Source: Hysterangium stoloniferum (Eukaryota; Basidiomycota; Agaricomycetes; Hysterangiales; Hysterangiaceae). Taken from it: a stretch of DNA of 64,000 bases. Of this stretch, positions 1 through 64,000 are shown in pieces (within the stretch, counting starts at the first letter, position 1; each line of letters starts with the position of its first letter). Under the pieces are notes generated by a model that was not told the DNA's origin, did not search any database, and saw nothing but the letters and a program-made list of their open reading frames with translations. A program made the position numbers and the translations under genes. The stretch is from positions 186,001-250,000 of the forward strand of contig WHVD01000075.1 in the NCBI GenBank assembly GCA_015178975.1. The letters are read 5' to 3'.

Positions 1-265
1 CTTGTTGAGTAATTTGACAGTAATTCTACCAATCAGGATTCCCTGCCACCTCTTGTTGAGTAATTTGGTATTAATCCTTTGTACTACAGTCACCTCTTGT
101 TGAGTAATTTGACTGCTTGTTACATATCTTGTTATTTGTAGTTTAAGACTTCAGTCACCTCTTGTTGAGTAATTTGACTGATTATTACATTGCAAATAAT
201 CCTTGTTACATTTCTTGTTATTTGTAATCTAAAACTTCAGTCACCTCTTGTTGAGTAATTTGACT
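1..265. repeat. Irregular tandem repeat (CTTGTTGAGTAATTTG)
   Basis: The 16-base core CTTGTTGAGTAATTTG starts at 1, 52, 96, 161 and 247. Spacing grows from about 44 to 86 bases because the later units also carry a TTACATTGCAAATAATCC-like segment. This resembles direct repeats of an LTR U3 region, but no LTR end is visible and the array runs off the left edge. Confidence 0.7.
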
Positions 266-1009
266 GATTATTACATTACAAATAATCCCTGTTCCCTTGC
301 TCATTTATTGTGAATCAGTAAAGCATATTCACAAAACATCTTAAAGTGTTTGAGCATAAATAAATACTGAGAATATCCTTGCAAGATCCTAAGACTACAT
401 TAAGATCCTGATAAGTTAGTATCACAGTAGACCCTGTAGGTTAGTGTAAATAAAGCATATATTAGCCAAATAAGTGTTTTATTCTATATCTAATCTTTTG
501 ACCTGTTTATAAATATTTTTACTATGTGATAAATAGTATAAAATATATATAAACTAGCTAGCATTGAAGTTAAATCTAGCTTCAGAATCAGTAAATTGTT
601 ATTCTTATTTTAATAGTTGTTGTCACAGAAAAAGAACAAGCTTGCACAAGCAGCTCTCAAAACCTTCTTTGCAAAGTAGGGTGCATATATTCAAGTAAAC
701 TCTTGACTTCAGGGGTTCTAAGTCTATTAAGGCTGCCACTGATTAATATCAAATACTTAAATTATTTTACCTTGCAGTGAATGAGTATTTGCACATTTTG
801 ATTGAGCATTGGACTCCTTTTTCAGAAAATAGTATTAAAATAAGCCTAATACATTACAGGACCTACACAGCACCAGGGGGGTTACATAAGAACCGAGGCA
901 CAGCTATGCACTGTAAGGTGCATACATGCTGTGTTTTGCATTTTTCTCAAATTTCTAATAAATAAAAAATACCAAATAAATATTAAATAAATAGTATAAA
1001 TAGTAGACC
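266..1009. other. AT-rich stretch, no gene seen
   Basis: Low-complexity AT-rich sequence with very few CpG sites. Only short open frames occur on either strand and none resembles a known protein. Probably old transposon sequence. Confidence 0.5.
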
Positions 1010-2518
1010 TGTACATACTCATTTCTTTAGTTTCAATCTCTTGGAATCCCACTAAAACAAGTGTGCTCTCCCCTGTCATTGAGCTGTCCCCTTATCACTT
1101 CATATTTCTATATTCTATCTTGTGTTTGGTAGCCTTGTTAGTGTTGCCCTGTTAAGTTCTGAAGAGGATCTCTCAAGCCCCACAGAGGTTTCTGGTAATT
1201 ATTCCAAACACTTTTTGGGGCCCCATGGAGTCCCCAGGTAATAGTCTGGGGAGTTTCTGGGGATTAGTACAAGGAGTGTATCAGAATAATTACCAGAGTG
1301 ACTGAGATGGACTTGGCTTCAGCTTATGTGCTGTGCCCTCATACACTCATTCAGGTGTCCATGTTTCAAGCTGATAGAACACCTACAAGGAAGATGTAGA
1401 TTCCAGAGTTCCTGTGGGAGTTCTGGGAATTGAGCATGCAGACAGACAAGAGGAGTAGAGACTGGATCAGGATGTATTTGGGGTGTAACTAGTTCAGGAT
1501 TTCAACTAGAGAGTAAGTACATGAGTATGGAAGACTTACTTTGAAATGTAATAATACCAAATCTGGTAATGATGAGGGGCAGAGCAATTAAACATAAAAT
1601 GAAACAAGTAAATACTAAACTGGGAATTTGGGACAGGATGGAATGGAAGTGGAGAATGAACTAGACAGGCCATTAGACCATAACAGAAGCAGGGTTCTAT
1701 GCTCTGTTAGAGGGGGTCTGGGAGTCCGGTTGGAGTCCAGTGATGGGCACAGAGAGTCAGGTATAAACAGGTTGATGTATGGGTCCAGCAGAGTCCAAGG
1801 ACTGGTGCATGAGACACAGTGTCAGATATAGACAGGTTGATGTGTAGGTCTAGTGGAGTCCGACAACTGGTGCATATAGGGTGATGTGTGGGTCCCAGTG
1901 GGTACTCCAGTTGTAACTGTACCTTGGATATGATATAGAGAGTCAGGTGCATATAGGATGGGGTCTGGAGCCCAGTGGGGTTTCCAGTCCTAACATGCCC
2001 TAACATCACCAATGGCCTTGATGACTCATATGACAAGTTCATCATCAGTTTGGATTCCATTCCACCTGAACAACTCACCCTCAAATACATCATCAATTGC
2101 CTACTGAACAAAAAGAGTCATGCCTGCTTGGTCCTCACACATTATCTATTACTAGCAACAACATTGAAACCCAAGCTTTTTCAGCCACCCGAGGCTGCAC
2201 AGTTAAGCATCCCCCCAATGTTCAATGTTTTAATTGTGGTGGATGAGGTCATTATGGAACTCACTGCCCCAGCTCTAAGACTTACACCAATGCAAATGTT
2301 GCTGACTCCTGCAATATCATTGGAACCAGCACCACAGATTATGGAATGGATATGTGTCACACAATCATCAACTTTGCATTCTTATCAACATTTCAATTAA
2401 AGGAGTGTGTTAACATTTTGGCTTTTCATAGTAATCTCATCATGATGATACTTGTGGGTCACTAGCATATTTCATGCTAGGCTATGTAGTTCTGTACAGT
2501 AGCTTAGTAATCCTAACA
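1010..2518 (+). mobile_element. Ty1/copia fossil, gag fragment
   Basis: The left part matches the tail of an LTR family seen again at 39347-40430 (shared end GTTAGTGTTG.CCTAACA). After a nested solo LTR the sequence from 2006 encodes copia gag-like peptides, including a stretch SIPPEQLTLKYIIN and, at about 2219-2268, a CCHC zinc-knuckle-like segment of the CFNCGG..GHYGTHC type. A purine-rich tract followed by TGTTAAC near 2408 may mark a 3' LTR remnant ending at 2518. The element is old, CpG-poor and clearly broken, with only a small part of gag left. Confidence 0.6.
1150..1995 (+). mobile_element. Solo LTR, TSD TGCCC
   Basis: An 846-base LTR with TGTTAAG..CTAACA ends. It is flanked by exact copies of TGCCC at 1145-1149 and 1996-2000, so its borders are certain. 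It sits inside the copia relic. It carries the internal motif ACTTGGCTTCAGCTTATGTG, shared by several other LTRs in the window. No internal element region remains. Confidence 0.88.
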
Positions 2519-2564
2519 CTTTTTGCTCACATCCACAGTACCAATATATACCCCCTTTGCGTCA

Positions 2565-3008
2565 ACACATATCTATATCTTACCTCAAGTCCCTATCATT
2601 TGAGCTAGTTTCGTTTAGGGTATGAACTTGTAGCCTTGTATGTAGACTCAGTTTGTACTAGTCTGCAGTTAACAGATTTCAAGAAATGTGTCAAATTTGC
2701 CCTGGTTAATGATATGAATTATTCTAGCTTGCCAGACTCAAATCTGCGCTGCATGCCAGTGTTATGGCGCTGTGACATTTTCTCCGTTGCAAGAATTTAT
2801 AACTCTGTACATACATATAGGTAACCTATGGAAGATACATAGACAGCTTTGAGACAGCTTGAATGGCATCAAAAGTAAAGAAATTCCATATTCTCGAATA
2901 TCGCTCGTCAGAGTGCAGTGTAACTCGATACCGACTAGACACATCACACTCCTCACGGTTTTGTTTCCAAACAGCTACGAAAGTAATAAAAACTAAATGT
3001 ATGCCTAC
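2565..3008 (-). repeat. Unit A, distal flank
   Basis: Reverse-complement copy of the conserved flank found at 19075-19510 (after F-box B) and 49755-50215 (after F-box D), for example the segment ending TGTAGGCATACATTTAG when read on the minus strand. It belongs to unit A. No gene. Confidence 0.75.
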
Positions 3009-4030
3009 AGGTTAACTGCCAAACCTTGATGACGATGATCACAATTCTGGATGTGGCTCCCCGAAACGCAATTGCAGTAAGTATTCATAGACTAGCAAGT
3101 AAGAAAGCCTGTGAGATAAAACTTTGATTTACTTTCTTTTCATTTTCCATATTTCGTAAAATTTTCTTGCAGGACCGAGGATGCATATAGCACATTGACA
3201 ATGGTCGACAATAATGCAGTATTGTCCTCTCATTGCGGTACGATACTTTATATCCAATCCAGGTAAATATACAACCTCGTGATTTAAAATTCAACACGAA
3301 TCATTCCAAAACCGCAAATGAACGCCCACCATACCTCCCAGCAGGGTGGCGATGGCATTCACACTTAGTCTTCATATGATATCGGGGATCATTAAAGTGC
3401 AGGAGAGGGAATACGGATAATTCTCCGGACGGGAGGCTGTGAGAGGTGATCTGGTGAGTGAGGGATGTGGGGTATGGGATGGGGTATGGGGTATGGGGTA
3501 TTAGATACATATTATGTTAGTAATCAAGTCTTCACATAAACCGAGATCGCGAACCGCGATTGAACCTACAATGACGAATGTATGCGCATATATGCACATA
3601 TATTATAACGCCATAAGGGGAGCTAACTCCTTATTTCTCCTTAATGATGCAATGGACTAGAAACTTCGAATATCTAAATTTCTCCTTTTTATTCTCCTCA
3701 AGACTCCCCTAAATAATTACAAAGTAAATAAAAGAACATGAAATTCGCCATGTACCTCAGTGAAAGTCATTCACTCACTCACTGAGGTATATGCGCAGTC
3801 ATTTATTCTTATTCTATTAACTTACAAAACATCTTATAGATTCGTGTTTAGGTATTATAGTATAAAGTGAAAGTCATTCACTCACTCACTGAGATTCGTG
3901 TTTAGACTCAAAATCCTTCCGAATTCTTGTCTCCTACTCAACGTATTAGCTATGGTTAAAGCAGGACTGGCGCACGAGAAAATGATTCCAGATGGACTGA
4001 AATGAGCGGCGAATTGATGGAATGCCGTAC
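3009..4030 (+). repeat. Inverted internal segment of unit A
   Basis: Plus-strand copy of the sequence that follows F-box B (18299 to about 19073) and F-box D (about 48993-49755), running from GGTTAACTGCCAAACC to GATGGAATGCCG. The sequences on both sides (2565-3008 and 4031 onward) are in minus orientation, so only this 1-kb block has flipped. It contains TIR element copy 1. Confidence 0.75.
3505..3942 (+). mobile_element. TIR element (MITE) copy 1
   Basis: 438 bases between direct repeats GTATTAG (3498-3504 and 3943-3949). The uninterrupted site is visible at 49660-49675. Ends are the imperfect inverted repeats TTAGTAATCAAG and CTTGTCTCCTAC. The interior has two hairpins built on CACTCACTGAG-type palindromes. 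There is no coding capacity. Two further copies lie at 15914-16200 and 46554-46984. The superfamily is not assigned. Confidence 0.7.
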
Positions 4031-4305
4031 CCGCGTGATCCCGCCAACCTGACTTAGTCACGACTCACGTAGAGTGCTGTGTCAGCGAAGAGAATTCGAA
4101 GGCATAGGTCTGACATAAAAGTATTCACAGACGGCGGATTGCGACCTTTCTGAGTCCATGGATCAGATATTTAATTCACCTCACGAGGGGCAAACCCACT
4201 CTCATTGCAATGGAAACCATGAACAAACGCGCAACTGGGCTCAAGCAGTGGATTAAAAATCAATTTATTGCTCGGTATATATATGAATGACGACAGAATT
4301 TAGTA

Positions 4306-6026
4306 TCACTTCTCACAGTTCTTAATGTAGAAACCTGCGTATTCCTTTATGTCCGGGATAGTGACACAGGGTAAGTGAATCTCGAATCTCTCTCTGACCG
4401 CCGCCTCCTTGAGCGCCAAGTTCCACTGCTCCCGGGTCAAGGAATCAATATAGACGAGGGATGTGTGTTCCATTATTTTACTGATGAGGTATTGCGTTTG
4501 AAATAGATCACATCGCTCATTTACGACGAACTTCCCCTCCAACCGAACGAGATGGTTCAGCTTGAAGAGACAGCTGACTAGTCTATCTGCCAAGTGACAC
4601 TATAACATCGGCGTTAATATTATTGTACGTGAGCTCAATGCCTTGAAATAGACGTACTGGTTCAATAAGGGAAGAGTTGTACCACATCGCATAAGGAATA
4701 TGAAGGTGCTGGATGTGTGGGGCAGCCTCAACAAAACGTTCAAATACCTCCAAATCCATACAAAGGGCATTGAAGACACGTAATGAAGTCATTGCTTGGA
4801 GGGTGGGTAGGCATTCCGCTGAGATTGAACATTCCAAGTATTCTATTTGCTGAGCAATATCCAAGGGAAACCCGTTCCTGAAAGGGCCGACATGGGATTT
4901 GAAGCCAAGTACTAGGGAACGAAGTCGAGACAGGGTCTGTGGCTGGATGAAACCTGAGTAGTTCTTCAGAGTGCGAATTTGTAAGCGTTGGATAGTTTGG
5001 TGATTGTGGAGGAAGGTTGTGAAGGGGCTCTCTTCGTTTGGGTTGTGGAAATAGTCGCCGAATGCTGGGAATTCCGGGAATAATTTGATATCCGCTTCGA
5101 GTGTCAATTCAACCAAGGAAGGCCAATGTGCACGTTGCCAGATTACCAGAAAGTCAAAGTTGCCCGGTTTTGGCAGAAAATTTAGCTGTAGATGCTTCAA
5201 TGTTGTAAATTGGATTATCCAATCGACGAGACTATCAGATTCATGGTGCCAAGGGACATTATCGATGGTTAGGCAAAACGTCGTAATATTGCAAAATTTT
5301 CCTAACTAATTATGTAAAAGGATTTACGACAAGGTGAACAGATTATGGCAGGCTTACTGGGGAAATAGGGGGGAGATTCACAACCGTTAGTTTGTCATCA
5401 TGGATTAGAGGAAGTCCCCAGACGTCGTCCCCTAGGTCAAAATAAAATTCATCCATATCGTTTCGTTGCCCAAAGCTGTTGAACAGAGGTTCGAAGGCAT
5501 ATGCAACGGGTAGCTCGGACCCCCATCGAAAACAGCGCAGACGTGTCATATGCTTTAGGGCGTCAGCGAGCGCCAACACACTCTTCTCGTAGACCTCTCG
5601 TTTAATGGGTAGATTGAGATATTCTGGTGAGAAAGATGGGATAATATAGGGGAAGGATGTAATAGAGTTACAGTTATCAAAATCTTGACAGTATGGAATA
5701 GCTTTACAGGCGCTCCAGCTGTAGTGCTCAGACGCAACCCGCTCGTTAATTAATTCGAGTGTCCGAGTTCTCGCACCGAGATGAGGTTGAGAAGTAATCG
5801 ATTGCCATATATCGATTCGGAGAGGGTCGCACCGGATGTGGATATAGTCGAGCCACTCCGGAACGATTATGTCGTAGAAAACCTTCGATACATGTGCCAA
5901 ACTCCAGAGATCACAGTGCTTCTCGATGTGAGAGATGATCATAACGACAACTTCTACGGGACCAGTGAAAAGCGGTCGGTTGAACGCGGGGACTGCTGGT
6001 TCTGTGGATGGACATGTTACAGACAT
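4306..6026 (-). CDS. F-box/LRR-like protein, copy A
   Basis: Predicted three-exon gene: exon 1 6026-5358, intron 52 bases, exon 2 5305-4629, intron 55 bases, exon 3 4573-4306, giving 537 residues. Both introns are GT..AG and keep the frame. The ATG follows a CCCCCC run conserved in all copies. Residues 18-60 form an F-box (VEVVVMIISHIEKHCDLWSL followed by a hydrophobic HVSKVFYDIIVPEWL). The second exon carries irregular leucine-rich repeats (LKHLQLNF, LVELTLEADI, IQRLQIRTL, IEYLECSI). By family, F-box proteins bind Skp1 and recruit targets to an SCF ubiquitin ligase; the target is unknown. A TATA-like site and an AATAAA signal (reverse of 4264-4269) flank it. No break is seen. Confidence 0.82.
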
Positions 6027-6085
6027 GGGGGGCAAAACAACGTGCTAGCAAGCAATCCTGCGAACGGCAAGCAGCCACACAGCGA

Positions 6086-6093
6086 ATATATAT
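6086..6093 (-). promoter_or_regulatory. TATA-like site of F-box A
   Basis: ATATATAT about 60 bases upstream of the ATG. The same position holds ATATATA in copies C and E. The shared spacing supports a core promoter role. Confidence 0.5.
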
Positions 6094-7465
6094 CGCCTCC
6101 GAGATCCCGTATTATAACATCATTATGTAAAGGCTTCCATTAACTTGAAGCAGCCGATTTGACCCACTCAATTAGAAGGAGCGCACGAGAACTCCAAACG
6201 CTTGCCGAGAGGATGCAACATCCCACCTCAGATAACGATTTTTGGATTCTCTCAAGCTTATTATGAGCCAGGAAATACTGAAAGCCATGTAAAACCCGGA
6301 GCTGTAAGCATACTAGCAGATATGTGCTGTGGTAAAGTCCTTTGGCGACCCGAAGCAAGTGCCCATAACATAGTTACAGTTTATGGTGAAATAAACAAAA
6401 TTTGGGAAGGTTCAGGTTGTACTATTGATGACACAGCCTACCATATGTCTCGGGACATCAGGAGATAGTATGTCTGGTATAGTTCAGTGTAGCTGACATG
6501 GTAGCATGCACACTCCCTCTAAGTGGTTGTAGACAATACACATCTGAATCCGGCCAATCTACTTGTGTTCCCATCTTTCCCTGTAGATAGTCGGGTATAC
6601 TCATCCACTGCAGAGTGAAAGCTGCTATGAGAACCTTAAGGATTCAGTCCTACACACTGGCATCCGATGTCACAAGCCAAATTCCGTAATTTTACACTTT
6701 CATTGCATAGAGTAAAAGGCTGAACATCTGCGACTTTCAAGCCAGGTGTGGAGTCTATCATGGTGCCCAGTAGTGTCTGGATGATGCATCTCAAGGCTCG
6801 CAGTACTGCTATCACAAAACCGTAGATTAGCTTGATTAGCACTCCTGATTAGTATTCATTAATATTCATTCTTGACACAGGCACTTCCCGATGTCGGAGC
6901 GGGATGCGCCTAGCTTTGGGATCGGTATGTCTAAGGCATTTTCATTCTTCTTCTATACCCACGTATCCATTGGGGATTCGGTACGCGAACTGCTATTAAC
7001 TTGAACCATATGGGGATATTAGTAAGTGGGTTACTAGGTACATATGGATACATGTCTCCTATTAGTTGCAAATACTCTCTAATGAGTTAGTTGTCACCTA
7101 CAAACGGAAGTTTATTCGGTATAGGGACAGCCACGAACACTTCAAGATCCATATCTTACCTCCAGGTCCAGTCATTCCAGCCAGCTTCATTTAGGGTAAC
7201 CGGATGAGCTTTTAGCTTTCTATGCAGTCTCAGTTTTTACTAGCCCGCAGTCAACGGATTTTAAGGATGTGAATCCCATCACCTGAGACCCTGCTGGGAT
7301 AGATAGCGGACGATCATTCGCGGTTTTGAAATTATTCGTGGTGAATTTTAACTTATCAAGTTGCATGTTTGTGGGGATTGGATCCTAGAGTTGCGAGTGA
7401 TGTACCACAATGAAGGCACAATAGTGTCGACCATTATGCTCTATGCATGCTGTGAGTCCCGTTCC
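6094..7465 (-). repeat. Unit A, conserved upstream region
   Basis: Non-coding sequence homologous (reverse complement) to the region upstream of F-box C (about 32400-33270) and D (44640-46535). It includes the repeated segment around GACACAGCCTACCAT. Short open frames are not conserved between copies. It probably holds the promoter and old repeat sequence. Confidence 0.65.
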
Positions 7466-9908
7466 TAGACGTTTTGGACAGTGTGGAGAATGGGGTCTAA
7501 GACGGATACGGAGGGCTGGCAATTAGTAGAAAACACTATAAACATTCTTCTTTTGAAAGGAAGAAGGATAAACACTGCTTACGCTAACATATTTGAAAAA
7601 TCTACCACCATTGGAAAAGGAAAAGTCAACACCGAATGTCAAAAAACCTAGGATCACAAGCCACTCACCTATCAAACAACTCCTTTGCAGTCTCCCAATC
7701 CACTGACCTACTGGAAGGAATAGCGGGCGGGGCAGCGCGCGTTTTCAAGACCCTTCGGTGTGAGGTTGGAGACAGGCCTTGAGGCGAGATAATCTGTCGG
7801 GGGGAGACCGAATTCTTCGGTGGTTGCAGAGTCGGTTTCTGTTTCAAAGTCGTCTTCGTCATAGGTAGCGGCGCGTTTCAGCTTGGACTCGAAACCTTCT
7901 TCACTTGTTATTGTTGATGATGACGATGACGTTGAAGGACCGGGTTCCGAAACAACACGTCTCTTCGAGACTAAGCCGGGCAAGCATGCCCACCGGTGCA
8001 GATCGAGGGGGGAGCGTGTGTGGGTGGGGGATAAGCGGTGGAGGGAAGAGGTTATATAGCACAAGCGAGATGATGTTGTCAATCTCCAGCTCGGTGTTTT
8101 GTTTTTGTTCCTGGCACTTTCCGTCCTCCTCACGTACAACCTCCCTTCACTCCCTCTCTAGCTCTTCATCCCAAGGCACTCCCCTCCCTTTCTCCACCCA
8201 TCATCACTATCGCCATCTTCTTCGCTTTTTTCACGCACCATCTCTCCCCACGCATCGTCAATCCTGAGGCCGCACCACTACCCGCATTCTTCGTCTTCCC
8301 CCCGCCTTTCTTAAGCACTGTCAACGCTGCTGTCTCAATTTGACTCGACACAGCCCCAGCTGCCACTCCCATTAGCATCTAATTCCAGACCTGCTGCCTG
8401 GCTTCAAGCTTCCGTTGAATTCTTCCTCATGTGACGATCTGCTATACTTGTTTTAAAGAGAATAACGCCTCTGCTTCCATCATGGCGTAAGCGGTGGGTG
8501 ATTCAACTAGCGCATCCACCTCGAGTATCAAGCCAGGACAGAAAAATTGTGTAATGTCCGGGTCGCGGTTCGCTGGGAGTGATGGGTGGGGTGAGATAGA
8601 ATGATGGAGGAGTCCAAAACTCGCACATACACCCCATGCACGGCTGCGAACCCCGATACACAAGAGTTGGGAAAGAGAGGGAAAGGAAGAACATGGTACT
8701 TTCACTCCCGTGCCATTCCATCACAATCATTCTTCGATCGGTATCCACCCTCCCGGGTGTCCAGTCAGAATAGACAGACATACAGGACGAAAAGGTGAAA
8801 TAGAGGGGGTCTAACTCGGGATACAAAATGGTCGAGAGGAGTTCCCACTCGCACAAACACCTCACGTGCAGCTGCGAACCACCGATACGCGCAGATGGCA
8901 AAGAGAGGGAAAGAAAGGACAGTGTGACCACCTCCATCACATCGCCCTAATCATAGAGAAAGACAGACAGAGGACAAAGAGGCCCAATACCGGCGTTCTA
9001 ACTCGGATTGGAATAGAATGGTCGAGTATCTCATTCGTTCGCATTTGCATCTACATATCTGGAGTGCAGTTGCAAAAACCCGCGGAGTACACGCAAATTG
9101 AAACGAGGTGTAGAATTCTGGGTCTAAGGAAGCCTAGCTCGGCATGGGATGGTCAAGGGGAGGAGCCAAGGTGGGATTGTGGTTGATAGAAAGACGGGTG
9201 AATAATTAAAATTTGGGAAGAGATAGCCTGGCGATCGCGTGCGGAGTGAGAATCGTGTGTTTGAGTGGATAGTGCGGAAGTGGTGGCGGGATGGCGCGGG
9301 CTAGAAACAGTGGCACGATGGCGCTAGAGAAGGAACCGGCAAGATAGGATATGCACGAAGGGACGGACGGCAGAAGATGTTGACCGGTGGAATCGAAAGT
9401 GGGCGGCGACGAAATTGCAGTAAGTTGAAACGGGACCGAAAGGACGAGTCTGAGGCTGCATACACGCTCATCCACCCTGCACCTGAACGTGTATCTCGCC
9501 CTGCAAACACAAACACAAACAACATAGTGAGCTTCCCAATCTCTGCATCTGAATGTGCATCCAACCCACCTGTTCGCCCCCACTTCCACTCCTACCCTGC
9601 CTTAATCCAGGCGCAGGGACAATACTCTTTACACTAACACCTGGCGATTGATGACGATGTGGTTATTGATGCTTCCCCGTTTGATTCTGCCGTTGCTCCT
9701 CAGCGTGGTGCCCACCAGCAGTTTGTGCCATTCAGCCGCAATCTGTGCAGGCGCAGAGAGCAAAAAGGACCAGTCCGGGTCGCGGTCGTGGTTGTGGTTG
9801 TGATTGCGTATGCGATTGCGACTGCAAGTACGAGGGTTTGGGAGTTTTGCAATGCCAAGGTGTCGTGTGACTGATATGTTGTCGTTGTTGTCGCTTGAAG
9901 TGGGGTTG
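7466..9908 (-). pseudogene. Fungal transcription factor pseudogene, copy 1
   Basis: Reverse-complement copy of 12015-14503. It contains a Ser/Asp/Glu-rich segment (about 8000-7720) with ESKLKRAATYDEDDFETE, then the exon ending WETAKELFDR at about 7670. By homology with copy 3 this precedes the FFKY...PFLSVLNPVLHT segment typical of fungal-specific transcription factor domains. The copy stops near 7466, before the ILAISSRYL exon, so it is truncated. The upstream part (9908-9630) is Gln/His-rich, and 9180-8600 is a tandem repeat. No Zn2Cys6 cluster could be found. Not functional as it stands. Confidence 0.6.
8602..9180. repeat. Degenerate tandem repeat, about 200-base units
   Basis: Units begin near 8602, 8828 and 9020 with a GAGGAGTCC..ACTCGCACA-like motif, followed by CACGTGCAGCTGCGAACC-like sequence. 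The mirror array lies at about 12780-13340, and a further unit at 10225-10300. Unit C lacks this block. It lies inside the transcription factor segment and is not coding. Confidence 0.65.
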
Positions 9909-10574
9909 AGCTTGGTTTCGAGAGAACACATGCCTCTTCAAGACTAAGCCGATCAGGGAACCCATCGTGCAAGTAGAGAGGGGAGCGTGTGTAGATGGAG
10001 ATGATCAACGGTGGAGGAGAGTTTACATGGCACGCGCGAGGTGATTTTGGTCATCTCCAGATTGAGGTTTGTGTTTTCGTCTCTGGCAGTCCTCGTCCTC
10101 TTCACGTACAACCCTCCCTGCACTTCCTCTCATACCCCTCATCCAAAGGATCTCCTCATCACGCCCCGCTCTTTTCACGCGCTGTCCCCTTCTGCGTACC
10201 CCGATACACCCAAGTACTCAGGGTGGAATGGAATGGTCGAGGAGTCCGCACTCGCACAAATACCTCACGTACGGTTGCGAACCAGTGATTATGCAGACGA
10301 AAAAAGAGGGAAACAAGGAGATAGCGCTACCACTGCCATCCTATTCTCCGCGAACATAGATAAACATGGAAAAGGAAGGGGTCCAATACCCGTTCTAACT
10401 CGGGAAGGGTGTTCGAGGAGTGTCTTATTCCTTCGTATTTGCATCTACACATCGGTCCAGCTGCAAACCCCACGGACCAGGCGCATGTTGAAAAGAGGTG
10501 TAACATCTGCGTCTAAGAAAGTCTAACTGGGGATGGGATTTGGTTGATAGAAAGAGAGAGATGGTGGAGAGACA
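9909..10574 (-). pseudogene. Second truncated transcription factor fragment
   Basis: Read on the minus strand, 10110-9909 matches the RLSLEEV.VVSKP region of the transcription factor copies and then joins directly to the Gln-rich region of copy 1 at 9908, skipping what should lie between. The part at 10200-10540 matches the 200-base tandem unit. This is a partial tandem copy fused to copy 1. Confidence 0.5.
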
Positions 10575-11262
10575 AACACGTATTGCATAATCGACCATTT
10601 CACGGTGTACACGAAGAACGGTTGCAGATACGTCAGTAATGTGAATAGGCCAAGACAGGGATCACGCACCTTTGTCGGCCGAAACCTCCAGAAGCAGAGG
10701 GAACTTGAGGGGTGCCATTCGTAGTCGTAGTAATCCGGCAAACCGGAAATTTTGATTATTGAGCTGCCGCGGAATCTGCAGAAGTATAGGTAAAGCAATA
10801 TAAGACGTCAGATACAATAAATATTCAGGCTCAAGTCGACAGGGTACCTCAGCCTCAGCACCCTCTAGATGGGAAATACATTCTCAAGAGTAATAACCGT
10901 ACATTGGCGATGACAAGTCGTTTCTCAGGCAGACTGGAGCACAAAGAGGACGGACACGACCCCAGATACTGTAACATGCCATACAGGAATAGACATCAAG
11001 ACGAAATGTGCACGTTGGGATCATTGCACGCCGTCGCAGCTATCCTGTAGGAGCAATGATCCACGTTATACTTCGCGCTTTTGGAAGTGTGCCAACGTCC
11101 CGTTCAAATGGATGTCAGCCCGCTAGACAATCTAGCTTGCTTCAGCCGGTCTTAGTCAGGCAATGTATAACTATGCGACTCCCTCTTAACCCACTACTCC
11201 TTGAAACCCATAGGATTTTCCTATTTTCAGTTATTCATGCTCCCTTGCCCCATACTCCCCAT
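10575..11262 (+). repeat. Unit B, segment upstream of TF
   Basis: Homologous to 25600-25670 plus 26391-28363 in unit C once the insertions there are set aside; the first 90 bases also match 44240-44335 in unit D. Contains CGTCAGTAATGTGAATAGG, the empty site of the LTR at 25671. No recognisable protein. A minus-strand frame (about 10523-10798) is not conserved across copies. Confidence 0.65.
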
Positions 11263-14200
11263 ATGGATTATCAGGGAGTCAACTGGAATCCACACGTTCA
11301 ATGATTGGTCTTCGATGGGCTGGTTTCAAGTCGCACGCCGCTTTCTAAGCCCATGCTGAACTTCAGCAATACCAAGCACACCCTCCTGCCTTCACTCATC
11401 TACTCATCCCAGATGATGATGAAGATCGCTTTTCCTAGCAAACACATACTGTACCCGCAGGCTCAGATCCAAATATCGAATCCGAATCAGGCTCCAGCTG
11501 CAATTCCCTGTCTAGATACCAGCAACGGTATTGACATGAACATCTCCATAGCCTTCAATACTAGCAACAACATGTCCTTCAATACCCTATCTCACCACCT
11601 TTGACATGCCGTCCCTCACTGGACGCTGTGGGTTTGGAAGCTATGCGTTAACGACGCGCAAGTGTTAGGTTAACGCTCCGGAAATCGTGAGAGGGTTTAT
11701 GTTTGGCGCGAAGGGGTGGAGGTGAGGGGACATGGAAATCCGGAGCCGGGGACTTTATGTTTGCAGCAACAGCAGGGGCGAGAGGGCATATCCCTCACGG
11801 GATTGGCGCCAGTCTTGGGGTTGGGTGCATCGATGTCAACTGCGTATCCGCATAGCGTTTCAGGTATCGTTGGGGGCAGGTGCGAAGCAGGCGGGATCCG
11901 ACCACAGTAGTCGCAGCTATCCCTACAATCGCAATCGCAGTGTATCCAGCTCCGCAATCGAAGTCCCAGCGCCGCACCGCAACACCAACTACACGCCCAA
12001 TCTTGATCCCAATCTCAACCCCACTTCAAACAACAACGACAACATATCAGTCACACGGCACCTTGGCAAAGCTCCCAAATTCTCGCACTTGCAGTCGCAA
12101 TTCGCCTACTCAATCACAACCCCAACCACAATCGCGGCTCGGACTGGTCCTTTTGCTCTCTACGGCTGCACACATTGTGGCTGAAGGGCACAAACTGCTC
12201 CTGGGCAATACTCTCAGGCGCAACGGCAGAGTCAAGCCGAGAAACATGAACAAAATCAACAACCACATCATCATCAATCGCCAGGTGTTAGTGTAAAGAG
12301 TATTGTGCCCGCGCCTGCATTAAGGCAGGGTAGGAGTGGAAGTGGGGGCGAACAGGTGGGTTGGATGCACATTCAGATGCAGAGATTGGGAAGCTCACTA
12401 TGCACTATGTTGTTTGTGTTTGTGTTTTCAAGGGCAGATGCACGTTCAGGTGGAGGTGGATGAGCGTGTATGCAGACTCAGACTCGTCCTTTCGGTCCCG
12501 TTTCAACTTACTGCAATTTCGTCGCCGCCCACTTTCGATTCCACCAATCAACATCTTCCGCCGTCCGCCCCTTCGTGCATATCCTATCTTGCCGGTTCCT
12601 TCTCTAGCGCCATGGTGCCACTGTTTCTGGTCTGCGCCATTCCGCCACCACTTTCGCACTATCCACCCAAACACACGATTCTCATTCCGCACGCGATCCC
12701 AAGGCTATCTCTTATCAAATTTTAATTATTCATCTGTCTCTTTCTATCAACCACAATCCCACCTTGACTCCCCTTGATCATCCCATGCCGAGCTAGGCTT
12801 CCTTAGACCCAGGATTCTACACCTCGTTTCAATTTGCGTGTACTCCGCGGGTTTTTGCAACTGCACTCCAGATATGTAGATGCAAATGCGAACGAATGAG
12901 GTACTCGACCATTCTATTCCAATCCGAGTTAGAACGCGGGTATTGGGCCTCTTTGTCCTCTATGTCGGTCTTTATCTTTGATTAGGGAGGATGTGATGGG
13001 GGTGGTCACACTCTGTCCTTTCTTTCCCTCTCTTTTCCATCTGCGCGTATCGGTGGTTCGCAGCTGCACGTGAGGTGTTTGTGCGAGTGCGAACTCCTCT
13101 CGACCATTTTATATCCTGAGTTAGACCTCTCTATTTCACCTTTTCGTCCTGTATGTCTGTCTATTCTGACTGGACACCCGGGAGGGTGGATACCGATCAA
13201 AGAATGATCGTGATGGAATGGCACGGGAGTGAAAGTACCATGTTCTTTCTTTCCCTCTCTTTCCCAACTCTTGTGTATCGGGGTTCGCAGCCGCGCATGG
13301 GGTGTATGTGCGAGTTTTGGACTCCTCCATCATTCTATCTCACCCCACCCCATCACTCCCAGCGAACCGCGACCCGGACATTACACAGTTTTTCTGTCCT
13401 GGCTTGACACCCGAGAGGTGGATGCGCTAGTTGAATCACCCACCGCTTACGCCATGATGGAAGCAGAGGCGTTATTCTCTTTAAAACAAGTATGGCAGAT
13501 CGTCACATGAGGAAGAATTCAACAGAAGCTAGAAGCCGGACAGCAAGTCTGGAATTGGATACTGATGGGAGTGGCAGCAGATTAGCAGCGGGCGCTGTGT
13601 TGAGACGAATTGAGACAGCAGCGTTGATAGCGCTTAAGAAAGGAGGGGGGAAGACGCAGAATACGGCTAGTGGTGCGGCCTCCGGATTGACGATGCGTGG
13701 GGAGGAGATGGTACGTGAAAAGAGCGAAGAAGATGGCGATAGTGATGATGGGTGGAGAAAGGGAGGGGAGTGCCTTGGGATGAAGAGCTAGAGAGGGAGT
13801 GAAGGGAGGTTGTACGTGATAAGGACGGAAAGTGCCAGGAACAAAAACAAACCACCGAGCTGGAGATTGACAACATCATCTCGCTTGTGCTATATAACCT
13901 CTTCCCTCCACCGCTTATCCCCTACCTACACACGCTCCCCCTTCGATCTGCACCGATGGGTATGCTTGCGCGGCTTAGTCTCGAAGAGGTGTATGTTGTT
14001 TCGAAACCCGGTTCTTCAACGTCATCGTCATCATCAACAATAAAAAGTGAAGAAGGGTTCGAGTCCAAGCTGAAACGCGCCGCTACCCATGACGAAGACG
14101 ACTTTGAAACAGGATCCGAATCTGCAACAACCGAAGGATTCGGCCTCCCCCCAACAGATTATCGCGCCCCAAGACTTGCCTCCAACCTCGCACCGAAGGG

Positions 14201-14770
14201 CCTTGAAAACGCGCGCTGCCCCGCCCTCTATTCTTTCTAGTGGGTCAGTGGATTGGGAGACTGCAAAGGAGTTGTTTGATAGGTGAGTGGCTTGTGATCC
14301 TAGGTTTTTTGATATTCGGTGCTGACTTTTCCTTTTCTGATGGTGGTAGATTTCCAAATATGTTAGCGTAAGCAGTGTTTATCCTTCTTCCTTTCAAAAG
14401 ACGGATGTTTATAATGTTTTCTACTATATGCCAGCCCTTCGTATCCGTCTTAGACCCCGTTCCCCACACAGTCCAAAACGTCTACGAACGGGACCCGTTC
14501 CTCTGACTGTTAGTCCTTTCCCACCTCTTTTCCTTCCAGCCTTCTTTATAATACAACTCGTATAATCGCGCTAGCCCCATAGACAATTCTAGCAATCTCA
14601 TCTCGCTACCTCCCCTCCTGCCCAAGACACCACAACATCGCCATGAACTTCCCTAAATACGCAGCAGCAACAGCCTTCATCGATGGCGTGAAGAGTGTTG
14701 AGCTGGCTCAGGCGCATCTGCACATGAGTGTTCATGGTCTTCCTGCAGAGGTGGGGGGAAGATAGGGGTT
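11263..14770 (+). pseudogene. Fungal transcription factor pseudogene, copy 2
   Basis: Starts at a plausible ATG (MDYQGVNWNPHVQ), followed by an acidic IPDDDEDRFS patch and a Gln/His-rich region near 12100-12300. The fungal-specific transcription factor domain lies at the 3' end: WETAKELFDR before 14282, VLDPVLHT-like coding near 14445-14470, and from 14583 TILAISSRYLPSCPRHHNIA followed by KSVELAQAHLHMS, the usual signature of this nuclear regulator family. Introns with GTGAGT and GTAAGC donors are visible at 14282 and near 14370. Compared with copy 3, one T is missing in the FFKY exon and the third intron donor is lost. It also carries in-frame stops. No zinc cluster was found. Dead copy. Confidence 0.62.
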
Positions 14771-15911
14771 GGCTAGTGGGTTAGTCAGGCTCTTTCTTTC
14801 TTCTCTTTGCTTGCTTTCATCCTTTTCTTTGCTCCGGATTTTTCCGTTGGGATGGGAAGGTGTTTTTATTGATTGTACGTTATACCCCTTTTGGTGCTCA
14901 TTTGACTGAGTCAATGGGATGATATAGATACTTCGTCCTGAATTTGTGATACTTCTTGATAAGGAATGACGCAAGCGGTGATTGCGTAGCTCTTGTTGCG
15001 AAGTTCGTGGAAGTCCTTGCCACTCCAAAAGCTTCCATCACGAAAAGACACGCCGAAACTACACGCCAAATGCTCGCAAGAAAACTAAGGTTCGTAACTG
15101 TCACGGCGCACCCTGTGCTCCTCATCCAAAAGCAACATCAACAACAATACCTACGGGGAGATTCCCTCCTCACATGGCCCCGTACACTACCTCAACTGGC
15201 GTCCATATGACGCTGAGCTCCGACCTCGTCCAACCGCCCCACACAACCACTCACTCCTTCTCAAGCGTCCAGTTATCCGTTCCTACGCCAGATGCAGAGC
15301 AATGTCCGGACTTCTAGACTGAAATGAGTTCGGGATCTGTGACAACCGCGGTCACGGGGGTGTGTTGCATATATTCCGATGGAGCTGTGTAACGATGAGA
15401 TGCTGGCGACGTTGTATGTGGTGTCCGACCACCAGTGATTGAAAAGTGTGCTTATGCCAGGATTCAGACGACCTGGTAACGAGATGTTATCCCGTGGCCG
15501 AGAGAGTGCGCTGATTTTCGCGAGGCTTTTTGAAGTTTTGACAAATATAATAGATACTATTGTGGAAGATGAGCTAGAGATGGGTAATGTATTTCAGTCG
15601 ACACGCAGTGGGAATCGACTGAGGTATAATGTAATAGCCTTATACGTAGTTTGGGCGAACAATATCGGGAAAATATAGGACATGGTAATCGAAATGGTTG
15701 GAAGTCATGATCGGTACCCCATGACCCTGTGTTATAGTGTAACGGCCTATAGCCCTTCAATTACAACAGAAGTTTTTCCTATCTCATTTTCTTGTCTTCT
15801 TCATTTTTTATCATTTTCCCTGTCACTTTATCTACTCCGGTTCATTTAATTGTGACATAAGTTTAGATATTAGCTATGGTTAAAGCAAGACTGGCATACG
15901 AGAACATGATT
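14771..15911 (+). repeat. Unit B, region between TF and F-box
   Basis: Homologous to 30891-32090 in unit C, and from 15550 to 44338-44690 in unit D. It may include decayed 3' parts of the transcription factor (14940-15500), which recur on the minus strand at 58110-58700. The last part carries the unit landmark ATTAGCTATGGTTAAAGC at 15872. No intact gene. Confidence 0.6.
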
Positions 15912-15913
15912 CT

Positions 15914-16200
15914 GTTAAGTAGTAGACAAGATTTCGAAAGGATTGAGTCTGTTTGCGAAGCTCAGTGAGTGAGTAAACTTCACTATATATTATAGTACCT
16001 GTTTGCGAAGCTACAAGATGTTTTAATAAGTAATAGAATAATAATAAATGATTGCGCATATACCTCAGTGAGTGAGTAAACTTCACTGAGGTATATGGCG
16101 AAATATCGCGACTTTTTATTTACTTTCTAATTATTTTAGGAGAGTTATTAGGGAAGTAAAAAGGGGAAATTTTGATGCTTGAAGTTTCTAGTTAATTGCA
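15914..16200 (-). mobile_element. TIR element (MITE) copy 2, truncated
   Basis: Same family as 3505-3942 and 46554-46984 but reversed. The end GTAGTAGACAAGATTTCG is intact at the left, while the other end is missing. It has the same CAGTGAGTGAGTAAACTTCACTGAG hairpins. It replaces the normal region upstream of F-box B. Confidence 0.7.
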
Positions 16201-16277
16201 AAACGAGAATGTAAAACTAAAGGGTCCGTGCGTAAGACTGGGGGCACCAGGATTACAAGCACGTTGTTTTGCCCCCC

Positions 16278-18002
16278 ATGTCTGTAACATGTCCATCCAC
16301 AGAACCAGCAGTCCCCGCGTGCAACCGACCGCTTTTCACTCTTCCCGAAGAAGTTGTCGTTATGATCATCTCTCACATCGAGGATCGTTGTGATCTCATG
16401 AGTTTGGCACAAGTATCGGAGGATTTCCACCGTATAATCGTTCCGGAGTGGCTCAACTATATCCACATCCGGTGTGACCCTCTCCGAATCGACATATGGC
16501 AATATATTGCTTCTAATCCTCATCTCGCTGCGAGAATTCGGTCACTCGAATTAATCAACGAGTTGATTGGGACTGAGGAGTACAGCTGGAGCGCCTGTAG
16601 AGCTATTCCAAGATGTAACGATATTGAGCACTGTAAATCTATCACATACTTCCCCTCCATTATCCCATCTTTCCCACCAGTGTTTTTCAATCCATCCGGT
16701 AAACGAGAGGCCTACGAGGAGAGTATGTTGGCGCTCGCTGACGCCGTAAAGCATATGACACATCTACGTTGTTTTCGATGGGGTTTCGGGCTACCCGTTG
16801 GATATGCCTTCGAATCTCTGTTAAAGAGCTTTGGGCAACGAAACGATATGGATGAATTCTATTTTGACTTAGGGAACCACAACTTGGAAGAATTTCTATT
16901 CGAAGAGGAAATAACCGTGCCTGTGAATCTTCCCCCTATTTCCCCAGTAAGCCTGCCATAATCTATTCATTTTGTTGTAAATCCTTATACATAATCAGTT
17001 AGGAAAATTTCCCAATATTACGACGTTTTGCCTAACGATCAATAATGTCCCTTGGCACCACGAATCTGATAGTCTCGTCGATTGGATAATCCAATTTAAA
17101 ACATTGAAGCATCTACACCTACGTTTTAAGCCAGAACCGGACAACTTTGACTTTTTGGTAATCTGGCAACGTGCATATTGGCCTTCCTTGGTTGAATTAA
17201 CACTCGAAGAGGATATCATATTATTCCCAGATGATGATTCCGCATTGGGCGACTATCTCCACAACTCAAGCGAAGAGAGCCCCTTCACAACCTTCCTCCA
17301 AAATCATCAAACTATCCAACGTTTACGGATTCGCACTCTGAACAACTACTCCCGTTTCATCCAGCTACAAACCCTGACTCAACTTCATTCCCTGGTATTT
17401 GGCTTCCATGTTGGGCCTTTCGGCAATGGGTTTTCCTTGGATATTGCCCAGCAAATAGAATACTTGGAATGTTCAATCTCACCGCAATGCCTACCCACTA
17501 TCCAAGCAATGACTTCATTACGTGTCTTCAATGCCCTTTATATGGATTTGGAGGTATTCAAACATTTTGTTGAGGCTGCCCCACCCATCCAACACCTTCA
17601 TATTCCTTACGCGATGTGGAACAACCCTGCCCGTATTGAACCAGTACGTCTACTTCAAGGCATTGAGCTCACGTATAATAATATTGACCTTGATGTTAGT
17701 ATCACTTGGCAGATACAGTAGTCAGCTGTCTCTTCAAGCTGAAGGACCTTGTTCGGTTGGAGGGGGAGTTCGTTGCCATGGATGAGGAATGTGATCTATT
17801 TCAAACGCAATACCTCATCAATAAAATAATGGAACACGAATCCCTCGTCTATATTGATTCTTTGACCCGGGAGCAGTGGAACTTGGCGCTCAAGGAGGCC
17901 GCCCTCAGAGAGAGTTTCGAGATTCACTTACCCTGTGTCACTCTCCCGGACATACGAGAATACGCAGGTTTCTACATTAAGAACTGTGAGATGCAATACT
18001 AA
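16278..18002 (+). CDS. F-box/LRR-like protein, copy B
   Basis: Exons 16278-16946, 16999-17672 and 17726-18002 (introns 52 and 53 bases, GT..AG) give 539 residues with no stop. F-box at residues 18-60 (LPEEVVVMIISHIEDRCDL then SLAQVSEDFHRIIVPEWL). Leucine-rich segments follow from exon 2 (LKHLHLRF, LVELTLEEDI, IQRLRIRTL, IEYLECSI, IQHLHIPYAMW), and the C-terminus reads YAGFYIKNCEMQY. Likely a substrate receptor of an SCF ubiquitin ligase by family. AATAAA lies at 18033-18038. About 70 bases upstream of the ATG the sequence stops matching the other copies: the TATA-bearing promoter is gone and a truncated TIR element lies there, so expression is doubtful although the frame is intact. Confidence 0.82.
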
Positions 18003-19512
18003 ATTCTGTCGCCATTCATACATATACCGAGCAATAAATTGATTTTAACCCAATGCTTGACTCTTGAGCAGCCCAGTTGCGCGTTTGTTCATGGTTTCCA
18101 TTGTAATGGAAATGGGTTTGCCCCTTGTGAGGTGAATTAAAATATTTGACCCATGGACTCAGTAAGGTCGTAATCCGCCGTCTGTGAATACTTTTATGTC
18201 AGGCCTAAGCCTTCGAATTCTCTTCGCTGGCACAGCACTCTACCTGAGTCGTGACTACAGTCAGGTTAGTAGGATCACGACGGGGGTTAGATTTTACAGG
18301 TTAACTGCCAAACCTTGATGTCGATGATCACAGCTCTGGATGTAGCACCCCGGCCGTCTGAGTGCATGTCTCTATACACAGAACTGCAGTAAGAATTCAT
18401 GGACTAGGAAGTAAGCAATGACCATCTGTACCAAGCTCGAAATCAGGTCTCTAGATCTAGATAGAGGTGACCATGAGCTTCGAATAATATACTTTGATTT
18501 TGTACATTTTATTTTCTATATCAATAACCATTGCTAGGATGAGCAGAGGAATAAACAAGCAGAAGATATGCAACGATTAGTACGCCTTGTGGGATGGGGT
18601 TTTGGTTCGCTTTCTTTTCGTTTTTCATATTTCGTGTATTTTTCTTGCGGGTCCGAGCATGCATACAGTACATTGACAATGGTCGACAATAATGCAATGT
18701 TGTCCTCTCATTGCGGTACGATACTCATAAGTCTAAATCCGATCTAGGTAAGCATACAACTTTATAATTTAAAATTCAACAAGAATCATTCCAAAACTGT
18801 GAATGAACGCCCACCATCCCTCCCAGCAGGGTGGCGATAGAATTCACATACAGTCTTCATCTGATATTGGGTATCATTAAAGTGCGGGGAGAGGGAAAAC
18901 GGATAATTCTCCGGACAGGAGGCTGTGAGAGGTGATCTGGGGAGTGAAGGATATGGGGTATGGGGTATGGGTATTAGGTATTAGCTATGGTTAACGCAGG
19001 CCTGGCACACGAGAACATGATTCCAGATGGACTGAAATGAGCGGCGAATTGATGGAATGCCGTGTAGGCATACATTTAGTTCCTATTACCTGTGTAGCTG
19101 TTTGGAAACAAACCGTGAGGAGTGGGATGTGTCTAGTCGGTATCGAGTTACACTGCACTCTGACGAATGATATTCAAGAAATGGAAATGTTTTACTTTTG
19201 ATGCCATTCAAGCTGTCTCAAAGCTGTGTAATGGGTTACCTACATGTAAGTACAAAGTTATAAATTCTCCTAACCCAGAAAACCCCACAGCTCCATAACC
19301 TTTGGCTCACTGGCATGCAGCGCAGATTTGAGTCTGGTAGCCAGAATAATTCATATTATTAACCAGGTCTAATTTGACACATTTCTTGAAATCCGTTGAC
19401 TGCCGACTGGTACAAGCTGAGGCTACATACAAGGCTAAAAGTTCATCCAGTTGTCCCTGAATGCCCTACATGAAACTAGCTTGAATGATAGGGACTCGAG
19501 GTAAGATATGGA
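18003..19512 (+). repeat. Unit B, 3' flank of F-box B
   Basis: Nearly collinear with 48697-50210 after F-box D, including GGTTAACTGCCAAACC, a GGGGTATGGGGTATGG simple repeat near 18955, and ATTAGCTATGGTTAACGC, which restarts the sequence that normally lies upstream of an F-box gene. No gene. The unit therefore appears to repeat head to tail. Confidence 0.75.
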
Positions 19513-19517
19513 TACAT

Positions 19518-19765
19518 TGTTAAAACAGTTGAATAACTCTTAACAAACACCCTGTGAGTGTGAGGAAAGTAAACACTAAGGAGACTTTCCCACACCCACA
19601 GCGGAGTATGCTACAGGGTGCTTACCTAAGCACCTACACATCAGTTACCTTACTAGGTAACTCACTCAATACTGCACCTACAGTGCTGGGAAAAATACTA
19701 CAAATATCAGAAAAATATAGGGAACATCATAGACTATGTAAGAGCTGTAATATCATACTCTAACA
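19518..19765 (+). mobile_element. Small solo LTR, TSD TACAT
   Basis: 248 bases, TGTTAAAACAG..CTCTAACA, between TACAT at 19513-19517 and 19766-19770. The same place in unit D (about 50208-50220) is uninterrupted, which proves a recent insertion. A longer relative lies at about 57322-57690. Confidence 0.88.
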
Positions 19766-19770
19766 TACAT

Positions 19771-20329
19771 GGACAATAGGACAGTTGAATCATGGGAAAA
19801 AGAGTCAAACCATATCATACCTTACAGAATAATGAACATGGCAAAGACCTATACTTACTTACACTTTCACATATATACTACAGTGAACCATTTCAAAGCT
19901 GGCCACATCATCAATTTCCATATCCCATTCTGACCTCTGTATCTGTTTTGAGGATCAACAATAATCAGGAGTGCTAATCAAACTTTGCCACAGCTGATCT
20001 ATGATCTTGTGATAGCAGTACTGCCAGCCTGAGATATATATCCTAACCTATCCAAAGATTACTGGACACCATTGGAGTCTACATCTGGCTTGAAGGTCTC
20101 AGAGGTTCAACCTTTTACTCCATGGTGTAAAATCAATGAATTTGGCTTGTGACATCAGAATCTGCAACATGGGCATGCCCGAGTTATCCTACATGAAAAA
20201 ATGGGCACATGATATCAGTAATTGGCCAGGTGTGTGTTGTCCACAACCAGGGGCAGTACTCATGTTACAGTGTCAGCTATCACTCAATCTTACCAGACAT
20301 ACTACATCAGGAAAATGGGGATGGGCACT
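19771..20329 (+). repeat. Unit B, distal flank
   Basis: Continues the conserved unit sequence (compare 32540-32900 and 50221-50402) until an LTR starts at 20330. No gene. Short frames are not conserved. Confidence 0.65.
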
Positions 20330-20905
20330 TGTTAAGTTCTGGAACACAAAGGATAAGTTCTGAGGAAGTCCCATGGAGATTTCCAGTAATTATTCCAAAC
20401 ACACTTTTCCAGGAATGTCCCATGGACTCCCTGGGTAATACGTCTGGGGGAGTGTCTGGGGATATTAGTACAAGGAGTGTATCAGAATAATTACCAGAAG
20501 TTACTGCTGAGATGGACTTGGCTTCAGCTTATGTGCTGTGCCCTTATACACTCATTCAGGTGTCCATATTTTGAGCTGACAGAATGCATACAGGAAGATG
20601 TAGATTCCAGAGTTCCCATGGGAGCTCTGGGAATCGAGCATGCAGACAGACAAGAGGACTAGAGACTGGATCAGGACATATTCAGGGTGTATGTAACTTG
20701 TTTGAGATTCAAACTGGATTCTAAGTACATGAATATAGGAGACTTATATACACTGTGAAATGTAATAATACCAAATCTGGTATTAATGAGGGGCAGAACT
20801 ATTAAATATAAAATGAAACAAGTAAATACCAAACTAGGTATTAGGGATGGAACAGAATGAGTGGGGTCTGAAACATGACAGGTCATTAGACCATAATGGG
20901 AATAT
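20330..20905 (+). mobile_element. Truncated LTR, same family as 1150-1995
   Basis: Begins TGTTAAGTTCTGG and follows the 1150 LTR through ACTTGGCTTCAGCTTATGTG to about 20905, where an unrelated AT-rich repeat begins. The 3' end is missing in the window. CpG-poor relic. Confidence 0.65.
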
Positions 20906-21440
20906 TATATTATTAACCACCAACCATAAGAAACAATTCAGAGTCAATTAATAGAACCTATTGTATATGGTTTTCCAAGTTATGTAAATACTTGCTAATA
21001 CTTTTATTGTTAATTTGTTTTTTAAAAGCTAAACTGTAGTTATTTCCTAGTAAAATATGTGATATATAATTGGAAATTTTTTGTCCTGTGGCTTTCTTGA
21101 TTGGGTGAAATCACCTATATATTCTGGGTATGTTGAATCAAGTAGAAATCTGTTTAGATTGACAGATCCATTCCAAAGTAATACATATGTATTTGGAGGT
21201 GCCAATGATATGCATATGCATGGAATGGACTCTAAAGGTATCTATTTTTTAAAAGTATTAGTGTTTCAAACTACTAATTTTTTTTATTGTCTACTCATGT
21301 CTGGAAAGATTTTTTAGTTTGTAATGTACAAGAGAGTTTAAAACTTTTTGAAAGTTTTAAAAACCAAATTATGTTTGAATCACATCCCAGATGTTTAAAT
21401 GACCTTTAGGGTATATTAGAATTTGGTACTGTATACTTAA
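20906..21440 (+). repeat. AT-rich dispersed repeat, unknown class
   Basis: Very AT-rich sequence repeated in reverse complement at about 38180-38720. Shared parts include GTTTTTAAAACTTTC-like palindromic sequence and a frame encoding FLDWVKSPIYSGYVESS. It may be a fragment of a coding transposon, but I do not recognise the protein. Confidence 0.5.
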
Positions 21441-22900
21441 TAGTTTTCAGATATCCTCCTATCTGGCACTCTCTGGACTCTGGACACCCAGAATTCTCTG
21501 GAACTCTGAGTATCTGTAAACACTCTGGCATATATCTGCCCTCTGAAATATGGACACCGAGTGCATGAGGGCACAGAACATAAGCTAAAGCCAAGTCCAT
21601 CTTGTAACCTGGTAATATTCTATTAGCCATCATTTTGGACCCTCACACCCTGTTTTAGATTCAAAACCCTCCATCAACTCACTCTCAGAACCCCCACCTA
21701 AGGTATCACTGCTTGCAGTGCCCCTGACACTTGTTTCATTAGTAGTTTTAGCCTTCCATTTCATCTCCATCCCATCACTTTCTGATCACTATCTCCCTTT
21801 ACACATCTCCATTGCCACCTCAGACCCTTTAGTATTGTCTAGTACTTTACATTCAGTCTCCCTGCCTTGTCATTGACTTCTTATGATCTGTTTCACTCTT
21901 CACTTCTGTTAAGTCCTGGCTCTCTGGGCAGAATTTCCAGTGGATATTCCAGACACTTCCCAGAATATGTCCATGGAGTTCCCAAAGATTAGTCTGGGCA
22001 TTCCTGGGGATTAGTCTGGGGAGTATTAGAATATTACCAGAGTATGGATGGACTTGGCTTCAGCTTATGTGCTGTGCCCTTGTGCACTCACTTGGGTGTC
22101 CATATTTTAGAGGGTGGATATATGCCAGAGAGTTTACAGATACTTGGAGTTCCAGGAAGTCCAGAGAGTTCCAGATCTTGAGTGTACAGAAAGAACAAAG
22201 GAGCAGATTAGATCAAGACTAATTTGAGATTAAAACTGAGGAGTAAGTACATGACTATGGAAGACTATATAGATGTTCCAATTATTGTACTACAAATCTG
22301 GGAGTGTAATAAAACCTATTTGGAACTGTTTCAAAACTAAGCATATAATAACAAGTCAGATAAATGAGGATACAAGGATGGGAACAGATCAGGGAATAAG
22401 GGCAAAAACAATAAACAAACAAATGAACATCTGTCAACCAGTCAGTTACTAAATGTGGAACAAAGGAAGGAAGTTGAAATATCCATGGATATCCAATACT
22501 ATCCAGAAATGGATCCTAACACTATAATGACTAAGTATACATATTTCTGGGAAGGCCATGGCTTCTGGGCAGGTTGGAACATTGGCATAGAGATGTGACA
22601 AGGGTTGATGGGGATGATTGAGTGAAGGTTGGGTTATAGATTAAATATGTATATAGAGCAAACATAGAGAGTCTGGGTCAGGAAATGACCAAGGACAGTC
22701 AGAGATGCTAGCTGGGAAAGGGTGGAGTCCAGTGGGTTCTGGGTCATAACAGGAGGTGTCTAGTTGAAGGCAGAATACCAGAATGGCATTTGAGTTGAAG
22801 GATACTTGAGGGATGAGGGTCGGGTTCCAGTAGATTCCAGATCTTGATACTGGTCCAGAAGATGGTTTGTAACCTGATATGATGTCTGGGAAATACTCCA
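21441..22900. mobile_element. Diverged LTR fragments, both orientations
   Basis: 21441-21640 reads as a minus-strand piece (GCATAAGCTAAAGCCAAGTCC-like core). 21905-22900 reads as a plus-strand piece with CTTGGCTTCAGCTTATGTGC at about 22050. Both belong to the wider LTR group of this window but are strongly diverged, and no target duplication is visible. Part of 22750-22920 recurs inverted at 37090-37305. Confidence 0.5.
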
Positions 22901-24109
22901 TGGAGTCTCCAGGAATGGATCTTCACAGCTTCCTTGATTGGCCCTCTGGTCATCTGTCTCATTGTAGTATATGTAAAACTTCTTCATGTATGCTACAGTT
23001 CTTTAGTTCAAAAATCAATTTGGATTACCCCCTATTAGTTCTCATTACCTTTCTTCTCAATACTCTTGAAGACATTCTTGGCAAGCTGTGAACTCTTACT
23101 TTATGACTCTTAGTATTTTGGCCCCCTGGCTGATTGAGTTAAGTGCTGATCTCTGTTTCTATTGTACTATCTGTTCTGTTTGAAATACTGGAGCACCTAA
23201 CAGTTTGTGTGAGGGTGCAACACATCAGTTGAAGCCAAGCTCCACTACATTTATAGAGTTGAACCTCCCAACTAGTATGATCTCTATTGTCAGCCCTCCA
23301 ATTAACTTGTTTCTTATCATTGCCCCCCCCCTGACTTGATAAGACTGTCTAAACTTGGCTACTAGCATATGGCAATGGCCCACCAAGTATACCCAAGCCG
23401 ATAGCCAATATTCACATACTATATGGATTGTCTATACTGTCTATACCGTCTGTACAAGACCTTGTCGGTCTAGGGTGTTACTGTACACATTAGCACCCAT
23501 CTCCATTTTCCTGCTGCCTATAGAGGTGGCCACTAGGTGTACCTGAGCTGGTAGTGATATTCAGGTACTACATGGACTGTCTATACTGTCTGTACAAAAC
23601 CCCATCAGTCTAGATGGTACTGTACACATTAGCACCCATCCCTGTTTTCCTAATGTTAGATTCACCCAGGTACCCATGTTGCTCACAGTGTGAGGAACCT
23701 TAAGGTGTTTCTGCATGACTTTATTTTATTTTAAGACCCCACTATGTACCATTAGAAAGATGATGTCTAGGATGAGTATGTGCAGGTAGTGCAAGTCTGC
23801 AATGTGCTAGTATAAAAATATAAACACTAAGTGATTGTGAGTAATACCACAATTAAAGGACTTGAAATGAAGGAAGCAAGTAATCATAGACATAAACTAT
23901 GAAGGTCATCTCTAAATGTGCATAGACCTTTGCATCAGAGCCACTCATGGATGGCCTTGTAGTTGAGCGTGGCATAGGGATGGTACCCAGCTCAGCCATG
24001 ACTCCCAGGGCAAGCATAGGTGAGGCCTTCAGCATTTCATTTCAGGGCATGATGTGTTTGCATTGTCACTCAATTCAATGTCAACTATGCCCACTCCAAC
24101 ACAAAAGAA
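22901..24109. repeat. Dispersed block, matches 43300-44005
   Basis: From 23240 this matches 43300-44005. It contains an imperfect direct duplication around GGACTGTCTATACTGTCTGTAC (about 23400-23640). A minus-strand frame near 23853-24035 (MSGSDAKVYAHLEM) is shared with the other copy, but I cannot name it. 22901-23240 resembles 59260-59400, the border of a Ty3/gypsy relic. Confidence 0.5.
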
Positions 24110-25359
24110 TGTTAGAATATGAGATACGTGATTAGTCTAATCTCATATCTCATCTTGTGACTGTATAGATCTGACCAGTTCATAACATGTGATACTGTAT
24201 ATTTAGTTTAGTGTTCACTAGATCTGTAGCATGCCATCATGCACAGACCAGTGCACAGACCATGTATGTAGTATATAGCTAGTCTAGCTGAGGAGTAGGA
24301 TCCTCATCTAGAAGCCTAGCAATATCACTGGTTTAATACCTACACCGCTCTACTCTTAGTGGCTACACTCCCTAGTGTAGAGAGTCCTCACACTGTGATC
24401 TCCAGGCTTGTAGATTACTTTAACACTTCTAGATAACCCTTGTTACTTTCCATCGACTTCAGAAATGGCCGATCCCAAATCCCAGATCAAATAGCATAAC
24501 AAGATAGAGACATTGCTGAAACAGTCCCCACCCTTGACATCGCATGCCAGATTCAACCAAGCCATACCGTTGATCTGGACTTTCATCATAAATGTGGCCA
24601 CAGCAATTGTTGGTTGGGTACAGGCTTCACTTGTGCAGTCTGTACAGATTGCAATGGCTAACATTGTGCAATCCAAGTTGGCTTCCATACCCATAAAGTG
24701 TACGAAGTACTCTGCTAAAGGACACCAAGCTTCAGCCTGTCGATCCAAGAATCCCCAGGTGGTTAGATGACGGATAGCTGCAAACAATAAGAAGAGGACG
24801 CATGTTACTCCCCTTCCTGATTATAGCTCTCTCATTGCCCCGCCTTATTCCTTGCTACTTCTCACCCCTCAGTACGCTGCATTTGCTGCAGATGCTGCCA
24901 AGTTACGACGACAACAAGCGCAGTCAAGAAGAGACCACTCACATGCCAAGAAGAAAGGTCCGTCTGCTTCGGCACAAGCAGCTACCACTACCTCATCAAA
25001 ATCTAAACCAAAGAAATAACGACAGATATTCAATTAAGGGGTGGTGTTAGAATATGAGATACGCGATTAGTCTAATCTCATATCTCATCTTGTGACTGTA
25101 TAGATCCAACCAGTTTATAACATGTGATACTGTATATTTAGTTTAGTGTTCACTAGATCCGTAGCACACCATCGTGCACAGACCAGTGCACAGACCATGT
25201 ACATAGTATATAGTTAGTCTAGCTGAGGAGTAGGATCCTCCTCTAGAAGCCTAGCAATATCACCAGTTTAATACCTACACCGCTCTACTCTTAGTGGCTA
25301 CACTCCCAGTGTAGAGAGTCCTTACACTGTGATCTCCAAACTTGTAGATTACTTTAACA
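24110..25359 (+). mobile_element. Non-autonomous LTR element, gag-only fossil
   Basis: 5' LTR 24110-24425 (316 bases) and 3' LTR 25045-25359 (315 bases), both TGTTAGAATATG..TTTAACA. The target duplication is AAGAA (24105-24109 and 25360-25364), and the empty site is intact at 44000-44020. The two LTRs differ at roughly 5% of positions, almost all transitions, so the insertion is moderately old. The 619-base interior encodes only gag-like sequence with a zinc-knuckle-like segment near 24700-24745 and a Lys/Ser-rich end; there is no pol. A purine-rich tract (AAGGGGTGG) precedes the 3' LTR. The reading frame is broken in several places. A small, probably copia-related element that depended on others. 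Confidence 0.85.
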
Positions 25360-25670
25360 AAGAAGTCCCGCCCATCTTCAGTGAACCATTTGTGAACAGC
25401 GTGTGCACTAATGGGTTCGTATGCTTTGCAGCTAAGTGAGAGTGCACCTGATGTGAGTTGTAGGGAGCAGTAGCCTGAAGTTTTGTATCAACAAAGACAT
25501 ATTGAGCATAATGTTTCAGGAGTGGTTACCTTTGTGGATTACCCATGGAATTTGGGACGGTGAGCAAACCAGGTGTGTAGAAGCAGGCACCTACACAGAG
25601 AGACAATCACACATTGCATAACAGACCACTTCACGGTGTACATGAACAACGGTTGCAGATACGTCAGTAA
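25360..25670 (+). repeat. Unit C, start of conserved block
   Basis: Matches 44005-44315 in unit D, and its last part matches 10575-10640 in unit B. No gene recognised. Confidence 0.65.
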
Positions 25671-26385
25671 TGTTAGGGTACGTACACAGCGGGTCTCTGG
25701 AGAAACCCGTGGAATATTCAGTAGGACTTGGCTTCAGCTTATAGGCTGTGCCCTTGCTAGATCGTGTTGTCCAATTTCAGACGGGCAGATGGGAATCCTG
25801 GGGGAGTCCAGGCAGGGGTCGTGGGTCGAGGGGTCGTAGGTTGGAGGTCGTGGGTCGTGAGTCGAGATAGGTGAGAGAGATAGATGCGCTGAAGCCTGTG
25901 GGCTCCGACTAGTGTGAACGGTGTAATTCAAGTAGGAGTTTAGAGCAGAAAATGTATTAGATTACTGGGGGGAATCTAAGCCAATTTTCTGACTGGATTG
26001 TATGTACAACATCTGCCAGTTTAAATAGACCATGGAGTGAATGTCATACCAAATCCAGTAATGATGAAACGAAACGAGCAAAACATAAAATGGGATAGTA
26101 AACACCAAATTTGGTGTTAGGAATGGGACAGAACGGAGTGGAGTCCGAATCGTGACAGGTCATTTGACTAAAATGGGAACAGGGCTCTGTTAGAGGGGTT
26201 ACGGGTTTTCTGAGCATTTTCCAGTGACTGAAACACAATGTAACGAAGTTGAACGTAGACAAGTCTGACGTACGGAGTCCGGCGGGAATTCTGGGGAATT
26301 CTGGTGAACTGATGATGGGTGTGTATAGGGCGCGGGTGCGTATAAGTTAGCACCCGGAGTCTGGGTGGGATTTCCAGTCGTAACA
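25671..26385 (+). mobile_element. Solo LTR, TSD AGTAA
   Basis: 715 bases, TGTTAGGGTACG..AGTCGTAACA, between AGTAA at 25666-25670 and 26386-26390. Empty sites exist at about 10635 and 44310. Same family as 40512, 53174 and 55744. Confidence 0.9.
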
Positions 26386-26390
26386 AGTAA

Positions 26391-26736
26391 TGTGAATAGA
26401 CCAAGACAGGGATCACACACCTTTGTCGGCCAAAACCTCCAGAAGCAGAGGGAACTTGAGGGTGCCATTCGTAGTTGTAGTGATCCAGCAAACTGGGAAC
26501 TTTAAAGATGTTTAAGTATCTCAGCGGTTAAACATTCGCTATATTATACAATACCTAAAGACGCTTAAGTACTAAATACATATTAAGTTTTGCTTTGCAA
26601 TGAGGCAGACATATCACTTTCAGCAGTTAAACATTCACTGAGAGATTCACTAATTGTACTACGTGTATATAATAGTATATTTGAGAGGAGATTGAACATT
26701 TGATCCTTATTGCATCTTTTCGAAACATTCTGTCTC
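26391..26736. other. Unit C block plus unknown insertion
   Basis: 26391-26509 matches 10640-10760. From about 26510 an insertion begins that unit B lacks; it resumes after the solo LTR at 27461 and ends near 27515, close to a repeated AACTTT. Without the LTR it is about 280 bases, with no clear terminal repeats or coding capacity. Confidence 0.45.
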
Positions 26737-27460
26737 TGTTAAGAACTGAAAAACTGACTAATGTCGGTGGCTGACAGGGTCCGATCGGAAGGACTTGGCT
26801 TCAGCTTATGTGCTGCGCCCTCGCAAATATCCGTAGGGTGTCCTTAGATTTCGGGCGGGCGAAGACTAATCCTAAAGAGCTCTTTTCGGCGATATACCGA
26901 TCGGAACCGAAGGACAAGTCGAGTGTCGGGCCAAGGGGTCGGGGCCAGCAGTGGGTGAGCACACGTGGAGGCGGATGGGGGGATTCTTAGTATGAGACTA
27001 TTACAGGCGTATGAGGGTGTTCTGAGTCAATATTCTGATTGCCTAGTAACTACAACTACAGCGGGTTCATATACAAGTAACAGGCATCTAGAAAATACTA
27101 ATGGGGAGAAGGGCGGAAAACGGCATTAACAATAAGCTTGACTAGGAATGGGAAGTTTATGATTAGTTCGGAGGCCGATGATAACCGAGAGCGTAATTAC
27201 GATAAAAGGAAATAGTTCAAGGACTACAAATATAGATAGACATATGTGAAACATAAGGTTGAACGGATCAACATAATAAAGGGGACATATCAAAAGTTTG
27301 ACCAGACAATACAAGTTATTTTGATGTGGGTGTAAACGGAGTTTGATCTTCACGAAAACATACGTCAGCTTTGGGGCTGATGGTTTCCGAGATGGCAACT
27401 TGAAACATTGATAAGTGGCGATAACCTCGGGACCGATAGGGTTGTGACACGGTCGTAACA
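26737..27460 (+). mobile_element. Solo LTR, TSD GTCTC
   Basis: 724 bases, TGTTAAGAACTG..GGTCGTAACA, between GTCTC at 26732-26736 and 27461-27465. Unusually rich in CpG compared with other LTRs here, so it has escaped long methylation-linked decay and is probably young. It retains the CTTGGCTTCAGCTTATGTGC core. Confidence 0.88.
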
Positions 27461-27549
27461 GTCTCACCTTTTTCATACGAGTGCTTACTTCTATGATACT
27501 CGTTACACCTAATAAACTTTGATGATTGAGCCGCCACAGGACCACATAT

Positions 27550-27770
27550 CACTGCTGGGCTGATCCCCTGTAGGGGACACTCAAAATCCTTCTCAGTGAG
27601 GTGAAATTTAAGAAATGGATTTTGTTTGCCACAAAATTTCAAATTGATTTCCTTATAAGGAAATTAATAGAATCTTGCAGTGCACAAAATCCATTTCTTA
27701 AATTCTAACAAAATTTGACATCCCTGCAAAGGATTTTGTGGTGCTCCAAAAGTGGTTCACCCCAGCAGTG
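27550..27770. mobile_element. MITE with CACTG..CAGTG ends
   Basis: 221 bases, with CACTGCTGGG at one end and CCCAGCAGTG at the other; similarity of the ends extends to about 40 bases. Flanked by TAT on both sides. Unit B (about 10775) keeps the uninterrupted TATAGG. CACTG-type ends with a 3-base duplication point to the CACTA (EnSpm) or PIF groups. Confidence 0.65.
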
Positions 27771-28363
27771 TATAGGTAAAGAAGATGTCAGATACAATAA
27801 ATATTCAGGTTCTATTTTATTTCTTTTTCTTTCAAAAAGTGGACAGGGTGCCTCAGCCGCAGAACCCTCTAGATGGGAGATACAGTGAGAAGTAAATAAG
27901 ATACATTTCAAGAGTAATAACCGTACATTGGCGATGACAAGTGAGAAGGTTTCTCAGGGAGACTGGAGCACAAAGAGGGCGGACACGCCGCCAATATTCA
28001 AACAGATAGCATAGGCATCAAGACGAGACGTGCCCGTGGAATCATTGGACGACGTCGCAGCTATCCTATACGAGCAGGAGCGATGATCCACGTTATGCTT
28101 CGCGCTTTTGGAAGACGTTACCCTGATTGCCAACGTCCCGTCCGCACGGATGTTAGCCTCGGATCGCCAGACGATCATGCCGTCTAGCTTGCTTCAGCCG
28201 GTCTTAGTCACGCCATGGATAACTATGCGACTTCCTCTTAACCCATTCCTCCTGGCAACCCAGACTCCCTTAAAACCCATAGGATTTCCGTATTTGCTGC
28301 ATCCGTGCTCCCTTGTGCTTCATACTCCCCCATAACCATACCCTGGCGTTTCCAGACAACGGT
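27771..28363 (+). repeat. Unit C, segment upstream of TF
   Basis: Collinear with 10776-11262. Conserved landmarks include TAATAACCGTACATTGGCGA. It probably held the promoter of the transcription factor. No gene. Confidence 0.55.
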
Positions 28364-30890
28364 ATGGATTATCAGGGAGTCAACTGTAGTCCACACGTTC
28401 AATATTGGTCTTCGATAGGTTGGTTTTAAGTCACATGCCCTTTCTTTGCCCATGCTGAACTTCAGCAATACCAAGCACACGCTCCTGCCTTCACTCATCC
28501 CTTCATCCCAGATGATGATGAAGACCGCTTTTCCTAATACAGGCTCAGAATCAGATCCAAACATCAAGTCCGAATCAGGTGCAATTCCCCGTCTAGGTAC
28601 CTGCAGCGGTATTGACATGAAAATCTCCATAGCCTTCAATACTAGCAATAATATACGCTTCAATACCCTATCTCACCGCCTTTTGACATCCCGTCCCTCA
28701 CTGGACCCTGTGAATTTAGAGGCTATGCGTTAACGACGTGCGCAAGTGTTAATGTTAACCCTCTGGAAATCGTGAGACGGTTCATGTTTGGCGCGAAGTG
28801 GTGGAGGCGAGGGGACATTGGGATCCGGAGGCGGGGACTGTATGTTTGCAGCAGCAACAGGGGCGGGAGGGCCAGGGTCTAATGGATATCCCTCACGGGA
28901 ATGGCGCCAGTCTTGGGGTTGGGTGCATCGATGTCAACGTCGTATCCGCATAGCGTTTCAGGTTGGGGGCAGGGGCGAAGCAGACGGCACGGGTCCGACC
29001 ACAATAGTCGCAGCTATCCCCACAATCGCAATCCCAGTGTAGCCAGCTCCACAATCGAAGTCCCAGCGCCGCACCGCAACACCAACTACACGCCCAATCT
29101 TGATCCCAATCTCAAACCCACTTCAAGCGACAACAACGACAACATATCGGTCGCACGACACCTTGGCAAAACTCTCAAACCCTCGCACTTACAGTCGCAA
29201 TCGCATACTCAATCACAACCCCAACCACAATCGTGACCCGCGCTGGTCCTTTTGCTCTCTACCGCTGCACGGATTGTGGCTGAAGGACACAAGCTGCTGC
29301 TGGGCAACAGGCTCCGGCGCAACGGCAGAGTCGAGCGGGGAAACATGAACAAAATCAACAACCATATCGTCATCAATCGCCAGGTGCTAGTGTAAAGAGT
29401 ATTGTGCCTGCGCCTGCATTAAGGCAGGGTGGGAGTGGAAGTGAGGGTGGGCAGGTGGGTTGGATCCACATTCAGATGCAGAGATTGGGAAACTCACTAT
29501 GTTGTTTGTGTTTGTGTTTGCAGCGGCAGATGCACGTTCAGGGGTGCAGGGTGGATGAGCGTGTATGCAGCCTCAGACTCGTCCTTTCGGTCCCATTTCA
29601 ACTAACTGCAATTTCGTCGCCGCCCACTTCTTTCGATTCCGCCGGTCAACATCTTCCGCCGTCCGTCCCTTCTTGCATATCCTATCTTGCCGGATTCTTC
29701 TCCAGCGCCATCGTGCCACTGTTTCTAGCCCGCGCCATCCCGCACCACTTCCGCACTATCCACCTACACGCACGATTCTAGTGGTGCGGCCTCTGGACGA
29801 TGCGTGGAGGGGGAGAGATGGTGGGTGAAAAGAACGAAGAATATGGCGATGGCGATAGTGATGATGGGTGGAGAAAGGGAGGGGAGTAACGAGGAGGTGC
29901 CTTGGGATGAAGAGTTAGAGAGGGAGTGAAGGGAGGTTGTACGTGAGGAGGACGGAGAGTATCAGGAACAAAAGCAAAACGCCGAGCTGGAGATTGACAA
30001 AATCATCTCGCTTGTGCTATATGACCTCTTCCCTCTACGGCTTATCCCCCACCCACACACGCTCCCCTCGATCTGCACCGATGGGTATGCTTGCGCGGCC
30101 TAGTCTCGAAGAGGCGTGTATTGTTTCGAAACCCGCTTCTTCAACGTCATCGTCGTCACAACAATAAAAAGTGAAGAAGGTTTCGAGTCCAAGCTGAAAC
30201 GCGCCGCTAGCTATGACGAAGACGACTTTGAACCAGAATCCGAATCTGCAACCACCGAAGGATTCGGTCTCCCCTCGACAGATTATCTCGGCCCACGGCC
30301 TGCCTCCAACCTCGCACCGAAGGGTCTTGAAAATGCGCGCTGCCCCTCCCACTATTCTTTCGAGTCGGTTAGTGGATTGGGAGACTGCAAAGGAGTTGTT
30401 TGATATGTGAGTGGCTTGTGATCTAGGACTTTTGATATTCGGTGTTGACTTTTCCTTTTCCAATGGCGGTAGATTTTTCAAATATGTTAGCGTAAGCAGT
30501 GTTTATCCTTCTTCCTTTCAAGAGACGAATGTTTACAGTGTTTTCTACTATTTGCCAGCCCTTCCTATCCGTCTTAAACCCCGTTCTCCACACTGTCCGA
30601 AACGTCTACGACCGGGACCCGTTCCTCTTGACTGTTTGTAAGTCCTTTCCGACCTCTTTTCCTTCTAACCTTCTTTATTAATACAATCGTATAAACATGC
30701 TAGCCCCATAGACAGTTCTAGCAATTTCATCCCCTCCTGCCAAGACGCCACAACATCGCCATGAACTTCCCTAAATACGCAGCAGCAACAGCCTTCATCG
30801 ATGGCGTGAAGAGCGTCGAGATGGCTCAGGCGCATCTGCACATGAGTGGTCATGGTCTTCCTGCCAGGAGGTGGGGGGAGGATAAGAGTT
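28364..30890 (+). pseudogene. Fungal transcription factor pseudogene, copy 3
   Basis: Collinear with 11263-14770 but lacking the 12690-13660 block. Begins MDYQGVNCSPHVQYW. An acidic and Gln/His-rich middle is followed by ESKLKRAASYDEDDFEPE and WETAKELFDM. The next exons encode FFKYVS, then PFLSVLNPVLHTV and DPFLLTV, with introns GTGAGT..TAG, GTAAGC..CAG and GTAAGT..TAG. The last exon, from 30712, has KSVEMAQAHLHMS and LPARRWGED. These are classic motifs of the fungal-specific transcription factor domain of zinc-cluster regulators. A short deletion in the ISSRYL part shifts the frame, and there are stops in the middle, so the copy is dead, although it is the best preserved in its domain exons. 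Confidence 0.65.
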
Positions 30891-32395
30891 AGTTTTATGG
30901 GCTGGTTGGCTCGTCGGTTAGTCATGCTTCTTTTTTTCTTCTCTTTTGCTTGCTTTCATCCTTTCCTTTGCTCCGGATTTTTCCGTTGTGATGGGAAGGT
31001 TTTGTAGTGCGTTTTTACTGATGGTACGTTATACCCCTTTTAGTGCTCATTTGACTGAGTCAATGGGATGATATAGATACTTTATCTTGAATTTGTGATC
31101 CTTGATGAGGAATGGCGCAAGCGGTGATCGCGTGGCTGTTGTTACGAAGTTCGTGGAAGTCCTTGCCTCTCCAAGAGCTTCCATCACGAAACGACATGCC
31201 GAAGCTACACGCCAAATACTCGCATGGATAGCTAAGGTTCGTAACTGTCACGGTGCACCCTGGGTTCCTGTGCTCCTCGTCCAAAAGCAACAGCAACAAC
31301 AATACCTACGGGGAGGCTCCCTCCTCACATGGTCGTTCACTACCTCAACTGGCGACCATATCTCGCTGGTCGCCGACCTCGTCCAAGCGTATAGTTGTCC
31401 GTTCCTACGCCAGATGCAAAGCAGTGTGGAACCTGGCACGGGTGGCCGGGCTTTCAGACTGAAACGGGTTCGACGACGTGCTCGGGATCTGTGACAACCG
31501 CGGTCGCGGGGGGTGTGATGCATATATTCGGATGTAACCGGTAACGATGAGATGGTGGCGACGATGTATGCGGTGTCGGACGACCAGTGATCGAACAGCG
31601 TGCTTATGCCAGGATTCAGATGGCCTTGTAACGAGATGTTACCTCTTGGTCGGGAAAGTGCGCTGATTTTCGAGGTGACGCAACAGCAGGCTTTTTGAAG
31701 TTGTGACAAATATAACACGCAATGAGAATCGACTGTCTAGTTAATACTATTGTGGACGATGAGCTAGAGATGGGTAATGTATTTCAGTCGACACGCAGTG
31801 AGAATCGACTGAGGTGTAATGTAATAGCCTTATACGTAGTTTGGGCGAACAATATCGGGAAACCATAGTAATAAATGGTTGGAAGTCACACTCGGTACCC
31901 TGTGACTGTGTTATAGTGTAACGGCCTGTAGCCCTTCAATTATAACAGGAGTTTTTCCTATCTCATTTTCTTGTCTTCTTCATTTTTTATCATTTTCCCT
32001 GTCACTTTATCTACTCCAGTTCATTGTGACATAAGTTGAGATATTAGCTATGGTTAAAGCAAGACTGGCGTACAAGAACATGATTCCAGATGGACTGAAA
32101 TGAGCGGTGAATTGACGGAATGACGTGCAGGCATACATTTAGTTTTTATTACTTGCGTAGCTGTTTGGAAACAAAAGTATGAGGAGTGGGATGTGTCTAG
32201 TCGGTATCAAGTTGCACTGCACTCTGACGAACGGTATTTGAGGATAGGGAAATTTTTTACTTTTAATGCCATTCAAGCTGTCTCCAAGCTGTCTATATCT
32301 TCCACAAATTACCTATATGTATGCACAGAGTTATAAATTCTCATAACGGAGGAACCGCCAGTGCCATAACTCGTGAATAACTCATATTATTAACC
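30891..32395 (+). repeat. Unit C, region between TF and arm
   Basis: Homologous to 14771-15911 and, at the end, to 44338-44900. A 40-base stretch is duplicated around 31710-31810. The landmark ATTAGCTATGGTTAAAGC is at 32045. No intact gene. Confidence 0.6.
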
Positions 32396-33272
32396 AGGTC
32401 CAATTTGACACATTTCTTGAAATCCGTTGACTACAGACTAGTACAAAAGTTCATCCGGTTATCCCTGAATGCCCTAAATGAAACAGTCAAACCATACAGA
32501 GTAATAAACATATACCACTGACCTACACTTACACATTCACATATATACTACAGTGAACCATTCCAAAACCGGCGACATCATCAATTTCCATATCCCATTC
32601 CGACCTCCGTATCTGTTTAGGATCAATAATAACCGGGAGTGCCAGCCCCAGCTGATCTACGATCCTGTGATAGCAGGACTGCCAGTCTGAGATACATATC
32701 CTAATCTATCCGGAGACTACTGGACACCATTGCAGACTCTCTGTTAGGACTGAATGTTTACGCTTCTCATGGCAGGTTTCACTCTTCATTGCATGGGCAT
32801 ACCCGAGTATTCTCCAGGGAAAAATGGGAACATGAGTAAATCGGCGATGTTCAGAAGTGTATTGTCTACAACCAACTAGGAGGAGTGTGCATGTTACAGT
32901 GTCAACGACACTGAACTATATACCAGATGTCGTAGTTTAGCGGAGACACATGGTAGGCTGTGTCATCGATGGTACGCCTAAACATTCTCAAATCTATTTT
33001 TATTTCACCCATACACTGTAACTATGTTATGGGTACGTGCTCCGCATATATCTGTTAGCGTGCTTACGGCTCCGGCTTGTGCATGGCGTTCGGTATTTCC
33101 TGGCTCACAATAAGCCTGAGAGAGTCCAAAAATCGTCATTTGAAGGCGAAGATGTTGCACCTCTCGGCAAGCTTTTGGAGTTCTCGTGCGCTTCTTTTAA
33201 TTGAGTGAGTCGACGCCTCAAGCTGATGGAAGCCTTTACATAATCATATTATGATACGGGATCTCGGAGGGC

Positions 33273-33279
33273 ATATATA
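33273..33279 (+). promoter_or_regulatory. TATA-like site of F-box C
   Basis: ATATATA 61 bases before the ATG, conserved in position with copies A and E. Confidence 0.5.
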
Positions 33280-33339
33280 CTGGCTGTGTAGCCGCTTGCC
33301 GTTCGCAGGCACACTTGCTTGCACGTCGTTTTTCCCCCC

Positions 33340-35070
33340 ATGTCTACAGCAAATCTAGCAGTTTCCGTGTTCACCCAACCGTTTTTCACTCTTCCCCAAG
33401 AACTGGTCGATATAATCCTCTCTCACGTCGAGGACCGTCGTGATCTCCTGAGTTTGGCGCTAACATCCAAGTCTTTCAAAGCAATAATCGTTCCGTCGTG
33501 GCTCGACTTTATCCACATCCGGTGTGATTCTCGCCGAATCCACATATGGCAATCGCTTGCTTCTCGCCCCCATCTCGCTGCGCGAACGCGGGCACTCGAA
33601 CTAATCAACGAGTTGGGTGGGTCTGAGCAGTACTTTTGGCCCAACCGCGGAGGTATTCCATACTGTAGCCATACTTTCCGCTCTAAACCTATTGCACCGG
33701 TTCAATCTATTATACCCTCGTTCTCACCAAAGGATTTATATCTACCCCAAGAGCAGGAGGCCTACGAGGAGAGTGTGGCGGCGCTCGCCGCAGCCGTAAA
33801 GGATATGACACGTCTGCGCCGTTTTCGATGGAATTTCAACCTACCCATGACACCTGCCCTCGAATTTCTGTTCGAGAGCCTTGGGCAACGAAACGATATG
33901 GATGAATTCTATTTTGACTTTATGAACGACTGGGCGAAATTTCTACCCAATAAGGAGATTATAGTGGTGCCTGTGAAAATCAACCCTATTTCCCCAGTAA
34001 GCATCACGTAATTCATTCAACTTGTCGTCAATCCTTTCACATATTCAGTTCGGAAATTTTCCCAATATTACGACGTTTTGCCTAACCATCCATGACGTCC
34101 CTTGGGACCATGAATTTGATAATATCACTGCTTGGATGATGCAATTTACAACATTGAAGCATCTACAGCTATCTTTTGTGAGAAGACCGGAGGACTTTGA
34201 CTTTTGGGTTATCTGGCGACACGCATCTTGGCCTTTCTTGGTTGAATTAACGCTCGAAGCAGATATTGATTTAGTCCCGGAACCCCCAAATGATACTTCC
34301 ACAGAGAGCGACTCCGCAAGCGAAGAGAGCGACTACGCAAGCGAAGAGAGCCCCTTCGTGGCCTTTCTCCACAACCATCAAACGATCAAACATTTACGAA
34401 TCTGCATTAAGGAAAATAACTCAGGTTTTGTCCAACCACAGAGCGTGCCTGGACTTCGTTCCCTAGTGCTTGGCGACCGGTTCGATGGAGGACCTCTCGG
34501 CCAATGGTTTCCTTTGGATAATGCTCAGCAAATAGAGTACTTGGAATGTTCAATCGCAGCGGGATGCCTACCCACCATCCAAACAATGACTTCACTACGT
34601 GTCTTGAATGTGCTTTTTATAGATTTGGAGGTATTTGAACGCTTGGTTGAGGCTGCCCCACAGATCCAACAACTTTGTATTCCTTACGGGTTGTGGTACG
34701 ACTTTGCTGGTTTTGAAGCAGTACGTCAACTTCAAGACAGAGCTCACATATAATATTAACGTCAGTGTTATAGCGTCAATTGGCAGATACAACAGTCAAG
34801 TGTCTCTTCAAGCTGAATGATCTCGTTCAGTTGGAAGGGGGGTTCGTCGTCCCTGGATGTGATTTTTCTCAAACGCAATACCTCATCACTAAACTAACGG
34901 GACACAAACGCCTTGTGTATATCGATTATTTGACCCGGAAGCAGTGGAACCTGGTGCTCGAGGAGGCCGCCCTCAGAGAGAGCTTCGAGATTCAATTCCC
35001 CCGTGTCACTGTCCCGGACATACGGGAATCTGCAGGTTTCTACATTCAGAACACTGTGCCTATATGCTAA
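33340..35070 (+). CDS. F-box/LRR-like protein, copy C
   Basis: Exon 1 33340-33996, intron 52 bases, exon 2 34049-34720, intron 80 bases, exon 3 34801-35070: 532 residues. The F-box lies at residues 13-55 (LPQELVDIILSHVEDRRDL, SLALTSKSFKAIIVPSWL), with leucine-rich segments in exon 2 and a Ser/Glu-rich loop with two copies of D[S/Y]ASEES. Intron 2 differs from copies A, B and D. Their donor (CTCAC|GTATAA) has become ATATAA here, and two bases are missing before it. The only frame-keeping solution I see uses an upstream GTACGT donor and the acceptor GTCAAG. If that is not used, the protein stops at about 34753. AATAAA at 35130. Role as a possible SCF receptor is inferred from the family. Confidence 0.72.
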
Positions 35071-35529
35071 ATTTTACCGTCATCCGTATCTACACCGCCC
35101 TGAAATATGCAAACAAGTTTGTTCGAGAAAATAAATTGATTTTTAACCCAATGCTTGATTCTTGAGCAGCGCAAGTGCGCGTTCCTTCATGGTTCCCATT
35201 ACAATTAAAATTGGACCGCCCCCCCTCGTGAGGTAAATTAAAATATCCGATCCACGTATTTGGTAAAGTCGCACTCCGCCGTCTGTGAATACTTATATCT
35301 AAGATTTGAGCCTTCGAACTCTTTTTGCTGGCACGCCACTCTACGCCACTCTACGTCACGTGCGCGTGAGTCGTGACCAAGTCGGATTAGCAGGATCACG
35401 GGGGTTGGAGATACAGGTTAACTGTTAAACTGTACGGTTGTTGCTGTGTCAACCTCACTCGGTCGGTAACAGACAGGACAAGGTTATCTTTGTTGTAGAT
35501 GATAGAATGGGAAAATTACAGCAGAATCT

Positions 35530-36548
35530 TAGATATTGTAGAAATTGACACAGGTGCAGGCTCAGTGATCATTAATTCCAAAGAATATTTGGAATGCTTG
35601 CTGAGAACCAAGAAGCAGGTGTCCAGGGAATGAATTATTTCATAAGAAAGCATAAAAGCACTGAACAACCAGTGTGAGCCTGGAGTTACAGTAGAGTGCC
35701 TGATCCCTGACTGTATACTTTAGAGGATGAACAAGTGATGCATAATTTACAATAGTGCTCAACAAAATCTCAGAGTCTAGACCAAGTACACTCTCTGCAG
35801 ACCATTGCTAGAGTCCTGTGGAGCCCAAATATCTTGAGATTAGGTGGTTATGTTTGTACTGGATGCATTAAATATTTTGTGAGTCTCAATGTATAAGGGC
35901 AAAGCACAGTGTTGTATAATGCTAACTACATGACCTTTATGTACCCAAATTTACTTAATTTAATCCCAGAATCACTCATCTGAGACACCATACGAGTCTC
36001 ACAGCTTCTATGGCTTGCAGAGTCAATCAGAGTCCAGTACATATATGTGGTTGTTAAGTCTAATGAAAACATGTGTGTAAGCCTGGTGGCTTACGACATA
36101 CTGATTACGTTATCACAGACGCACATAGTAGCTTTTTCATATCGTTTTACTTACCGTCATCATCGTGTATCGTACTCGCCGTTCTCGAGGAATACAGTTT
36201 GGTCCTATCAACGTCTGGACCGATGCCAATGTAAGGCTGCATTAGACAGCAGGCTTTCAATGTGGGTCTTGGGACCACTGGGTTGGGGTCTGCAGGATTG
36301 TTGAGATGAGCCTTGGTTATGGGATCTAGTAGAATTGCCAATAGAATGTCTTGGTGTAGTTTCTCAATGTCCACAATGATGATGCCATACATGACTGGAT
36401 GGATAGGATAAATAGTACAGACTGATGCAGAAAGTTGCATAGTCATGAAAATGGGTTTCAGATTATGTGGGTTTACTGTGGAATAGTTGCCACTCTGCTC
36501 TTTGGGTAGATATCCCATTGTCTAGTCAAAGTATTATGGTTTTTATCA
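35530..36548. mobile_element. Ty3/gypsy relic within left arm
   Basis: The minus-strand part at 36265-36548 encodes the segment following RNase H of agaricomycete gypsy elements (motifs NPHNLKPIFM and DIEKLHQDILLA). 35530-35620 on the plus strand has an EIDTGAGSVI protease-like stretch. It is a broken fossil, shared with the right arm, so it was present before the arms duplicated. A related relic is at 54990-57240. Confidence 0.65.
36076..36259. mobile_element. 184-base TG..CA insertion, TSD ATGTG
   Basis: Sequence from TGTAAGCCTGG to CAGGCTTTCA between ATGTG at 36071-36075 and 36260-36264. The right arm (about 60290) has the empty site. The ends form an imperfect inverted repeat. Either a very short solo LTR or a TIR element. 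CpG-rich, so young; it inserted after the arms were duplicated. Confidence 0.85.
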
Positions 36549-36549
36549 A

Positions 36550-36939
36550 ATAACTCCAAAATTTGACCTACAGCATGTTTCCCAAAATTGCAGTCCATTT
36601 GAGCTTGTGAACCAATTCATGAGCCAACAGATGTGTCACTCCCAATGAGCTTGTAATATGTTGTTTTACATGTATCTCGGTAGAAAAATGACAGCACCTG
36701 GCTTTTGCGGTCAGAGCTAATGTGAGTGAGGTTGCTGAGTAAATGCATACAACTACCCTCATACAGGTTTGCAGCTGGTATTTAGACAGGTGCTGTCATT
36801 TTTTACTACCTAGATACATATAAAACAACATATTACAAGCTCATTGGGAGTGTCACATTTGTTGGCTCATGAATTGGTTCACAAGCTCAAATGGACTGCA
36901 ATTTTGGGAAACATGCTGTAGGTCAAATTTTGGAGTTAT
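36550..36939. mobile_element. Foldback element, arms about 153 bases
   Basis: 36550-36702 and 36787-36939 are near-perfect reverse complements (ATAACTCCAAAATTTGACC..GGTCAAATTTTGGAGTTAT) around a loop of about 85 bases. No coding capacity. Its left end abuts the end of the 4-kb inverted duplication. Confidence 0.8.
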
Positions 36940-38120
36940 AACATCATAATATACTAGATATATAGTAGTAAAATACGTACAATATATGAAGTTACAAGAC
37001 AATTGGTCAATTATTGAGCAAGCTACAAGGTTCGCAACTTTCAGCAATATTTCCACACAAATTTAGCGTGCACCTTACATAATGCAACTGTGGGGGATGT
37101 AGTCATTACCAGGTTGATTGTCCAAGCCTGTCAAGACCCATTCCTGGGAACTCCATGGAGTATCCTTTGGATATTATATTAGGTTCTGAACCATCTTCTG
37201 GACCACTATCAAGGTCTGGAATCCACCAGAACCTGACCCTCATCCCTCAAGTATCCTTTGACTCACATCCCATTCTGTCAGTCTGCCCCCTGACTAGGCA
37301 CCTTCTGTTATGACCCGGAAAACCCACTGGACTCCAGACTCCACCCTATATACACCCGACACTCTGTATCTCATGGACGAGTCACTGGACTCCAACCAGA
37401 CTCCTAGAACCCTAACAGAGCATAGAACCCTGCTCCTGTTATGGTCTGTCTCTGCGTCTCACACACCAGTCATCAGGAAACCCACCAGACTCCAGACTCC
37501 ACCCTATATACACCTGACACTCTGTATCTCATGGACCAGATAGATAAGTTGGAGGTCAAGTGATAGATGGGTCTGAGCCTGTGGGCTCCAACAAGTAAGA
37601 GTGGCGTGTTTCAAAGAGGAGTTTAGAGTGGAAAATATACTAAGATTACTGGGGAGAATCTAAGCTGATTTTCTGACTGGATTGTATGTACAACATCTGC
37701 CAGACTATATAGACTGTGGAATGAATAACATACCAAATCCAGTAATAATGAAAACTAAACTAGCAAACATAAAACAAGATAAATAAACACCAAACTTGGT
37801 GTTAGGAATGGAACAGAGCAGAGCAGAGTCCAAATCATGACAGGTCATTTAACCATAATGGGAACAGAGCTCAGTTAGAGAGCTGTTGGGTTTTCCAAGC
37901 AGGGTCCAGTGACTGGTGCATGGGACAGGGTCAGAGATAGACAGGGATGGAGTCTGGCAGGTATTCCAGTGACTGATACATGAAGTAATGAAGGTCGAGC
38001 ATGGACAGCTCTGATGTACAGAGTCCAGCAGGTATTCCAGTAAACTGATAATTGGTGCATGTAGGGTGCGGGTGCATATAAGTTAGTGCCCAGAGTCCGG
38101 TGGGAATTCCGGTCATAACA
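36940..38120. mobile_element. LTR fragments, partly head to head
   Basis: 37090-37305 is an inverted match to 22750-22920. From 37306 a minus-strand LTR (TGTTATGACCCGG) runs to about 37535, where it joins a plus-strand LTR of the same group that ends TCATAACA at 38120. Neither has a visible target duplication. A likely product of inversion or recombination between LTRs. 36940-37090 shows nothing recognisable. Confidence 0.55.
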
Positions 38121-38879
38121 GCCAACCCCTGCTACCAATAGTATTCACACTAGGCTAGCAGGAAGGAATCCAAAGTTATATTAGGGAGGATATCTGAAAA
38201 CTATTAAGTATATCAAATTCTAATATACTCTAAAGGTCATTTAAACATCTGGGATGTGATTCAAACATAATTTGGTTTTTAAAACTTTCAAAAAGTTTTA
38301 AACTCTCTCATACATTACAAACTAAAGAATCTTTCTGGACACAAGTAGACAATAAAAAAAATTAGTAGTTTGAAACACTAATACTTTTAAAAAATAGATA
38401 CCTTTAGATAGTCAATTTCATGCATATGTATATTATTGGCACCTCTAAATACATATGTATTACTTTGGAATGGATCTGTCAATCTGAACAGATTTCTACT
38501 TGATTCAACATACCCAGAATATATAGGGGGTTTTACTTAATAAAGACAGCTGTGGTATGAAAAATTTCCAATAATATTTTACATATTTTACAGGGAAAGA
38601 ACTACATTACAACTTTTAAAAAACAAAGTACTAATAAAAGTATTAGTAGGCATCTGTAAAAGGGAGGAAATTATATACAATGGAATTTGTTAAATAACTA
38701 GGTTGTATAAGATGTAATATGGAGAACTATTTCTGATGGTTGTTTTTTGATGATATAATTGTTTCAGAATAGATATCACTATTTAAAGATGGAGTTTTGT
38801 AAAAATAAGACTTTTATTAGTAAATATTTGAGATTATAGTAATTATAAACACCCTCCTAGAACTGCTATACATATATAC
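38121..38879 (-). repeat. AT-rich repeat, inverted copy of 20906-21440
   Basis: The region 38180-38720 is the reverse complement of the AT-rich repeat described at 20906. The rest is AT-rich with no gene. Confidence 0.5.
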
Positions 38880-39346
38880 AAACAACTACCTAACTCACCT
38901 AGCAGGAGAGAATCTGAAGAGAAACAGTCTAAGGAATTCCCCCTGCAAGGTGTGACCCATAGGCACCCAGTAGTCCAAAAATAGTTACTCTACCTAATAC
39001 AGAACAGGGACCCTTCCCACAATGGAACACTAGTGCTACAAGCTCCTGAAGTTAGTCACCTACTCCTCAGAGATATGTATTAGCCAGAGTAGTTGATATC
39101 CACAAGGAGAGGGAAAGTGACAAAAGGCATGGGGTCGGACTGTAGACTCAGGGACTTCAATAAGATGAGGAAATGGTACTCCCTGGGGTCTGTGACAGAA
39201 AGTCCCCTGACAGGTCTGGAGTGTCCAGTCAGAGTCTGGTGAGTGGTTCATATGATATAGAGGGTTGAGTGCATATAGGATGAGTTCTGGGTCTTGGTAG
39301 GTTTCCTTGTCCTAACACCCAAGCTGATCTATAAAGAGACTTAGTG
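38880..39346 (+). mobile_element. LTR tail fragment
   Basis: 39060-39318 follows the 3' part of the 1150-1995 LTR and ends TTGTCCTAACA. The 5' part is missing. The stretch before it shows no recognisable gene. Confidence 0.45.
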
Positions 39347-40430
39347 TCAGGGCTCTGAATATTTTTCTTGTCTTTTTATCTCTGTTTAAATTTGTGTTTA
39401 TTTTATTTTAGTTTAGTTTATTTTGTCACATGTCACATGTCATGTGATACACATGTGTCAAAATATTAAGTTTAAACTTTATTTAGATTTTTCTTTAGTA
39501 TACATACCTACTTCAGGATGTATATAACTAGACCCCATTTTCAATCTCTTAGGATTTCTGCTAAACACAAGTGTGATATTCTTAAGTCACTAAAACCTCT
39601 CTTCCTCTATTCTGCATCTTTGTGTTATGACCGGAAAACCCACTGGACTCCATACATCAGACCTGTCCACGCTCAACCTTCATTACTTCATGTATCAGTC
39701 ACTGGAATACCCACTGGACTCTGCCCCTGTATATCTCCAACCCTGTCCCACACACCAGTCACTGGACCCCACTCAGAAAACCCAACAGCTCTCTAACTGA
39801 GCCCCATTCCCATTATGGTCAAATGACCTGTCACAATTTGGACTCTGCTCCCGCCCCATTCCTGTTATGGTTTTATGACCTGTCACGATTTGGACTCCAC
39901 TCTGTTCCATCCCATTCCTAACACCAAGTTTGGTGTTTATTTATCTCGTTTCATGTTTGCTAGTTTAAGTTTTCATTATTACTGGATTTGGTATGTTATT
40001 CATTCTACAGTCTATATATGTAGTCTGGCAGATGTTGTACATACAATCCAGTCAGAAAGTCAGCTTAGATTCTCCCCAGTAATCTTAGTATATTTTCTGT
40101 TCTATTCTCCTCTTTGAAAAACACTGCTCTTACTTGTCAGAGCCCATAGGCTCTGACCCATCTATCACTCACCAACCTATCTATCTCGACTCCCTGACCT
40201 CTCAACCCACGAGCCCCTCCCGGACTCCCCGGGATTCCCATCCACCCATTTGAAATTGGACAAGACGATCTTGCAAGGGTGCAGCCTATAAGCTGAAGCC
40301 AAGTCCTACCTGCTTTCCTGCAGGTTTCTCTAGAAACCCTCCAATAAGCTCCATGCATGACTCTTAATACTTTGTCTTATCTCTTGTTTCCTCTTTGTGT
40401 TTTGGTAGCCTTGTTAGTGTTGTCCTAACA
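39347..40430 (+). mobile_element. Copia-type LTR fossil, interrupted
   Basis: Probable LTR starting near TGTCAGGGCTC and ending TTGTTAGTGTTGTCCTAACA, the same tail as at 1085-1149. It is split by the solo LTR 39623-40369. The start is uncertain. Confidence 0.45.
39623..40369 (-). mobile_element. Solo LTR, TSD CTTTG
   Basis: 747 bases in reverse orientation (TGTTATGACCGG at the left), between CTTTG at 39618-39622 and 40370-40374. Contains the reverse of the CTTGGCTTCAGCTTATAGGC core. Nested in a copia-type LTR. Confidence 0.85.
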
Positions 40431-40448
40431 CTTAGAGGCACAGTAAGA

Positions 40449-40473
40449 CCCTAACCCTAACCCTAACCCCTAA
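40449..40473. repeat. Interstitial telomeric repeat (CCCTAA)
   Basis: Three perfect CCCTAA units (40449-40466) followed by a CCCCTAA unit. This matches the usual fungal telomere repeat TTAGGG read on the opposite strand. It lies 18 bases after the end of one LTR and 39 bases before another, so it is internal and not a chromosome end. Confidence 0.85.
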
Positions 40474-40511
40474 TAAAAGGTTTTCTGTATATACTATTCA
40501 TTTTCAAGAGC

Positions 40512-42008
40512 TGTTAGGGTACGTACACGGCGGGTTTCCAGAGAAACCCATGGAATATCCGGTAGGACTTGGCTTCAGCTTATAGGCTGCACCCTTGCGA
40601 GATTGTGTTGTCCAATTTCAGACAGGCAGACGGGAATCCCAGGGAGTCCAGGCAGGGTTCGTGGGTCGAGGGGTTGTAGGTTGGAGGTCGTGGGTTGAGA
40701 GATTGGGAGTCAAGATAAATAAGAGAGATAGATGTGCTGGAGCCCGTGGGCTCTGACTAGCGTGAGCGGTGTAATTCAAGTAGGAATTTAGAGTGGAAAA
40801 TGTATTAGATTACTGGGGGGAATCTAAGCCGATTTTCTGACTGGATTGTATGTACAACATCTGCCAGATGATATAGACCATGGAATGAGTGACATACCAA
40901 ATCCAGTAATAATGAAATGAAACTAGCAAAACATAAAACGAGAATAGTAAACACCAAATCTGGTATTAGGAACGGGATGGAATGGAGCGGAGTCCGAATC
41001 GTGACAAATCATAAACCATAATGGGAAATGGAGCAGGAGTGGAGTCTGAATTGTGACAGGTCATTTGACTAAAATGGGAATGGGGCTCTGTTAGAGGGAT
41101 GATGGGTTTTCCGAGTGGGGTCCGGTGACTGATGCGTGGGATGAGGTCAGACATAGACAGGGACGGAGTCCAATGGGTATTCCGGTGACTGATACACAAT
41201 GTAACAAAGTCGAACATAGACAAGTCTGACGTATGGAGTTCAGCGGGTGTGAGAGGTACGGTGAAATATACTCAGGAAATATAGTCTGGATGAGCTCATA
41301 CTATATTCCCTTTATTATTTCTACTCTCTCTATTTTATTATATACTTATAATTAGTTCGATGACCTATGTATGTGGTACATCGACTCTTGTGGGCACATA
41401 CACGCCAGACTTATGTATTCTAGCGCCTGTAGTTAAAACTCAGACACCTTTTTACCTCACAACCACGACTTACCCAGACACACAGTTAGTGTCCTGTAAG
41501 TCATGATTGAGGTATCATCTCGACCATCACAGATGGGCTTCAACTATCTATGTAATCTTAGTTTCAAACTGTACCAGTCGAAACCCCATTTATATCTCGA
41601 TCTGCGTGGACAACATCCACACTACTCTATCATTCGACTCTCGTTACTCTTTTCTACACTCAAGCAGTCACTTGGAATCGCACCTAACGGTCGATTCCTT
41701 TATTTCATTGTAGCTATCTACTCTACCTTAAATAGTTACTTCACCCAGACGTATTGAACTAAATAGTCAATACTTGTTCAGCATGTATTGAACTTAGACA
41801 GTCAATACTTGTTCAGCATGTATTGAACTTAGACAGTCAATACAACTATGTGTCGTACCTAAACGGTTGATATTCTTCGTATATAGAACAGTTAGAACTT
41901 CCACCACTCTTCACAGCGGGAATTCCGGTAAACTGACAATTGGTGTGTATAGGGTGTGGGTGCATATAAGTTAGTGCCCAGAGTCCAGCGGGAATTCCGG
42001 TCATAACA
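40512..42008 (+). mobile_element. Solo LTR with nested LTR, TSD AGAGC
   Basis: TGTTAGGGTACG at 40512 to TCATAACA at 42008, between AGAGC at 40507-40511 and 42009-42013. Without the nested insertion it is about 824 bases, close to its relatives at 53174 and 55744. The right-hand target copy is also the first bases of a 19-base minisatellite. Confidence 0.9.
41248..41915. mobile_element. Nested solo LTR, TSD GCGGG
   Basis: 668 bases, TGTGAGAGG..CTCTTCACA, between GCGGG at 41243-41247 and 41916-41920. A different family from its host LTR and rich in CpG, so younger. It carries a tandem repeat of about 35 bases with TTGTTCAGCATGTATTGAAC at roughly 41745-41835. No coding region. Confidence 0.88.
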
Positions 42009-42103
42009 AGAGCATAGAATACAATATAGAGCATAGAACATAATATAGAGTATAGAACACAATATAGAGCATAGAACACAATATAGAGTATAGAACACAT
42101 AGT
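42009..42103. repeat. Minisatellite, five 19-base units
   Basis: Five units of AGAGCATAGAACACAATAT type start at 42009, 42028, 42047, 42066 and 42085. Only one or two bases differ between most units. Confidence 0.9.
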
Positions 42104-42479
42104 ATTTGGCATTTTATAGCTTCCATCATCCATAAGTTAAGTTGTTTCAGTGTCACAACAGTACCTTTCTAATTAAAAAGCTATGTAACTGCCATGACAT
42201 TCAAATTTTGGCATAAACCAAGAACCCATGTCATTTAGAAGTTAAATTTTGTTATTTTGGACTTTAGTAAGTTTATTTGAGTATTAATATTACTCAAGGA
42301 AAGGCTAAAACTAAGTGGTGCACAAGGTATATTTCACCAGGAAACTGTACATTACATGTAACAGTTCTCACCTTTTGATAAATAATGTCAAATATCATTT
42401 TATTTTGATAATTTCCAATACAAAATTGATGAAGTATCTACTTAATTTGAAAAAAGCCACATGTCACAGCACTTTCCTA
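42104..42479. other. AT-rich stretch, no gene seen
   Basis: AT-rich, CpG-free sequence with no recognisable gene or repeat partner in the window. Confidence 0.4.
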
Positions 42480-42990
42480 TAGCCCATTTGGCACTGACAT
42501 CAAAAGTCTTCCACTCCATAATCATCCCATCATTTCTCATTATCCATATTTGGTGCAACCATTGCCAAATCAATGTATGGCAATGGATTGCTTCTACCTC
42601 ATTTCACTGCAAGAATGTGGATACTCAAATTAATTGATGAGTTAGTTCAGGAGCACTGGTGCTACTGTAAAGCAATGCCACAGTGAGATGATATTACATG
42701 CTGTAAAGCTATTACACCCTGTAATCATATTTTATCCTCTTTTTTACCAAAATCTTTCAAGCCACCTGGTAAACAAGAGGACTATGAGAAGAGGATCTTG
42801 GCACTCACTACAGCCATAATGCATATGACACATCTGCACCATTTCTGTTGGAGTGACAACCTACCCATTACATATGCCTTCAAATCTCTCCTATTGACCC
42901 TGGGAACATGAAACAATATGAATGAATTCCATCTTGACATTATACAGGCCTGGTGACAATGTCTATTCAATGAGATGAGGCAAAGGTTTA
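42480..42990 (+). pseudogene. CpG-eroded F-box fossil
   Basis: Aligns along most of exon 1 of the F-box genes. For example GGCAATGGATTGCTTCTACC and ATGAATGAATTCCATCTTGA correspond to the GGCAATATATTGCTTCTAATC and ATGGATGAATTCTATTTTGA segments of copy B. Nearly every CpG of the living copies is TpG or CpA here, and frame-breaking stops and small deletions occur. Exons 2 and 3 are not found. It is closer to copies A, B and D than to C and E. Confidence 0.78.
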
Positions 42991-43299
42991 TATAAATGTG
43001 TTATTTAAACATGTGGTCACATGACCTTGTTGAATCTAACCAGAAATTCCCACAGTCATATGAACCTTGGTTGAGTTTCAGGTATCAGTTGACAGAGCAA
43101 AAAAAGTGTCTGGATGCACCATGTCCTTGTTTTTTACTCTCCTGATAAGGAAGGCTATGATGTCATGCTTATGTCATCATATATGTAGGTCAGATGTATA
43201 CCTCGTACTTCTGATTCTTCTAATTTTTATCTATTTTTTTTCTGGAGCTCTGAACCCCTCTTTCCAATTTCACCAAACATCTGGATGCTTTTTTGGGTC
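42991..43299. other. No gene seen
   Basis: AT-rich, CpG-poor sequence between the F-box fossil and the unit D block. Only a weak plus-strand frame (43067-43306) without recognisable features. Confidence 0.4.
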
Positions 43300-44337
43300 A
43301 CTGTAAGTTGAAGCCAAGCTCCACTACATTTATAGAGTTGGACCTCCCAACTAGTACAATCTCTATTGTTGGCCCCCCAATTAACTCATTTCTTATCATT
43401 GGTCCCCCCGACTTAGAGCCTCTCCCCTCTTTTAGCTTAGATCTTAACAGTATGCATGATAAGACTCATGGACTGTCTATACTGTCTGTACCAAACCCCA
43501 TCAGTCTAGACAGTACTGTACACAGTAGCACCCATCCCTGTTTTCCTGATGTTAGATCCACCCAGGTACCCATGTTGCTCACAGTGGGAGGAACCTTAAG
43601 GTGTTTATGCATGACTTTTTTTTATTTTAAGACTCCACTATATGCCATTAGAAAGATGATGTCTAGGATGAGTGTATGCAGGTAGTGCAAGTATGAGTCT
43701 GCAATGTGCTTGCATAAAAATATAAACACTAAGTGATTGTGAGTAATACCTCAAATAAAGGACTTGAAATGAAGGAAGCAAGTAATCATAGACATAAACC
43801 ACGAAGGCCATCTCTAAATGCGCATAGACCTTCGCATCAGAGCCACTCATTGATGCCCTTGTAGTTGAGTGTGGCGTAGGGGTGGTACCCAGCTCAGCCG
43901 TGACTCCCAGGGCAAGCACAAGTGAGGCCTTCAGCGTTTCATTTCGGGGCGTGATGTGTTTGCATTGTCGCTCAATTCAATGTCAACTATGCCCACTCCA
44001 ACACAAAAGAAGTCCTGCCCATCTTCAGTGAACCATTCGTGAACAACGTGTGCGCTAATAGGTTCGTATGCTTCGTAGCTAAGTGAGAGTGCACCTGATG
44101 CGAGTAGCGGTAGCCTGAAGTTTTGTATCAACACAAAGACATACTGAACGTAATGCTTCGGGAGCAGTTACCTCTGCAAATTACCCATGGGGCGAGCGAA
44201 CCAGGTGTGTAGAAGCAGGCACCTACACGGAGAGACAATCACATATTGCATAACGGACCACTTCATGGTCTACACGAACAACAGTTGCAGATACATCAGT
44301 AATGTGAATAGACCAAGACAGGGATTACGTACTATTG
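43300..44337. repeat. Unit D, leading block
   Basis: Matches 23240-24109 plus 25360-25670 of unit C, and holds the empty sites of the LTR element at 24110 and of the solo LTR at 25671. Minus-strand frames at 43931-44134 (HVVHEWFTEDGQDFF) and 43638-43919 are partly shared with the other copy, but I do not recognise them. At about 44338 the sequence jumps straight to the 15553 equivalent, so the whole transcription factor part is deleted. Confidence 0.65.
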
Positions 44338-46539
44338 TGGAAGATGAGCTAGAGATGGGTAATGTATTTCAGTTGACACACCGTGAGAATCGACTGAGGC
44401 ATAATGTAATAGCCTTATACGTAGTTTGGGCCAATATCGAGAAAATATACATAGGACATGGTAATCAAAATGGTTGGAAGTCACAATCAGTACCCCATGA
44501 CCCTGTGTTATAGTGTAACGGCCTGTAGCCCTTCAATTACAGAAGTTTTTCCTATCTCATTTTCTTGTCTTCTTGATTTTTTATCATTTTCCCTGTCACT
44601 TTATCTACTCCGGTTCATTTAATTGTGACATAAGTTTAGATATTAGTTATGGTTAAAGCAAGGCTGGCATATGAGAACATGATTCCAGATGGACTGAAAT
44701 GAGCAGCGAATTGATGGAATGCCATGCAGGCATACATTTAGTTTTTATTACTTGTGTAGCTGTTTGGAAACAAAAGCATGAGGAGTGGGATGTGATTAGT
44801 CAGTATCGAGTTACACTGCACTCCAACAAACAGTATTCAAGATGGAATTTTTTACTTTGATTCAAGGGGTCTCAACGCTGTCTTATAGAATACCTATGTT
44901 ATAAACTCTTGCAACTGAGAAACCATTGCAGTGCCATAACTCCTAGCTCATTAGCATGCAGCGCAGATTTGAGTGTGGCAAAGCCAGAATAACTCATATT
45001 ATTAACCAGGTCTAATTTGGCACATTTCTTGAAATATGTTGACTAAAGACTAGTACAAAAGTTCATCTGGTTATCCCTGAATGCCCTAAATGAAACTAGC
45101 TTGAATGATAGGGACTCAAGGTAGGATATGGATATAGAACAGCTGAATCACAGGAAAAAAGTCAAACCATATCATACCATACAGAATAATGAAGATACCA
45201 CTTACACATTCACATATATACTACACTAAACCTGGCAACATCATCAATTTCCATATCCCATTCCAACGTCCATATCTGTTTCGAGGATCAATAATAACCG
45301 GGAATGCTAATCAAAATTCGCCCCAGATGATCTACGATCTTGTGATAGCAGGAATGCCAAAGAAAGATACATATCCTAATCTATCTGGAGACTACTGGAT
45401 ACCATTGCAGACTCTATTCTATGCCTGGCTTAAAAATTGCATGGGTTCCATGTTTTACTCCATGGCAGGGACAGTGTAAAATCAAGGAATTTGGCTTGTG
45501 ATATCTACAACCACCTAAGAGTAGTGTGCATGTTACAGTGTCAGCGACACTAAACTATATACCAGACATACTACCTCCTGATGTCACAACCTAAAAGGCC
45601 CAATATCATAGTTTAGCGGAGCTACATGGTAGGCTGTGTCATAAATGGTACCCGCTGAACATTCTCAAATCTATTTTTATTTCACCCATAAACTGTAATT
45701 ATGTTATGGTGCTCCGCATACATCTGTTAGCATGCTTATGGCTCCGGCTTGTGCATGGCGTTCAGTATTTCCTGGCTCATAATAAGCCTGAGAGGATCCG
45801 TATACCCCCACTTACACATAGTGATCCCAAAGCTGGGCGCATCCCGCTCCGACCATCGGGAAAAGAATGAATACTAATCAGAACTATACCAGACATACTA
45901 TCTCCTGATGTCCTGAGACATATGGTAGGCTGTGTCATCAATGGTACACCCTGAACATGCTAAGTTTACAGTGGTGCTGTTCCTAGACCGTATGAATTTC
46001 TGTTTGTCTGAGTAGTGACAGTTAACTCGTTGTAAATAGATGAGGACTATAGTACAAGTCTCATCTATATATACCTAGTAACCCACTTACTAATCCCCGT
46101 ATGGTTCGAGTCCTTGCTGCTCGTTCACCGAATTCCCAAAAGTTAATGGAACATTCCCAAATTCTTTTTAATTTCACTATAAACTGTAACTATGTTATGG
46201 GCACTTGCTCCGGCTCGCCAAAGGACTTTACCACAGCATATATCTGCTGGCATGCTTACACCTCCGGGTTGTGCATGACTTTCAGTCTTTCCTGGCTCAT
46301 AATAAGCTTGAGAGAATCCAAAAATTGTCATTTGAAGGTGAAGATGTTGCATCCTCTGGGCAAGCTTTTGGAGTTCTCGTGCACTCCTTCTAATTGAGTG
46401 AGATCAAATCGGCTGACCACCTTTGCTTGAAGCCTTTACATAATCATGTTATAATACGGGATCTCGGAGGCGATATGTATTCGCTGTGCAGCCGCTTGCC
46501 ATTCGCAGGATTGTTTACTAGCACGTTGTTTTGCCCCCC
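44338..46539 (+). repeat. Unit D, region upstream of F-box
   Basis: Matches 15553-15911 and 31740-33330. It contains a partial internal duplication: the GGTAGGCTGTGTCATCAATGGTAC segment occurs at about 45630 and again at about 45920. No gene. Confidence 0.6.
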
Positions 46540-48696
46540 ATGTCTGTAACATGTTGTTAGTAATCAAGTCTTCGCATAAACCGAAATCGGAATCAAACCT
46601 ACAATGATGAGTATATGTGCATATATGCGCATATATTGAGGTGCCATTAGGAGGGGAGGAACTCCTAATCACGAATTTCTCTTTAATGATGCAATCAACT
46701 AGAAACTTCGAGTATCTAAATTTCCCCTATTTACTCTCCTAATATCTCTCCTAAAATAATTAGAAATTAGATAAAAAGTCGCGATATTTCGCCATATACC
46801 TCAGTGGAGTTTACTCATTCACTCACTGAGGTATATGCACAATCATTCATTATTACTCTATTACTCATTAAAATGTCTTGTAGCTTCATAAACAGGTACT
46901 ATAATACATAGTGGAGTTTACTCATTGACTCACTGAGCTTCGTAAACAGACTCAATCCTTCCGAAATCTTGTCTACTAATTAACACATGTCCATCCACAG
47001 AACCAGCAGTCCCCGCGTGCAACCGACCGCTTGTCACTCATCCCGAAGAAGTTGTCGTTATGATCATCTCTCACATCGAGGATCGTTGTGATCTCATGAG
47101 TTTGGCACAAGTATCGGAGGATTTCCACTGCATAATCATTCCGGAGTGGCTCAACTATATCCACATCTGGTGTGACCCTCTCCGAATCGACATATGGCAA
47201 TATATTGCTTCTAATCCTCATCTCGCTGCGAGAATTCGGTCACTCGAATTAATCAACGAGTTGGTTGCGACTGAGGAGTACAGCTGGAGCGCCTGTAGAA
47301 CTATTCCAAGCTTTAACGATATTGAGCACTGTAAATCTATCACATACTTCCCCTCTATTATCCCATCTTTCTCACCAGTGTTTTTCAATCCATCCAGTAC
47401 ACGAGAGGCCTACAAGGAGAGTATATTAGCGCTCGCTGACGCCGTAAAGCATATGACACATCTACATTGTTTTCGATGGGGTTTCGGGCTACCCGTTGGA
47501 TATGCCTTCAAATCTCTGTTAAAAAGCTTTGGGCAACGACACGATATGGATGAATTCTATTTTGACTTAGGGAACCACAACTTGGAAGAATTTCTATCCG
47601 AAGAGGAAATAACGGTGCCTGTGATTCTTCCCCCTATTTCCCCAGTAAGCCTACCATAATCTGTTCATTTTGTTGTAAATCCTTATACATAATCAGTTAG
47701 GAAAATTTCCCAATATTACGACGTTTTGCCTAACGATCAATAATGTCCCTTGGCACCACGAATCTGATAGTCTCGTCAATTGGATAATCCAATTTAAAAC
47801 ATTGAAGCATCTACAGCTACGTTTTAAGCCAAAACCGGACAACTTTGACTTTTTGGTTATCTGGCAGCGTGCATATTGGCCTTCCTTGGTTGAATTAACA
47901 CTCGAAGAGGATATCAAATTATTCCCAGATGATAATTCCGCATTGGGCGACTCAAGCGAAGAGAGCCCCTTCACAACCTTCCTCCAAAATCATCAAACTA
48001 TCCAACGTTTACAGATTCGCACTCTGAACAACTACTCCCATTTCATCCAGCTACAAACCCTGACTCAACTTCATTCCCTGGTATTTGGCTTCATCTCCCA
48101 TGTTGGGCCTTTCGGCAATGGGTTTTCCTTGGATATTGCCCAGCAAATAGAATACTTGGAATGTTCAATCTCACCGGAATGCCTACCCACTCTCCAAGCA
48201 ATGACTTCATTACGTGTCTTCAATGCCCTTTATATGGATTTGGAGGTATTCAAACATTTTGTTGAGGCCGCCCCACCCATCCAACACCTTCATATTCCTT
48301 ACGCGATGTGGAACAACCCTGCCCGTATTGAACCAGTACGTCTACTTCAAGGCATTGAGCTCACGTATAATAATATTGACCTCGATGTTATAGCGTCACT
48401 TGGCAGATACAGTAGTCAGCTGTCTCTTCAAGCTGAAGGATCTTGTTCGGTTGGAGGGGGAGTTCGTCATCATGGATGAGGAATGTGATCTATTTCACAC
48501 GCAATACCTCATCAATAAAATAATGGAACATGAATCCCTCGTCTATATTGATTCTTTGACCCGGGAGCAGTGGAACTTGGCGCTCAAGGAGGCCGCCCTC
48601 AGAGAGAGATTCGAGATTCACTTACCCTGTGTCACTCTCCCAGACATACGAGAATACGCAGGTTTCTACATTAAGAACTGTGAGATGCAATACTAA
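46540..48696 (+). pseudogene. F-box/LRR-like gene D, split by TIR element
   Basis: The ATG at 46540 and the next four codons match copy B, then a 431-base TIR element intervenes and coding resumes at 46985. The rest is well preserved: exon 1 to 47644, intron 52 bases, exon 2 47697-48364, intron 55 bases, exon 3 48420-48696, all in frame. The first ATG after the element in the right frame is at 47060, which would remove the first half of the F-box helix (LPEEVVV). Protein similarity to copy B is very high (exon 3 differs at only a few residues). Probably a recent loss of function, unless the element is spliced out. Confidence 0.8.
46554..46984 (+). mobile_element. TIR element (MITE) copy 3
   Basis: 431 bases between ACATG at 46549-46553 and 46985-46989; the empty site is in copy B at 16286-16292. 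Ends are imperfect inverted repeats (TTAGTAATCAAG and CTTGTCTACTAA). A perfect 13-base hairpin, ATATACCTCAGTG with CACTGAGGTATAT, lies at 46794-46836. Confidence 0.82.
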
Positions 48697-50402
48697 ATTC
48701 TGTCGCCATTCATACATATACCGAGCAATAAATTGATTTTAACCCAATGCTTGACTCTTGAGCAGCCCAGTTGCGCGTTTGTTCATGGTTTCCATTGTAA
48801 TGGAAATGGGTTTGCCCCTTGTGAGGTGAATTAAAATATTTGACCCATGGACTCAGTAAGGTCGTAATCTGCCATCTGTGAATACTTTTATCTCAGACCT
48901 AAGCCTTCAAATTCTCTTCACTGGCACAGCACTCTACCTGAGTCGTGACTACAGTCAGGTTAGTAGGATCACGACGGGGGTTAGATTTTACAGGTTAACT
49001 GCCAAACCTTGATGTCGATGATCACAGCTCTGGAGTAGCACCCCGGCCGTCTGAGTGCATGTCTCTATACACAGAATTGCAGTAAGCATTCATTGACTAA
49101 GAAGTAAACAAGGACCATCTGTACCAAGCTCGAAATCAGGTCTCTGGATCTAGATAGAGGTGACCGTGAGCTTCGAATAATATACTTTGATTCTGTACAT
49201 TTTTATTTTCTATATCAATTGCCATTGCTAGGATGAGCAGAAGAATAAACAAGCAGAAGATATGCAACGATTAGTACACCTTGTGAGATAAAGCTTTGAT
49301 TCACTTTCTTTTCGTTTTCCATATTTCGTGTATTTTTCTTGTGGGTCCAAGCATGCATACAGCACATTGACAATGGTCGACAATATTGCAGTGTTGTCCT
49401 CTCGTTGCGGTACGATACCCATAAGTCTAAATCCGATCTAGGTAAGCATACAACTTTATAATTTAAAATTCAACAAGAATCATTCCAAAACTGCGAATGA
49501 ACGCCCACCATCCCTCCCAGCAGGGTGGCGATAGAATTCACATACAGTCTTCATATGATATTGGGGATCATTAAAGCATGGAGAGAGGGAAAACGGATAA
49601 TTCCCCAGACGGGAGGCTGTGAGAGGTGATCTGGGGAGTGAAGGGTATGGGGTATGGGGTATGGGTATTAGCTATGGTTAACGCAGGCCTGGCACACGAG
49701 AACATGATTCCAGATGGACTGAAATGAGCGGCGAATTGATGGAATGCCGTGTAGGCATACATTTCGTCCCTATTACTTGCGTAGCTGTTTGGAAACAAAA
49801 CCATGAGGAGTGGGATGTGTCTAGTCGGTATCGAGTTACACTGGACTCTGATTAATGATATTCGAGAATATGGAAATGTTTTACTTTTGATGCCATTCAA
49901 GCTGTCTCAAAGCTGTGTAATGGGTTACCTACATGGGTTACCTACATGTAAGTACAGAATCATAAATTCTCCTAACCCAGAAAACCCCACAGCTCCATAA
50001 CCTTTGGCTCACTGGCATGCAGCGCAGATTTGAGTCTGGTAGCCAGAATAATTCATATTATTAACCAGGTCTAATTTGACACATTTCTTGAAATCCGTTG
50101 ACTGCAGACTAGTACAAGCTGAGGCTACATACAAGGCTAAAAGTTCATCCGGTTATCCCTGAATGCCCTACATGAAACTAGCTCGAATGATAGGGACTCG
50201 AGGTAAGATATGGATACATGGACAATAGGACAGTTTAATCACGGGAAAAAGAGTCAAACCACATCATACCTTACAGAATAATGAACATGGCAAAGACCTA
50301 TACTTACTTACACTTTCACATATATACTACAGTGAACCATTTCAAAGCTGGCCACATCATCAATTTCCATATCCCATTCTGACCTCTGTATCTGTTTTGA
50401 GG
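48697..50402 (+). repeat. Unit D, 3' flank
   Basis: Nearly identical to 18003-19945 without the 19518 LTR. AATAAA lies about 30 bases after the stop. It ends abruptly at 50402, where Mutator-like sequence starts within TGTTTTGAGGAT. Confidence 0.75.
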
Positions 50403-51559
50403 ATAAATGTTGAAGATAGTAATATGGTGAGCTAGAAACATATGCTTGCAAGCTAATGCTGATTGAGTGAATGCCAGGCATGAACAATCCATTATCACCC
50501 CTTCTGCAAGAGTTACTGAATAGGAAATATCATCTCGAACAAATGAATCAATGGAAATCTGTAATAAGATCAGGAATAAATAAGAAAACCAGTAAAAAAG
50601 AATTCACCAAAAATAATAACTCACAGTAATTTCAGAAACCACCTGAAATTTCTCCTAAGCTTCTACTGGATTTAATTCATCAGCACTTTTCTTCCTTTTC
50701 CTTTCTGCCATGCACAATGTATGATTATTGAACCCCATTCCAACCCAGACATGTGCATGGAAATAATCTGGCTTGACTTCTTGGGACAGCACACATATTA
50801 AAAAATTGACCCATTGATGACAAATATTGTGTAGATAATTCCACTTGAGGTTTAAATGCCAAATTTCAATATATGTAATTGTTGGTATCAATACCATAAT
50901 GCACATGCTAGAAAAAAAATAATTAGCAAGATTGAATAAAAACAAAGAGGACAGACCTTGCACCAAGCATGACACCAACATTCCCTATGTGGGATCCATT
51001 CATTTGCCATATGTATATTTGAGCCAAGCCTTCTGTTCTGCCCATACCTCTTGGATCTCCATCCATTGTCCTTCAAATTCTTCAAGGGTTTTTGCCATCA
51101 GAAGAGATACTACATTTTGTCGAACATCACATAGTATTTCTCCACAGTCTTCTTTATCATGGCCTTTGGTTCTAATAACAATCTGCCAACTATTAGCAGT
51201 TTAAGTATACCTAAATTGAGTTTTAATAAATACCTTTTTCTTTATATTTGTGCCCCAAGCCTCCCATAAGTGCCAATAACAATACAAAATACTTACAGAA
51301 GAGTCTGCAAATGCCAAATTAAGTGTGAGTGCTTCTGTATCTGAGCAATCAACCATGAATGTGTGTGGGGACTAGGCACATTTGCCCCTGAGCCATGTAA
51401 GGAATTGCAGTAAGGGATGACTGAAACACAATAAGATCAGTACTAGGGATATGTATGGATAGTTTTTTATTGTTTCTTTTACACTGTGCACACATGCCAT
51501 ATTGTGCTCACTGATGCACAGCATGCATGTGAACAAGTGCACACTCATACAAAGTGTGT

Positions 51560-52130
51560 GCACAACTGAGTGCACACTTATACATAGAACATGTGTGGGG
51601 AATCCATCATGTGCACTGGGAACAACATGTGTAAGGGGAATCTAACATGTGCGTGTGACACACAATGCATATGAGGGGGATCCAACATGTGTGTGCACCA
51701 CACAATGCATGCAATGGGGGATCCAACATGTGCACAGGACACACAACACATTGTGCCATGCACATGTGGGGAATGACATGTGTGAGGGGGATCCAACATG
51801 TGTGCAGGACACACAATGCATGTGAGGGGGATCCAACATGTGTACAGAACATACAACATGTCATGCCATGTGTGTGTGGGGAACAATGCATGTGAGGGGG
51901 ATCCAACATGTGCAAGGGGAACAACACGTACGAGCAGGATCCAACATGTGTGTGGGGAACAGCGTGTGCAAGGAGGGGAACCCAACATATGCATGGGGCA
52001 CACAATGTGTTATGCCATGTGCATACAAGGGTAATCCAATGTGTGCATGGGACACACAGAGTGTGTCATGCATGTACAGTGTACCCAATGTGTGTTGGGG
52101 GCACACAATGTAGTGTGCTACTCACACCAG
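51560..52130. repeat. Minisatellite inside the MULE relic
   Basis: About a dozen degenerate 40-45-base units built around GGGGGATCCAACATGTGTG and ACACACAATGCATGTG. The array leaves long frames open on both strands (Cys/His-rich on the minus strand). These are by-products of the repeat and are not genes. Confidence 0.85.
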
Positions 52131-53173
52131 TGTAAAAAAGAAAAATAGAAAAGATGTGACTTACTGAGATTCGTAATTGGTGATCAACCATGCTAATGGA
52201 ACACCTCTTCCTGTGACATGATCTCAGACCAGGATGGTATTGACAAACATTTTCTTACCAGAGGGTCCCCTGCATGTGTTCTGTATTGAATCAAGGCACA
52301 CAGCATCATTATATTTATTAAAGAGCTTTTAGATTGTTAGAAAAAAATACATATGACAAAATGAAGAAAAATGCACTTCTTGTTGCCATGGAGAACAGAG
52401 CATGACTGAAAAACCATTGCATGCTTCTTCACCCAGCATTTTCTCAAAGTTGGCTGCCCATCCCTTCTCCTGGAGCTTTTGGCACTATAGATATATACTT
52501 TCTTTCTTGTTTGGAGATAAAAATGAATCCCGTCATGCCTTTCTTTGAATGGCATTGAAAATATCTTGACCACTCAACTTGATGGCAAAAGTGAGTTTTT
52601 CAATATCTGCTGTATGAGCAAGAAAAGAAAATACCTCAGACAACTGTTCACTTGTCATATGTAGCATTGCTTTGATGTAGTTCTCATCAAACCCTTCATC
52701 TACTCTTGCATCTAGCCACCTACAAACTGCATCTGGATTTCATGATTCCTTCATGTGTTGAATTGTTGAAGGATCTTGATTAAAATTGTAAAAATAAAGA
52801 GATGCTAAGCAAAACACTAGTAAAGACTCTAAAAGACACACCATATCCATTGTGTTTCCAGTGATGCTCAACAACTACCTTCTCACAGCCAACGACCTGA
52901 TAAATATCAATCTTTGCATTACAACCTACTTTAATGCTTTTGGAAGTTTTCCTTCTCTTTGATGGGCTAAGGTTTGGATATTTTCGATTGTGTGGCTGAT
53001 TGGCTTGGTCACATTTGTAATGAATCTTCCATTCATATATGTACATATGTAGTTTTGGTTGCTCTCTAAAGAAGCAAGCTATCTCAGACATATACTTTCA
53101 GAATAAATAAATAAAATACATACTTGTCACTGGGGGCTCAGACTTGTACCACCAATTAACATAAATAGGTTTC

Positions 53174-54004
53174 TGTTACGACCAGAATTCCTGCTGGACT
53201 CTGGGCACTAACTTATACACACCTGCGCCCTATATGCACCCATTGTCAGTTTACCAAATTCCCACCAGACTCCATACATCAGACTTGTCAACGTTCGACT
53301 TCGTTACATTGTGTTTCAGTCACTGGAAAACCCACTGGACTCCACCCCTGCCTATGTCTGACCTTGTCCCATGCATCAGTCACTGGACCCCGCTCAGAAA
53401 ACCCGTCATCCCTCTAACAGAGCCCCATTCCCGTTTTAGTCAAATGACCTGTCACGATTTGGACTCTGCTCCCACTCCATTTCCCATTATGGTTTATGAT
53501 TTGTCATGATTTGGACTCTGCTCCATTCCGTCCCATTCCTAACACCAAATTTGGTGTTTACTATTCCCGTTTCATGTTTTGCTAGTTCCATTTCATTATT
53601 ACTGGATTTGGTATGTATGTCATTTATTCCATGGTCTATGTATTTAGTCTGGCAGATGTTGTACATACAATCCAGTCAGAAAATCGGCTTAGATTCCCCC
53701 CAGTAATCTAATACATTTTCTGCTCTAAACTCCTACTTGAATTACACTGCTCACGCTAGTCAGAGCCCATGGGCTCTGGCGCATCTATCTCTCTTATTTA
53801 TCTTGACTCATGACCTCTTGACCTACAACCTCCAACCTATGACCCCTCAACCCACGAACCTCACCCAGACTCCCCAGGATTCCCATCTGCCTGTCTGAAA
53901 TTGGACAACACGATCTCACAAGGGCACAGCCTATAAGCTGAAGCCAAGTCCTACCAGATATTCTGTGGGTTTCTCCGGAAACCCACCATGTACATACCCT
54001 AACA
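53174..54004 (-). mobile_element. Solo LTR, TSD GTTTC
   Basis: 831 bases (TGTTACGACC..ATACCCTAACA) between GTTTC at 53169-53173 and 54005-54009. It interrupts the N-terminal part of the MULE transposase, so it is younger than that element. Confidence 0.92.
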
Positions 54005-54090
54005 GTTTCTCTGAGTCTAACCAATATTTCCAATCATCATCTTCAAATTCTAACACACAAGGATGAATGGGATATTCCTGAGGGGTAAGA

Positions 54091-54989
54091 ATATGCTCTA
54101 TGTATATTGAGCTTTAATAAAGGATCAATCATGTAACATGAGAAATAGTGAATTAGCTGTCAACTGTGAGAGGTGTGGGAAGTAGAACCAAAAGTGCCTC
54201 AAACAATGCTTACACAGTGATGCATCCCAGCAACTTAACATTTGATCATCAATGGGATTGGATCAGGAGTCTGGTGATCATTGTGGCAGCAATCACTGAA
54301 AATTGATTGGCTAAGCCATCATATAGGGGAAATAACGATATCCCACTCCAACCTTTAGCATTCTGGCCTTCTAGTTGATTTAGTTAGGAGGATGGTCACA
54401 CTTTATTGAATATACAAAATTTTACTGAATAATCCTCATATTTTCTAAGTGAGTCTATTCCTTCTGGTCATGACAACTTATTCTATGAGTTTATATTTAA
54501 TTACCTGAAATTTCATCTTTAAAATATGTATGCCCTTTTAAAATACACACAAATGATATAGTTACACAAGATTATTTGGGTTAACCTAGATCATTTGGGT
54601 TAAACAAGATTATTTGGGTTATGACTTAATCTTTGGGTTATGATGTATTCTGTTGTATACAAGCAAACTTTCAAATATATTTCATATAATTTGAATTTAG
54701 TTGGTTTAGAGAGTTAACCAGAAATATCTGGAGTACCAATCCCAATTGTGCAATTTATTCCAAAAGAATAATCTACAGATGATTGTTTGACTAAATTTTG
54801 TCAGATATAGGATTAATATTAATATTTTTGCATTCTTCAGAGTGATACCTAATCAACTGAATTTGATTAAATATTAATTTTACAACAAACAATATACATA
54901 AATGTATATACTTTAGTGGATAAATAATTTTTTAAAGTTTTGGGTTATCTTTAAGTGTTGACTCTTAGTCTATTACATACTAGTTGCTT
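54091..54989. other. AT-rich stretch with short repeat
   Basis: No gene. At about 54568-54645 a degenerate repeat of GATTATTTGGGTTA occurs three to four times. The start of the MULE coding sequence may lie in the first part but could not be fixed. Confidence 0.45.
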
Positions 54990-57240
54990 GATTCTAAATA
55001 CCAGAGCAACTGAACAGTTTGTGTGAGGGTATAACACATAAGTTGAAGCCAAGCTCTACTTGTCTTGTAGAACTGGACCTCCAGTTAAGTATGTTCCAAC
55101 CCTATAGACCCTTGGCATACGGTCCCTCTCTGGCCTTTATACAGTTAGACTTTATGAAAAGTATTGTGCAGCTTCAACCTTTTGAAAAATGTTTTTTCCT
55201 TGGCCTGCATTCTCTCTTATTGGAATCCAGACATTCTGCTCATTGTGGCAATGGATGCTTCTGACTATGCACTAGATGCAACTTTATCTATCTAGGACTC
55301 CAATGGTGAAGTGCACCTGGTTGCTTTCCTCTCTTTCTCTTCCAGACTTTGACTGGACCCAAGCTCACTTATGTATACTGTCCATGACAAGGAACATCTT
55401 GCAGTATTTGAAGTATTCAATGTGTGGCAACACTACTTGGAAGATGTACAAAGTCTGATTGATGATGTTACAGAACACAAGAATCTGCCATCAGCAAGCC
55501 TGATGGTCCAAATACTTGTCTGCTTTTAATATGGTTATTTATTTCTGGCCTGGCTGCCTTGATAAAAACCATAATACTTTAACTAGACAATGGGATGTCT
55601 ACCCAAAAGAGCAGAGTGGTGACTATTCCACAGTAAACCCACATAATCTGAAATCTACTTTCATGACTATGCAACTTTCTGCATCAGTCTGTACTATTGA
55701 TCTTATCCATCTAGTAATATGTGGCACCATCAGTGTGGACATTTGTTAAGGTGTGTGCAGAGCTTATTGAAGGGTTTCCAGAGAAACCCACGGGAAAGCC
55801 AGTAGGACTTGGCTTCAGCTTATAGGCTGCCCCCTCATGAGATTGTGTTGTCCAATTTCAGATGGGCAGACGGGAATCCCAGGGAGTCCGGGAGTGGTTA
55901 GTGGGTTGAGAGGTCAGGGAGTTGACTGTGGGAATCCTGCAGAAGTTGAGGGGTCAGGCGGAGATGAGTCGGAGATTGAGTGATAGATAGGTCAGAGCCT
56001 GTGGGCCCCGATGAGGTAAATAGTGGTGTGTTTCAAAGAGGAGATTAGAGTGGGAATGTACTGAGATTACTGGGGAGAATCTAAGCTGATTGTCTGACTG
56101 GATAGTATGTACAATATCTGCCAGACTACTGTATATAGACTGTGGAATGTATGTCATACCAAATCCAGTAATAATGAAATCCAAACTGGTAAACATGAAA
56201 TGAGATAAGTAAGCACCAAATTTGGTGTTAAGAACAGAATGGAGCAGAGGAGTCCAAAATGTGACAGGTCATTTGACCATAACGGGAATGGGGCTCAATT
56301 AGAGAGCTGTCAGGTTTTCCGAGAGGAGTCCAGTGACTGGTGCATGGGACAAGGTCAGAGATAGACAGGTGCAGGTTCCAGTGGGTATTTTGGTGACTGT
56401 ACATGAAGTGACAAAGGTCAAGCATGGACAGGTCTGACATCTGGAGTCTGGTGGGTATTCCGGTAAACTGATAACTGGTGCATATAGGGTGCAGGTGCAT
56501 ATAAGTTAGGGCCTGGAGCCCAGCAGGTTTTCTGGTCATAACAACATTGAGAAACTATACCAAAACATTCTATTGGCAATTCTACTAGATCCCATAACCA
56601 AGGCTCATCTCAACAATCCTGCAGACCCCAACCAACCCAGTGGTCCCAAGACCCATATATTTTGATTAGACTTAACAACCACATATACATATATATATAT
56701 GTACTGGACTCTGATGAACTCTGCAAATCATAGAAGCTGTGAGACTCTCATGCTGTCTCAGATGATTGATTCTAAGATTAAATTAAGTAAATTTGGGTAT
56801 ATATGCAAAGGTCATGTAGTTAGCATTATACAACAGTGTGCCTTTCCCTTATAATGTACATTGAGACTCCCAAAATTTCTAACACATCCAGTACAAACAT
56901 GACCACCTAATCTCAGGATAGTTGGGCTCCACAGGACTCTAGCAATAGTGTGTAGAGAGTATACTTGGTCTGGACTCTGAGATTTTGTTAAGCACTATTG
57001 TAAATTATGCATCACTTGTTCATCCTTTAAAGTATACAGTCAGGGATCAGGCATTTTAACTCCAGGCTCACACTGGTAGTCCAATGCTTTTATGCTCTCC
57101 TATGAAATAGTTCATTCCCTGGACACCTGCTTCTTGTTTCTCAGCAAGCATTCCAAATATTCTTTGGAATTAATGATCACTTGTCAATTTCTACAATACC
57201 TAAGATTTTACTGAAAGACACTCACACTTTTAATGGATAA
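54990..57240 (+). mobile_element. Ty3/gypsy pol relic
   Basis: Peptides typical of the end of reverse transcriptase and of RNase H (QLQPFEK, AHCGNGCF, TLTGPKLTY) and of the segment before integrase (WDVYPKEQSGDYSTVNPHNL, then LLAILLDPITKAHLNN beyond the solo LTR). From 56650 to 57240 the sequence matches the right arm at 60300-60850. CpG-poor, many breaks, interrupted by one solo LTR. Old. Confidence 0.7.
55744..56543 (+). mobile_element. Solo LTR, TSD ACATT
   Basis: 800 bases, TGTTAAGGTGTG..GGTCATAACA, between ACATT at 55739-55743 and 56544-56548. The uninterrupted target is seen in the related relic at 60178-60185. Confidence 0.92.
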
Positions 57241-57690
57241 TGACAAACTTTTATTTCACCATGTACAACAACACAATGGTTAATCTGCACAAAATCTATC
57301 AGTCAGACATTAGTGGGGGGTTGTTATTGAAATAGTTGAATAAGGCTTTGCAGAACACCTGTAAGTGTGATTGGAAGGTAAACACTAATATATTCAACTG
57401 TAAAGACATACCTGTGAGTGTGTGATTGGAAAGTAAACACTAATTTATTCAACTGTAAAGACATACCTGTCAGTGTGATTGGAAAGTACACATTAAGGAG
57501 ACTTTCCCACACCCACAGCGGAGTATTCTACTGGGTGCTTATCTAAGCACATAGGAATTACCAAACTAAGTAATTCACTAAATACTGCACCTACAGTGCT
57601 GGGAAAAGTACTACAAATATGAGAAAAATATAGGGAGAAATATAGATAACATAGTAGACTATATTAGTGCTGTAGTATCACACACTAACA
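57241..57690 (+). repeat. LTR-like copy with 57-base internal repeat
   Basis: 57322-57690 is a longer relative of the solo LTR at 19518. The extra length comes from about three copies of a 57-base unit (ACCTGTGAGTGTGATTGGAA..) between 57355 and 57500. No clear target duplication. Confidence 0.6.
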
Positions 57691-58109
57691 GTTGTTGGAG
57701 TATAAAAGCAATTCCTCACTGAAATGTAATGAAGATTTCCATAAATTCCCTTTGAATTCCACAAGACTTAATTTCGCTATGATGACCAATTTCAAAATCC
57801 TTCATAGCACTGTTTCTAGGGCCTTCATTTACAATGATACATTGCATGGGAGAGGGTTGCCAACATTTGAAGTATTAAATGTACATTTTGATGGTGTCGT
57901 GTCACCCTGAAGCAAAGCAAACTACAAGCCATGGCCATAGATTGTCCTAGGGATCACTTGTTTTTTTTTCTTTTCAAGATCAGTCTTCGTTTTGTGAAAT
58001 AATAATAATTTTGTGAAATTTCTCAATTCCGTCTAAGTCAGAGGTAGGGTCTTCGTGAGACATTTAAAAGCATGTACGTAGACAGAATCGTACACTCTCC
58101 TTACCAACC
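57691..58109. other. No gene seen
   Basis: Mixed AT-rich sequence. A short frame at 57692-57910 is not supported by any recognisable motif. Confidence 0.4.
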
Positions 58110-59220
58110 GCTGACATTTCGTTATTAGGCCATTTGAAACCTAGCACAGAAACCTAGCATAAGCACACTGGTTGACCACTGGTCATTCGACACTACGTGC
58201 ATGGCCACCAACATCACGTCGTCACACAACTCCATGGGATTATTACCCATTATACCTCCCGCGGCCGCGTCTGTCACGAACGCCGAATGTCGAACCTGTT
58301 TCAATTCAGTCCGGAAGTCCTGCCATCCATGAGACGCCATATTGCTCTTCATCCTCTTCATCTGGGGTGGGAAATGCGCTTAAGGAGGTGGCGGGCGTAT
58401 GGCGTGGTCAGAGACCGAGGAGATATCGCCGTTGGTTGAGGAAAATGCAAGGCCTTGTGACGATGTATCCATGTCGTGGGATGTCTGTGGGTTGTTGTTG
58501 TTGTTGTTACTTTTGAACGAGAGGCACAGAAGGTACTGTGGCGGTTACGAATCTTAGTTGCCCATGTCCACGTGTCTTTAGCGTGTGAGTCTTATGGAAC
58601 CTCGACAAGTTCTTCAACTGCTCCGTATACGCAACTAAATGAACATTGTCGGGATGATTGAATCTAGAATACACCACCGTATCAGCAAAGATCCAAAGCT
58701 ATTCAAGACTATCCTCACTTGCTCTCCCGACACCAAGCCTTTGGACCTTTAATCGCCTCGTCATCCTGCATACCCGCCTGGTTCCACCCCACTGCGTCGA
58801 ACCCGACCGTTCCACATTTAAACCGTTTATTGACGTCTGTGCACAGTATAGCCAATAACGCCTCCCTCACACTCGGTGTCTGCGGTTTTCAGCCTTCAAC
58901 AACACGGGATAGCATCGTGGTCTGACAGCGTCGACAGCTGGGGTGTTGTTGGGTTTGTGGCAGGAGGGTAGGCGGAATACACATTCATTTGGAGAAGTGG
59001 GGGCTAGTAGCGTTCTGGGTGGGTTAGGAAAAGAAAGCGGGGAGATATGATTAAGGGATTAAATGAAGACAAGATAATGGAGAATAGAGAATAAATAGAA
59101 ACACTAAAAGGTGTTAAAGAAAATAACGCCACTGCTTTTTAACAGACGCATCCACCATTTGAGTGTCAAGCCAGGAGAGACTTAGCCAGAGGAAGAGGTG
59201 TAAATCCACGTCTGTCATAT
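58110..59220 (-). pseudogene. Transcription factor pseudogene fragment, copy 4
   Basis: CpG-rich segment. On the minus strand it matches parts of 13400-13500 (near 59150) and 14950-15450 (58700-58110), for example GTTACGAATCTTAGTTGCCC against the equivalent GTTACGAACCTTAGCTATCC of copy 3 (reverse complement), and the GTGCTTATGC..GG site. The central domain exons are absent and no long frame survives. More diverged than copies 1-3. Confidence 0.5.
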
Positions 59221-59259
59221 CCGCGTTGAGGGGGGTCTGGCTCGGACAGTTCTTTAGCT

Positions 59260-60850
59260 CAAATATCAACTTAAGTTCCCCTACTCCTTACTTAATACTC
59301 TTCGAGACATCTTCAGCCAGCTGAGACTCTTATCACTCCAACCTTTAGCATTCTGGCCTTCTAGTTGATTTAGTTAAGTGTTGACTCTTAGTCTATTACA
59401 TACTACTTGCTTGTTTCTAAACACCAGAGTAACTGAAGTTTGTGTGAGGGCATAACACATAAATTGAAGCCAAGCCCTACTTGTCTTGTAGAACTGGACC
59501 TCCCAGTTAAGTATGTTCCAACCCTATAGACCCTTGGCATACTCTCCCTCTTTGGCCTTTAGACATATAGACTTTGTGAAAAGTGTTGTGCAGCTTCAAC
59601 CTTTTGAAAGATGTTTTTTCCTTGGCCTGCATCCTCTCTCATTGGAATCCAGATGTCCTGCTCATTGTGGCAATGGATGCTTCTGACTATGCACTAGATG
59701 CAACTTTATATCCAGGACTCCAATGGTGGAGTGCACCTGGTAGCTTTCCTTTCTTCCTCTTCCAGACTTTCACTGGACCCAAGCTCACTTATAATGTCCA
59801 TGACAAGGAACATCTTGCAATATTAAGCATTCAAAGTGTGGCAACACTACTAGGAAGATGTAGGAAGTCTGATTGATGTTGTTACAGAACACAAGAATCT
59901 GGAATATTTTTCAACCACAAACCTTTGACCCATCAGCAAGCCTGATGGTCCAAATACTTGTCTGCTTTTAATATGGTTATTCATTTCTGGCCTGGCTGCC
60001 TTGATAAAAACCATAATACTTTGACTAGACAATGGGATATCTACCCAAAGAGCAGAGTGGCAACTATTCCACAGTAAACCCACATAATCTGAAACCCATT
60101 TTCATGACTATGCAACTTTCTGCATCAGTCTGTACTATTTATCCTATCCATCCAGTCATGTATGGCATCATCATTGTGGACATTGAGAAACTACACCAAG
60201 ACATTCTATTGGCAATTCTACTAGATCCCATAACCAAGGCTCATCTCAACAATCCTGCAGACCCCAACCCAGTGGTCCCAAGACCCACATGTTTTCATTA
60301 GACTTAACAACCACATATCTGTACTGGACTCTGATTGACTCTGCAAGCCATAGAAGCTGTGAGACTCGTATGGTGTCTCAGATGAGTGATTCTGGGATTA
60401 AATTAAGTAAATTTGGGTACATAAAGGTCATGTAGTTAGCATTATACAACACTGTGCTTTGCCCTTATACATTGAGACTCACAAAATATTTAATGCATCC
60501 AGTACAAACATAACCACCTAATCTCAGGATATTTGGGCTCCACAGGACTCTAGCAATGGTCTGCAGAGAGTGTACTTGGTCTAGACTCTGAGATTTTGTT
60601 AAGCACTATTGTAAATTATGCATCACTTTTTCATCCTCTAAAGTATACAGTCAGGGATCAGGCACTCTACTGTAACTCCAGGCTCACACTGGTTGTCCAG
60701 TGCTTTTATGCTTTCTTATGAAATAATTCATTCCCTGGACACCGCTTCTTGGTTCTCAGCAAGCATTCCAAATATTCTTTGGAATTAATGATGACTGAGC
60801 CTGCACCTGTGTCAATTTCTACAATATCTAAGATTCTGCTGTAATTTTCC
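59260..60850 (+). mobile_element. Ty3/gypsy pol relic
   Basis: A second copy of the relic at 54990: RNase H region (VAMDASDYALDATL, TFTGPKLTYNVHDKEHLAI) near 59665-59830 and the following NPHNLKPIFM..DIEKLHQDILLAILLDP segment at 60070-60240. From 60003 it belongs to the right arm and is mirrored at 35530-36548. Broken fossil. Confidence 0.72.
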
Positions 60851-61273
60851 CATTCTATCATCTACAACAAAGATAACCTTGTCCTGTCTGTTACCGACCG
60901 AGTGAGGTTGACACAGCAACAACCGTACAGTTTAACAGTTAACCTGTATCTCCAACCCCCGTGATCCTCTTGGTCACGACTCACGCGCACGTGACGTAGA
61001 GTGGCGTAGAGTGGCGTGCCAGCAAAAAGAGTTCGAAGGCTCAAATCTTAGATATAAGTATTCACAGACGGCGGAGTGCGACTTTACTAAATACGTGGAT
61101 CGGATATTTTAATTTACCTCACGAGGGGGGGTCCAATTTTAATTGTAATGGGAACCATGAAGGAACGCGCACTTGCGCTGCTCAAGAATCAATTGGGTTA
61201 AAAATCAATTTATTTTCTCGAACAAACTTGTTTGCATATTTCAGGGCGGTGTAGATACGGATGACGGTAAAAT

Positions 61274-62983
61274 TTAGCATATAGGCACAGTGTTCTGAAT
61301 GTAGAAACCTGCAGATTCCCGTATGTCCGGGACAGTGACACGGGGGAATTGAATCTCGAAGCTCTCTCTGAGGGCGGCCTCCTCGAGCACCAGGTTCCAC
61401 TGCTTCGGGGTCAAATAATCGATATACACAAGGCGTTTGTGTCCCGTTAGTTTAGTGATGAGGTATTGCGTTTGAGAAAAATCACATCCAGGGACGACGA
61501 ACCCCCCTTCCAACTGAACGAGATCATTCAGCTTGAAGAGACACTTGACTGTTGTATCTGCCAATTGACGCTATAACACTGACGTTAATATTATATGTGA
61601 GCTCTGTCTTGAAGTTGACGTACTGCTTCAAAACCGGCAAAGTCGTACCACCACCCGTAAGGAATACAAAGTTGTTGGATCTGTGGGGCAGCCTCAACCA
61701 AGCGTTCAAATACCTCCAAATCTATAAAAAGCACATTCAAGACACGTAGTGAAGTCATTGTTTGGATGGTGGGTAGGCATCCCGCTGCGATTGAACATTC
61801 CAAGTACTCTATTTGCTGAGCATTATCCAAAGGAAACCATTGGCCGAGAGGTCCTCCATCGAACCGGTCGCCAAGCACTAGGGAACGAAGTCCAGGCACG
61901 CTCTGTGGTTTGACAAAACCTGAGTTATTTTCCTCAATGCATATTCGTAAATGTTTGATCGTTTGATGGTTGTGGAGAAAGGTCACGAAGGGGCTCTCTT
62001 CGCTTGCGTAGTCGCTCTCTGTGGAAGTATCATTTGGGGGTTCCGGGACTAGATCAATATCTGCTTCGAGCGTTAATTCAACCAAGAAAGGCCAAGATGC
62101 GTGTCGCCAGATAACCCAAAAGTCAAAGTCCTCCGGTCTTCTCACAAAAGATAGCTGTAGATGCTTCAATGTTGTAAATTGCATCATCCAAGCAGTGATA
62201 TTATCAAATTCATGGTCCCAAGGGACGTCATGGATGGTTAGGCAAAACGTCGTAATATTGGGAAAATTTCCGAACTGAATATGTGAAAGGATTGACGACA
62301 AGTTGAATAAATTACGTGATGCTTACTGGGGAAATAGGGTTGATTTTCACAGGCACCACTATAATCTCCTTATTGGGTAGAAATTTCGCCCAGTCGTTCA
62401 TAAAGTCAAAATAGAATTCATCCATATCGTTTCGTTGCCCAAGGCTCTCGAACAGAAATTCGAGGGCAGGTGTCATGGGTAGGTTGAAATTCCATCGAAA
62501 ACGGCGCAGACGTGTCATATCCTTTACGGCTGCGGCGAGCGCCGCCACACTCTCCTCGTAGGCCTCCTGCTCTTGGGGTAGATATAAATCCTTTGGTGAG
62601 AAAGAGGGTATAATAGATTGAACCGGTGCAATAGGTTTAGAGCGGAGAATATGGCTACAGTATGGAATACCTCCGCGGTTGGGCCAAAAGTACTGCTCAG
62701 ACCCACCCAACTCGTTGATTAGTTCGAGTGCCCGCGTTCGCGCAGCGAGATGGGGGCGAGAAGCAAGCGATTGCCATATGTGGATTCGGCGAGAATCACA
62801 CCGGATGTGGATAAAGTCGAGCCACGACGGAACGATTATTGCTTTGAAAGACTTGGATGTTAGCGCCAAACTCAGGAGATCACGACGGTCCTCGACGTGA
62901 GAGAGGATTATATCGACCAGTTCTTGGGGAAGAGTGAAAAACGGTTGGGTGAACACGGAAACTGCTAGATTTGCTGTAGACAT
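61274..62983 (-). CDS. F-box/LRR-like protein, copy E
   Basis: Exon 1 62983-62327, intron 52 bases, exon 2 62274-61624, intron 80 bases, exon 3 61543-61274: 525 residues. Almost identical to copy C, including the altered second intron (GTACGT donor, GTCAAG acceptor). It differs by one DSASEES-type heptapeptide fewer and about seven substitutions. F-box LPQELVDIILSHVEDRRDL at residues 13-31, leucine-rich repeats after it. Without the proposed second splice it would end at about 61591. Function by family: SCF receptor, target unknown. Confidence 0.72.
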
Positions 62984-63043
62984 GGGGGGAAAAACGACGT
63001 GCAAGCAAGTGTGCCTGCGAACGGCAAGCGGCTACACAGCCAG

Positions 63044-63050
63044 TATATAT
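63044..63050 (-). promoter_or_regulatory. TATA-like site of F-box E
   Basis: ATATATA 61 bases upstream of the ATG, mirrored in copy C at 33273-33279. Confidence 0.5.
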
Positions 63051-64000
63051 GCCCTCCGAGATCCCGTATCATAATATGATTATGTAAAGGCTTCCATCAG
63101 CTTGAGGCGTCGACTCACTCAATTAAAAGAAGCGCACGAGAACTCCAAAAGCTTGCCGAGAGGTGCAACATCTTCGCCTTCAAATGACGATTTTTGGACT
63201 CTCTCAGGCTTATTGTGAGCCAGGAAATACCGAACGCCATGCACAAGCCGGAGCCGTAAGCACGCTAACAGATATATGCGGAGCACGTACCCATAACATA
63301 GTTACAGTGTATGGGTGAAATAAAAATAGATTTGAGAATGTTTAGGCGTACCATCGATGACACAGCCTACCATGTGTCTCCGCTAAACTACGACATCTGG
63401 TATATAGTTCAGTGTCGCTGACACTGTAACATGCACACTCCTCCTAGTTGGTTGTACACAATACACTTCTGAACATCGCCGATTTACTCATGTTCCCATT
63501 CTTCCCTGGAGAATACTCGGGTATGCCCATGCAATGAAGAGTGAAACCTGCGTAAACATTCAGTCCTAACATAGAGTCTGCAATGGTGTCCAGTAGTCTC
63601 CGGATAGATTAGGATATGTATCTCAGACTGGCAGTCCTGCTATCACAGGATCGTAGATCAGCTGGGGCGAATTTTGATTAGCATTCCCGGTTATTATTGA
63701 TCCTAAACAGATACGGAGGTCGGAATGGGATATGGAAATTGATGATGTCGCCGGTTTTGGAATGGTTCACTGTAGTATATATGTGAATGTGTAAGTGTAG
63801 GTCAGTGGTATATGTTTATTACTCTGTATGGTTTGACTGTTTTCCCGTGATTCAACTGTTCTATTGTCCACATATCCATATCTTACCTCAAATCCCTATC
63901 AGTCGAGCTTGTTTCATTTAGGGCATTCAGGGATAACCGGATGAACTTTTGTACTAGTCTGTAGTCAACGGATTTCAAGAAATGTGTCAAATTGGCCCTG

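What the first reader, a model, noticed from the sequence alone, without database searches (positions are those of the whole stretch)
2565..50402. A transcription factor plus F-box cassette repeated as a unit
In units A, B and C a broken fungal transcription factor gene lies about 1.5-2.5 kb upstream of an F-box/LRR gene on the same strand, with the same non-coding landmarks between and after them. Unit D has the same order with the TF part deleted at 44338. The TF copies are all dead while four F-box copies stay open, so the F-box gene may be the part under selection, or the part that benefits from being carried. No known transposon class is recognised as the carrier. The unit could be a plain segmental duplication or an undescribed gene-carrying element.
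Basis: partly seen in the sequence, partly recalled or inferred. Interest (0 to 1): 0.72.

Follow-up and report, generated by a model that had tools for sequence, protein, structure and literature searches.

The report
Fast-evolving duplicated fungal F-box genes
A fungal chromosome region carries many copies of a block made of a dead regulator gene and a live F-box gene; the block seems to spread by ordinary DNA duplication rather than as a transposon, while the F-box genes stay open and change their protein unusually fast, as genes in an arms race do.

Summary
The cassette is real. TF remnant, flank L, three-exon F-box gene, flank L' recurs as five units in the window (one with only a TF tail, one with its TF just outside) and at 14 places on six contigs of the 111-Mb genome, TF and F-box on one strand in all 14. 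I find no element with fixed ends: right borders differ between copies, the TF is cut at three points, each shared by a group of copies, and contig C215 joins one group's TF junction to another group's F-box gene. No KDZ transposase lies near. Best reading: segmental and tandem duplication with ectopic recombination. The TF's DNA-binding domain was not found on the amplified contigs. The F-box gene is the selected part: 21 of 23 modelled copies keep an uninterrupted spliced frame, against 1.7 of 21 in a neutral simulation; 14-18% of codons evolve at dN/dS 3.5-5.3 (likelihood-ratio 91-209; six null simulations near 0). Of 15 pairs, 3 show replacement excess, others purifying selection. Probably an SCF substrate-receptor family under diversifying selection; target unknown.

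The parts
4306..6026 (-). F-box/LRR gene copy W1: exons 5358-6026, 4658-5305, 4306-4599
   Evidence: gene model and exon coordinates
7147..7451 (-). flank L pieces between TF and F-box, unit 1
   Evidence: matches to 18656-18849 and 19385-19513
7456..9923 (-). TF-derived dead DNA, unit 1
   Evidence: 91.5% to 12001-14494; no long TF frame
2570..4028 (-). flank L' after F-box W1, partly inverted and holding LTR-like piece S at 3515-3942
10784..15912 (+). TF-derived dead DNA, unit 2
   Evidence: 119 genome matches on 12 contigs; remnant of the TF middle domain at 14583-14762
16278..18002 (+). F-box/LRR gene copy W2: exons 16278-16946, 16999-17643, 17700-18002
   Evidence: F-box-like PF12937 28.5 bits (cut-off 24.3)
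18656..20329 (+). flank L' after W2, with an insertion of about 248 bp at 19518-19765
27770..32086 (+). TF-derived dead DNA, unit 3
32042..32738 (+). flank L between TF and F-box, unit 3
33340..35070 (+). F-box/LRR gene copy W3: exons 33340-33996, 34049-34720, 34774-35070
44330..44685 (+). TF tail left in unit 4
   Evidence: 93% to 15555-15912
44636..45505 (+). flank L, unit 4
46555..46985 (.). solo-LTR-like insertion S (TGTTA...TAACA, CATGT duplicated) splitting exon 1 of F-box copy W4 just after its ATG at 46540
46976..48696 (+). F-box/LRR gene copy W4, cut off from its native start by S: exons 46976-47644, 47697-48335, 48394-48696
49666..50408 (+). flank L' after W4

Best explanation
The window lies in a repeat-rich compartment of a fungal genome, probably a basidiomycete (inference from gene types). 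There a block, TF remnant - flank L - F-box/LRR gene - flank L', has multiplied by tandem and inverted segmental duplication and by ectopic recombination between copies; the direct repeats L and L' and the shared TF DNA offer the homology (shown: anatomy, shared junctions, differing borders, one recombinant contig; inferred: that this homology is what drives it). The TF DNA is a passenger in which I find no DNA-binding domain. The F-box gene is the functional part: selection keeps its frame open and drives amino-acid change at a subset of sites (shown statistically). Its product most likely acts as the substrate-receptor subunit of an SCF ubiquitin ligase whose target surface is in an arms race, for instance recognition of foreign or selfish proteins (inferred; not shown).
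For: Cassette repeated with the same order and strand, 14 places on 6 contigs. Three TF/F-box junction types; one is shared by four contigs at 92.9-99.5% over 612-647 bp in the five of six pairs compared, and C215 is a recombinant. Borders vary. The Zn2Cys6 region of the solitary TF relative on C1 matches 4 places, none on the amplified contigs. 21 of 23 F-box models open; neutral simulation mean 1.7, maximum 5 of 21 in 200 runs. M8 against M7 209 and against M8a 191 on 21 copies, 91 on 11 close copies with gap columns and their neighbours removed; six null simulations gave -0.5 to 0.1. Exon-wise trees share their well-supported groups. L042/L044 52 nonsynonymous:6 synonymous (p 0.013), L052/L053 26:0 (p 0.0015), L044/L040 106.8:19.2 (p 0.025), while L037/L038, L048/L049 and L047/L048 have ratios 0.13-0.34 (15 pairs, p uncorrected).
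Against: F-box hits are weak (3 of 5 window copies over the Pfam cut-off) and the LRR match is far below its cut-off. The F-box stretch is not more conserved than exons 2 and 3 (mean dN/dS 1.18, 1.16, 1.21), unlike the Caenorhabditis F-box genes of PMC8665587 (passages). Fast sites are not enriched at the exposed strand positions of LRR-like motifs (p 0.33 and 0.17). 12 of 15 pairs show no significant nonsynonymous excess. The one-ratio dN/dS is not significantly above 1 (log-likelihoods -10234.7 and -10236.0). Gene conversion between copies could inflate site tests. No expression data.
Confidence: 0.72

Rival explanations
1. An undescribed gene-carrying mobile element: the TF-L-F-box-L' unit moves as cargo between defined ends.
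For: Copies on several contigs with the same internal order; direct repeats L and L' flank the F-box gene; six loci share one border at the equivalent of 50276.
Against: Copy-specific right borders: W4 at 50408, W2 at 20329, six loci at 50276, L003 at 50176, L005 at 49935 equivalents (some may be later insertions or deletions). TF cut at three places. KDZ on C528 only at 69305-69852 and none on C44, C133, C174, C215, C305; 16 further window frames scanned gave no transposase in Pfam, but other transposase profiles were not searched genome-wide. L' of unit 2 runs on into F-box upstream sequence, as in a tandem array.
Confidence: 0.08
2. The F-box genes are neutrally drifting duplicates; open frames only reflect youth.
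For: Average dN/dS near 1 (M0 1.10 on 21 copies; 1.00 on 11); 12 of 15 pairs without significant excess.
Against: Neutral simulation on the observed tree leaves a mean of 1.7 and at most 5 of 21 frames open; codon rates strongly heterogeneous; several pairs show purifying selection.
Confidence: 0.1
3. F-box antidotes of killer (toxin-antidote) elements, like the rapidly evolving F-box KSS proteins of Caenorhabditis tropicalis (PMC12680543, abstract and passages).
For: Fast evolution and duplication as a module with a neighbour gene resemble that case, where F-box proteins degrade the partner toxin.
Against: The neighbour here is a dead TF. Beyond the F-box exons, the six other window frames of 150 aa or more match nothing in Pfam and lie in TF DNA, beside it or in a minisatellite. 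Small or unrecognised partner genes are not excluded.
Confidence: 0.08
4. Part of the copy number is an assembly effect: allelic or redundant contigs (for example C44 and C215) counted twice.
For: C44a and C215 F-box copies differ at 13 sites; the flanks L004, L006 and L013 are 98.5-99% alike.
Against: Eight F-box matches lie on the single contig C528 between 190 and 308 kb, and window copies such as W1, W2 and W3 differ clearly (dS 0.14-0.30).
Confidence: 0.15

Closest known systems
Lineage-specific, clustered F-box gene families of Caenorhabditis (PMC8665587, abstract and passages; PMC5041008, passages)
   Same: Clusters from tandem duplication, species-level expansion, dN/dS above 1 in parts of the C-terminal region, suspected role in recognising foreign proteins.
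   Different: Here in a fungus, LRR-like F-box proteins with two short phase-0 introns, the F-box stretch not especially conserved, and duplication together with a decayed transcription-factor segment.
KSS F-box antidotes of Caenorhabditis tropicalis (PMC12680543, abstract and passages)
   Same: Rapidly evolving F-box genes duplicated as a module with a neighbour.
   Different: The neighbour here is a pseudogene without detectable DNA-binding domain; no toxin partner seen.
F-box genes of mushroom-forming fungi (PMC7567395, passages: 210 in Flammulina filiformis; PMC8893723, one passage)
   Same: Large F-box repertoires in Agaricomycetes.
   Different: The passages I saw treat expression in fruiting bodies and do not describe clusters under diversifying selection.
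KDZ transposons (Pfam PF18758)
   Same: Present in this genome, 71 matches; recalled, from no call, as carriers of host genes in mushrooms.
   Different: On C528 only one place, about 120 kb from the nearest cassette; none on the other five cassette contigs.

Membership tests
Gene-carrying transposable element | constant end sequences across copies | tested here: not met
   right borders at several different positions, three TF truncation points
Gene-carrying transposable element | target-site duplication at unit ends | tested here: inconclusive
   no fixed end to place it on; duplications were seen only for smaller insertions inside units or between them
Gene-carrying transposable element | transposase or recombinase in the unit | tested here: inconclusive
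   no KDZ match near cassettes; 16 non-F-box window frames (6 of 150 aa or more, 10 of the shorter ones) match no transposase in Pfam; other transposase families were not searched genome-wide, and a non-autonomous element would not need one
Segmental/tandem duplication cluster | copies in tandem and inverted order with shared internal junctions and lineage-specific borders | tested here: met
SCF F-box/LRR substrate receptor | F-box domain | tested here: met
   PF12937 over cut-off in 3 of 5 window copies (28.5, 26.5, 26.5 bits; the others 21.2 and 20.5; cut-off 24.3)
SCF F-box/LRR substrate receptor | leucine-rich repeats | tested here: inconclusive
   LRR_14 about 16 bits in 2 of 5 exon-2 frames, cut-off 40; LRR-like strand motifs by regular expression only; no PDB sequence match for exon 2
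SCF F-box/LRR substrate receptor | binding to SKP1 | not testable with these tools
   needs a bench test
F-box family under diversifying selection | site class with dN/dS above 1, frames preserved | tested here: met
Functional Zn2Cys6 transcription factor (TF part) | Zn2Cys6 cluster | tested here: not met
   4 matches genome-wide, none on the amplified contigs; fragments of the middle domain remain. A strongly diverged cluster could escape this search
Toxin-antidote element with F-box antidote | linked toxin gene | tested here: inconclusive
   no recognisable second gene among window frames of 150 aa or more; short or unrecognised genes not excluded

The most novel reading that the evidence does not exclude
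A fungal intracellular recognition repertoire: twenty or more F-box/LRR receptors, generated by recombination between duplicated cassettes in one genome compartment and diversified by selection, that mark foreign or selfish proteins for destruction - a ubiquitin-based counterpart of NLR clusters - with a decayed transcription-factor segment serving as the shared recombination track that also multiplies a second, unrelated gene family.
Probability: 0.25. Interest if true: 0.8.

Novelty: new variant of a known kind. Interest (0 to 1): 0.5.

Why it matters
Diversifying selection on clustered F-box families is known from nematodes (PMC8665587, passages) and, as cited in PMC12680543 (passages), plants. 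None of the 51 rows listed by my seven answered paper searches (some rows repeat; longer result lists were cut) is titled as such a report in a fungus, and the library lacks most subscription journals. If it holds, it gives fungi a candidate ubiquitin-based recognition system that strain comparisons can test, and a clear case of a dead gene travelling with a selected neighbour.

Tried and rejected
Mobile element with fixed ends: rejected on differing borders. Apparent constant end at 50407/50408: mostly an effect of the query copy being cut there; a query from unit 2 runs further. KDZ as carrier: rejected. Subtelomeric origin: 2 of 11 exact (TTAGGG)4 matches in the genome (8 distinct tracts) lie on C528, but they are short and sit inside a local inverted repeat, so no claim. 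Fast-evolving sites at exposed LRR-strand positions: tested, not supported; the raised values a few residues after the strand were seen only afterwards and not tested. A first count of TF exon substitutions had one misaligned exon and was replaced. A three-start M8 run timed out after its first optimum; that optimum was re-evaluated, so other optima were not explored for the 21-copy set. No Rfam match at gathering score and no tRNA in the window.
Full report
WHERE IT IS. The window is C528:186001-250000 of a 111.1-Mb, 554-contig genome. Gene types (F-box-like, Zn2Cys6/Fungal_trans, KDZ transposase) point to a fungus, probably a basidiomycete; no call names the species.

THE OBSERVATION. A self-comparison gives five units. 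TF-derived DNA of higher G+C is followed on the same strand by an F-box gene: unit 1 (-) TF 7456-9923, gene 6026-4306; unit 2 (+) TF 10784-15912, gene 16278-18002; unit 3 (+) TF 27770-32086, gene 33340-35070; unit 4 (+) TF tail 44330-44685 only, gene 46976-48696; unit 5 (-) gene 62983-61274, its TF outside the window. The landmark occurs 6 times, 0.04 expected.

ANATOMY. A flank L (about 0.9-1.5 kb, with the landmark near its start) lies between TF and F-box in units 1, 3 and 4, and a diverged copy L' (about 75% alike) lies after the F-box gene in units 1, 2 and 4. In unit 2, L' runs on into sequence that matches the upstream region of unit 3's F-box gene (20168-20297 to 32792-32927, 73%). A tandem array of [L - F-box] units would leave this, so L and L' are better read as array remnants than as termini of an element (inference).

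THE F-BOX GENE. Three exons with two short phase-0 introns (52-60 and 53-58 nt). I modelled 23 copies: five in the window, L033, L037-L050 and L052-L054. L051 and a degenerate stretch at 42487-42974 were seen but not modelled; other shorter or broken matches among the 68 were not fetched. 21 of 23 have an uninterrupted spliced frame of about 510-545 aa; L041 and L046 are broken. An ATG at the expected place was seen in 18 of the 21; W4 is cut off from its ATG by a solo-LTR-like insertion, and L052 and L053 show none in the 20-25 codons before the model start. W4 is therefore probably not functional as it stands.

SELECTION. Among the pairs printed (dS 0.02-1.2), dN/dS runs from 0.18 to 1.63 and lies mostly between 0.5 and 1.2. 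My codon likelihood code reproduces IQ-TREE's one-ratio likelihood (-10234.68 in both); dN/dS 1.10, not significantly different from 1. M7 -10150.4, M8a -10141.3, M8 -10045.7 with 18% of codons at 3.5. On 11 close copies without gap columns or their neighbours (485 codons): M7 -4538.4, M8a -4538.4, M8 -4492.8, 14% at 5.3. Six data sets simulated under M8a gave statistics from -0.5 to 0.1; the negative values mean that the optimiser stopped slightly short there, so the null values are a little too low, which does not bridge the gap to 91. A neutral, substitution-only simulation left on average 1.7 and at most 5 of 21 frames open in 200 runs. Exon-wise trees share the main groups. Among 15 pairs, three have replacement excess at p below 0.05: L052/L053 (26:0, p 0.0015), L042/L044 (52:6, p 0.013), L044/L040 (p 0.025). 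The other 12 do not, and L037/L038, L048/L049 and L047/L048 have ratios of 0.13-0.34. These p values are one-sided and uncorrected. Fast sites (posterior above 0.95) are spread over the three exons: 6 of 43 in the F-box stretch, 18 of 161 in the rest of exon 1, 10 of 212 in exon 2, 5 of 94 in exon 3. They are not significantly enriched at exposed LRR-strand positions (p 0.33; exon 2 alone 0.17).

THE TF PART. The nearest solitary relative with a Zn2Cys6 exon is on C1 (L034): Zn_clus 18.9 bits (cut-off 21), Fungal_trans pieces 18.0 and 28.9 bits (cut-off 23). Its Zn2Cys6 region matches 4 places genome-wide, none on the amplified contigs; the window copies keep only short pieces of the middle domain. 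TF DNA gives 119 matches on 12 of 554 contigs. So the amplified TF probably lost its DNA-binding part before or during amplification. In another array, L035 and L036 differ at 11 of 183 synonymous and 14 of 618 nonsynonymous sites in five exon pieces (ratio 0.38, p 0.014), while L036 carries an internal stop; some constraint may have lasted there.

SPREAD AND BORDERS. From I count 14 places where TF DNA precedes an F-box gene on the same strand: six on C528 (one with a TF tail only), two each on C44, C133 and C174, one each on C215 and C305 - six contigs. F-box matches without a TF match nearby: C528:117135, 131222, 169592, 257704, 305750; C273:12728; C133:14098; and diverged ones on C1, C13, C24, C44:125922 and C168. 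F-box DNA gives 80 matches on 12 contigs, the flank 52 on 13; the tool calls such counts lower bounds. Three TF/F-box junction types exist: TF running to about 15870-15912 equivalent (units 2-5, C174b, C528:298 kb), cut near 14494-14526 (unit 1, C44a, two on C133), cut near 13926 (C174a, C305, C44b, C215). The last type is 92.9-99.5% identical over 612-647 bp in the five of six pairs compared, so whole cassettes were copied. C215 has that junction but an F-box gene almost identical to C44a's, of the second type: a recombinant. Right-hand borders differ: W4 at 50408, W2 at 20329, six loci at the equivalent of 50276, L003 at 50176, L005 at 49935; some may be later insertions or deletions. Six loci overlap the window itself (L001, L002, L022, L025, L027, L028) and are not independent.

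CARRIER. KDZ has 71 matches in the genome, on C528 only near 69 kb and none on the other five cassette contigs. Beyond the F-box exons, the six window frames of 150 aa or more and ten shorter ones match no transposase in Pfam; not every shorter frame was scanned. Smaller elements with duplicated targets are inserted in the region: a 1.25-kb element with 316-bp terminal repeats at 24110-25359 and the solo-LTR-like piece in W4. They interrupt but do not carry the unit.

A SECOND PARTNER. The same TF DNA recurs about every 10.7 kb together with an unrelated multi-exon gene 'Y' (three frames, no Pfam match; DNA search) at both ends of C528 and on C237, C174, C162, C362, C84 and C336; C369 has Y and a TF piece. 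Diverged Y relatives lie on C367, C24 and C11, where one search lists no TF. Five Y copies show long open pieces in the same order. The TF segment is thus a common neighbour of two amplified genes, which fits a shared recombination track (inference).

LITERATURE. Seen: abstract and passages of PMC12680543 and PMC8665587, passages of PMC5041008 and PMC7567395, one passage of PMC8893723. For all other papers I saw only the listings (51 rows; one search found none); none is titled as a report of diversifying selection in a fungal F-box cluster, but lists were cut and the library is partial.

VERDICT. A real, co-duplicated cassette; ordinary duplication and recombination as the most likely carrier; a living, fast-evolving F-box family as the reason it is worth attention. 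What the F-box proteins target is unknown; an arms-race receptor role is inference.

Noticed in passing
39638-41248: Long imperfect palindrome (arms 39638-40342 and 40529-41248, 79%); related stretches at 25671-26179, 37538-38120, 53261-54005, 55760-56543. Copies at C528:275300 and 313400 hold a (TTAGGG)4 tract between inverted arms; these are 2 of 11 exact matches (8 distinct tracts) in the genome.
   Followed up: partly
24110-25359: Small element with 316-bp terminal direct repeats (94%), TGTTA...TAACA ends and AAGAA duplicated; empty site within 43467-44305.
   Followed up: partly
L031:5971-7924 (in C528:378001-388000): Unrelated multi-exon gene Y, no Pfam match, in roughly 10.7-kb tandem units with TF DNA on seven contigs (eight with C369); relatives on C367, C24, C11.
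   Followed up: partly
51590-52020: Minisatellite with periods of 18 to 110 bp.
   Followed up: no
19518-19765: Insertion of about 248 bp in flank L' of unit 2, absent at 50214; relative at 57466-57690.
   Followed up: no
L052 and L053 (C24:1072400-1079800): Inverted pair of diverged F-box relatives about 5 kb apart with 26 nonsynonymous and 0 synonymous differences.
   Followed up: partly
L036:2-673: KDZ transposase fragment at C528:69 kb beside a TF copy.
   Followed up: no
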